Shown here piece by piece: positions 1 through 39,091 of a DNA stretch of 39,091 bases. The notes beneath the pieces were generated by a model, which had not been told where the DNA came from, made no database searches, and saw nothing but the letters and a program-made list of their open reading frames with translations. The position numbers and the translations under genes were made by a program. Position 1 is the stretch's first letter; each line of letters begins with the position of its first letter. The stretch lies in NCBI RefSeq assembly GCF_000620145.1, contig NZ_JHVM01000012.1:123055-162145 (forward strand), read 5' to 3'. Source of the stretch: Deefgea rivuli DSM 18356. Its GTDB lineage: Bacteria > Pseudomonadota > Gammaproteobacteria > Burkholderiales > Chitinibacteraceae.

Positions 1-81
1 GAAGCCGAAGCCGAAGCCGAAGCCGAAGCCGAAGCCGAAGCCGAAGCCGAAGCCGAAGCCGAAGCCGAAGCCGAAGCCGAA
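1..81 (+). repeat. GAAGCC hexanucleotide tandem repeat inside chpA
   Basis: Thirteen perfect copies of GAAGCC fill bases 1-78, followed by one more GAA. The tract is in frame and encodes alternating Glu-Ala. It may extend left of the window. Because the unit is 6 nt, gain or loss of copies changes linker length by two residues without a frameshift. Confidence 0.97.
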
Positions 82-2523
82 ATCACGCTCGATGAATTGA
101 TCCTCGAAGAAGACATCCCGCCGCCTGGTGAGCCAGACTTGATTGCTGTGCCAGCAGCGTTTGTTGCGACGGATTTGATCGGTAGCCTCACCCGCCCGCT
201 CGCACCAGAAATCGATGAGTCTTCTCCACTGGCGCAATTGATTTCCAGCGAAGACACGCTCAATGCTGCGCGTGCTGAGCTGGACGCCACGTTGATTGAT
301 GATATCGACGAGCAACTGTTGCCAATTTTCATCGAAGAAAGCGAAGAATTACTACCGCAACTCAGCCACGATCTGCGTTTGTTGAGCGAAGGCTCTGATC
401 ACGAATCGGTCTTGCAGCAATTAAAACGCACTTTGCACACTGTTAAAGGCAGCGCGCGGATGAGTGGTGCGATGCGTATGGGTGAAGCCGCGCATCGGAT
501 GGAATCGCGTTTGGTCGAGGCCGTTGAAGTTGGTCCAGAGTTAGTTTCTCGTCTTGAAGGCGATTACGATCTTTTACTTGCCTTGTTTGCAGAGTTGACT
601 GAACCTGCCAAACCGCAAGTTGATGCGGTCGTTGGTACGGGTGCGGTGCCTGTCGTGCCAAAACTATTGGCCGCTGCCGAAACCGATAATAAAACCGTGA
701 TTCGGGTTAAATCCGAGCTGGTCGATCAATTGGTCAATCAGGCTGGTGAAGTCGCTATTTCTCGCACGCGAATTGAAGCTGAAATGCTGATGTTCAAAAG
801 CTCCTTGCTCGATTTGACTGAAAACGTGGCGCGTTTACGTACGCAATTGCGCGAGCTGGAAATTCAAGCCGAAACGCAAATGCAGGCGCGGGAAAAAGAA
901 GTGCAAGAAATGCACGCCAGCTTTGACCCATTAGAGTTCGACCGCTTTAGCCGCTTGCAAGAGCTGACCCGCTTTATGGCGGAAAGCGTGAATGACGTGG
1001 GGACGGTACAGCAAAGTTTACTGAAAAATCTGGATGAATCTTCTGCTGCGCTGTTGGCGCAATCCAGAATGACCAAAGAGCTGCAGCAAAGCCTGATGCG
1101 CGTGCGCATGGTGCCGTTCTCTAGCGTTTCAGATCGTCTGTATCGTTTAACGCGTCAAGCCGGTAAAGAAGTCGGTAAAAAGGTCAACTTGGAGCTGAAA
1201 GGCGGCCGCGTTGAAATTGACCGTGGCGTGTTGGATAAAATGATTTCGCCGTTTGAGCACATGCTGCGTAATGCGATTGACCATGGCTTAGAAGGCGTGG
1301 AAGAGCGGATTAACAAAGGCAAGAGCGAGTTTGGTGAAATTCATATTGAAGTTCGCCAAGAGGGCAATGAGCTGGTCTTGTTGCTGAAAGACGATGGTAA
1401 AGGTCTGGATCTAGCGCGTATTCGTCAAAAAGGTCTGGATCAAGGATTGATTACTGCCGATCAAGTCGTTTCTGATAACGATTTGTGCCATTTGATTTTT
1501 GAACCCGGCTTCTCGACGGCCTCATCAGTCACCCAATTGTCTGGCCGTGGTATTGGCATGGACGTGGTGAAAAATGAAGTCAGTAACTTGGGCGGCAAGA
1601 TCGATGTGTCGACCGTTGCTGGTCAAGGCACGACCTTTGTGATTCATTTGCCGCTGACTTTGGCGGTGGCGCAAGTGCTGTTGGTTAAAGCGGGTGAGCG
1701 CTTAATTGCGATTCCATCGGTGATGATCGAGCAAGTGCAAGAGCTGAAATCTGAAGCTTTGGCGCGTCTGTATGAAAATCGTGAGCAAGAATGGATGGGG
1801 CAGCGTTATCGCTTCGCTTACTTGCCGCGCTTGCTCGGTGATGCGGTTGCGATTCCAGAACAAAAACGTTATTCAACGGTCGTGTTACTGCGCTCAGGCG
1901 CGGAACGGATTGCGCTCCACGTCGATCAATTGGTGAAAAACCAAGAGGTCGTGGTGAAGCCGATTGGCCCACAATTGGCGCGGATTCCGGGTGTGGTCGG
2001 TGCGACAGTGCTGGGTACTGGCGAAATCGTCATGATTATGAATCCGCTCGCCTTGCTCGCACAAACCGCGCAAATCACCGCGCAAATGCAGCAAGGTACG
2101 GATATCAATCATCAAGCGCAGCCGACGATGCCAGAGCAATTGTCGACAGCACCCGTGGTGATGGTGGTCGATGATTCACTGACGGTACGCAAGATCACGG
2201 GTCGTTTGTTGGCGCGTGAAGGCTTCCAAGTCGTTACCGCCAAAGATGGTGTGGATGCCTTGCAGCAATTGCATGATGTGAAGCCAGCGGTGATGCTGGT
2301 CGATATCGAAATGCCACGGATGGATGGTTTCGAGTTAACGCGGAATGTACGCGTTGCCGACGATACCAAACATATCCCTATCATTATGATTACGTCGCGC
2401 ACCGCCGAGAAACACAAGAAATACGCGTTCGAATTGGGCGTTAATGCTTACCTGGGTAAACCGTATCAAGAAGATGAGTTGCTCGGTTTGATTCGGAAGC
2501 TGGTCGCTGAATCGCAGGGGTAA
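1..2523 (+). CDS. chpA: ChpA/PilL-like hybrid chemosensory histidine kinase (5' partial)
   Basis: The reading frame is open from base 1, so the gene begins before the window; the TTG at 97 is not needed as a start. Domains in order: a Glu-Ala repeat tract (1-81); an HPt domain with motif LHTVKGSARMSG, phospho-accepting His codon at 436-438; a CheA-type dimerisation helix; an HATPase domain with an N-box around FEHMLRNAIDHG (about 1250-1300), DDGKG (about 1390) and GRGIGMD (about 1545); a CheW-like domain (about 1660-2070); and a C-terminal receiver with the DD pair at 2170-2175 and phospho-acceptor Asp at 2302-2304. This order is that of ChpA/PilL kinases, which control type IV pili and twitching through PilG/PilH-like response regulators. 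Only one HPt is visible; family members often carry several upstream. A terminator follows the stop. The family assignment is secure, the exact orthologue less so. Confidence 0.9.
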   Translation, partial: EAEAEAEAEAEAEAEAEAEAEAEAEAEITLDELILEEDIPPPGEPDLIAVPAAFVATDLIGSLTRPLAPEIDESSPLAQLISSEDTLNAARAELDATLIDDIDEQLLPIFIEESEELLPQLSHDLRLLSEGSDHESVLQQLKRTLHTVKGSARMSGAMRMGEAAHRMESRLVEAVEVGPELVSRLEGDYDLLLALFAELTEPAKPQVDAVVGTGAVPVVPKLLAAAETDNKTVIRVKSELVDQLVNQAGEVAISRTRIEAEMLMFKSSLLDLTENVARLRTQLRELEIQAETQMQAREKEVQEMHASFDPLEFDRFSRLQELTRFMAESVNDVGTVQQSLLKNLDESSAALLAQSRMTKELQQSLMRVRMVPFSSVSDRLYRLTRQAGKEVGKKVNLELKGGRVEIDRGVLDKMISPFEHMLRNAIDHGLEGVEERINKGKSEFGEIHIEVRQEGNELVLLLKDDGKGLDLARIRQKGLDQGLITADQVVSDNDLCHLIFEPGFSTASSVTQLSGRGIGMDVVKNEVSNLGGKIDVSTVAGQGTTFVIHLPLTLAVAQVLLVKAGERLIAIPSVMIEQVQELKSEALARLYENREQEWMGQRYRFAYLPRLLGDAVAIPEQKRYSTVVLLRSGAERIALHVDQLVKNQEVVVKPIGPQLARIPGVVGATVLGTGEIVMIMNPLALLAQTAQITAQMQQGTDINHQAQPTMPEQLSTAPVVMVVDDSLTVRKITGRLLAREGFQVVTAKDGVDALQQLHDVKPAVMLVDIEMPRMDGFELTRNVRVADDTKHIPIIMITSRTAEKHKKYAFELGVNAYLGKPYQEDELLGLIRKLVAESQG

Positions 2524-2560
2524 ATATTAGTTCGGTCGAAACTGGCCGAGCAGCAACAAA

Positions 2561-2593
2561 AAACCGCTCATTGAATCGTGAGCGGTTTTTTTT
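2561..2593. terminator. Rho-independent terminator after chpA, probably bidirectional
   Basis: A perfect 10-bp stem, AAACCGCTCA with TGAGCGGTTT, has an 8-nt loop and a run of eight T (2586-2593), 38 bp after the chpA stop. A run of A precedes the stem, so it can also end transcripts of the minus-strand genes arriving from the right. Confidence 0.9.
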
Positions 2594-2601
2594 ATTACCT
2601 A

Positions 2602-2650
2602 GGGTATTTACTTGTGGCCTTTTATCAATAAAGCCTGCGATTGAATACCC
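2602..2650. repeat. 49-bp palindromic repeat, copy 1
   Basis: Starts GGGTATTTACTTG and ends GATTGAATACCC, with an inner pairing GGC...GCC. It begins 8 bp after the terminator T-run and touches the stop codon of the small minus-strand gene (stop at 2651-2653) with no gap. Both outer arms carry the TATT/AATA variant. Confidence 0.9.
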
Positions 2651-2917
2651 CTATTCATAATCTGGCAGGCCATAGGCCGTGAGGATGAAATCGTGCTGTG
2701 TGCCGTCCATGACATCGGCGACAAAAGGCTGCAATTGCGCCACGCGTGCCGCGTCGAGCATATAGGATAATTTCATTTCTGGATCAGGCTTGTCTTGCTC
2801 AGCAGCGAATAGGCTATATAAAAACTCGACTGACACCGTTTCGCTCAGCGGTAAGTGGCCGATAAAGCCGCCTTCCATGTCTTTTTCCCACACTTCAATG
2901 GCACGAACGATTTTCAT
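2651..2917 (-). CDS. Conserved hypothetical protein, 88 aa
   Basis: I do not recognise this protein with confidence. It starts MKIVRAIEVWEKD and is acidic, soluble-looking, without signal peptide or membrane helix. The frame is open upstream to 3043, but the ATG at 2917 is preceded by AAGGA at good spacing and avoids overlapping cobS, so I chose it. It contains DPEMKLSYML near the middle, faintly like DUF7683-type proteins; I would not rely on that. It lies 38 bp after cobS on the same strand and may be co-transcribed, although a REP-like hairpin lies between. Its stop codon abuts repeat copy 1. Confidence 0.65.
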   Translation of the reverse strand: MKIVRAIEVWEKDMEGGFIGHLPLSETVSVEFLYSLFAAEQDKPDPEMKLSYMLDAARVAQLQPFVADVMDGTQHDFILTAYGLPDYE

Positions 2918-2936
2918 ATTTTTTCCTTGAACTGGC

Positions 2937-2960
2937 TGTCGGCTTGAAAGCCGACCTACG
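2937..2960. repeat. REP-like palindrome at the cobS 3' end
   Basis: The stem GTCGGCTT-GA-AAGCCGAC followed by CTACG reads CGTAGGTCGGCTTTCAAGC on the minus strand. This resembles a short palindrome I recall as scattered in several proteobacterial genomes. It supplies the TAG stop of cobS (2956-2958). Confidence 0.7.
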
Positions 2961-3708
2961 ATATGGCGCCGATTATACCTGTGCCGAGCACAGTAATGAG
3001 TAGCAATGCGCTTTCGCTGACTTCGATCCCCGCACCCAAACAATCGCCAGTTACGCCGCCAAGCTTGGCTTTAAGCCATTGCCGATAAGCCAGTAGCACC
3101 AGCGGTGCCGCCAATAGCGCGGGGCTAAACCAAGCTGACGTGGCGAATAGCACGCTCCACCAAAATATCGCGACTTTGCTGCTGTTTTTCCATGCAAATT
3201 GCTCGGCCATGCCCGGCGCTAAAGCCGGCAGCGTTTGCCAAATAAACACGCCGCTACGTGCCCACGCTGGAATCAGCAGCAGCGCCGCCCATTGTTGTTG
3301 CCGTATCAGCAGCATCAGCAACACGAGTTTGAGCAGGCATTGAATAATTAGCGACAGTACGCCAAAGCTACCCAGATGCGGATCTTTCAGTACCGCTAAA
3401 AATCGCGCCGGATCACGATGCGCCGCGCCAAGCCCATCGCTCATATCGGCCAGTCCATCCAAATGCAGACCGCCAGTAATCCAAGTCCAGAGCAAAAGGC
3501 ACAGGATTGCGGCCAACCACGGGTCGAGCTTGGCGCTGAGGATGGCAATGCCAAATAACAGCGTACCAATGATCGCACCGACCGCTGGAAACCAGCCGAC
3601 TGATTTCGCCAGCAATGACGGTTCAAAGTCGTGGATTTGCGGCGTGGGGATGCGCGTTAAAAATTGCACCGCCAGAATCGGCTCGCGCCAGTCGAAAAAC
3701 TGCGTCAT
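2956..3708 (-). CDS. cobS: Adenosylcobinamide-GDP ribazoletransferase (cobalamin synthase)
   Basis: A 250-residue polytopic inner-membrane protein with the CobS hallmarks FLTRIPTP near the N-terminus and GGLHLDGLADMSDGLGAAHRDP around residues 80-100, the acidic metal-binding region. It joins adenosylcobinamide-GDP to alpha-ribazole (or its phosphate), the last assembly step of B12. Its start overlaps the end of the upstream phosphatase gene by 4 bp (ATGA), so the two are probably translationally coupled. The stop codon comes from a REP-like palindrome. Length is normal for the family. Confidence 0.95.
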   Translation of the reverse strand: MTQFFDWREPILAVQFLTRIPTPQIHDFEPSLLAKSVGWFPAVGAIIGTLLFGIAILSAKLDPWLAAILCLLLWTWITGGLHLDGLADMSDGLGAAHRDPARFLAVLKDPHLGSFGVLSLIIQCLLKLVLLMLLIRQQQWAALLLIPAWARSGVFIWQTLPALAPGMAEQFAWKNSSKVAIFWWSVLFATSAWFSPALLAAPLVLLAYRQWLKAKLGGVTGDCLGAGIEVSESALLLITVLGTGIIGAIS

Positions 3709-4316
3709 GGTGCGTCGGGCAGTGTATTGCTGATGCCGAGTAACATCGGCGGCCAGTTTTCATCCCACCACAAGGTCACGCAGCCTGCGGGCGCAAGCCA
3801 AAATTGGCTGTGACGCGCGGCGGGCAAATTCAGTGTTGCAAGTAAAATCGCTTTGATCGTGCCTTGATGCGCGATGAGTACGCGGTGCTCAGCTTCGCCG
3901 CTGGCAAACCAAGCGTTTAGCGCAGTATGGATGCGGCGAGAAAAATCAGCCCAGCTTTCGCCATCGGGTAGCGGATGTTGATCTGGATCTTGCTGCCATA
4001 AATTCCAAGCGGTATGTTCCGCTGCGCTCCATGATTGCTTGGGTTTACCGTCAATACTACCCATAACTATTTCATTAAAGCCACGTTCTAAATGCAATGG
4101 AATATTCAAAGCCATTGCCGCATCCAGCGCAAAATCGGCACAGCGCGCCAAGTTCGAGCTGGCAATCGCATCGACTGGATACGCCGACAATTCACGCCAA
4201 CGCGCCGCCATTTGTTCACGGCCTAGGCTGGAGAGTGGCGGATTGCTCTGACCAAAAATTGCCTCATTTGCGCCTTCGGCTACGCCGTGGCGAATTAAGG
4301 TTAAGCGAAATGCCAT
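3705..4316 (-). CDS. cobC: Histidine phosphatase, probable alpha-ribazole phosphatase (CobC-like)
   Basis: A 203-residue protein of the histidine phosphatase superfamily. The phospho-histidine motif LIRHGVAEG is at residues 7-15, and the second active-site His lies in VLIAHQGTIKAIL near residue 150. Position between cobT and cobS, with a 1-bp overlap with cobT and a 4-bp overlap with cobS, points to dephosphorylation of alpha-ribazole-5'-phosphate in B12 lower-ligand assembly. The superfamily is catalytically broad, so the specific role rests on context. Confidence 0.82.
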   Translation of the reverse strand: MAFRLTLIRHGVAEGANEAIFGQSNPPLSSLGREQMAARWRELSAYPVDAIASSNLARCADFALDAAMALNIPLHLERGFNEIVMGSIDGKPKQSWSAAEHTAWNLWQQDPDQHPLPDGESWADFSRRIHTALNAWFASGEAEHRVLIAHQGTIKAILLATLNLPAARHSQFWLAPAGCVTLWWDENWPPMLLGISNTLPDAP

Positions 4317-5371
4317 TACATCGCCCCCGCAGCAATTCCCGCTTCAGCAAAAGTTGCCATTTCGCGGTGCAAAGTCAGTGCCGATTGGATAATCGGTAGC
4401 GCGAGCGTTGCGCCGCTGGCTTCGCCAAGGCGCAGGCCTAAATCCAGCAGCGGTGTTAGATTCAGCGCGGCTAGCGCGCTACGGTGGCCTTGTTCTTGCG
4501 ACACGTGGCTGGCGATTAGCCATTCGCCAACGGCAGGATTGGCGTGCACGGCGACGAGCGCCGCTGCGGTGGTGATAAAGCCATCGAGCAACACTGGAAC
4601 GCCCGCTTCGGCGGCGGCGGTGTAAAAGCCCGCCAGTGCCGCGATTTCCAGACCACCCACTTCGCGCAACCAGTCTTGCGGCGTGACTGCGCCTGCTGCT
4701 TTGGCGCGAGCCAGTGCGTCTTTTACGACTTGAATTTTATGCAGACGCGCAGCGGCTTGAATGCCAGTGCCAAGACCGACGATATCTTCGGGGGCAGCAT
4801 CCGTCAGTGCGCAAATCAGTGCTGCGGCAGACGTGGTATTGGCGATGCCCATTTCGCCGCCAATCAGAATATTTTTAGCATTTTCAATCGCATGCATCGC
4901 GCTACCTGCGCCGATTTGCCAAGCTTTTTTGCATTCTGCGGCACTCATCGCAGCGGTGACGCGCAAATTGGCGGTGCCCGCGCAAACGGGGCTGCGGAAT
5001 AATCGACCGTGCGCACTGCCCGTCGGGGTTGGATAAGGTGTTTTAACGCCAACATCGACAATGCTCAGCGCGGCATTATTTTCCCGTGCCAGTACGCTAA
5101 TTGCTGCGCCACCATTGATGAAATTGATGACCATTTGTGCGGTTACTTCCGCCGGAAATGCCGATACGCCCTCAACTGCAACACCGTGATCGGCAGCAAA
5201 GACGCAAATGGCCGCTTGTAATCGCTTGGGGATCGCGTTGCCGCTGCGGCCAGCAAACCAAATCGCTAAATCTTCTAGCCGCCCTAGGCTGCCCATTGGT
5301 TTGGTGAGTTGGGCTTGGCGCTCTTGCGCTTCTTGCGCGATGTGGCTGGAGATGGATTTGATGGCGTTCAT
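4316..5371 (-). CDS. cobT: Nicotinate-nucleotide--dimethylbenzimidazole phosphoribosyltransferase
   Basis: At 351 aa this is full length for CobT. Visible signatures are KPMGSLGRLE near residue 25, FAADHGVA near 58, GEMGIANTT near 173, and LGEASGATLALP near the C-terminus with the catalytic Glu at position 317, the same number as in the Salmonella enzyme. It transfers phosphoribose from nicotinate mononucleotide to DMB to give alpha-ribazole phosphate. First gene of the cobT-cobC-cobS string; GGGAAG precedes the ATG. I found no cobalamin riboswitch in the roughly 100 bp upstream. Confidence 0.96.
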   Translation of the reverse strand: MNAIKSISSHIAQEAQERQAQLTKPMGSLGRLEDLAIWFAGRSGNAIPKRLQAAICVFAADHGVAVEGVSAFPAEVTAQMVINFINGGAAISVLARENNAALSIVDVGVKTPYPTPTGSAHGRLFRSPVCAGTANLRVTAAMSAAECKKAWQIGAGSAMHAIENAKNILIGGEMGIANTTSAAALICALTDAAPEDIVGLGTGIQAAARLHKIQVVKDALARAKAAGAVTPQDWLREVGGLEIAALAGFYTAAAEAGVPVLLDGFITTAAALVAVHANPAVGEWLIASHVSQEQGHRSALAALNLTPLLDLGLRLGEASGATLALPIIQSALTLHREMATFAEAGIAAGAM

Positions 5372-5472
5372 AGTGCTTCCCGTTCAGAATCGTTCGACTC
5401 TAACGGCTGATGGCGGCGGGGGCAAGTGGATAGATTAACAAGATCGAGCAAACGAGCGACTACGGAGGGGAT

Positions 5473-6090
5473 TTAAAACTCAGGTGGCGTGGGCAGCGAG
5501 GCTGGAAAAACTTCGATGCGATCAATGCCTAAATTTTTGGCCGATTGCAGTGCGGTATCTGCGGCGACGAGAATGTCTTCTAGCGTGTCCGATTCAGTGC
5601 TCAGCGCCGCCAAACCGATAGTGATTGAAATGTAAAACGCTTGTTGATTTTCAAGTTGTATCGGTAGTTTTTTAACGAGTTTTCTTAAACGTTCAGCGAC
5701 GACCATTGCGCCTTTAAAATCAGTGTCGGGCAAGATGAGCGCGATTTCTTCGCCCGAATAGCGCCCCACCAAATCAAAATCACGGACTGATGACATTGCA
5801 CATTCAGCCAAGCGTTTGAGCGCTAAGTCGCCAGCTTTAAGGCCATATTTGGCGTTAATGTCGGCGCAATGATCCATATCAGCAATCAGCACCGCCATTT
5901 TGTGTTGACTGCGCTGCGCGCGATTGACTTCGCGCTCGGCTAAAGCAAATAAATGCGGGCGTTGATAGAGGCCAGTAAGGGGATCGCGCAATTGTTCTTC
6001 GGCAAGGCTATGACGCAGTTGCCTGATGCGCAGCGTTTGAAAAATGCATCCTGCGGCCAATACAATGCAGAGGGCAATGAGTAAGGGCAT
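5473..6090 (-). CDS. Membrane-anchored GGDEF-domain protein with degenerate active site
   Basis: A 205-residue protein: one N-terminal membrane helix (residues 2-18), a short coiled stretch, then a GGDEF domain beginning at RDPLTGLYQR. The signature reads SGEEI (residues 112-116) instead of GGDEF/GGEEF. The upstream I-site RxxD is kept (RDFD, 103-106). The nucleotide-binding stretch around residues 71-89 reads DMDHCADINAKYGLKAGD, where the usual FK, ND and GH positions have become CA, NA and GL. The metal Asp at 71 and the GGDEF-loop Glu are present. It could be a weak diguanylate cyclase or a c-di-GMP-binding pseudoenzyme. It is divergent from waaC. Confidence 0.88.
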   Translation of the reverse strand: MPLLIALCIVLAAGCIFQTLRIRQLRHSLAEEQLRDPLTGLYQRPHLFALAEREVNRAQRSQHKMAVLIADMDHCADINAKYGLKAGDLALKRLAECAMSSVRDFDLVGRYSGEEIALILPDTDFKGAMVVAERLRKLVKKLPIQLENQQAFYISITIGLAALSTESDTLEDILVAADTALQSAKNLGIDRIEVFPASLPTPPEF

Positions 6091-6156
6091 TTTGGCGTAA
6101 GCCTTAGATACTATTGATGTTTTTTGATATTAGACTGTTTTTCGCCAAGAGCTAGG

Positions 6157-6185
6157 TTTGTGCTGAAAGCTCACCCTGTTAGAAT
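6157..6185 (+). promoter_or_regulatory. Putative waaC promoter with extended -10
   Basis: An extended -10 TGTTAGAAT (hexamer TAGAAT at 6180-6185) has a weak -35 candidate TTTGTG at 6157-6162, spacing 17. Transcription would start around 6192, which is the A of the waaC ATG. No Shine-Dalgarno is visible, consistent with a leaderless message. Confidence 0.5.
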
Positions 6186-6191
6186 ACGCTA

Positions 6192-7151
6192 ATGCGAAAA
6201 ATACTGATTGTGCGCCTGTCTTCGATGGGCGACGTAATTCATCAAATGCCCGCCATCACTGATTTGGCGCGCGCTTATCCGGACGCGGTCATTGACTGGG
6301 TCGTTGAAGAAGGTTTTGCCGAGCTGCCTTTGTTACATCCGGCGATTCGCCGCGTGATTCCTGTTGCGCTACGGCGTTGGCGTAAATCGCCATTCTCAGC
6401 CGCAACCCAAGCCGAATGGGCGAAATTTAAAACTGAAATTCGCGCCTGCCGTTACGATTTGATTTTGGACGCGCAAGGCTTAATCAAAAGCGCCGCCGTT
6501 GCGCGGATGACTTGTGGTCCTGTGGCGGGTTTTGATCGACATTCTTGCCGCGAAGCACTGGCGAGTTTTGCTTATCACCGTACTTACCCGATTGCTAAAA
6601 ATCTACACGCCATCGAGCGCAATCGACGTTTGACCGCCGCCGCCAATGGCTATGCCTTGCTGGGTGAAATGGATTATGGCTTAAAAGTGCCACTGCAAGA
6701 ATTGCCGTGGCTGGGCGATACGCCCTATGTGGTGATGCTCACTGCGACCAGCCGTGCGGATAAAGAATGGCCTGAGGCGCACTGGATCGCACTCGCGCAG
6801 CGTTGCATCCATGCTGGAATGCGGCCTGTGTTCCCTTGGGGCAGTGCGAATGAGCAGCAGCGCGCGCAGCGTTTGGCCGCCGCAGTGCCATTGGCTATCG
6901 TAACGCCGAAATTAAGCTTAAGCGATGCGGCGATCCTGCTGGCGGGTAGCCGTATCGTCGTTGGCGTCGATACTGGCTTGGCGCATTTGGCCGCTGCGGT
7001 GGCCGTGCCCGTCGTCGCGATCTTCTGCGCATCGGAGCCAGAACTCACTGGCGTGCGCGCCGCGACGTTTGCGTTGAACTTGGGTGGTAATGGTAAGCCG
7101 CCAAGCGTCGATCAAGTGTGGGATGCTGTTGTTTCTGGACGTTTGCCGTGA
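6192..7151 (+). CDS. waaC: Lipopolysaccharide heptosyltransferase I
   Basis: A 319-aa glycosyltransferase family 9 protein beginning MRKILIVRLSSMGDVIHQMP, the typical N-terminus of WaaC/RfaC. LDAQGLIKSA near residue 95 and a C-terminal nucleotide-sugar-binding region with VGVDTGLAHLAAA near residue 255 also fit. It adds the first L-glycero-D-manno-heptose to Kdo2-lipid A at the inner membrane. It overlaps waaA through GTGA at 7148-7151, so the two are translationally coupled. The start is set by conservation, since no ribosome-binding site is visible. Confidence 0.94.
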   Translation: MRKILIVRLSSMGDVIHQMPAITDLARAYPDAVIDWVVEEGFAELPLLHPAIRRVIPVALRRWRKSPFSAATQAEWAKFKTEIRACRYDLILDAQGLIKSAAVARMTCGPVAGFDRHSCREALASFAYHRTYPIAKNLHAIERNRRLTAAANGYALLGEMDYGLKVPLQELPWLGDTPYVVMLTATSRADKEWPEAHWIALAQRCIHAGMRPVFPWGSANEQQRAQRLAAAVPLAIVTPKLSLSDAAILLAGSRIVVGVDTGLAHLAAAVAVPVVAIFCASEPELTGVRAATFALNLGGNGKPPSVDQVWDAVVSGRLP

Positions 7152-8431
7152 TTGCACGCCGCCTGTATCGGCTGGCGCTGTGGCTGGTGTTTCCGCTGAT
7201 TTGGCTGTATTTACTTAAACGCAGTCAAAAACAGCCGGCGTATCGAAATTTTTGGTTAGAAAGGCTGGGGTATTACTCGCTAGCCATGCAGCAAAAATTC
7301 ATTCAGTCAAATACCTCTATAAAACCAATCTGGCTGCACGCCGTATCGGTTGGTGAAATGCGCGCCAGTGCGCCAGTGATTGCAGCGCTGCGCCAACAAT
7401 ATCCGACACGTTCATTCTTGCTGACGTGCATGACGCCAACGGGCCGCGAAACTGCGCAAGAATTATTCGGCGATTTCGCGACGATTGTGTTCCTACCTTA
7501 CGATTACCCATCCGCGATACGCCGCTTTTTACGGACATTTAAGCCGCAGTGCGGCGTGGTGATGGAAACTGAAATCTGGCCGAGTTTAATCCATGAATGC
7601 GCTGATGCTGGAGTTCCGCTGGTGCTGGCCAATGCGCGGCTGTCTGAAAAATCGTATCTGGGCTATCGCAAGGCGCTGTGCTTGATTCGCCCTGCGATGG
7701 CGCGTTGGACACAAGTCTTGGCACAGTCGCCGGCTGACGCTGAACGCTTGGCTTTGCTCGGCGCTATTACGCCGCAAGTAATGGGCTCGGTGAAGTTTGA
7801 TAATCAGCCCGACGAAGCTCAAATTGAGTTGGGACAACGCTGGCGTGCGAAGTTTGGGGCGCGAGCGACTGTGCTATTGGCATCGAGCCGCGACGGCGAA
7901 GAAGCGGAGTTGCTCGCGCAATGGTCGACATTATTCCCACAGAACGCACCTCTGCTGATTATCGTGCCGCGTCATCCGCAGCGTTTTGATGTGGTGGCGA
8001 GTTTGATTGAAAATTCAGGTTTGCATCTGTTGCGCCGCAGTCAGTGGCAAGATGATTCGCTCGTCGATGCCGACGTGTTGCTGGGCGACAGCATGGGCGA
8101 AATGACCGCGTGGTTTAGCTGCGCTGATATCACGATCATGGGCGGCTCGTTGCTGCCGTTTGGCAGTCAAAATTTCATCGAAGCCTGCGCGGTGGGTTGC
8201 CCAGTTTTGCTTGGCACACATACATATAATTTCGCAGCCGCAAGCGAGGCGGCAATTGCTGCGGGCGCGGCATGGCAAGCGCCGAACTTGGCCGAACTCT
8301 GGCCAGAAATTCCCCGTCTTTTGAGTGATTCTAGTCGCCAACAGCAAATGCGTACTGCGGGCAAAACCTTTGCTCAAGCGCATCGCGGTGCGACGGACTT
8401 GCTGGTGAAATCATTGGGTATTTACCTGTAG
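7148..8431 (+). CDS. waaA: 3-deoxy-D-manno-octulosonic acid (Kdo) transferase
   Basis: A 427-aa WaaA/KdtA. An N-terminal membrane anchor (about residues 5-22) is followed by a GT-B fold with WLHAVSVGEMRASAPVI, LLTCMTPTGRETA, METEIWPSLIHEC with the catalytic Glu, LANARLSEKSYLGY, and a GGSLLPFGSQNFIEACAVG sugar-nucleotide region. The frame is open to 7118, but GTG at 7148 overlapping the waaC stop is the natural start. It transfers Kdo to lipid IVA. The last four codons (Gly-Ile-Tyr-Leu) and the TAG stop lie inside 49-bp repeat copy 2. Confidence 0.94.
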   Translation: MIARRLYRLALWLVFPLIWLYLLKRSQKQPAYRNFWLERLGYYSLAMQQKFIQSNTSIKPIWLHAVSVGEMRASAPVIAALRQQYPTRSFLLTCMTPTGRETAQELFGDFATIVFLPYDYPSAIRRFLRTFKPQCGVVMETEIWPSLIHECADAGVPLVLANARLSEKSYLGYRKALCLIRPAMARWTQVLAQSPADAERLALLGAITPQVMGSVKFDNQPDEAQIELGQRWRAKFGARATVLLASSRDGEEAELLAQWSTLFPQNAPLLIIVPRHPQRFDVVASLIENSGLHLLRRSQWQDDSLVDADVLLGDSMGEMTAWFSCADITIMGGSLLPFGSQNFIEACAVGCPVLLGTHTYNFAAASEAAIAAGAAWQAPNLAELWPEIPRLLSDSSRQQQMRTAGKTFAQAHRGATDLLVKSLGIYL

Positions 8432-8464
8432 GCCATTGTTAGTAATTCCTCTGGTTGAATACCC
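8416..8464. repeat. 49-bp palindromic repeat, copy 2 (overlaps waaA stop)
   Basis: Starts GGGTATTTACCTGTAG and ends TTGAATACCC. From 8417 it encodes the waaA C-terminus GIYL and stop (TAG at 8429-8431). It ends 48 bp before the bluB start. Confidence 0.9.
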
Positions 8465-8512
8465 TTTGTCTTAGTATGGCGTATTCATTTCACTCTTTAT
8501 AAGGTCGCCATC

Positions 8513-9169
8513 ATGAATCCGCACCAATATTCTGCCGAAGAAATTAAGGCCATTTACCGCGTGATTCGTGAGCGGCGTGATATGCGGCATTTTCATCCGC
8601 AACCTTTGGCAGACGGTCAGCTGGCGCGGTTTATCGCTGCCGCGCATCAAGCGCCCAGCGTTGGCTTTATGCAGCCGTGGCGTTTTATTCGGATTTCAGA
8701 TTCGGCCTTGCGCCAGCAAATTCACAGTCATGTCGACGCTGAACGCATGCTGACTGCCGAGGCCGTGGGTGAGCGATCGGATGAGTTTATGCAGTTGAAA
8801 TTGGAAGGGATTTTGTCCTGCGCTGAGGTGCTGGTGGTCGCCTTGGTCGATCAGCGCGAATCTTATGTGCTAGGGCGGCGCACGATGCCAGAAATGGATT
8901 TAGCCTCCGCTGCTTGCGCCATCCAAAATATGTGGTTGGCGGCGCGCGCCGAAGGCATCGGTCTAGGCTGGGTGTCGCTATTTGAGCCGAGCGCCTTGCG
9001 CCAGTTGTGCAAGATGCCAGCAGATAGTCAGCCGATTGCGATTTTGTGCATCGGCCACGTTGATGAATTTTATCCCGCGCCGATGCTAGAAACCACCGGC
9101 TGGGACACCCGCCGCGCTAACATTGTGTATGAGAATTGCTGGGGGAGTGATGGTGGTGTTAAAGCATAA
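8513..9169 (+). CDS. bluB: 5,6-dimethylbenzimidazole synthase
   Basis: A 218-aa nitroreductase-fold protein of the BluB family: RRDMRHFHPQPL near residue 22, AAHQAPSVGFMQPWRF near residue 44, and the diagnostic GRRTMPEMDLASAACAIQNMWLAARAEGIGLGWVS split across residues 122-156. BluB cuts up reduced FMN with oxygen to form DMB, the base used by CobT encoded about 3.1 kb away on the other strand. AAGG precedes the ATG at a usable distance. Confidence 0.93.
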   Translation: MNPHQYSAEEIKAIYRVIRERRDMRHFHPQPLADGQLARFIAAAHQAPSVGFMQPWRFIRISDSALRQQIHSHVDAERMLTAEAVGERSDEFMQLKLEGILSCAEVLVVALVDQRESYVLGRRTMPEMDLASAACAIQNMWLAARAEGIGLGWVSLFEPSALRQLCKMPADSQPIAILCIGHVDEFYPAPMLETTGWDTRRANIVYENCWGSDGGVKA

Positions 9170-9199
9170 GCCAGCGGTGTGTTTTTGAATAAAACTTGC

Positions 9200-9248
9200 A
9201 TGTATATAAATCTAAGCATTGTTAATTAGTCGCTACAGCTATATACCC
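9200..9248. repeat. 49-bp palindromic repeat, copy 3 (overlaps EamA stop)
   Basis: Starts ATGTATATAAAT (first two bases diverged from GGG) and ends AGCTATATACCC, exactly 49 bp. On the minus strand it supplies the last two codons (Gly-Ile) and TAG stop of the EamA gene, in the same frame as in waaA. Confidence 0.8.
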
Positions 9249-10114
9249 TTACGATTCATCCCAATCCCATACATCACCAAACCCAGCAAAATTAATCCCG
9301 TGCCGATGATTTCTTGGCGCTGGATGATTTCGTGATTGAAGGTGTGGCCGAGCCAGAGCGAGGTGGCGGGGGTGATGAGTGAGATCAGTGCAACGCTGAT
9401 TGGGCGGCATTCGCGGATCAGCCAGTAATACAAACTGAATGCAAAGACCGAGCCGATGCTGGCGAGGTAAATGAGGGCGGCAGCGGCGCGTAGTGGGATG
9501 GTTTCTGCGGTGGGCGCGCCAGCGATCAGCCAAAATAGCGTGCTGAGTATGGCGCAAATCAGCAGTGCGCCGACGTTGACGGCCAGTGGCGATTGTCCGC
9601 CCGCATGGCGTTTGAGCAGCACCGCTGCGCCCGATTGCAAAAACACCGCGATCAGCAGTGCGGCGATGCCGATCAGCCCGTCGGGTGCGAGCGTGATGCG
9701 TTGGCTAAATAAAGTCAGTAAGCCCGCCAAGCCAAGGCCGCAGGCGATGTAATCAAATTTTTGCAGTGGCGCGTGCAAAATCCAGCGCGAAAATAGCGCG
9801 GTTGCCAGCGGCACGAGGCCAAACAACACAGCGACTAAACCCGAGCTAATAAATTGCGACGCCCAAAAAGTGCACAACATCGACAAGGACGTCGCGACGC
9901 CTGCAATCGCATAGGCGGTCAGTGCAGCAGCGTGAAGCGGCAAGGATTGTCGTCGCCAAGCTAACAGCATGAGTGCGAGCAGCGCGGCCAGTGTAAATCG
10001 CGTCATCAGCGCAAAGGTAAACGGCAGGCCTGTTACGCCCCATTTAATGCCGAGCGCCGTGGTGGACCAAACCAGAATCAGCGTGAAATAGGCCGGTGAA
10101 ACGCGTGAAATCAT
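9239..10114 (-). CDS. EamA/DMT-family transporter
   Basis: A 291-aa protein with about ten predicted membrane helices in two homologous halves, starting MISRVSPAYFTLILVWSTTALGIKW, typical of drug/metabolite exporters of the EamA type. Substrate unknown; relatives export amino acids, metabolites or drugs. Its start overlaps the PliI-like gene by 4 bp (ATGA). The final residues KGI and stop fall in repeat copy 3. Confidence 0.88.
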   Translation of the reverse strand: MISRVSPAYFTLILVWSTTALGIKWGVTGLPFTFALMTRFTLAALLALMLLAWRRQSLPLHAAALTAYAIAGVATSLSMLCTFWASQFISSGLVAVLFGLVPLATALFSRWILHAPLQKFDYIACGLGLAGLLTLFSQRITLAPDGLIGIAALLIAVFLQSGAAVLLKRHAGGQSPLAVNVGALLICAILSTLFWLIAGAPTAETIPLRAAAALIYLASIGSVFAFSLYYWLIRECRPISVALISLITPATSLWLGHTFNHEIIQRQEIIGTGLILLGLVMYGIGMNRKGI

Positions 10115-10563
10115 TTTTTCCTAGCGAGGCGTTTAAGCTCGGCAATCGGATCGTCTTTCGGCGCTAAATCGCTGATCGATTGAGTGAGTTTGAGCGTGCG
10201 ATTTTGCCAGCCAAATACATCGGCACTGAGGTAGCCGCCACTTCCCGCCGAGCGAATCACGACAACGACTTCGCCAATGCCATCGCCATTCAAATCAGTA
10301 TTAAGGACGCGCTCAACGCTGCCGTCGCGTGGATGAATTTGGCCAGTAATAAAATCATCTAGCGGGAAATCAGGGTTCGCACCGCCGTAGAGCCGAATGG
10401 CGTAGCTGCCAATGCTGCGCGGCTCATTTTCACCTTCTGATACTTGAATCAGGCTGTGATTATCGGGAAGTTGGATTTGTTTAATAAATCGGGGTATTTC
10501 AGCGTAGCCATTCATTGATATGGCTAGTGCAAATATACTGCCAATCATTAGTTTTGAGCTCAT
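10111..10563 (-). CDS. Probable periplasmic inhibitor of I-type (invertebrate) lysozyme, PliI-like
   Basis: A 150-aa exported protein with signal peptide MSSKLMIGSIFALAISMNGYA. The mature part has EPRSIGSYAIRLYGGANPDFPLDDFITG (residues about 47-74) and DLNGDGIGEVVVVIRSAGSGGYLSADVF (about 91-118). From memory these match PliI-family lysozyme inhibitors, with a SGGY segment like the inhibitory loop. It would protect the peptidoglycan of a bacterium living on or near invertebrates. Overlaps of 4 bp on both sides place it inside a coupled operon. A search against the PliI family would settle the assignment. Confidence 0.66.
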   Translation of the reverse strand: MSSKLMIGSIFALAISMNGYAEIPRFIKQIQLPDNHSLIQVSEGENEPRSIGSYAIRLYGGANPDFPLDDFITGQIHPRDGSVERVLNTDLNGDGIGEVVVVIRSAGSGGYLSADVFGWQNRTLKLTQSISDLAPKDDPIAELKRLARKK

Positions 10564-10955
10564 TCAAAATCATCCGCTAAAATCGCGATACCCGCCGCGC
10601 CTTGATATAGCACCACTAGCGTACCGGCAGAAACCGCGCCCAGCCCGATGATGAATGCCATGCCTAGCATCGCTTGCGCTGTTTCGCTGATTGCAAAAGG
10701 CTCGCTGGTTGAGGCCGGCTGCCATGGCTGCATGATTTGCGCCAAAGTCTTTTGGTAGGCTTGCGGCGTGCCATCGCAGGCCATACGCACATCGTCTGCC
10801 AGCGGGCTGATTTCTAAATCGCTCAGGCGTATCTGGCCGTGCTGCTGCGTGATCCATGCATCAAGCGCTTTGCTGGCTGCGACGCATTCGGGTGGCGGGG
10901 TGGCCGCATGCAGCGCTGAGCTTAGGAGTAAAGCGCTCAGCACGGCGATTTTCAT
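10560..10955 (-). CDS. Small exported protein of unknown function, 131 aa
   Basis: Starts MKIAVLSALLLSSALHAATPPPEC, a clear signal peptide. The mature part has two Cys (PPEC and RMACDG) that could form one disulfide. A hydrophobic, glycine-rich stretch near the C-terminus (AMLGMAFIIGLGAVSAGTLVVLY) looks like a membrane helix. The ATG at 10955 overlaps the permease stop by 4 bp, favouring it over the longer open frame to 11009. I do not recognise the family. Its position directly before the lysozyme-inhibitor-like gene may mean a shared envelope role. Confidence 0.7.
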   Translation of the reverse strand: MKIAVLSALLLSSALHAATPPPECVAASKALDAWITQQHGQIRLSDLEISPLADDVRMACDGTPQAYQKTLAQIMQPWQPASTSEPFAISETAQAMLGMAFIIGLGAVSAGTLVVLYQGAAGIAILADDFE

Positions 10956-11749
10956 AGCAAGCTCAACAGCATTTTGCTCGCCAATACAATAAGCAGTGCG
11001 GCGAAGCATTTTTTTAGTACCGGCACAGGCAGGCGATGTGCCGCAGCCGCGCCGACTTTGGTCATTGGAAAACTTGCCAATACGATGCCGAGCAGCGCGG
11101 GTAAATAAATAAATCCTAAGCTGCCACTTGGTAACAGAGGTGCAGACCAGCCGCTAACCATAAAGCCAATCGCGCCAGCAATGGCAATCGGCACGCCAAT
11201 CGCCGATGAAGTGCCAATTGCGGTTTTAACCGGCACATTGCAATTGGTCAAAAACGGCACTGATAGCGAGCCGCCGCCAATCCCAACCCAGCTTGATAAC
11301 ACGCCGATAATGCCGCCCATTGCTGTCATTCCGGTGATTTGCGGCAGTTGCCGTGTGGGTTTGGGTTTTAAATCCAATAGCATTTGTGCTGCGACCAGAT
11401 AGGCAAAGATGACGAAAACCCATTTCAAATGCACCGTCGAAATCAGCCCAGCGATTTGTGCGCCGACAAAGGTGCCGATTAAAATTCCCGGCGTGATGCG
11501 GCGAACAATATCCCAACGCACCGCGCCTTTTTGGTGATGCGCGCGAACACTGGCTAGGCCGGTGAAAATAATCGTCGCCAGCGAGGTGCCAATTGCTAAA
11601 TGCTGCTGCACTTCGGGCATGACGCCGATCAGCTGAAACACCCACAGCAGTGCCGGAACAATCACCAAACCGCCACCGACGCCGAGTAGGCCGGCTAAAA
11701 ATCCTGCGACGAGGCCAACGGCCAAGCAAGCTAAAATTGCTTCAATCAT
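10952..11749 (-). CDS. TauE/SafE-family permease
   Basis: A 265-aa protein with about eight predicted membrane helices. It has the family's repeated glycine-rich motifs GFLAGLLGVGGGLVIVPAL near the N-terminus and GVLSSWVGIGGGSLSVPFL in the middle. Members carry sulfite, sulfonates or other organic anions across the inner membrane; the substrate here cannot be told. It overlaps the EVE gene by 8 bp and the following small gene by 4 bp. Confidence 0.92.
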   Translation of the reverse strand: MIEAILACLAVGLVAGFLAGLLGVGGGLVIVPALLWVFQLIGVMPEVQQHLAIGTSLATIIFTGLASVRAHHQKGAVRWDIVRRITPGILIGTFVGAQIAGLISTVHLKWVFVIFAYLVAAQMLLDLKPKPTRQLPQITGMTAMGGIIGVLSSWVGIGGGSLSVPFLTNCNVPVKTAIGTSSAIGVPIAIAGAIGFMVSGWSAPLLPSGSLGFIYLPALLGIVLASFPMTKVGAAAAHRLPVPVLKKCFAALLIVLASKMLLSLL

Positions 11750-12197
11750 TGAGTAACTCTTGGATGAAATCCCATTCTTGCGGGGTGACGGGCGTGATGG
11801 ATAGGCGTGAGCCTTTTTGCAGTACGACCATATTGGCCAGCGGCGCGTATTGGCGCAGCTCGGCTAATGGCACGAGCCGAGTTTTACGTACAAAAGCCAC
11901 GTCGACTTGCTGCCAACGGGGTTTTTCGGGCGTGGATTTGGGGTCGAAATATTTGGATGTGGGATCAAATTGCGTTGGATCGGGGTAGGGCGCGCTGGCA
12001 ACGCGGGCAATTCCTGCGATGCCGACGTGCTCGCAAGAGGAATGATAAAATAGCACGCCATCGCCGATCTGCTGGGTATCTCGCATGAAGTTGCGTGCTT
12101 GATAGTTTCTCACGCCATACCACCCCACCGTATTTAAGCGGGCCAGATCGTCGATAGAAACATCGCTGGGTTCAGATTTCATTAGCCAATAGTTCAT
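11742..12197 (-). CDS. EVE-domain protein
   Basis: A 151-aa single-domain protein starting MNYWLMKSEPSDVSIDDL, with WYGVRNYQARNFMRD, GVLFYHSSCEHVGIAGIARV, and PRWQQVDV. These are typical of stand-alone EVE (PUA-like fold) proteins, thought to bind modified bases in nucleic acid. A GTG two codons upstream (12203) is also possible. First gene of the run leading through the permease to the EamA gene. Stand-alone EVE proteins are common housekeeping genes, so this does not by itself indicate phage defence. Confidence 0.92.
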   Translation of the reverse strand: MNYWLMKSEPSDVSIDDLARLNTVGWYGVRNYQARNFMRDTQQIGDGVLFYHSSCEHVGIAGIARVASAPYPDPTQFDPTSKYFDPKSTPEKPRWQQVDVAFVRKTRLVPLAELRQYAPLANMVVLQKGSRLSITPVTPQEWDFIQELLND

Positions 12198-12309
12198 AGC
12201 CACACCGTAAACCAGCCAGCGACGACGGGCAAGTGCAATTTATGCTGCGCAGCAAGGTCAAGGGCGAGATCACGAAAGGCACGAACAAGGGCAAAAAATA
12301 TCTGCGCAG

Positions 12310-12389
12310 CTCGTAGGATGGGTGGAGCCATGCTTTTCGGCGATACCCATCGCCGCGATTTGATGGGTATGCTCCACCCATCTTACGAG
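12310..12389. repeat. Long nested palindrome (GTAGGATGGGTGGAGC family)
   Basis: Outer arms CTCGTAGGATGGGTGGAGC (12310-12328) and its complement (12371-12389) differ by one G/T wobble. An inner hairpin pairs ATACCCATC (12343-12351) with GATGGGTAT (12362-12370). I recall this motif as a palindromic repeat in many Proteobacteria. It fills the gap between the EVE gene start and the ankyrin gene stop. Confidence 0.88.
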
Positions 12390-12404
12390 TTCTTGCTTTC
12401 GCCT

Positions 12405-13349
12405 CTAGGCGAGCTGCCACTCAACTGTATTGGTTTGGCGATCCGCGCAGGCGCTGAGCAATTCATACAAGCGCATCTGATTGAGCTTCAAAGCCAAGGA
12501 ACACGCCGATTCGCCTTGCTGATTTTGCAGATGCGGATTCGCGCCGCGTTCGGCTAACCACAGCGCGGCAGCGACTTGATTATTGGCCGCCGCTTTATGT
12601 AGCGCCGTCCAGCCTTCATAATTACGCGCATTGATCGCCACGCTGCCGCCCTGATTCACCAAATGTTGCATCACTAAAATATGCCCACCCACCGCCGCTT
12701 GCATCAATGGCGTAATGCCTTTGTGGCTGGCTTGCAATGGGTTGAGTTCGTGGCCGATCAGCAGCGCCACCAAGTCAGCGTTGCCATTGAGTGCCGCCCA
12801 ATGCAGCAGCGTATAGCCGTGCTTGTCTTTGACTGCGAGATTCGCGCCCAATTTAATCAGCTGAATCACGATATCGAGTTTGCCAGCAAAGCAAGCGTGC
12901 ATGATGGGCGTCCAGCCTGCTTCGTCTTGATGCTCAATGGCGACGCCAGCGCGAACGAACACGGGTAGCAGACCAAATTGGCGCTGCTCAATCGCGCGGC
13001 TCAGCCCTTCAGGATTCACGCCATGACCATGCTGGTTCAGTGTTTCTTTGGCAAAAGGATCGATTCTGGCGTCTGGCACATCTTTCCAAACATCCTTGCT
13101 TTGGATAGGCAAGCCATCGAGGGCAATTTGCAAGCGAAATAGCTCGGTGGCGATTTCCGGCGGGAAGCCCGCGTGCGCGGCATCGTCTTGAATTAGTAGT
13201 TCCTTAAAGCAAGCATCGAGCTGGTCTTGTTCCCAGCTGAGCATAATTTGCGCCAACACAGCCGGATAGCGCGCTTCGAGCTGGCTAGGAAATAGTGCGG
13301 GGCTCAAACTTTGTTTGAGATGGTCGACAAGAAATTGGACGTTCAGCAT
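12405..13349 (-). CDS. Ankyrin-repeat protein
   Basis: A 314-aa protein, cytoplasmic by lack of a signal peptide. The first ~115 residues (MLNVQFLVDHLKQSL...) form a helical region I do not recognise. Then come about four to five ankyrin repeats with the usual pattern, such as AGWTPIMHACFAGKLDIVIQ, HGYTLLHWAALNGNADLV, GITPLMQAAVGGHILVM and GWTALHKAAANNQVAAALW. The ATG at 13349 is preceded by AGTGGTGG; an upstream ATG at 13382 has no ribosome-binding site. Partner unknown. The gene lies between two unrelated long palindromes. Confidence 0.88.
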   Translation of the reverse strand: MLNVQFLVDHLKQSLSPALFPSQLEARYPAVLAQIMLSWEQDQLDACFKELLIQDDAAHAGFPPEIATELFRLQIALDGLPIQSKDVWKDVPDARIDPFAKETLNQHGHGVNPEGLSRAIEQRQFGLLPVFVRAGVAIEHQDEAGWTPIMHACFAGKLDIVIQLIKLGANLAVKDKHGYTLLHWAALNGNADLVALLIGHELNPLQASHKGITPLMQAAVGGHILVMQHLVNQGGSVAINARNYEGWTALHKAAANNQVAAALWLAERGANPHLQNQQGESACSLALKLNQMRLYELLSACADRQTNTVEWQLA

Positions 13350-13484
13350 GATACCACCACTTAAGGTTAAGGACAGTGTCATTTGAACATTCGACGCAGT
13401 CTAGCCGCGCCGAAGCAATACCATATCAAAAGTGGAAAATTACCTTGACGTGTTTTTGAGCGAAAATGTTCAGAAAAGCAATTT

Positions 13485-13573
13485 GTCCACGAAAGACACG
13501 AAAAACACGTAAGTTAAACCTTTAACTTTGCTGATGGTTGCCCTTGTTCGTGGTTTTCGTGCCTTTCGTGGAC
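13485..13573. repeat. Long palindrome (GTCCACGAAAGACACGAA family)
   Basis: Left arm 13485-13509 (starts GTCCACGAAAGACACGAAAA) pairs with right arm 13547-13573 (ends TTCGTGCCTTTCGTGGAC), with about three mismatches over 27 bp and a ~37-nt AT-rich centre. It ends 3 bp before the hemB stop codon. It resembles a dispersed palindrome I recall from other proteobacterial genomes. Confidence 0.85.
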
Positions 13574-13576
13574 TAT

Positions 13577-15027
<1,451 letters not shown>

Positions 15028-16647
15028 ATGATAAAAAAAATCATCAGCATGGTATTGAGCTGTGTGTTGAGCCTTTTGCTCAGCTCAGCGTGGGCGGCGG
15101 ATGTGGCGTCGCAGGTTGCGGTGCAGGATGAATTTCCTTTGGTGGTGGGGCATCGCACTTTGACGACGTTTCGCGTCGGGATTTTGGCGTATTCCAGCAA
15201 AGATCGGGTTGAGGCTGCGCAATTAAGGCTGGAGCGGGTGTTGGAAGCTGCCAGAGGCGGCCATGTTCGCTCGCAACCGATTGCACCGCCAGGTATGGGC
15301 GTGGCGATTTTATTAGACGATCAATTGGTGTTTACCGTGCAGCCGGGCGATGTGAATGAGCTGGCTGGGGATACGATGGACGGGATGGTTGAGAATGCGG
15401 TCACGCAGCTGCAACACGTTTATACCGAACGCACAGAGCGCCGCGATCCGCAGCAATTGTTGCTAGCCGCTGCGCTGTCGATTGTAGCAACCGTGCTGCT
15501 GGCTGCGTGTTTTTGGTTGTTGTTGCGCGTACGCGTGAGGGTTTTGCGCTTTGGGCATCGCTATCTGACCGTACCCGTTGCGCGCGTGGCGAAAAAAACC
15601 ACGGGTGTGAAATTGTCTTTACTCAATCAAATTTTGCGCTGGCTAACGAGCTTGGTGTTGGGTTTATTGGCTTTGTCGCTGTTTTATAGCTGGACTAGTT
15701 TTGTATTTGCTCAATTTCCATTCACGCGTGCGTGGAGCGAGCAACTCAATGAGGCTTTATTTGGCTTTTTGTCTGGGGTGGGATTAGCAGCGCTGAATGC
15801 GATTCCTGGTTTGCTGGTGGTCGTATTTATTATTGTTTGCGCGCGTTATGCGACGCGATTTATTCATTTTGCGTTCTCTCGCATCGAGCGCGGTGAGTTG
15901 CATTTAGGATTTTTTGACCGAGATACCGCCAGTACGACGCGGCGGATTATGTCGTTTTTGATTTGGTTGCTGGCGATTGCAATGATTTACCCGTATCTGC
16001 CCGGCGCAAATACCGAGGCCTTTAAGGGGCTGTCGGTGATGGTCGGCTTGATGGTGTCGCTCGGTGCGTCGAGCGTTGTGGGGCAATTTGCGAGCGGCTT
16101 AATTTTGATTTATGCCAAATCGCTAAAAAATGGCGAGTACGTGCAAATCGGCGCAGTGGAAGGCACGGTGGCGCATATTGGTTTATTTGCGACCAAAATT
16201 CATACCAATTTACGCGAAGAAGTCAGCATTCCCAATTCAGTGTTAGTTGGGCAAAACGTCATTAATTTCTCACGGCTGGCCGCGGGCGGCGGCGTGATTT
16301 CGCAAGTGGTGATTACGATTGGCTACGATGTGGCGTGGCGACAAGTCGAGGCCATGCTGCTTGAGGCGGCGAAGGATACCGCAGGTGTACGCACTGATCC
16401 TGCGCCACGGGTTTTTCAGACTGCGTTATCGGACTGGTATGTGGAATATCATTTGCGCATCGCGCTGGACGAGCCGCGCCGCCGTTTGGAGATTTTGAAC
16501 GATTTGCACGGCAAAGTGCAGGATGTGTTTAACACGCACGGCGTGCAAATTATGTCGCCGAATTACGAAGCTGATCCGGCGCAGGAAAAAATCGTCGCGC
16601 CAGAAAATTGGTATCCAGCGCCAGCGAAAAAACCGCAAGCGGAGTAA
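15028..16647 (+). CDS. MscS-family mechanosensitive channel with periplasmic N-terminal domain
   Basis: A 539-aa protein. A signal peptide (cleavage after SSAWA, residue 23) precedes a ~125-residue periplasmic domain, then about five membrane helices (first at ~148-170, others to ~370). The MscS pore and beta-domain signature follows: GLMVSLGASSVVGQFASGL, YAKSLKNGEYVQIG, GTVAHIGLFATKI, EEVSIPNSVLVGQNVINFS. It should act as an emergency osmolyte channel or related small-conductance channel in the inner membrane. The N-terminal domain is an addition over minimal MscS. Only a weak GAG precedes the ATG. Confidence 0.92.
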   Translation: MIKKIISMVLSCVLSLLLSSAWAADVASQVAVQDEFPLVVGHRTLTTFRVGILAYSSKDRVEAAQLRLERVLEAARGGHVRSQPIAPPGMGVAILLDDQLVFTVQPGDVNELAGDTMDGMVENAVTQLQHVYTERTERRDPQQLLLAAALSIVATVLLAACFWLLLRVRVRVLRFGHRYLTVPVARVAKKTTGVKLSLLNQILRWLTSLVLGLLALSLFYSWTSFVFAQFPFTRAWSEQLNEALFGFLSGVGLAALNAIPGLLVVVFIIVCARYATRFIHFAFSRIERGELHLGFFDRDTASTTRRIMSFLIWLLAIAMIYPYLPGANTEAFKGLSVMVGLMVSLGASSVVGQFASGLILIYAKSLKNGEYVQIGAVEGTVAHIGLFATKIHTNLREEVSIPNSVLVGQNVINFSRLAAGGGVISQVVITIGYDVAWRQVEAMLLEAAKDTAGVRTDPAPRVFQTALSDWYVEYHLRIALDEPRRRLEILNDLHGKVQDVFNTHGVQIMSPNYEADPAQEKIVAPENWYPAPAKKPQAE

Positions 16648-16683
16648 TCGATTGTCACTGTTGGTGAGTGCGCGCTGTAGACT

Positions 16684-17544
16684 TTATTTTTTGGGTGGAT
16701 TGAGCAAAGTCCAGCGCTCGACTTTTTGATTGAAAAAGCCTGCATCGGTATACGCACGGCGAATGCGGCCTTCTTTACGCAGTTGAGTAAGGCCTTTGTT
16801 TAAGGCAGTGAGCACTTGCTGGCCTTGCGCGGTATTGGCGATCAAAAAATGGCGGCTGCCGGGCATTGCGATTTTCATGTTTTTAATCGGCAGCAAACGA
16901 ATTCCCTCTACATCAACGCTTAAATCAGACTTGCCTTTGAACGACGCCATCATAAAATCGCCACGCCCAGCATTGAGCATTTTGACGATTTGGATATAGG
17001 TCGGCGCGCTTTCGACTTTAGAAATCCCCAGTTGCTCTAAAACTTGGATATCATTTTTCCACGCGGTATTGGAAATCACGGTGAGTTTTTGCAATTGCTT
17101 AAAGTTTGCCTGCAAGACTTTTTGATTGCGCTCAAGTGTGTAAAACCCAACCTGATATTCGCCTTCCCGAATCGTTGGCACTGATAAGCTCGCTTTTTCT
17201 TTGCCAATATCGGCAGCCCATACCGTGGTGCCTAGCGCTGTGGCATGAGCCGCTTCGACTTCGATGATGCTGCGTGCATAGTTATCAATGGCAGAAAAGC
17301 GCACCACGTCGTTCAGACCTCCCAGACGCAGTGCCTGCTGAAATAAAATGAGTTCGACCGTGTCACGGCGCGAGCCTTCGCCGCTGTAATCGCGGATTTT
17401 ATCCAGATTGCGTGTACCAAGAAGTTTTTGGTAATCGCTCAGCACATCTTTAGGTACCGCCACAATAATATCGGCCCAACCCGAGCCCAATTGTAGCGCC
17501 AGCACGATGCCCAGCAGCCAGCGTGGGCAGTGGGAAATACGCAT
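16684..17544 (-). CDS. Periplasmic solute-binding-like protein (SBP family 3 type)
   Basis: A 286-aa exported protein with signal peptide ending LGSGWA (residue 24), followed by a two-lobe binding-protein pattern: DIIVAVPKDVL, DYARSII-like region, VGFYTLERNQKV near the hinge, and a C-terminal LNKGLTQLRKEGRIRRAYTDAGF typical of extracellular solute-binding domains. No ABC permease or ATPase is adjacent, so it may be an orphan receptor or sensor rather than a transporter part. Ligand unknown. Convergent with the mscS-type gene; no terminator is visible between them. Confidence 0.8.
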   Translation of the reverse strand: MRISHCPRWLLGIVLALQLGSGWADIIVAVPKDVLSDYQKLLGTRNLDKIRDYSGEGSRRDTVELILFQQALRLGGLNDVVRFSAIDNYARSIIEVEAAHATALGTTVWAADIGKEKASLSVPTIREGEYQVGFYTLERNQKVLQANFKQLQKLTVISNTAWKNDIQVLEQLGISKVESAPTYIQIVKMLNAGRGDFMMASFKGKSDLSVDVEGIRLLPIKNMKIAMPGSRHFLIANTAQGQQVLTALNKGLTQLRKEGRIRRAYTDAGFFNQKVERWTLLNPPKK

Positions 17545-17637
17545 TAAATGTCCTTAAACTCTGTGCGGTGGTGGGCGATAGTACCTTGTTGTGTTTTCCT
17601 GCTGTGGATTGGTGTGAGTCAAAACACAGGCTGCGGC

Positions 17638-19047
17638 CTAAACGCGTAAATCACTGGCGAAATCGGCTTCGGTTTGGGCGATTAATTTCCCTGAGCGGCA
17701 AGCATGGGTAAATTTCTCAAAATCGCGTTCGACTTGATCGGCATATACGGCGCTGTAGCTGCTGATCGCTTTGGCAAACGCGTCGCCTTTACCTAAATAA
17801 CCCGAAATCTCTGGTGCGAGACCGCCGGCTTTGGCGTGCGCACGCGCCAAAACCCAGCCGCATAGTTCGGCATATTCGAGCAAAATTTCGCTGCTATACA
17901 TTTCCACTTCGGGGCTGAGCTTCATATCGCGTAATTGGCGGAAGTAAAAATGTCGCCCCGATGGGCTCGTTGCCCAACCCAGGAAAATATCACTGGCCAC
18001 TTGCATTAAGCGCTGGCCTTCGACAACGCGGCGGCCTTGCTGTTGATACGGCGTGGCGCTGCCGGCGTATTGCGCCAGTACCGACGGGCGCGCTTCTTTG
18101 ATCTGCAAAAACAGCGGCTGTTCATGCACATCAGTGAGCAGCATGACGAGGCAGCGCGTACCCACACTGCCCACGCCGACCACTTTGTAGGCTGTGTCTT
18201 GATATTGATAGCGATTAAGCAGTATTTTCCGGTCGGCCACCATCGTGGTTTGATAATCGCGCATCATTTTGTCGATGCGTTGTTGCCAATCGTCTTGCTG
18301 CAGCCACTGATCGTCGGCATCAAAGAGCATGTGATGGTCTTGCAAATGAAACACCGAAGGCAGGCTGTCTCTGATCCGCCAACCGTCGGCGGTTTTTTCA
18401 GCTAATTTGGGCAGAATGTCTTGATGCGTGCGGCCCTTGGCTTTATGAATTCCGCGCTCGATCCTTTGCCGCGTGGCGGTAGATTCTGCGTGGGCTAATA
18501 GCGTTTCAAAGCTAATTTTTTCATACCAAATATCCAACTCGCCCATTAGGGTATAGCGCTGCATGTGTTTTTGGTAGCTGGCTGCAACAATATACGCCGC
18601 TTCTTTGCCAATTTTATCGCCATGATTTAAATGCCGTGCCGCCACCATAAAACTGGCCGCCAAGCGTTTGATATCCCATTCCCAAGGCCCGGGATGCGTT
18701 TCGTCAAAATCATTAATCCCAAACAGCAGTGTGCGTTCTGGCGAGGCAAAACCGCCGAAATTCATCAAATGGCAATCGCCGCAAATCTGCTGGCGCAAGC
18801 CACTGATCGGCGTGCTGGCCAGATCATGGGCTTGCAATAGCGCCGTGCCGCGATAAAACGCAAACGGTGAAGCGAGCATTCGCCCGTAACGCAGCGGCAC
18901 CAAACGCGGCAAACGACCCTCGGACGATTGCATCAGCAAATCAATCGGATCGCGCTGGTGCTGCGCTTGCTCGGCATGGCTTTTGCGTGAGCAGGTATCG
19001 CGCAGTGCGCGGCCACGTTGTTGGCGTTCTTGAAGTCGGCTGGTCAT
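17638..19047 (-). CDS. DUF2252 family protein (kinase-like fold)
   Basis: A 469-aa DUF2252 protein. ATG at 19047 is chosen because AAGGA precedes it; the frame is open to 19101. Visible motifs are GDCHLMNFG (90-98) and INDFDETHPGPWEWDIKRL (111-129), which look like the catalytic loop and metal-binding Asp of phosphotransferases of the protein-kinase-like clan. GVGSVGTRC (291-299) and LQIKEA with K317 look like the glycine loop and ATP-lysine. The two sets are in reversed order compared with ordinary kinases. Substrate unknown. No operon partner is evident. Confidence 0.88.
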   Translation of the reverse strand: MTSRLQERQQRGRALRDTCSRKSHAEQAQHQRDPIDLLMQSSEGRLPRLVPLRYGRMLASPFAFYRGTALLQAHDLASTPISGLRQQICGDCHLMNFGGFASPERTLLFGINDFDETHPGPWEWDIKRLAASFMVAARHLNHGDKIGKEAAYIVAASYQKHMQRYTLMGELDIWYEKISFETLLAHAESTATRQRIERGIHKAKGRTHQDILPKLAEKTADGWRIRDSLPSVFHLQDHHMLFDADDQWLQQDDWQQRIDKMMRDYQTTMVADRKILLNRYQYQDTAYKVVGVGSVGTRCLVMLLTDVHEQPLFLQIKEARPSVLAQYAGSATPYQQQGRRVVEGQRLMQVASDIFLGWATSPSGRHFYFRQLRDMKLSPEVEMYSSEILLEYAELCGWVLARAHAKAGGLAPEISGYLGKGDAFAKAISSYSAVYADQVERDFEKFTHACRSGKLIAQTEADFASDLRV

Positions 19048-19226
19048 TGGGAAATCCTTTCTGGCGTATGGGGCGCGAATCCGTCGCGGAATCAATTTCA
19101 TTTTTGCAGTTTTTTCTTAAACCGCTGTGCTTTTCTGCAATTTGGTTTTTGCACTACTTTAGTACTTGATAATCGGCCTATTCACCCACAAATAATACGG
19201 GTAAGCTACTGAGCAATTAATTTTAT

Positions 19227-19252
19227 AACCCAGCTTAGATAGCTGGGTTTTT
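19227..19252 (+). terminator. Terminator-like hairpin in the 5' leader of the PPIase gene
   Basis: Stem AACCCAGCT/AGCTGGGTT with a 5-nt loop, followed by TTTTT, ending only 22 bp before the ATG. It has the form of an intrinsic terminator but has no gene upstream on the same strand. It may be an attenuator or the end of a small RNA. Confidence 0.65.
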
Positions 19253-19274
19253 CATGACCAATAGGATTTAAATC

Positions 19275-20006
19275 ATGGCAATTATCGTAAACGGCGTTGA
19301 AATTAGCGAAGCATTGATCGAAGGCGAATTGGCGCAACACGCCGAGGCAGAAAGCCCACGCGATGCAGCAATCCAAGAATTAATCTTGCGCGAACTGCTG
19401 TTGCAAACCGCAAAACAACAAGGCGTGACTGCGCCAACAACTGAAGAAATCATCGGCACTTTGCTAGAAGCTGCAATCCCAGTTGAAGAAGCTGATGAAG
19501 CCGCTTGCCGTGATTTCTACGACAACAACCCAGAAAGTTTTACCAAAGGCGAAATGGCCTCAGCGAACCACATCTTGTTCCCATTAGGTGAAGGCTTGGC
19601 GGGCAGCTTGGCGAAAGCGAAAGCCGAAGGCGTATTGGCCGATGTGATTGCGAATCCAAACAAATTTGCTGATTTGGCTAAAGAGCATTCGACTTGCCCA
19701 TCAAGCGCGCAAGGTGGCAGCTTGGGTCAATTTGGCCGTGGTCAAATGGTGCCAGAATTTGAAGCCGCGATTTTCTCCACAGAAGCGGGCGTGATTGTGC
19801 CGACTTTGGTTGAAACACAATTCGGTTACCACATCATCCAAGTGACTGAGCGCAGTGCTGGCGAATCGGTGAGCTTTGAAGAAGTGCAAGAGCGCCTGCA
19901 AGCCTTCTTGACTGATATGGCTGGCCGTAAAGCAATGCATGATTACCTCGGTAAATTGGTAACGAGCGCCAAAATCGAAGGTTACGCTTTGCCAGCAATG
20001 GCTTAA
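19275..20006 (+). CDS. Parvulin-type peptidyl-prolyl cis-trans isomerase
   Basis: A 243-aa protein with a helical N-terminal region (VNGVEISEALIEGEL...) and a parvulin domain from about residue 95: ASANHILFPLGEG, FADLAKEHSTCPSSAQGGSLGQFGRGQMVPEFEAAIF, and TQFGYHIIQV. No signal peptide is visible, so it is probably cytoplasmic, unlike SurA or PpiD, and resembles NifM/PpiC-type stand-alone enzymes. AGGAT lies upstream of the ATG. A terminator follows 40 bp after the stop. Confidence 0.92.
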   Translation: MAIIVNGVEISEALIEGELAQHAEAESPRDAAIQELILRELLLQTAKQQGVTAPTTEEIIGTLLEAAIPVEEADEAACRDFYDNNPESFTKGEMASANHILFPLGEGLAGSLAKAKAEGVLADVIANPNKFADLAKEHSTCPSSAQGGSLGQFGRGQMVPEFEAAIFSTEAGVIVPTLVETQFGYHIIQVTERSAGESVSFEEVQERLQAFLTDMAGRKAMHDYLGKLVTSAKIEGYALPAMA

Positions 20007-20044
20007 GTTCTGCTAGTGCAGCGCCGTTCATCGGCCAAGTAAGC

Positions 20045-20077
20045 AAAAAAAGCCAGATGCTCAATCTGGCTTTTTTT
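20045..20077. terminator. Terminator after the PPIase gene (AGCCAGAT stem)
   Basis: Stem AGCCAGAT/ATCTGGCT flanked by A6 and T7. The stem matches those of the terminators at 21531 and 26262. Confidence 0.92.
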
Positions 20078-20097
20078 ATTACAAATCAAGGTGCTAG

Positions 20098-20116
20098 GTA
20101 TCACAGAAAGTGATAC
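20098..20116. promoter_or_regulatory. Perfect inverted repeat upstream of the Ere-like gene
   Basis: GTATCAC-AGAAA-GTGATAC, 7-bp perfect arms with a 5-nt centre, 84 bp before the start codon. It could be an operator or a small hairpin; no cognate regulator is apparent. Confidence 0.4.
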
Positions 20117-20199
20117 TTGCTGTGTGCCACCTCCTATGGTGACGAGGCATTTTCGATTATCATCAGCCTTACTGATGTGGTTAACTTGAGGAAAAAACT

Positions 20200-21516
20200 A
20201 TGCGTAGTCTTATTATTGTTGGCTTACTTGGATTGGGTCTGGTGGCCTGTGGTGAGAAAAATGCCAATCCAGATGCTGCGGATAAAAACGCGAGTGTGAG
20301 TGCCGATGCGACTGCGAATTTGCAGCAGTGGTTGAGCAAATCAGCGCAGCCGTTGACCGCGCTTGATGTGGCGCAAGCGAGCGATACGCATGATCTCGAT
20401 GCTTTTGGTGCCGCGCTGGGTAATGCGCGCGTGGTGGTTTTGAATGAAGAAACGTATGCCGATAAAAACGCCTATGAGTTGATGAATCGTTTGGTGCAAT
20501 ACCTGCATCAGTACAAAGATTTTGATGTGTTGCTGATTGAAAGTGCGATGTTTGATGTAGAAGGTGTTTGGCGCAGCGCGGTGGATAAAAATGCCAGCGT
20601 GGTGGAATTAGCACCGGGCCGCGTGTTTTATATGTATTCGCAAACGGATGCCAGCCGTAAAGCTTTGGCGTATTTGGATGAAGCGCGTAAAACTGAGCGC
20701 CCGCTGACTTTGGCCGGTTTTGATATTCCGTTGGCGGGCTCGACGTCGATTAAGGAATTATTGCCAGCGCTGACGCAATATCTACAGAACAAAGGCTCAA
20801 AAATTCCAGCGCAAGCCAATTGGGCCGAGTTTCGCCAAGTCGCGCAGCGCGCGATTGAACTCAATAGCCAAGGCATGGATTTAACGCAATTTAATCAAGT
20901 GAGTACGCAGCTTAAAGCCGAGCTATGCCAAGACACCACGCCTGCCAGCGTGGCGACATTGCGCGAATCGGCGGGCTGGTGGTGCCAACAAGTAAAAAGC
21001 ATCGCCGCTGGTGTGGGCCGTCAACAGCATACTGATGACGTGAATTACGATCAACGCAATCCAGTGCTGGCCGACAATGTGCAATGGCTCTTGGATAATG
21101 CATTTGCAGGCAAAAAAGTGATTGTATGGACTAACGCATCGCACGGTTTACCGCAAGTGAGTGGTGTTGATCCAGAGACGAAACAGCCGATTTACAGCAT
21201 GGGCTGGCATCTGCAGCAGCGTTTGGGTGAGAAGATTTATAATGTGAAAATCGCTGCACTCGGTGGGCAAACTAATAAGTATTGGGATACAGGCGTTCAG
21301 GATGTTGTCGTTGCGCCTAATACCCTTGAGTCTTTACTCAAAAAGCTGGATTTAAAACAAGGCTTTGTGCATGCACCGACTGATCCGGTGTTGCTGAGCC
21401 AATTTGCCCAGCTCAAGCAGCCCGCCGTGTTTGGCAAAGACTACCAAGGCGTATTTTTCTACCCGCAAGCCGAGCCTGCATTACAAGGTGCCCACGCGAT
21501 GGTGCCTTTGCCGTAA
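20200..21516 (+). CDS. Erythromycin-esterase-like lipoprotein lacking the catalytic histidine
   Basis: A 438-aa lipoprotein: signal peptide with lipobox LVAC (Cys17), then an Ere-family core. The segment VVVLNEETYADKNAYELMNRLVQYL (residues ~78-102) aligns with the family's GE-x-x-HG motif, but the catalytic His is replaced (NEETYAD). IESAMFD (Glu114), QRNPVLADNVQWLLD and VIVWTNASHG correspond to later family motifs. Catalysis on macrolides is therefore unlikely. It may bind or modify another ligand in the periplasm. GAGG precedes the ATG; terminators bracket the gene, so it is monocistronic. Confidence 0.75.
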   Translation: MRSLIIVGLLGLGLVACGEKNANPDAADKNASVSADATANLQQWLSKSAQPLTALDVAQASDTHDLDAFGAALGNARVVVLNEETYADKNAYELMNRLVQYLHQYKDFDVLLIESAMFDVEGVWRSAVDKNASVVELAPGRVFYMYSQTDASRKALAYLDEARKTERPLTLAGFDIPLAGSTSIKELLPALTQYLQNKGSKIPAQANWAEFRQVAQRAIELNSQGMDLTQFNQVSTQLKAELCQDTTPASVATLRESAGWWCQQVKSIAAGVGRQQHTDDVNYDQRNPVLADNVQWLLDNAFAGKKVIVWTNASHGLPQVSGVDPETKQPIYSMGWHLQQRLGEKIYNVKIAALGGQTNKYWDTGVQDVVVAPNTLESLLKKLDLKQGFVHAPTDPVLLSQFAQLKQPAVFGKDYQGVFFYPQAEPALQGAHAMVPLP

Positions 21517-21530
21517 TCGGATGGGTATTG

Positions 21531-21562
21531 AAAAAGCCAGATCATTTGATCTGGCTTTTTTT
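21531..21562. terminator. Terminator after the Ere-like gene (AGCCAGATC stem)
   Basis: Stem AGCCAGATC/GATCTGGCT, loop ATTT, with A5 before and T7 after, 15 bp after the stop codon. Confidence 0.93.
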
Positions 21563-21763
21563 ATATGGCAATTAAGTTGTTCTCAGGGATTGCTTTGCGG
21601 CCTTAATAATCCAGTTTTGGGTGAGTGGCGGTAAGTTCTCAATACCACATTGGACAATAATATTAAGATTACTTAATTACATCATGGACTTGTTAATTTT
21701 TTACTTAACTTTGGCTTATTTGCGGTGTAAATTAAATATTCCTATTCTTAGTCGAGGTTAGCC

Positions 21764-22867
21764 ATGTTTCATGTTGATATCCCAAGCCGTGAAGAATTTC
21801 TATGGTTGTCTGATGTTCGTGCCGATGCGTGTGTTTCGATTTATTTAGAAACCTCACCGCTACGTGATAAGTCAGAAGCCAGTCAAATTCAGTTGGGTAA
21901 TCTCATCGATCAGGCATTGCAACAATTAGCAGATATCAATTTCGATAAGCGCCGTTTGGCTTTGCTTGAAGAAGAACTTTATTCGGTACTGGAAGATGAA
22001 ACATTCTGGTTGCTGCAAGCCAATAGCTTGGCCATCTTGGCTACACCAGATCACATCAGTACTTACCGTTTGGCCAATGTGCTATCGAATCAAGTTGAAG
22101 TGAGCGAGCGTTTTTATCTGAAACCGCTGTTGCGTGCTTTGACTTTCCCGCACTCTGCCTATGTGTTGGCCTTGTCGGAAAATGAAGTTCGCATTATTGA
22201 ATGCTTCGCAGATGCGCCTGCCGAAGTGGTTAGCGTTGCGGATCTACCGAAAGATGCGACCAGCGCTGTCGGTATGTCTTCATTACGTGCACGTAAATTT
22301 GATGGCGTGCATGAAAAAGTTCGCCTCGCGCAATTCACGCGCAAAATCGATCAGGCGCTACGTCCTGTGTTTGCTGGCCACAATGCGCCCTTGATTTTAG
22401 TGAGCGCTGAGCCATTAGCATCGATCTACCGTGCGACGAATACGCTGCCGAACTTGGTGAAAGAAACGCTCTTTATGAACGCCGAGCACATTGGCGTAGC
22501 TGACTTGGTAACGAAAGTTCGCCCGATTTTAGATAATCTCTATCAAGCTCAGCTCGATGCATTGAAACCGGTATTTGAATCGCGCGCAGGTGAGCGCCGC
22601 GTGACGCAAGATCTATCTGATGCCGCAAAAGCCGCGACGCACGGTGCGATTGATTTGTTGTTGATCGATATTGAACAATCCGTGCCAGGCACGATTGATG
22701 AGCAAGGCAATCTGACCTTGGCCGATCAAGCCAGCGCGCTGAGCTATGGCGTGATTGATGAAATCGCTAAGCGCGCACTTGCCACTGGAGCCCGTGTATT
22801 GGCAGTTCGCCAAGCCGATCTACCTGCTGGTGCTGCACTGAACGCGGTATTGCGCTACTCACTGTAA
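21764..22867 (+). CDS. Bacterial archaeo-eukaryotic release-factor-like protein (baeRF)
   Basis: A 367-aa soluble protein. The opening DACVSIYLETSPLRDKSEASQIQLGNLIDQA, the mid-region FYLKPLLRALTFPHSAYVLALSENEVRIIE and the C-terminal DLLLIDIEQSVPG...GARVLAVRQADLPAGAALNAVLRYSL fit the bacterial eRF1/Pelota-like (baeRF) group. From comparative genomics, members of this group are proposed to act at ribosomes under stress; I do not know of a proven function for this subgroup. GAGG precedes the ATG. The gene stands alone with its own terminator. Confidence 0.65.
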   Translation: MFHVDIPSREEFLWLSDVRADACVSIYLETSPLRDKSEASQIQLGNLIDQALQQLADINFDKRRLALLEEELYSVLEDETFWLLQANSLAILATPDHISTYRLANVLSNQVEVSERFYLKPLLRALTFPHSAYVLALSENEVRIIECFADAPAEVVSVADLPKDATSAVGMSSLRARKFDGVHEKVRLAQFTRKIDQALRPVFAGHNAPLILVSAEPLASIYRATNTLPNLVKETLFMNAEHIGVADLVTKVRPILDNLYQAQLDALKPVFESRAGERRVTQDLSDAAKAATHGAIDLLLIDIEQSVPGTIDEQGNLTLADQASALSYGVIDEIAKRALATGARVLAVRQADLPAGAALNAVLRYSL

Positions 22868-22885
22868 AATGAGTTTTGAAATTTA

Positions 22886-22923
22886 AAAACCCGAATCGCT
22901 ATCACGGCGATTCGGGTTTTTTT
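22886..22923. terminator. Terminator after the baeRF gene
   Basis: Stem AAAACCCGAATCGC/GCGATTCGGGTTTT with T7, 19 bp after the stop codon. Confidence 0.95.
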
Positions 22924-23062
22924 ATGAACCTAGAATACTGAATTGATTGCAATCATATTGCACTAATCGATTCGCCTTGGCTGAAAGGCCTATTTATGTT
23001 GCGCTGCTATGGGCAAATTTAGATAAACATCATTTAATGCACAAATGCACCGCGTGCCACTT

Positions 23063-23068
23063 TATAAT
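23063..23068 (+). promoter_or_regulatory. Candidate -10 box for the DUF3302 operon
   Basis: A perfect TATAAT lies 59 bp before the start codon. The -35 region is poor, so the call is tentative. Confidence 0.35.
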
Positions 23069-23127
23069 CCGCAGTACTTGATTTGGCCCGTTTTGCATAT
23101 CGCCAAATCCCCTGATAAGGAGATGCA

Positions 23128-23637
23128 ATGAAAACACTCAAAAAAAATGGTCTGGCGCTGGCTGCGTTGCTGGCCAGCCTATTGCCTAGCCAAGCTTGGG
23201 CTTTTGCCCCTGGCATGGAAGAAAAAATCGCCGATGTCATGGTTTGGTTTGTGATTATTTTGGTGCCTATTGCGCTGATTTATCTATTTTGGAAAGTTCA
23301 CGTACTGCCTGAAGTTTTTGCCGAAAAACACCATCATCCGCAAAAGCATGGGATTCAAGTTGTTTGTTTACTCTCGCTCTTATTTGGCGGTTTACTGTGG
23401 CCTATTGCGTGGCTATGGGCATTTACCAGACCTGTCGGTTACAAAATTGCCTACGGCACCGATAAACATGACGATTATTTCTTGAAGCCGGATGGCGAGC
23501 ACGCGGATAAGCCGATGGATCTCGCTGTGGTGGATGATGAAATGATGCTATTGAAAGAAAAGCTTGAAGGCCTCAGCCAGAAGCGCGAAGTGATTGTGCG
23601 CAACCAGCAAGCCGCTGCGGAGAAAAACGATGCTTGA
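23128..23637 (+). CDS. yiaW: DUF3302 membrane protein (YiaW-like)
   Basis: A 169-aa protein with a cleavable-looking signal (…PSQAWA, residue 25), a membrane helix around 37-57, a second around 77-98, and an acidic-to-helical C-terminal tail. Combination with the overlapping HlyD-type gene is that of the E. coli yiaW-yiaV pair. Function unknown; presumably an inner-membrane partner of the adaptor. A strong AAGGAG lies before the ATG. Confidence 0.8.
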   Translation: MKTLKKNGLALAALLASLLPSQAWAFAPGMEEKIADVMVWFVIILVPIALIYLFWKVHVLPEVFAEKHHHPQKHGIQVVCLLSLLFGGLLWPIAWLWAFTRPVGYKIAYGTDKHDDYFLKPDGEHADKPMDLAVVDDEMMLLKEKLEGLSQKREVIVRNQQAAAEKNDA

Positions 23638-24781
23638 ACTTATTATTGGTGGTTACTGCGGCCTGGTTTGGCTGATTTTTATTAAGCTCAAATGGTTGCC
23701 ATGGAATATCAAAACCCAAGTTGGCGCGGCTACAGGTGCCATTCTATTGGCAGCGACGATTATTTTTACGATTAATGTCGTGTCACCGTCGTCGAGCGAT
23801 GTACGGGTGATGAACTTTGTCGCAGAAATTGTGCCGCGTGTGCCAGGGACGGTAACGCGGGTGGCTGTCGAAGGCAATACGATGATCAAAAAAGGCGATG
23901 TTTTACTGGAAATTGATAACACGCCTTATCGTTTGAGAGTGAAAGAACTACAAGCCAAGCTGGCTGATGCAACCGCTTCGGCAAAAACACTTTGGCAAGA
24001 TTTAGATAATGCCAAAAGCAATACCAGTGCCGCGCAAGCGCAGCTCGATTTAATGAAAAAACGTTTGGCGCAAGCGGCCGAATTAGCCAAAGCCGGTGCG
24101 GGCAATCAATTTGATGTGGAAAATTTTGCCACTGAAGTGAAAAAAGCCGAATCGGCAGTCGCCAGTGCAAAAACAGCCGAAGTCAAAGTAACGACCAAAC
24201 TCGAAGGCGTTGTCGGCCCCGATCTGGCTAGCGTGGCGCAAATCAAAGCGCAATTAGAAGCAGCACAGTACGACCTCGATTCCACAGTGATTCGTGCACC
24301 AGCCGATGGCTATGCCGTCAATGTGGCGGTGCGCCCAGGTAATTATCTGGTCGCAATGCCATTCAAGCCTGCAATGAGTTTCGTTGAGCATGAGCAGCGT
24401 ATTCTGGCGTTTTTTGCGCAAAATGAGCTGCGCTATGTGAAGCCGGGTGATAAAGCCGAAGTTGCGTTGAAAACCTTACCCGGTGAGCTGGTGTTTGCTA
24501 AAGTCGATTCGATTGTTTGGGCGACTGGGCAGGGACAATTGGTGCAATCGGGGGTGATTCCGAATGCACCGTCAGAAATGCTTCACGCACCACTGGCGCA
24601 AAAATTTGCCGTTAAGCTGGTTCCGGTGGCGAAAGAGGGCGAAAAACTGCCATTTATCCCGATGGGCTCACGCGGTGGTGGCGCTGTCTATACCGAGAAA
24701 CTTGCTGCGCTGCATTTGCTGCGTATGGTGATGATTCGTGCTCAGTCGCTGGTGAATTACCTCGTGCTGAAATTACACTAA
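23630..24781 (+). CDS. yiaV: HlyD-family membrane-fusion (adaptor) protein, YiaV-like
   Basis: A 383-aa protein starting MLELIIGGYCGLVWLIFIKLK; the ATG at 23630 overlaps the DUF3302 gene by 8 bp. Two N-terminal hydrophobic helices (about 1-18 and 32-50) precede a lipoyl/barrel-sandwich half-motif (VPGTVTRVAVEGNTMIKKGDVLLEID), a long alpha-hairpin with heptad pattern (about 85-190), and the second half-motif STVIRAPADGYAVNVAVRPGNY. It should bridge an inner-membrane component to the outer-membrane channel encoded next. No pump gene is present. Confidence 0.9.
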   Translation: MLELIIGGYCGLVWLIFIKLKWLPWNIKTQVGAATGAILLAATIIFTINVVSPSSSDVRVMNFVAEIVPRVPGTVTRVAVEGNTMIKKGDVLLEIDNTPYRLRVKELQAKLADATASAKTLWQDLDNAKSNTSAAQAQLDLMKKRLAQAAELAKAGAGNQFDVENFATEVKKAESAVASAKTAEVKVTTKLEGVVGPDLASVAQIKAQLEAAQYDLDSTVIRAPADGYAVNVAVRPGNYLVAMPFKPAMSFVEHEQRILAFFAQNELRYVKPGDKAEVALKTLPGELVFAKVDSIVWATGQGQLVQSGVIPNAPSEMLHAPLAQKFAVKLVPVAKEGEKLPFIPMGSRGGGAVYTEKLAALHLLRMVMIRAQSLVNYLVLKLH

Positions 24782-24790
24782 GGAGGGTGA

Positions 24791-26176
24791 ATGTTTAAAT
24801 TACGCACTTCACTCATGGCGCTGCTGGGGGCTGGTATTTTGCTCGGTTGCGCCGTGGCTACGCCGCCTAGTCAGCATGAATTAATGCCCTTGGCGCTGGG
24901 TAAAACCAGCGTGCCAGCGCAGTGGCGTTACAGCCAAACGCCGGGGCAATTTGATGCCGAAGCGCTGGGTTTTACGCCAGATGCCGCGCTTAAAGCACTG
25001 ATTGCCGAAGCACAGCTTTACAATGCCGATCTGCGAATTGCTGGCGCGCGCATCGATCAGTCTCGCGCTGCGCTTAAAGCAGCGGGCGGCCCAATGTTGC
25101 CGAGTTTGGGCATTGGGGCGCAAACGGGTGATTCGGCGATTCCGACTTCCAGCATGAGCACGACTGGGATTGGCGTCATCGCCGCTTGGGAAGTCGATCT
25201 GTGGGGGCGTCTGCATTCCGAAGAAGCCGCTGCAGATGCGCGTTTTAAAGCCAGCGAACTGGATTTGCAATACAGCCAACAAGCCATCGCAGCGGCCGTT
25301 ACGCGAGCATGGATTGCCACCACAGAAGCCACGCAGCAGCTGGCCTTTGCCAAGCAAATGCAGCAGATGGCCGAAAAGCAAGTGCAGCTGATCCAAACTG
25401 GGCAAAAAGTGGGCCGCAATACCGCGCAAGATGTAGCACTGAGCGAAGCGGGTGCGGCACTGTATCGCAATCAGGTGGCGGCTAATGAGCAGGCCTTAAA
25501 CCAGCTGCAACGCAGTCTGGAAGTCTTGCTCGGGCGCTATCCTGCTGCTGAAGTCACTGCGGCCGCCACTTTGCCGGTCGCCAGTATGGCGCTGCCAGCC
25601 GGAATTCCTTCCGAGCTGATGACACGTCGTCCGGATGTACTGGCCGCCGAGCAACGCTTTCGTGCGGCATTTCAAGATGTTGAAGTTGCTAAACGCGCTC
25701 GGCTACCCTCGCTGAAATTAAGCGGCGGCGTGGCGTATATCGAAGATTCGGTTGTGGTGCTGGATCCTAGCCTGAAAAATCCACTTTGGGCGCTGACCGG
25801 CCAATTGCTGGCACCGATTTTCACTGGCGGCTTATTAGAAGCCCAAGTTGAAGCCAAAAATGCCAGACAGCAAGAAGCCATCGCGCAGTACAGCAAAACG
25901 GCGATCACTGCATTTAACGAAGTGGAGGGCGCATTAGCCGCCGAGCGCAGCCTGCAAAAGCGCCAACTGGCGTTGGAAAGCCAAACCGCGCAATTGAAAA
26001 AATCGCTGGTTTACGCGCAAGTGCAGCAAAAAGTGGGTAAAGGCGATTTGTATCAAGTGCTGCAACAGCAACTCAATTTAGCCAGCGCACAAGCCAACTT
26101 ATTGCACCTGCAAAGCGAGCGCCTCAGCAATCGTGTGAATTTGCATCAGGCTTTAGGTGGGCACTTCCCTGAGTAA
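24791..26176 (+). CDS. Outer-membrane efflux lipoprotein (NodT/OprM type, TolC superfamily)
   Basis: A 461-aa lipoprotein with lipobox LLGC (Cys20). It shows the two OEP repeats of this family: DLRIAGARIDQSRAALKAAGGPMLPSL and WEVDLWGRL in the first half, RRPDVLAAEQRFRAAFQDVEVAKRARLPSL and GGLLEAQVEAKNARQQEA in the second. It would form a trimeric channel through the outer membrane and periplasm. The gap to the adaptor gene is 9 bp with an AGGAGG site, so the three genes form one operon. Confidence 0.94.
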   Translation: MFKLRTSLMALLGAGILLGCAVATPPSQHELMPLALGKTSVPAQWRYSQTPGQFDAEALGFTPDAALKALIAEAQLYNADLRIAGARIDQSRAALKAAGGPMLPSLGIGAQTGDSAIPTSSMSTTGIGVIAAWEVDLWGRLHSEEAAADARFKASELDLQYSQQAIAAAVTRAWIATTEATQQLAFAKQMQQMAEKQVQLIQTGQKVGRNTAQDVALSEAGAALYRNQVAANEQALNQLQRSLEVLLGRYPAAEVTAAATLPVASMALPAGIPSELMTRRPDVLAAEQRFRAAFQDVEVAKRARLPSLKLSGGVAYIEDSVVVLDPSLKNPLWALTGQLLAPIFTGGLLEAQVEAKNARQQEAIAQYSKTAITAFNEVEGALAAERSLQKRQLALESQTAQLKKSLVYAQVQQKVGKGDLYQVLQQQLNLASAQANLLHLQSERLSNRVNLHQALGGHFPE

Positions 26177-26261
26177 TTTTTCATGGATAGTATTTAGCGA
26201 TTGCAGTGGGACTGAAGATGATTACCTATTCAGTTTGAATAAAGCGGTTGTTAGATGAAAT

Positions 26262-26291
26262 AAAAGCCAGATCGGAAGATCTGGCTTTTTT
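26262..26291. terminator. Terminator after the efflux operon (AGCCAGATC stem)
   Basis: Stem AGCCAGATC/GATCTGGCT, loop GGAA, A4 before and T6 after; the stem is identical to that at 21531-21562. Confidence 0.93.
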
Positions 26292-26304
26292 GTTTTGTAA
26301 TGTA

Positions 26305-26353
26305 GGGTATATTAATCTGGGTTTTATTAATTAAAGCATGTACTAATATACCC
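26305..26353. repeat. 49-bp palindromic repeat, copy 5
   Basis: Starts GGGTATATTAATCTGGG and ends TACTAATATACCC. It lies 20 bp beyond the stop of the minus-strand site-2 protease gene. Confidence 0.92.
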
Positions 26354-26373
26354 ATGATATTGGATGTGAAAGA

Positions 26374-27480
26374 TTAGCCCTGTAAAATCTTCATCGGTAG
26401 GCTGAGTATTTCGTCGCCATGACCTGCAAAATACCAAATGACGCCGATTAGCGCGCCTACGGTGAGTAAATACCAGACGGTGGAAAAAATCTGGCCGTAG
26501 CGATCGAGCGGGAGCAAATGGCTTTGGTGGCGGCTGCGCCATTCAAAGACGATTTCGAGGCTACCAATCAGCAGTAAAAATCCCAGTAAAGCCAAGCCCA
26601 GCGAATAGCTGATAAACACGCCCAGTGCCGCGCCGACGATGCAGGCGATCAGGCCGACTTTGCTATGCAGTGAAAAGCTGATGCTTTTCAGAATATGCCC
26701 GCCGTCGAGCGGCAAAATCGGCAGCAGATTGAATAAATTCAGCAGCGCATTCATCGTCGCCAACCCAGCAAAAAAGATATTGCCCGTCAGCCAATAGGCC
26801 AGCATAGCGGCCAGCGAGAGCAGCAACCCAAAACACGGCCCCATAATCGCAATTACCACGTCTTGCCAGCGCGTATTGATTTTCTCGTCCGACATCGCCA
26901 AGCCGCCCATAAACGGAATCAAGTAAATCCCCTTGGTTTTCATGCCGAAATATTTCATCGCCCGAATATGGCCGTATTCGTGAAACACCAAGCAAGCCAA
27001 GAGCGCCAGCGCAAATTGGAAAGAAAACAGCCAAGAATAAGCCGCGACGCTGGCTCCGGCCAACGCTACTTTGATCATTTTGGCGCTTTTCAATAATTTG
27101 AGCGCCAGCGCACCGATGCCGAGCAGGCTGAATTTACTGTGCGTGGCCGGTGTACTCACCGGCGTTTGCCGCTCGATATCGTGCGTGTCGCGCTGACCTT
27201 GCAGCACGACTTCATCGTTAATGAATAGGCGATATTGCAGCGAAAACGGCTGCCATTGCAGTTGCGTTTCTAAACGAATGTGTAGCGTGTTGGGTGCGTC
27301 GGAGTCAGTAGAAGCAGGGGCGTGCAGCTCAAATTGCAGCACATTGTCGCCTTCACCGCGCTCGGCCGAGGCAGCTTTTTCGGCGACTAAGGCATTGTCC
27401 CAAAACAGCTGTTGCCAGCCAGCAAGGCTGCTCTCTAGCCGCAGCGATTTGCCGAGGCATTCGATATTTAATAATTCCAC
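26374..27480 (-). CDS. Site-2 protease family (M50) membrane metalloprotease
   Basis: A 368-aa protein. The first ~115 residues form a soluble domain unusual for the family, rich in beta-type sequence (LRLESSLAGWQQLFWDN, LHIRLETQLQWQPFSLQYRLFINDE). Several membrane helices follow, with the zinc motif HEYGH (167-171) and the second motif NLLPILPLDGGHIL (251-264, Asp259). It probably cleaves membrane-embedded substrates or regulators, but could be a non-signalling relative. It has a 49-bp repeat on each side (ending 20 bp beyond the stop, and starting 17 bp before the start). Confidence 0.9.
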   Translation of the reverse strand: MELLNIECLGKSLRLESSLAGWQQLFWDNALVAEKAASAERGEGDNVLQFELHAPASTDSDAPNTLHIRLETQLQWQPFSLQYRLFINDEVVLQGQRDTHDIERQTPVSTPATHSKFSLLGIGALALKLLKSAKMIKVALAGASVAAYSWLFSFQFALALLACLVFHEYGHIRAMKYFGMKTKGIYLIPFMGGLAMSDEKINTRWQDVVIAIMGPCFGLLLSLAAMLAYWLTGNIFFAGLATMNALLNLFNLLPILPLDGGHILKSISFSLHSKVGLIACIVGAALGVFISYSLGLALLGFLLLIGSLEIVFEWRSRHQSHLLPLDRYGQIFSTVWYLLTVGALIGVIWYFAGHGDEILSLPMKILQG

Positions 27481-27497
27481 GATGTTGGCTCTGTGTT

Positions 27498-27546
27498 GGG
27501 TATATTGATGTAGCTATTTTTTAGTAATGCCTGTATCGATATACCT
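27498..27546. repeat. 49-bp palindromic repeat, copy 6
   Basis: Starts GGGTATATTGATGTAGC and ends TGTATCGATATACCT. The TTGAT and ATCGA segments pair through a wobble. It lies between the HAD gene stop and the protease gene start. Confidence 0.9.
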
Positions 27547-27620
27547 GAATAAATGGGTGATTTCGTTTTGCTAAGAGAGCTAGATGATCAAACTCTAACC
27601 CGTCTGTTAGTCAACAAAGT

Positions 27621-28130
27621 TTAGATAGAGCAAGACCTATCTAATAATTCGCTTAAATGATGGATCGTGGTGTGCAACTTTGATGTTGCTTGGTATTGGT
27701 TTTGTGTGTTGAGCCATACCGCTGAAATGCCGAGTGCATTAGCGGCAAGCACATCATTGTCAAAATGATCGCCAATCATCACGATCTCGGTGGGGTTCAG
27801 TGCTAAATCATCCAAAATGAATTGATAAAATTGAGTTGATTTAGTGAACCCAACATTAGCTTGGCAATAAATTCGCTCCATATATTGGCCTAAGCCAACG
27901 CGATCCAGTGCCGCGCGAATCTGTGCTTCATTGGAAGCCGCTGCGCTAGTGGCCAGCATGAGGCGCGATGATTGACTGAGTTTGGTCAGTAGTGCCAATG
28001 CACCGTCGACCGCCTCCACGTGCTCCCATTCGGCCATGGGCAATGATTGATTGGGATCGTCGCGCATTAAAGTATCACCCCAATCAAAGAGGTAAACCAA
28101 AGGCGATTTGGGTTTGGCAGTCATATGCAT
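27621..28130 (-). CDS. HAD-superfamily hydrolase
   Basis: A 169-aa soluble protein. HAD motif I is LFDWGDTLM near residue 14, a variant with the second Asp one place later than DxD. Motif II Thr/Ser is probably LATSAA (near 60), the motif III Lys is GFTKS (near 95), and motif IV is VMIGDHFDNDVLAANALGI (near 118). It is probably a small phosphatase or phosphoglycolate-like enzyme of unknown substrate. Start could be Met1 or Met3; neither has a strong ribosome-binding site. It is flanked by repeat copies 6 and 7. Confidence 0.85.
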   Translation of the reverse strand: MHMTAKPKSPLVYLFDWGDTLMRDDPNQSLPMAEWEHVEAVDGALALLTKLSQSSRLMLATSAAASNEAQIRAALDRVGLGQYMERIYCQANVGFTKSTQFYQFILDDLALNPTEIVMIGDHFDNDVLAANALGISAVWLNTQNQYQATSKLHTTIHHLSELLDRSCSI

Positions 28131-28157
28131 TATGATTTGTATGTTTGATTTTTATCT

Positions 28158-28206
28158 GGGTATATCAATGTAGATTCTATTAAATAAGCCATAAATTAAT
28201 ATACCC
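28158..28206. repeat. 49-bp palindromic repeat, copy 7
   Basis: Starts GGGTATATCAATGTAG and ends AAATTAATATACCC. It ends 8 bp from the radical SAM stop and starts 27 bp before the HAD start. Confidence 0.92.
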
Positions 28207-28214
28207 TTCATTTT

Positions 28215-29696
28215 TTAAGCGTGTAGATGTAATGCCTGCCGTAATGGCGCAACCGTATCTGCTGCGGCTTTGGGTTTTTTCTGTTTTCCGGCGTAATCGC
28301 TTTCCAGTAATTCTGTCGTCGCTTGCGCCGACATGCCTTGCGTTTGCAGCCATTCACCCACCATTTTCGCCAATCGATCCAGCGCGATGCGGTGCGTGGC
28401 GTCGGTGTTTTGATAGAGCCAATCGGCGAATGCCATAAAGTTCGAAAACGGCGCGTCGCCCAATAGTACCGGCAGCGTATTGGCAAAACGCCCCGAATTG
28501 GCGACCAAATCCCAGTAGCGGGCAAAACGCACTAAGCGCTGCATCGTGGTGAAATCAATGTCGCGGTTGGCCAAAATCGTATACGGCGGGAAGGGGTCGT
28601 ACACCATGCCAAAATCGGCTGTGTGGCGAATAATCGGCGTACCGCGCAGGCGTTTTAAAATGCCAAATTGAATTTCATGCGGCTTGAGCGCGTACAGTTG
28701 ATCAAAACCTACGCCAAAACTAGCCACCGTTTCGCCAGGCAAGCCTGCGATCAAATCCACATGTAAATGCGCGTGCGAATTGTCGGTGAGCCAACGGATA
28801 TTCTCGGCGGCTTTTTCATTATTTTGCTTGCGACTGACGAGGCTTTGCACTTCAGGATTAAAACTCTGAATGCCGATTTCAAACTGCAAAGCGCCAGGCG
28901 GGAATTGCATAATGCCGTCTTTGAGCGCTTCGGGCAGATGGTCGGGGACGACCTCAAAGTGAGCGAACACCGGATCATTCGGATGCGCGGCGATTTTATC
29001 GAGGAAAAACTGCATGATGCGCAGGCTGGTTTTGATGTTCAGATTAAACGTGCGGTCGACAAATTTAAACAGCCGCGCGCCGCGCTGATACAGCGTTTCC
29101 ATCTCGGCCAAAAAGCGCTCCAACTCAAACGGCCACGCGGTTTTATCCAGCGCCGACAGGCAGAACTCACACTTAAACGGACAGCCGCGCGACGCTTCGA
29201 CATACAGCGTACGGTTTTTAATGTCTTCATCGGTGTACAGCGAGTAGGGCAGCTGCAAATCGTCGAGCTTGGCTTGCACGCCAACGTGGATTTTCATTAG
29301 CGGTTGCGGACCGTTCAAAATCTGGCGACACAGATCGGGCAACGTGATTTCGCCCCAGCCAGTGACGACAAAATCAGCGTCTTTGACGATGGTTTGCTCA
29401 GTCGTTTCGTACGACACTTCCGGCCCGCCGAGAATGATTTTGATCTCTGGCGCAACGCGTTTCAGCATCGCGACCAGCCGTGCCGTTTCTTCAACATTCC
29501 AGATATACACGCCAAAACCGATGATCTTGGGCTTTTTCGCCAGCAGTCGTTCGACAAACTCAGTCGTTTTACCGCCGATGACAAACTCGATGATTTCTGT
29601 TTGCTCTTGCAAATCGCCCATATTGGCCTGCAAATAGCGCAACCCGAGTGAGGCATGCGTGTAACGGGCGTTGAGCGTGGACAAAATGATCGACAT
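28215..29696 (-). CDS. Radical SAM protein with N-terminal B12-binding-like domain (DUF4080 type)
   Basis: A 493-aa protein. The N-terminal ~135 residues resemble a cobalamin-binding fold (MSIILSTLNARYTHASLGLRYL, KIIGFGVYIWNVEETARLV, KIILGGPEVSY). The radical SAM core has the 4Fe-4S Cys triplet CPFKCEFC (172, 176, 179), and a DUF4080-like C-terminal part follows. I do not see the DxHxxG cobalamin-ligating His, so cobalamin binding, if any, would be base-off without that His or lost. Substrate unknown. It ends 8 bp from repeat copy 7. Confidence 0.88.
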   Translation of the reverse strand: MSIILSTLNARYTHASLGLRYLQANMGDLQEQTEIIEFVIGGKTTEFVERLLAKKPKIIGFGVYIWNVEETARLVAMLKRVAPEIKIILGGPEVSYETTEQTIVKDADFVVTGWGEITLPDLCRQILNGPQPLMKIHVGVQAKLDDLQLPYSLYTDEDIKNRTLYVEASRGCPFKCEFCLSALDKTAWPFELERFLAEMETLYQRGARLFKFVDRTFNLNIKTSLRIMQFFLDKIAAHPNDPVFAHFEVVPDHLPEALKDGIMQFPPGALQFEIGIQSFNPEVQSLVSRKQNNEKAAENIRWLTDNSHAHLHVDLIAGLPGETVASFGVGFDQLYALKPHEIQFGILKRLRGTPIIRHTADFGMVYDPFPPYTILANRDIDFTTMQRLVRFARYWDLVANSGRFANTLPVLLGDAPFSNFMAFADWLYQNTDATHRIALDRLAKMVGEWLQTQGMSAQATTELLESDYAGKQKKPKAAADTVAPLRQALHLHA

Positions 29697-29877
29697 AAGA
29701 AAACCGGCAGCGGAGCAAAAACGCTATTTTACGGGTTTACGGCGTAAGGCGGGTGGGTGATTGCCTAATGGTGAGTTGTGCCAAATCACGATGTAAGAAA
29801 TCCCCACGCGCCAACGGCGGGGGGGGATCAAGTTGATGCTTTAACTCAGTTTGATGCGTGCTGAGTGTAGAGCCAGA

Positions 29878-31953
29878 TTACGGGTACAGCTTGAATGTCA
29901 CTACGCCAGCCATTGGATCAGCCGTCACGAGGTAAGTATTGTTTCCTTTTGGTGTGACAGTCAGTGCTTTGCCATTTTGAATAACAAACACGCCTTCTTT
30001 GGCCTCTTGATTAAGCTCGCGAGTGCTGAATTCTAGCGTGATCGGCGTTGCATATTGTTTGCATTCTGGCGCCCATGTTTCAAAGAACAGTTGCCCGTCG
30101 TTTAGCGCTGGTTTGCAGAATTCACGTGCAAAGCGATATTTAATCACGTTGCTTGGTGTATCCATCCACAGCTCGCCAGCATCGACTTTGGCTTTGGCGT
30201 AATCGAGGTGAGCTTGGTAACGTGCCAACGGTGCAGTTTCCCAATAGCCAGTATCAACGCTGTGCATGGTGCGCGTTGCCCAGCCGCCTTGATTGATGGC
30301 CGCATCGATGTGCAGATTGAGAATTTCACTGCCCATCGGGTAGAGCGACCATTTGCCATCGACGGTGAACAAGTCCCACTTAATGCGGTAAGCATTGATA
30401 AAGTCAGGTGGATTGATCCCTGCTGGCATCGTGGTGTAATCCACATTGCCATTATTGAGTAGATGCGAAGCACGACCACCTAAATACTGAGAGCTGTATT
30501 TCAGGAAGTTCGTCCCCGTCGACGATGCAGTATCGCTCGGCCAAACAAAATAGCTGGCTTTGTAGCCATCTAGATTGGCGGCAATATCCGCCGCAGAGCC
30601 ATTCAATTGCGCTTCCAGCTCAGCATCGTTGATATAAGGATCAGGATGATTGCGGCTATGACTGATGATTTCATGGCCATTAGCGATCATTTGTTTGGCT
30701 GCCGCCCAGTGTTGCGGTGAGCAATTGCCAGTAATGACCGCAAAACCCGCCACCAGACCACGGTTTTTCAGCTCTGGATCCATAATTTTGATATACGGAT
30801 CTGTGCCAACTGGCATCGAGCAGTAATCATCATGCACCAAGGAATACGCGCCTTTCGCGCCGTTTTTCCAAGTGGTGGTTTTTACTGATGTGACGAAAGC
30901 ATGTGAGCCTGGCGTTGGGCTTGCCGATGCAGTGGGCGTTGGTGCTGGTTTTGATTTCCATTCTCCACGATGGCAAGCGCCGTCAATAGTGATAACCCAC
31001 TCCCAAATGTAGCCCGGCTGCGATGGTGGTGTAGTGCCTTGTGGACCTGATGAGCAAGGTGGTGTTGTTTGGTCTGGCGTTGGCGAAGGTGTTGCCGTCG
31101 TTAAATTGATTGCACCCAAGTCTTTCCACGGACCCCATTGATCCGCAGCATTCGGCGTTTGGCCTTGTACCCACCATTTGGCTTCAAAAGTGCGGCCATT
31201 GTGGCTAACGCGTTGACCGGCGGTGTAAACCGTAGTGCTATTCCATGCGCCAATGCTTGAGATTGGGGTTGCAGTCGGGGTGGGCGTTGGCGTCGTAGTC
31301 GGTGTTGCTGTCGGGCTTCTAGTTGGGCATACGCCTGGTACTACAAACTCAACATCCCAAATGGCGGCATCGTATGTGAGTGTGGTTCCGTTATCAATCG
31401 GCCGAGTTGCTGGTGTACTGGTGTGTGTCACTTTCGCAGTGAATCGTGCCCAACCTTGGTAGTGACTATATATGTAGTTGGAAGGACGAATGTGCGTACC
31501 TGCTTGATACACCGCACCGAAAGTCCAGTAGGGGGTTTGATCAGGATTTGGAATGTTGGTGCATGGGCCATATTTACGCACTTGGCTTTCGAGCACCGTC
31601 ACTTGCGTGGGCGACGTTGAAGGCGTTGGGGTTGGCGTTGGATTGATCGTTGGTGTCGGTGGATTACTCACAGTCCAACTACTGCACGTGCCGAGGTTTT
31701 TCCACAAAGTCGGGCTGGCAGCCGGATTCCAATTCGCGCCGACATAGGCGGTATGGGCGGTAAGGGCTTGGTAGTCAATATTGTTATAAGTGACGGTTTT
31801 GCCGCTGGCGTAGCTAGCGCCTTCGGCCCAAGGTTCAAACGGATTGCAAACTGCCGTGGCGGATGCCGTGTTGGCCAGCGACAGTAAACCTGTCGCAGCG
31901 AAGCTAAGCAGCAATGCTTTTTTTGCACCTGTGAAGTGCTGAGTTTTTATCAT
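29878..31953 (-). CDS. Secreted modular chitin/polysaccharide deacetylase with chitin-binding domains
   Basis: A 691-aa exported protein. Signal peptide to about residue 33 (NTASATA); CBM5/12-like module 35-91 (WAEGASYASGKTVTYNNIDYQA); Pro/Thr linker; an unrecognised domain 118-209 with two Cys; second linker; second CBM5/12-like module 235-283 (WNSTTVYTAGQRVSHNGRTFEAKWW); third linker; a short Cys-containing piece 300-335; a NodB-type polysaccharide deacetylase domain from about 355 with metal motifs HDD (374-376) and SHSRNH (431-436); and a C-terminal beta region. Most likely it removes acetyl groups from chitin outside the cell. Monocistronic by appearance. Confidence 0.88.
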   Translation of the reverse strand: MIKTQHFTGAKKALLLSFAATGLLSLANTASATAVCNPFEPWAEGASYASGKTVTYNNIDYQALTAHTAYVGANWNPAASPTLWKNLGTCSSWTVSNPPTPTINPTPTPTPSTSPTQVTVLESQVRKYGPCTNIPNPDQTPYWTFGAVYQAGTHIRPSNYIYSHYQGWARFTAKVTHTSTPATRPIDNGTTLTYDAAIWDVEFVVPGVCPTRSPTATPTTTPTPTPTATPISSIGAWNSTTVYTAGQRVSHNGRTFEAKWWVQGQTPNAADQWGPWKDLGAINLTTATPSPTPDQTTPPCSSGPQGTTPPSQPGYIWEWVITIDGACHRGEWKSKPAPTPTASASPTPGSHAFVTSVKTTTWKNGAKGAYSLVHDDYCSMPVGTDPYIKIMDPELKNRGLVAGFAVITGNCSPQHWAAAKQMIANGHEIISHSRNHPDPYINDAELEAQLNGSAADIAANLDGYKASYFVWPSDTASSTGTNFLKYSSQYLGGRASHLLNNGNVDYTTMPAGINPPDFINAYRIKWDLFTVDGKWSLYPMGSEILNLHIDAAINQGGWATRTMHSVDTGYWETAPLARYQAHLDYAKAKVDAGELWMDTPSNVIKYRFAREFCKPALNDGQLFFETWAPECKQYATPITLEFSTRELNQEAKEGVFVIQNGKALTVTPKGNNTYLVTADPMAGVVTFKLYP

Positions 31954-32018
31954 GTCTCTTCCATCCAGTTTTGTATGTATTCAGCTTGCACCGGCATCAA
32001 GGCTGAATTGATTTTCTA

Positions 32019-32067
32019 TGGTATTGCCCGGTAAATCTTTTTGGTTATGCTCTAGCGGCATATACCT
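32019..32067. repeat. 49-bp palindromic repeat, copy 8 (diverged)
   Basis: Starts TGGTATTGCCCGGTAA and ends GCGGCATATACCT, again exactly 49 bp. Arms and ends fit the family but the centre is degraded, so this is the least certain copy. Confidence 0.6.
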
Positions 32068-32417
32068 TTGGTAGTGTTGTTTTTACTCTATCTCTTTGTT
32101 GGCGGCGAATTTCGCGTCTGCGCTCGTTTTTAAATGCGCTTATTGTCGTTCCAGCAGAGCAGTATGATTTAATTTCAGCTGGGCGTTGCCACTATGCCAG
32201 CGGGATAAGTGGGTGTAAATATTCTGCGGCATTGATTTCATTTATGGGGGAGTTAAGTTTTATTTTTCATTTAAAATCAATGATTTGTCTTCATTTTGAT
32301 TTGTGTCATTTTTCATGAATGGTGACATTAGTCTGGTGATACACAGCAAACAGTCATCTTGCTGGCGCGGCGCAATTCAAGGTTTAATTTTTGCGGTGTT
32401 GAGCGCGTCAATTCTTC

Positions 32418-32445
32418 GAGGCTAGGGTCAATAGACCCTAGCTTC
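32418..32445. promoter_or_regulatory. Strong palindrome GCTAGGGTC-AATA-GACCCTAGC
   Basis: Perfect 9-bp arms, 12 bp with a wobble and outer pairs, separated by 4 nt. There is no T-run on either side in the correct orientation, so it is not an ordinary terminator. It lies about 90 bp beyond the lysR stop. It could be an operator, an mRNA 3' end structure or another dispersed repeat. Confidence 0.5.
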
Positions 32446-32499
32446 AAAAAATCTATATTTTTGGATAATGCGGATTGGGTAATGTGTCACTTGCTTGAT

Positions 32500-32548
32500 G
32501 GGTATTCCTATCTAGGCTTTTATTGTAATGCTCTGTAGGTGAATACCC
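32500..32548. repeat. 49-bp palindromic repeat, copy 9 (encodes lysR C-terminus)
   Basis: Starts GGGTATTCCTATCTAGGC and ends GTAGGTGAATACCC. On the minus strand, codons 32515-32547 inside it encode the last 11 residues of the LysR protein and the TAG stop. Confidence 0.92.
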
Positions 32549-33423
32549 TTGATGTAAGTGTTGGCTTGCTCGCTAATCCATGCGCTAAAATCAGCGATTT
32601 TGCCGCTGCTCGCACTGCGATCCGGCCAGACTAGCCAGTAGGGATATTGGTAGGGCACGCAAATATCGGTGATTTGCACTAGCGTGCCGTTGGCGAGGTG
32701 CGATTCAACCAGCGAGGTACGCGCCAACATAATGCCGTGCCCCAGCCGAGCGGCTTCGAGTTCCAGATTGCTGTCGTTGTAGGAATACGTTGGCGTCGGC
32801 CGCCAATCGGCCAGCCCTGCAGCTTGGCACCACGTTGCCCACGGTATGGCGGGATTATGGATGATCGTCGCTTTTTTAATGTCATTGGGCGACGTTGGCC
32901 GCGGTTGGTAGTGGGGCGCAGCGACGGCGATGTGATAATCATCCATCAAGTGCACTTGTTTCATGCCATCCCAGCCGCCCGCACCCATGCGCACCGCCAT
33001 ATCGAGCAAGCCGTTATTCATTTCCTCAAACCCCAAACCTGCGCGCAGGTTGACGGTGTATTGCGGAAATTTAGCCTTAAAATCAGGCAAGCGCGGCACG
33101 AGCCAGTTGAGCGCAAACGATGGCACCACGCCAATGGTGATGTCATTGGGTTTGGGGCGAGTCAGTACGCGTTGCGTTGCGTCCTGCATATCGGCCAATG
33201 CACCACGCACGCGCAGTGCGTAAATTCGGCCTTCTTCTGAGAGTTGCAGCCGCTTTCCTTCGCGCAAAAATAAGGAGAGCCCAAGAAAATCTTCTAAAGC
33301 GCGCAATTGATGGCTAATTGCGCTGTGCGTCACATTCAGCGATTCGGCGGCTTTGACCACACTACCCAAGCGGGCGACGGCTTCAAATGCGCGCAGGGCG
33401 CTTAAGGGCGGGATTTGGCTCAT
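32512..33423 (-). CDS. LysR-family transcriptional regulator (GcvA-like)
   Basis: A 303-aa LysR regulator. The N-terminal winged helix-turn-helix (LSALRAFEAVARLGSVVKAAESLNVTHSAISHQLRALEDFLG, split across residues 8-50) has the LxxLRxFxAxAR pattern of the GcvA group. A substrate-binding domain runs from about 93 (DITIGVVPSFALNWLVPRL). The last 11 residues, GIHLQSITIKA, are encoded by repeat copy 9 and replace whatever C-terminus existed before. Its target is unknown; the divergent DUF2917 gene is a natural candidate. Confidence 0.93.
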   Translation of the reverse strand: MSQIPPLSALRAFEAVARLGSVVKAAESLNVTHSAISHQLRALEDFLGLSLFLREGKRLQLSEEGRIYALRVRGALADMQDATQRVLTRPKPNDITIGVVPSFALNWLVPRLPDFKAKFPQYTVNLRAGLGFEEMNNGLLDMAVRMGAGGWDGMKQVHLMDDYHIAVAAPHYQPRPTSPNDIKKATIIHNPAIPWATWCQAAGLADWRPTPTYSYNDSNLELEAARLGHGIMLARTSLVESHLANGTLVQITDICVPYQYPYWLVWPDRSASSGKIADFSAWISEQANTYIKGIHLQSITIKA

Positions 33424-33476
33424 AGATTCCTTAGCAAGACGGTATAAAAATGCTTAAGTAATAAATTCTTGTTGAG

Positions 33477-33536
33477 TTTGTGGGAGCGGGCTTGCCCACG
33501 AAGCTGGGTATTCGCGGGCAATTTCGCGTTCACAAA
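33477..33536. repeat. REP-like element resembling the Pseudomonas putida REP
   Basis: TGTGGGAGCGGGCTTGCCCA starts the element. TTGCCCACGAA (33492-33502) pairs with TTCGCGGGCAA (33511-33521) with one mismatch, and outer TTTGTG/CACAAA closes it. The GTGGGAGCGGGCTTGCCC core is what I recall for pseudomonad REP sequences. Confidence 0.75.
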
Positions 33537-33556
33537 TTTTATTTCTGCATTAGTTT

Positions 33557-33575
33557 ATGTGAATTTTACTCACAT
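33557..33575. promoter_or_regulatory. Palindrome ATGTGA-N7-TCACAT between lysR and the DUF2917 gene
   Basis: Perfect 6-bp arms around ATTTTAC, in a divergent intergenic region where a LysR or other dimeric regulator could bind. It resembles a CRP site but the spacer is 7 rather than 6 nt. Confidence 0.35.
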
Positions 33576-33643
33576 CAAAGCAGAAAAATCATCAGCTACA
33601 GGCTTTTATTTATTGGATATAGTGAATTTCCTATGCCAAGCGG

Positions 33644-33928
33644 ATGAAAGAAATGGTCACCTATCTACGATTGAATGTCGCCGAAAATGAGTTGCTGGTG
33701 GTGGAACTGAGCCACGCGGCGCAGCTGTGGTGTGAAGATGGTGGGGTGTGGTTGACGCATGATCAGTTGAGCGAAGATATTGAGTTGTATCGTGGTGAGC
33801 ATCGTGAGTTGATGATGGGCAAACTGCTGATTGAAGGTGCGGGGCGCTTGTGCTTTTGCGGTGAGAATTTGCAGATTAGCGCAGTGAGTAAAAGCAATGC
33901 CCAAGAAGCCGAATTGCTGGCATTTTAA
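33644..33928 (+). CDS. DUF2917-like small protein
   Basis: A 94-aa soluble protein without signal or membrane helix. VTYLRLNVAENELLVVELSHAAQLWCEDGGVWLTHDQLSEDIELYRGEH follows the DUF2917 pattern of a small beta domain with a WxT/WLT-type core. Function unknown. It is divergent from a lysR-type gene, an arrangement I recall for other DUF2917 genes. Start may instead be the Met at 33653; neither has a strong ribosome-binding site. Confidence 0.62.
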   Translation: MKEMVTYLRLNVAENELLVVELSHAAQLWCEDGGVWLTHDQLSEDIELYRGEHRELMMGKLLIEGAGRLCFCGENLQISAVSKSNAQEAELLAF

Positions 33929-34030
33929 ATCAGGCGTTGCAATATTCATGGGATATTGTGAAATGTCATGTCACCGTCATCAGATTGCGGTATAAATCGC
34001 GAGCTGATTTGGCTATACAAGGTTTTGCTG

Positions 34031-34249
34031 ATGTTTCAAGGTCGTTCAATCATGCAGCGCGTATTCTCGCGCTTGCGCAAAATTGCATTGGGTTTGCTCG
34101 CATTTCTTCTGTTGCAATATATCGTTTTGAGTTTGCCGATTTATTTAGAGAGTCGCTGGGCGATGGATGGCGCGTTGTGGCCGATTTTGATTTTGATCGG
34201 TTTGCTCTACGCGGTATCGGCATGCTTGGCGATGCAAAGGCGTGCTTAA
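34031..34249 (+). CDS. Small two-helix membrane protein, 72 aa
   Basis: MFQGRSIMQRVFSRLRKIAL begins a short basic N-terminus. Two hydrophobic segments follow (about residues 19-35 and 47-66), separated by the short loop LESRWAMDG, and the C-terminus is basic (MQRRA). ACAAGG precedes the ATG at 34031. The frame is open further upstream, but that part is not protein-like. Family not recognised. It lies about 105 bp before the FUSC gene on the same strand and could be co-transcribed. Confidence 0.6.
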   Translation: MFQGRSIMQRVFSRLRKIALGLLAFLLLQYIVLSLPIYLESRWAMDGALWPILILIGLLYAVSACLAMQRRA

Positions 34250-34354
34250 AGCATCTGTAGCTGACAGTTTCAAGTGAACAATTGCGGTGAATCATGCGGC
34301 AGCGTTTAGACCGCTGGGTTCGCAAAATCACAGGCACTTTGTTATGGTGTGACC

Positions 34355-35404
34355 ATGTCGATCGCTAACTTTATTCTCAGCTCATGGCGCGTGCTTAAAA
34401 ACCCGCTGTTTTTATACCAAAATCATCGCCAGATTCATGCTTTACGCGTGATGCTGGCGTTTGCTTGCGGCGGTGCGATTGATATCGTGTTCGGCATTCC
34501 TTATGGCAGTTGGACGCTGATTACGATTGTTGTGCTGATGGGCAATGTGCAGACTCAGGGCGACGTGGCGAAAAAATCGGGCCAAAGGGTACTGGGTACA
34601 TTAATTGGCGCGCTGGCTGGTTTGCTGGCGGTGGCTTTGTATTTGGTATCGCCTTGGCTGGGTTTTGCTTGGCTGGTGCTGGCAATTTTTCTGAGCGCCT
34701 ATCATGCGCTGGGGCCTGCTGGTGATGCTGCAGTGATTGCTGGCGTTACGCTCGTTATCGTGGGCGGCATGGGCGATTCTGTATTGGAAGAATCACTCTG
34801 GCGTTTGCTTAATGCAATGATAGGCGCGTCGATTGCGTTTACTTTTGCATCTTTGTTGCCATCGCGGGCGATAGATCGTTGGCGATTTTTATTGGCAGAA
34901 AATTTGCGCGAGGCGGCGTTTGTCTATTGCCAAATGGGGCAGCGTAGCTCGGCCGATGTCGAGGCGGCCTTGTATCGTTTTAATGTCAGAATGATCAAAA
35001 TGCGCACCTTGATTGCATCAGCAGCCAAAGAATGCGAGCTGCAAACCGTGCCATTTGAGCAAGTGCAGCGCTGCCAGCGCACGATGCTGATTATTTTAGA
35101 GCGAATGTGTGTGGATGTGCAGGCGGCACCGCAGCGGCCACTTCCGCCGCTGCAAGCTGGGATTTTCCGACGTTTAATACGCTCCGCACGTGGCTTGCGG
35201 TTTTTGCAGCGCCATTTGCTGGATAAACCTGCCGCCGCGACCCATATCGCACCGGTCGAATTGGCTGATTTTCTAACGCTGGAATTGAGCCAGACCATTG
35301 ATCGCATTTACGACGAATTAAATTTCTTGCTACCGAGTATTTTGCGCATCCAACAGCCGCTGGCCTTATTACGTCCAGCAGCGCTGCGCTATTTGCGCAA
35401 GTAA
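34355..35404 (+). CDS. FUSC-family inner-membrane protein
   Basis: A 349-aa protein. About six membrane helices in the first 160 residues include the FUSC-type segment RVMLAFACGGAIDIVFGIPYGSWTLITIVVLM and QTQGDVAKKSGQRVLGTLIGALAG, split across residues ~32-90. A long cytoplasmic helical C-terminal half follows. This is the half-size form related to aromatic-acid exporters (AaeB) and YccS. Substrate unknown; no adaptor gene is adjacent. An alternative GTG start lies two codons upstream. Confidence 0.85.
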   Translation: MSIANFILSSWRVLKNPLFLYQNHRQIHALRVMLAFACGGAIDIVFGIPYGSWTLITIVVLMGNVQTQGDVAKKSGQRVLGTLIGALAGLLAVALYLVSPWLGFAWLVLAIFLSAYHALGPAGDAAVIAGVTLVIVGGMGDSVLEESLWRLLNAMIGASIAFTFASLLPSRAIDRWRFLLAENLREAAFVYCQMGQRSSADVEAALYRFNVRMIKMRTLIASAAKECELQTVPFEQVQRCQRTMLIILERMCVDVQAAPQRPLPPLQAGIFRRLIRSARGLRFLQRHLLDKPAAATHIAPVELADFLTLELSQTIDRIYDELNFLLPSILRIQQPLALLRPAALRYLRK

Positions 35405-35416
35405 GCCGGATCGTAT

Positions 35417-35647
35417 TTATTCAGCGCTAGCTTCAGCCACTACGTGGATTTCTTCGCCGAGAACTTTGACGACCATGCCGGGGCGGATTTTGGCGGTTTT
35501 GCGGCTTTCAAGCACGCCGTCGACTTCAACCAAGCCTTCGGCGACCATCATTTTTCCCACGCCACCCGATGGCGCAATACCTAGGGTTTTTAGTAAGTCG
35601 CAGAGCGCGATGTATTCATTACGAAGTGGAAATGTTTGGATTGCCAT
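35417..35647 (-). CDS. RNA-binding S4-domain protein (YbcJ-like)
   Basis: A 76-aa protein made of a single S4 domain: FPLRNEYIALCDLLKTLGIAPSGGVGKMMVAEGLVEVDG, split across residues 6-44, then RKTAKIRPGMVVKV. Small S4 proteins of this group bind structured RNA, often ribosomal. It starts 13 bp downstream of repeat copy 10 in its own reading direction. Confidence 0.9.
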   Translation of the reverse strand: MAIQTFPLRNEYIALCDLLKTLGIAPSGGVGKMMVAEGLVEVDGVLESRKTAKIRPGMVVKVLGEEIHVVAEASAE

Positions 35648-35660
35648 TTTGTGTCCTTAT

Positions 35661-35709
35661 AGGTATTGAGTTATAGCCATTTTATAGTATGGCTTGGTGG
35701 GATATACCC
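35661..35709. repeat. 49-bp palindromic repeat, copy 10
   Basis: Starts AGGTATTGAGTTATAGCCAT and ends GGGATATACCC; the inner pairing GCCAT/ATGGC is perfect. It fills the gap between the maf stop (4 bp away) and the S4-domain gene start (13 bp away). Confidence 0.85.
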
Positions 35710-35713
35710 TTAA

Positions 35714-36304
35714 TTATTCGGCGAGAGCGCCTAAGCCATGCTGCGCCAACAATGCCGCTGTATCGTGTAATGGTAAACCCATTACGCCGGTGAAACTACC
35801 ATCCAGATGCGAAACAAATAGTCCGCCCAGCCCTTGAATCCCGTATGCACCGGCCTTGTCCATTGGCTCGCCGCTGGCGACATAGTTGGCGATTTGCGCG
35901 TCGGTCAGATCGGCAAACGTCACGCGGCTAATGCTTAGGCGGGTATCAACGCCAGCCTCAGTTTTTAACGCCAAACTGGTCAGTACTTCGTGCGTTTGTC
36001 CGGAGAGTTTGCGCAGCATATTGATTGCATCGGCTGCGTCGAGTGGTTTGCCTAAAATTTCATCAGCGAAAATTACTGAAGTATCTGAAGCAAGCACAGG
36101 TTTCAGCGCCAAACCCATTTCTTCTAAGTGCCGCCAGCCCGATTCAGCTTTTTCGACTGCCATGCGGATCACGTAATCGCGTGGGTTTTCCTTGGGCTGT
36201 GGCGTTTCATCAATCGGCGCCGCAATGCGTTCGAAAATCACGCCAGTTTGCGCGAGCAGTTCTTTACGGCGCGGGCTGCCGGAAGCGAGATAAAGTTGGG
36301 TCAT
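35714..36304 (-). CDS. maf: Maf-family nucleotide pyrophosphatase
   Basis: A 196-aa full-length Maf protein: LYLASGSPRRKELLAQTG at the N-terminus, ASDTSVIFADEILGKP in the centre, and GAYGIQGLGGLFVSHLDGSFTGVMGLPL near the C-terminus. Such enzymes hydrolyse non-canonical or canonical NTPs (dTTP/UTP or m7GTP types) to monophosphates. Its first 41 bp overlap the 3' end of the gene at 36264, which is unusual. AGG lies upstream of the ATG. Which Maf subfamily it belongs to was not determined. Confidence 0.93.
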   Translation of the reverse strand: MTQLYLASGSPRRKELLAQTGVIFERIAAPIDETPQPKENPRDYVIRMAVEKAESGWRHLEEMGLALKPVLASDTSVIFADEILGKPLDAADAINMLRKLSGQTHEVLTSLALKTEAGVDTRLSISRVTFADLTDAQIANYVASGEPMDKAGAYGIQGLGGLFVSHLDGSFTGVMGLPLHDTAALLAQHGLGALAE

Positions 36305-36680
36305 GAGATTTACCTAAATAGCAGGGAATAAGAGTGTAAGAACTCAGATCTGCCTTCATACATTTGAGCATTTTTGAGAAAAATTCTTCCCGTTTTTCAC
36401 GCGGACCATCATTAGTATCAATAATCCCTTGAACCGCTTTGGCAACATCTGGCGAGCCAAACAGCTGCACTCTGGTTTGCCAAAGAGCAAAATTCTTTGA
36501 ATTTATATCACTTGGCTCGATCGCCGCTTTATGCAAAGCATCTAGAAGGCCAATATAGGTCTCTCTTTTTTCTTTGTATTGCAAATCGGTTCTTGCTGAT
36601 TTTCGGCTAAGGAAAAAATCTACTCCTGACTTCAATAGTGCTCCAAGTCCTATCAATCCCAATGCCGCACTCCAGTCCAT
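36264..36680 (-). CDS. Small membrane-anchored protein of unknown function inserted between rlmH and maf
   Basis: A 138-aa protein. An N-terminal hydrophobic helix (about residues 4-25, AALGLIGLGALLKSGVDFF) is followed by a basic, helical, soluble part (RKSARTDLQYKEKRETYIGLLDALHKAAI) and a C-terminal region with two Cys. AAAGGA before the ATG supports it as real. The sequence is visibly more AT-rich than the neighbours. It ends inside the maf coding region (41-bp overlap). I do not recognise the family. It separates rlmH and maf, which are often adjacent in Betaproteobacteria, so it may be acquired. Confidence 0.72.
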   Translation of the reverse strand: MDWSAALGLIGLGALLKSGVDFFLSRKSARTDLQYKEKRETYIGLLDALHKAAIEPSDINSKNFALWQTRVQLFGSPDVAKAVQGIIDTNDGPREKREEFFSKMLKCMKADLSSYTLIPCYLGKSHDPTLSRFRQPAP

Positions 36681-36706
36681 AGCATTTCCTTTCTTAAAAA
36701 TATTTA

Positions 36707-37177
36707 CTATTCGCGGTGATAAGGGTGATTATTGATGATCGACACGGCGCGATACAGTTGCTCGGCGAGCAGTACGCGCACCATGCCGTGTGGCATCGTC
36801 ATTGCGGAGAGCTGGAGTAATTGATCGGCGCGCTGCTTGATGCGTGGATCGAGCCCATCGGTGCCGCCGATGATAAACACGGTTTCGCGACCGTCGATTT
36901 GCCAGTCTTTCATCTGCTCGGCCAGTTTCATTGTTGTCCAATTCGCGCCGCGCTCATCGAGTGCTAATACGCGCGCGCCGTCGGGAATCGCAGCCAAAAT
37001 ACGATCTGCTTCTTCCGCCATCACTTGTTGCGGCGTGCGGGCGCTGATGCGTTTATCGGGTTTGAGCTCAGTCAGCGTGAGCGTGAAATCGCGCGGCATG
37101 CGTTTGGCGTACTCAGCATAGCCTTCGGAAATCCAATTCGGCATTTTATGGCCGACAGCAATCAGTTGCAGTTTCAT
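36707..37177 (-). CDS. rlmH: 23S rRNA (pseudouridine1915-N3)-methyltransferase
   Basis: A 156-aa RlmH, full length. [28 protein letters not shown], split across the N-terminus, [19 protein letters not shown] (SAM-binding) and the hallmark trefoil-knot tail [21 protein letters not shown], split at the C-terminus, are all present. It methylates pseudouridine 1915 in helix 69 of 23S rRNA. It is upstream of the inserted gene and maf on the same strand. Confidence 0.97.
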
Positions 37178-37225
37178 AGTGTGTCATGGTTTTTGTTTAA
37201 TGCGATGGTAACAGATGTGCTTGGC

Positions 37226-37260
37226 AAAAATAAAAACAGCCCGTCGCAAAACGGGCTGTT
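37226..37260 (-). terminator. Terminator after the TolC/Cds6-like gene
   Basis: On the minus strand, stem AACAGCCCGT/ACGGGCTGTT is followed by a T-rich tail (TTTTTATTTTT), 22 bp beyond the stop codon at 37283. Confidence 0.9.
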
Positions 37261-37282
37261 TGATTTGGTACTTTGCAATTAA

Positions 37283-39091
37283 TTATTCAGAGCGGCCGCT
37301 GGTTACGCGTTCGCGTTTGATTTTCCATTTGCCGCCCTCGCTCACCAATTCCAAGGTTTTTTCGACTACGTCTTGGTAGTTTTGCGAGCTGTAGTTTTGC
37401 TTGAACGTCACGTCGGCACGGTCTTTGCTGACATTGGCGCAGCTAAAGTTTTCAAACTTCAGGCTGATATCGCCTTCTTTGTTCACACGAGCACGGCGTT
37501 TGGCTTCCCAATCGGCGCGTGTGCGGCCAGCACCCACGTCAAACTGACTGCTGTAAAGCGCTAAATACTCATCGGCTTTCTTGCTAGACCATTGCGTGCG
37601 CCAGTTTTCAACAAACTCAGTCACGGTTTTGTCGCACGTTGCAGTGGGCGTAGTGGAAACGGGTGTCGCTGGCGTTGGAGCTAGAGATTCAGCGCTACGC
37701 GGTGGGCGCGCTGCTACAGCAGCGGCGCGATCCAGTGGAACGGCCGCGATCAAAGCGCCTGAGCAGCTGATTTTTTCATCTTCGGCCAAATTGTCGCCCA
37801 GATCATTGTCGGGCGAGGTGTTTTCGAGCGGCGAAATCTGCAAAGCAGCAAGCAATTCATGCGATTGCATCAACACCCGTGCGTAAGAGAGTTGATGATC
37901 GTATTCGGCGCGAACCAAAGCGCGTTTGGCTTCGAAGAGTTCGTTTTCAGTATCGAGCACGTCCAGTAGCGAGCGTTGGCCGATGTCGAATTGTTTACGG
38001 AAGGCATCGCGGGCTTTTTCGGTCGACAGCACGTGTTGATCGAGGTATTTGAGTTGTTCTCGCAGGCGATAAGTATCATTCCACGCGATTTGTGTGGTTT
38101 GGCGAATATCGCGGCAGGTTTTATCGCGTAGTTCTTGGGCGATATTGAGCAATTCAGCATATTGGCTGGCGCGCGCAGTATCGCTTCCACCGCGGAACAG
38201 GTTGTAATTCATGACGAGCTGAATTTTTCCGTCTTTATAGCTGCCGTCGATATTGTCGCGATTGTTGTCATAACCTTGGCTGGCGCGCAATTCAAGTTGC
38301 GGATAAAAACTGCTTTTCTTGGTTTGTGCATCAGCACGCGCAGCGCGAATATTGTAAATCGACGCACGGAAGGCCGGATTTTGTGTCATTTGCTCTTTGA
38401 GCGTGGCCAAATCTTTCGCGGTTTTTGTCGAAAAGTCCGGTGCATTACTCATTTCGGCGGCGGGCAGTGCGCCAGTCAGGCGCTCATAGCGCGCTGACAC
38501 ATCGTGCAAATTCGATGATTCGGTTAACCAGTTCGATTCGGCCAAAGCCAAACGACCCGATGCGGTTTCCAAATCAACGCGGCGGCCGACACCCGCAGTC
38601 ACGCGTTCTTGAATTTGATTAAAGGTTTCTTGGTGAATGGCGTAGTTTTCGCTGGCGAGCTGCACCAGCTTGCGATAACGCAGCACATCCAAATACGCAT
38701 TGGTGGTTTCCAGCGCTGCGGCATCACTGGCGGCGAGTAAATCGTAATAACGGGTGAGTTTGCCATAACCTAGACGGCGCACTTCTTCGGAGGTGGCAAA
38801 GCCGTCGAACAACATTTGACGCAATTCCAGCGATACGCCGGGATGGTTAAAAGTGCCGGTATTGGTATTTGGATAATCTTGGCGCTCAACGCCCGCATAG
38901 CCTTGCAAATCGATTTTTGGATAATAGTTACCACGCGCAACGTCTTGCTCATTGCCCGCAGCGCGGAAATTGAGCCACTTGGCACGGACTTCGGGATTGC
39001 GTAAAACGGTTTGTTCCACGGCATCGCGTAGATTAGATGCGGCAAAAGTGGCCGTGCTACCGCAGGCGAGCAGCAATAGTGCGAGTGGTTT
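37283..39091 (-). CDS. TolC-family outer-membrane protein fused to a C-terminal Cds6/NTF2-like domain (5' partial)
   Basis: The frame runs off the right edge, so the true start is outside the window; the TTG at 39076 lies inside the signal peptide (…LALLLLACGSTATFA). The mature part carries two TolC repeats (NLRDAVEQTVLRNPEVRAKW; later GGSDTARASQYAELLNIAQEL and DIGQRSLLDVLDTENELFEAKRAL), as in type I secretion outer-membrane channels of the AggA/LapE type. After an Ala/Pro/Thr linker, the last ~110 residues (about 37286-37615) form a second domain: FVENWRTQWSSKKADEYLALY, TRADWEAKRRARV, GGKWKIKRERV. This is the pattern of the NTF2-like domain at the C-terminus of Cds6-type proteins. Confidence 0.9.
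   Translation of the reverse strand, partial: KPLALLLLACGSTATFAASNLRDAVEQTVLRNPEVRAKWLNFRAAGNEQDVARGNYYPKIDLQGYAGVERQDYPNTNTGTFNHPGVSLELRQMLFDGFATSEEVRRLGYGKLTRYYDLLAASDAAALETTNAYLDVLRYRKLVQLASENYAIHQETFNQIQERVTAGVGRRVDLETASGRLALAESNWLTESSNLHDVSARYERLTGALPAAEMSNAPDFSTKTAKDLATLKEQMTQNPAFRASIYNIRAARADAQTKKSSFYPQLELRASQGYDNNRDNIDGSYKDGKIQLVMNYNLFRGGSDTARASQYAELLNIAQELRDKTCRDIRQTTQIAWNDTYRLREQLKYLDQHVLSTEKARDAFRKQFDIGQRSLLDVLDTENELFEAKRALVRAEYDHQLSYARVLMQSHELLAALQISPLENTSPDNDLGDNLAEDEKISCSGALIAAVPLDRAAAVAARPPRSAESLAPTPATPVSTTPTATCDKTVTEFVENWRTQWSSKKADEYLALYSSQFDVGAGRTRADWEAKRRARVNKEGDISLKFENFSCANVSKDRADVTFKQNYSSQNYQDVVEKTLELVSEGGKWKIKRERVTSGRSE

Follow-up and report, generated by a model that had tools for sequence, protein, structure and literature searches.

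A 39,091-nucleotide stretch of the Deefgea rivuli DSM 18356 genome (the window) carries repeated 49-bp palindromes running from GGG to CCC, which raises the question of whether these are mobile repeats, hairpins or sites for a protein. All ten copies that the initial annotation had described were recovered, and a symmetric weight matrix scored them at 31-51 bits. At a threshold of 16, the same matrix detected three further sites in the window, starting at 7268 (inside waaA), 10492 and 18549. When inverted 5-mer pairs were sought de novo without fixing the span, GGTAT/ATACC at 49-bp spacing ranked first in the window (11 occurrences against 0.04 expected). Statistics for D. rivuli were taken from 439 kb of the 3.71-Mb genome (the window plus C1:1-400000), those for Deefgea (genus g1) from 1,207 kb of seven genomes and those for a second genus (g6) from 340 kb of five genomes. 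Genes were called with a simple custom script, and sites were accepted at a score of 18 for density, pairing, codon and stop-codon statistics and at 14 for orthologues. The reversed weight matrix produced zero matches at 14 or above in the 439 kb.

The sites in the window, given here without strand, lie both between and inside genes. The site at 2602..2650 (score 41.5) lies in a convergent gap, where it abuts the stop codon of the 2651-2917 (-) gene, and adjoins the same gene in the Deefgea genomes G001-G006 and in the g6 genomes G036, G034, G011, G020 and G028. The sites at 8416..8464 (38.1) and 32500..32548 (36.4) overlap the 3′ ends of waaA and of the 32512-33423 (-) gene, while the stop codon of the 28215-29696 (-) gene is 8 bp away from 28158..28206 (41.0; found in G006) and that of the 35714-36304 (-) gene 4 bp away from 35661..35709 (40.2; found in G006, G004, G003 and G001). 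Convergent gaps also hold 9200..9248 (42.6), whose left end is an ATGTAT variant, and 26305..26353 (43.1); tandem gaps hold 27498..27546 (51.0) and 32019..32067 (31.2), of which the latter has diverged outer bases and closely resembles its G004 orthologue. A divergent gap upstream of an MscS-like gene contains 14939..14987 (47.6), found in G006 and G004 and missing in G003, G001 and G002. Among the three sites absent from the first list, 7268..7316 (29.5) is in frame inside waaA (7148-8431 +; lipid IV(A) KDO transferase) and occurs at the same place in six other Deefgea and five g6 genomes; 10492..10540 (26.7) is at the start of the 10111-10515 (-) gene call, being found in G006, G004, G003 and G001 and missing in G036, G011 and G020; and the weak site at 18549..18597 (27.5), inside the coding sequence 17638-19047 (-), has a G004 orthologue scoring 16.7.

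Further copies are present across the genome: 188 exact GGGTAT-N37-ATACCC matches were found, with 0 for the reversed control, and scaling gives ~550-760 sites genome-wide. Even spacing along the chromosome was not found (CV 0.98). The span of the element is rigid. In the 439 kb the outer words GGTAT...ATACC occurred 55 times at a 49-bp span and 0-2 times at each other span from 22 to 122 bp, and the length proved equally fixed in relatives, where a half-site matrix applied to 1.2 Mb of the genus gave 214 pairs at 49 bp, 2 at 47, 2 at 50 and none at the remaining spans from 44 to 55. Half-sites scoring at least 14 numbered 299 in full sites and 39 free (null 8); they occur almost only in pairs. 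Visual inspection of the 15 top-scoring free half-sites turned up one variant of 48 bp. The most conserved positions are 3-6, 15 and 20-21, together with their mirror positions. The copies as a whole are degenerate, with a mean pairwise identity of 0.55, and only one pair among 90 D. rivuli copies is more than 80% identical. Such position-specific constraint, together with the fixed spacing of paired half-sites, favours the precisely spaced protein site that had been one option in the initial annotation. Its suggestion that TT after CCC orients the element was not borne out, as A and T are intermixed in both flanks, which are rich in A/T (faintly so for copies inside genes); nor does a T run follow the site, in agreement with the earlier view that it is not an intrinsic terminator.

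We asked how widely the element is distributed and whether its positions are inherited. The pattern was abundant in 14/14 sampled genomes of three genera, Deefgea being one, and occurred 0-3 times in the others. The strict pattern gave 0 matches in a named genome collection, from which close relatives of D. rivuli may be left out, and a looser pattern gave 0 in viral contigs; a search of plasmid DNA with one gene returned no match, and a de novo search for fixed-span palindromes in six other genera yielded nothing convincing. In G009 a short-span CTTTTG pairing was seen, a different kind of signal, and in a 27-kb sample of genus g11 the 49-bp pair was not ranked first in the de novo search. 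With the count restricted to sites whose flanking or containing genes were reciprocal-best matches in the sampled stretches, orthologous sites were kept within Deefgea in G004 (30/30, with the 32019 and 32500 sites both matched to one single G004 site), G006 (20/25, the 7268 site being counted as lost through a gene-start difference although direct comparison shows it present), G001 (11/17), G003 (11/17), G002 (2/5) and G005 (1/1), and within g6 in G036 (11/14), G034 (9/10), G028 (10/11), G011 (1/2) and G020 (1/2). Many positions are orthologous across species and genera, with diverged interiors and unchanged length. When flanks were aligned by BLAST, 19/25 sites were kept from D. rivuli to G004 and 19/25 in the reverse direction; the non-kept cases comprised 11 gapped alignments, some clearly misaligned since gene-based orthology finds a site there, and one loss by substitution. 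Aligned G001/G003 pairs were kept in 22/23 and 24/24 cases, the sole exception being an edge gap. Across 51 intergenic pairs of kept orthologues, identity was 1.00 at positions 3-6 (partly built in, because kept orthologues had to score as sites), 0.84 at 15, 0.70 and 0.81 at 20-21, and 0.43-0.67 at the remaining inner positions.

Placement relative to genes is strongly biased. Site density in D. rivuli was 2.65 per kb in convergent gaps, 0.80 in tandem gaps, 0.31 in divergent gaps and 0.06 in genes. Site ends fell within -3 to +8 nt of a stop codon 77 times in Deefgea (21.4 ± 4.0 in simulations) and 26 times in g6 (9.5 ± 2.9). By our own gene calls, 21/90 sites in D. rivuli and 40/84 in g6 lie inside genes, and coding sequence contained 61 sites scoring at least 18 in Deefgea (978 kb) and 37 in g6 (257 kb), compared with 2.0 and 2.8 in synonymous shuffles, indicating that synonymous codon choice maintains the copies inside genes. 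In waaA the in-frame copy sits at the same codons in 12 genomes, even though a length of 49 bp does not fit a whole number of codons, and site-bearing sequences have a loop ~5-8 residues longer, not 49 bp longer.

A second feature accompanies the sites. Element B, a short inverted-repeat element with 8-bp target duplications where these are clear, lies 9-11 bp from a 49-bp site in 31/33 elements with both ends recognised: 12/12 in D. rivuli and 19/21 distinct elements in relatives, one of which (L158) comes from another genus (G013). L133 and L134 represent a single element repeated in tandem. It lands outside either edge of the dyad and leaves the dyad intact. Element B ends were found in D. 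rivuli, in 6/6 Deefgea relatives and in 3/5 g6 relatives; eight genomes of other genera held only the one in G013, likewise 10 bp from a site, and no ends were found in G011, G028 or either of the g11 genomes, all of which have sites. A 63-aa fragment that by eye resembled the C-terminus of an IS110-type transposase matched 0 Pfam families. The usual distance of 10 bp suggests a protein bound at the site and occupancy of the dyads in vivo.

From these patterns we consider it likely that each copy is a dyad-symmetric site for a putative DNA-binding protein complex, kept by selection and used as a landing mark by transposons. Each 24-bp half-site would present a strong GTAT near the edge and TAG one helical turn further in, around an A/T-rich centre, and the two, inverted relative to each other and separated by a constant distance, would share one helix face. 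A complex requiring both at exact spacing might be dimeric, with two-headed subunits, or else tetrameric, bending or wrapping the DNA. Selection would keep copies where they disturb genes least, just downstream of stop codons, within convergent gaps and only rarely in divergent ones, and in some genes through codon choice; element B would read the site, or the protein on it, and insert one helical turn (10 bp) outside. We think a chromosome-organising or gene-end boundary role most likely, ahead of DNA uptake. More tentatively, the dyads, hundreds in number at gene ends and in selected gene interiors and many of them retained since before several genera diverged, could together form a new chromosome-wide system with a putative new large-footprint protein, whose complex with DNA a family of small transposons would have evolved to read, inserting exactly one turn outside.

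This reading has to be weighed against others. The co-variation of the two arms, which had prompted the proposal of selection on an RNA or cruciform hairpin, is real in Deefgea intergenic copies but small: compared with chance, 8.76 of 18 inner pairs were formed in 137 such copies where 7.79 were expected (z 5.6, the copies being related and not independent), and the D. rivuli intergenic copies alone gave z 2.4 (n 59). Compensated changes also occur, as 38 of 62 pairs changed on both sides still pair in Deefgea intergenic orthologues, and the copy at C1:30091 is a near-perfect hairpin (20/24 pairs). However, 15 of the 18 inner pairs form in at most 58% of the Deefgea intergenic copies, and excess pairing was absent from Deefgea gene-internal copies (z -1.9) and from g6 (z -0.4 between genes and 0.7 within them); for a selected set of 63 sites in G034 the value was z 1.9. 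With pairing beyond the half-site consensus so weak and confined to one class of copies, with codon choice maintaining copies inside genes, with no U-tract and with zero Rfam matches at gathering score in the window, a hairpin as the main constraint is very improbable, even if the residual co-variation also sits uneasily with a protein site. Another candidate is a protein roadblock or boundary at gene ends that stops RNA polymerase in both directions; mTERF and Reb1 exemplify proteins of this type. It would account for the strong abutment to stop codons, for the presence of a site in 26/43 D. rivuli convergent gaps of at least 45 bp and, by a crude terminator scan, for the scarcity of terminator-like hairpins in tandem gaps over 60 bp that have a site (13/33, versus 74/117 in those that do not). 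This trade-off is weak in tandem gaps, and the same scan detected none in convergent gaps (19/26 with a site, 15/23 without); the many sites inside genes fit a roadblock poorly; we regard it as unlikely.

The main alternative offered at the outset was a non-autonomous mobile element of the REP/MITE type. As a description of the present state it is not supported, given the many orthologous positions with diverged interiors, the codon-level maintenance inside genes, the in-frame waaA copy with its loop gain of ~5-8 residues and the near absence of closely similar copies. A RAYT search found one Y1/RAYT-like match in the genome (Y1_Tnp, C4:241318), and the best site-like matches in its 3.2-kb locus were weak, scoring 17.3 (just above the cut-off of 16, below 18) and 13.4. 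The high copy number near gene ends expected of a REP/RAYT system is seen, but neither a cognate RAYT flanked by the repeat nor differing insertion places in relatives; for a MITE or IS derivative with its own target duplication, the aligned G001/G003 pairs contain no clean 49-bp presence/absence, and pooled flanks show A/T richness only. A fossil or slow form of such an element, a palindrome that a transposase multiplied before the three genera diverged and that has since been decaying or co-opted, seems to us rather improbable. In its favour are the restriction of abundance to three genera, cases in G002 and in an array on D. rivuli contig C3 where a site and ~10 bp next to it are duplicated around element B, and an information content of 32.6 bits where by arithmetic ~12 bits would mark ~750 places in 3.7 Mb, an excess more readily explained by spread through copying than by a simple regulator site. 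The protein-site reading must also accommodate retention falling to 11/17 in G001 and G003 and the genomes that have sites and lack element B. Finally, the sites might be tags for a competence receptor, kept by biased uptake and recombination like DNA uptake sequences (DUS). Hundreds of copies in permissive places and inside genes, many at orthologous positions, and interior 'dialects' that differ between genera would suit this. Also in its favour, Deefgea belongs to the order Neisseriales, where DUS are known in Neisseriaceae (PMC3630211). DUS words, in contrast, are mostly intact and more densely spaced. The 49-bp copies, at about one per 3-6 kb, are sparser and very degenerate, and do not amount to a short word repeated very often in near-perfect form; we know of no DUS parallel for a 49-bp dyad, and find this account improbable. 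In the Laribacter, Lutiella, Pseudogulbenkiania and Chromobacterium genomes that it covered, Frye 2013 saw no obvious DUS, and its text does not name Deefgea (PMC3630211).

The titles and abstract beginnings of open-licence literature contained no description of the 49-bp site or of element B. The consensus 49-mer could serve directly as bait to isolate a new chromosomal protein of aquatic bacteria, and element B at 10 bp offers a natural reporter of site occupancy. Tn7 is known to insert at attTn7. Tn402 and Tn5053 are described as res hunters, or site-hunting transposons (PMC7765201), and IS insertions in REPs are likewise described (Tobes and Pareja 2006, PMC1525189). Element B resembles all three in taking a preferred place relative to a site, but is short and lands 10 bp outside a dispersed 49-bp dyad that stays intact. 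According to Di Nocera 2013 (PMC3733652), REP/GTAG and CGTC repeats are RAYT-linked and lie near 3′ ends and in convergent gaps, some within ORFs, and REPs and palindromes can serve as insertion targets. The 49-bp site is similarly palindromic, of high copy number, near gene ends and sometimes in ORFs, so that its placement at stop codons and in convergent gaps speaks for a mobile origin as well as for a protein site; it differs in being a fixed dyad of largely independent half-sites with no linked RAYT found, kept at many orthologous positions across genera and maintained at the codon level. Like the Neisseriaceae DUS of Frye 2013 (PMC3630211), it occurs genome-wide, in permissive places and inside genes, with lineage dialects, and DUS too form inverted pairs at gene ends; these are 10-12 bp long, unlike the fixed 49-bp dyad. 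REP-like placement need not imply a mobile repeat. The parS, matS, SlmA and Noc sites are dyads spread over the chromosome, each bound by one protein family. The 49-bp site shares their dispersed dyad form, but is longer and more numerous and its protein is only putative, and we know of no chromosome-organising motif that matches it. To our knowledge, few bacterial sites are so long, numerous and rigid while being kept both between and inside genes across genera.

All ten 49-bp palindromes reported in the initial annotation were present in the window and matched its description. Across the source genome (G000; 3,711,979 bases in 23 contigs, the window being C8:123055-162145), exact matches to GGGTAT-N37-ATACCC numbered 188, versus 0 for the reversed control. 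A 439-kb sample, made up of the window and contig C1:1-400000, contained GGTAT...ATACC, the outer words, 55 times at the 49-bp geometry versus 0-2 times at each other span tested. A symmetric weight matrix returned 87 sites scoring at least 16 in this sample and its reversed counterpart none scoring at least 14, while a matrix pooled over the genus returned 90 scoring at least 18. Since 31 of the 188 exact copies fall in the sample, its counts indicate a genome total of ~550 (scaling by exact copies) to 760 (scaling by length) sites. When a half-site matrix was applied to 1.2 Mb of the genus, paired half-sites were separated by 49 bp in 214 cases, by 47 bp in two and by 50 bp in two, with none at the remaining spans from 44 to 55 bp. 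Additionally, when inverted 5-mer pairs were sought de novo, the site pair ranked first in all seven samples tried from Deefgea (g1) and a second site-bearing genus (g6); the 49-bp pair was not top-ranked in a 27-kb sample of the third such genus (g11). These data exclude a chance origin of the motif. A separate palindrome, unlike the 49-bp site, was seen in genome G009 (L067-L070), where CTTTTG pairs with CAAAAG over an 18-bp span in eight copies within 80 kb.

The half-site consensus is GGGTATATCCATGTAGGCATTATTA, with a nearly invariant GTAT at positions 3-6, TT at 20-21 and an A/T centre; A15 and its neighbours lie one turn inward of GTAT. We read the matrix as placing GTAT, TAG and the centre ~10 bp apart, on one helix face. 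In the g6 dialect the interior differs (GGGTATTGCCCTGTAGGCCATTTTC), whereas the outer words and their spacing are the same. Half-sites scoring at least 14 were nearly always paired (299 within full sites and 39 free, versus 8 in the null). Sites in the source genome are flanked on both sides by ~10 bp of A/T-rich sequence lacking a T run, a feature strongest in intergenic copies and faint inside genes.

The pattern was counted in 61 genomes (the source genome and 60 relatives). It was abundant in all seven Deefgea genomes (100-188 copies), all five of g6 (175-291) and both of g11 (144-154); each of the remaining 47, among them genomes from eight further genera of the family, held 0-3 copies. 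Among 369 genomes sampled from the class, only the source genome held more than two. On a 76.8-kb contig (C3) of G013, from another genus, four sites (scores 24.2, 22.4, 21.0 and 35.3) lie within 7.3 kb and, together with one transposon described below, form a cluster of ~7.5 kb (L179-L182, 26156-33594); no site scoring at least 14 was found on the rest of the contig. This stretch resembles an acquisition from a site-bearing relative. By eye, the cluster adjoins an IS200-like reading frame.

Site density in the source genome was 2.65 per kb in convergent gaps, 0.80 in tandem gaps, 0.31 in divergent gaps and 0.06 in genes, and sites occupied 26/43 convergent, 33/160 tandem and 5/45 divergent gaps of at least 45 bp. 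Relative to sites shuffled inside their own gaps, an excess ended between -3 and +8 nt from a stop codon: 30 versus 8.4 ± 2.7 in the source genome, 77 versus 21.4 ± 4.0 in Deefgea and 26 versus 9.5 ± 2.9 in g6. Comparable gene-end placement is reported for repetitive extragenic palindromes (REPs; PMC3733652), so placement alone is indecisive on origin or role. Within the window, 28215-29696 encodes a B12-binding radical SAM protein whose similarity to the relevant families stays below their cut-offs.

The initial annotation had proposed selection on an RNA or cruciform hairpin or on a precisely spaced protein site, with a mobile repeat as the main alternative. An RNA hairpin as the main role is argued against by the distribution of inner pairing. 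Intergenic Deefgea copies formed 8.76 of 18 inner pairs versus 7.79 expected under independence (z 5.6; source genome alone, 8.92 versus 8.29, z 2.4), and the excess was absent from gene-internal copies and from g6; 63 selected G034 sites gave z 1.9. Among intergenic orthologues, 38 of the 62 pairs altered on both sides still paired, alongside 152 one-sided changes, indicating a modest tendency to remain palindromic. Selection for equal half-sites, template switching at near-palindromes or an extra RNA role could each explain this tendency.

Present mobility is likewise argued against, as sites keep orthologous positions while their interiors turn over. Source-genome sites were retained in Deefgea (G004 30/30, with one G004 site matching two source sites; G006 20/25; G001 11/17; G003 11/17; G002 2/5; G005 1/1) and in g6 (G036 11/14, G034 9/10, G028 10/11, G011 1/2, G020 1/2). 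Where flanks aligned, 22/23 sites of G001 (26 in all) were kept in G003, the sole exception being an edge gap, and 24/24 of G003 (29 in all) in G001; between the source genome and the more distant G004, 19/25 were kept in each direction, the remainder comprising 6 and 5 gapped alignments and one loss by substitution. Coding sequence also carries the motif, with 61 sites scoring at least 18 in 978 kb of Deefgea (2.0 in synonymous shuffles) and 37 in 257 kb of g6 (2.8). In the clearest case, waaA, the site occupies the same codons in the source, six other Deefgea and five g6 genomes; GGG is a glycine codon (G028 excepted) and the residues encoded between the site edges are variable. This case is not simple, however: in seven waaA sequences without the site, of which two are from g11, the loop at this place is shorter by 5-8 residues, indicating that the site arose with or in the longer loop and not by plain insertion of 49 bp. 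The motif may nevertheless have begun as a mobile repeat in the common ancestor, because it holds 32.6 bits versus the ~12 that, by our arithmetic, ~750 sites need. The only Y1_Tnp match in the source genome is a lone Y1/RAYT-like transposase frame (L036:1294-1791; C4:241318), whose 3.2-kb locus contains no good 49-bp site. At C1:241940-241988, in a divergent gap, the interior is nearly unchanged in the G004 and G006 orthologues, unlike most sites; a second constraint perhaps acts there.

Two copies of one site, single in G001, G003 and G005, are separated in G002 by a 277-bp element whose ends are inverted repeats. This family, element B (e.g. C1:82419-82693, 321444-321714 and 325730-326002 of the source genome; loci L119-L148 there, L149-L178 in relatives), spans ~140-360 bp between recognised ends (GGC.ATGTTCAGATT) with several interior variants. 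Among 13 copies inspected, a 10-bp gap from site edge to element tip recurred and four had an 8-bp target duplication (source C1:325730, C1:321444 with one mismatch, and two in G003). An inverted-repeat search of the source genome gave 37 ends, and 30 loci were read. Both ends were recognised in 12 elements, every one of which had a site near one end, 11 at 10 bp and one at 9 bp. Eleven one-end elements were mixed: L128 and L145 had a site at 10 bp, as did L126 in decayed form (score 4.8), L124, L140, L141, L144 and L146 a site near the opposite end by eye, and L125, L135 and L139 none in the sequence inspected. Across 30 loci read in relatives, a site lay 9-11 bp from 19/21 distinct two-end elements (none for L167 and L174) and 9-10 bp from three of seven one-end loci (L154, L164, L172; none on the tested side of L149, L150, L151 and L170). 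With sites about every 5 kb, we estimate the chance of 9-11 bp placement at about one in a thousand. Element-B ends were present in 6/6 Deefgea and 3/5 g6 relatives, in 0/2 g11 genomes and in 1/8 genomes of other genera, namely G013, whose single element (L158, included in the 19/21) lies 10 bp from a site within the acquired-looking stretch. Arrays were seen in L133 (source C3 ~227864-228606; site-element-site-element-site) and G002 (C19 ~511100-511370; site-element-site), where ~10 bp of the site's own flanking sequence at either edge has been duplicated with it, ~69 bp in all, in contrast to the usual 8-bp duplications. At contig breaks (L128:3-206 and L125:1-101, the starts of source C11 and C4), sequence resembling, by eye, the ends of an IS110-type transposase gene lies near element-B ends; a 63-aa piece of L128 had no Pfam match.

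Transposons that read a protein-bound target, such as Tn7 and the res hunters, insert at a fixed distance from a site. Taken together, the data argue against an RNA element or a currently mobile repeat, and support a DNA site that is long, rigid and dyad-symmetric, is maintained by selection and is read by at least a transposon family. We infer a host protein binding the site as the simplest explanation, and rank chromosome organisation or a gene-end boundary first among its possible roles, then an uptake tag. Published accounts describe IS elements that hit REPs (PMC1525189), REP dimers within palindromic targets (PMC3733652) and res hunters, transposons inserting relative to a recognised site (PMC7765201). 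Element B resembles Tn7 and the res hunters in its fixed insertion distance from a recognised site.
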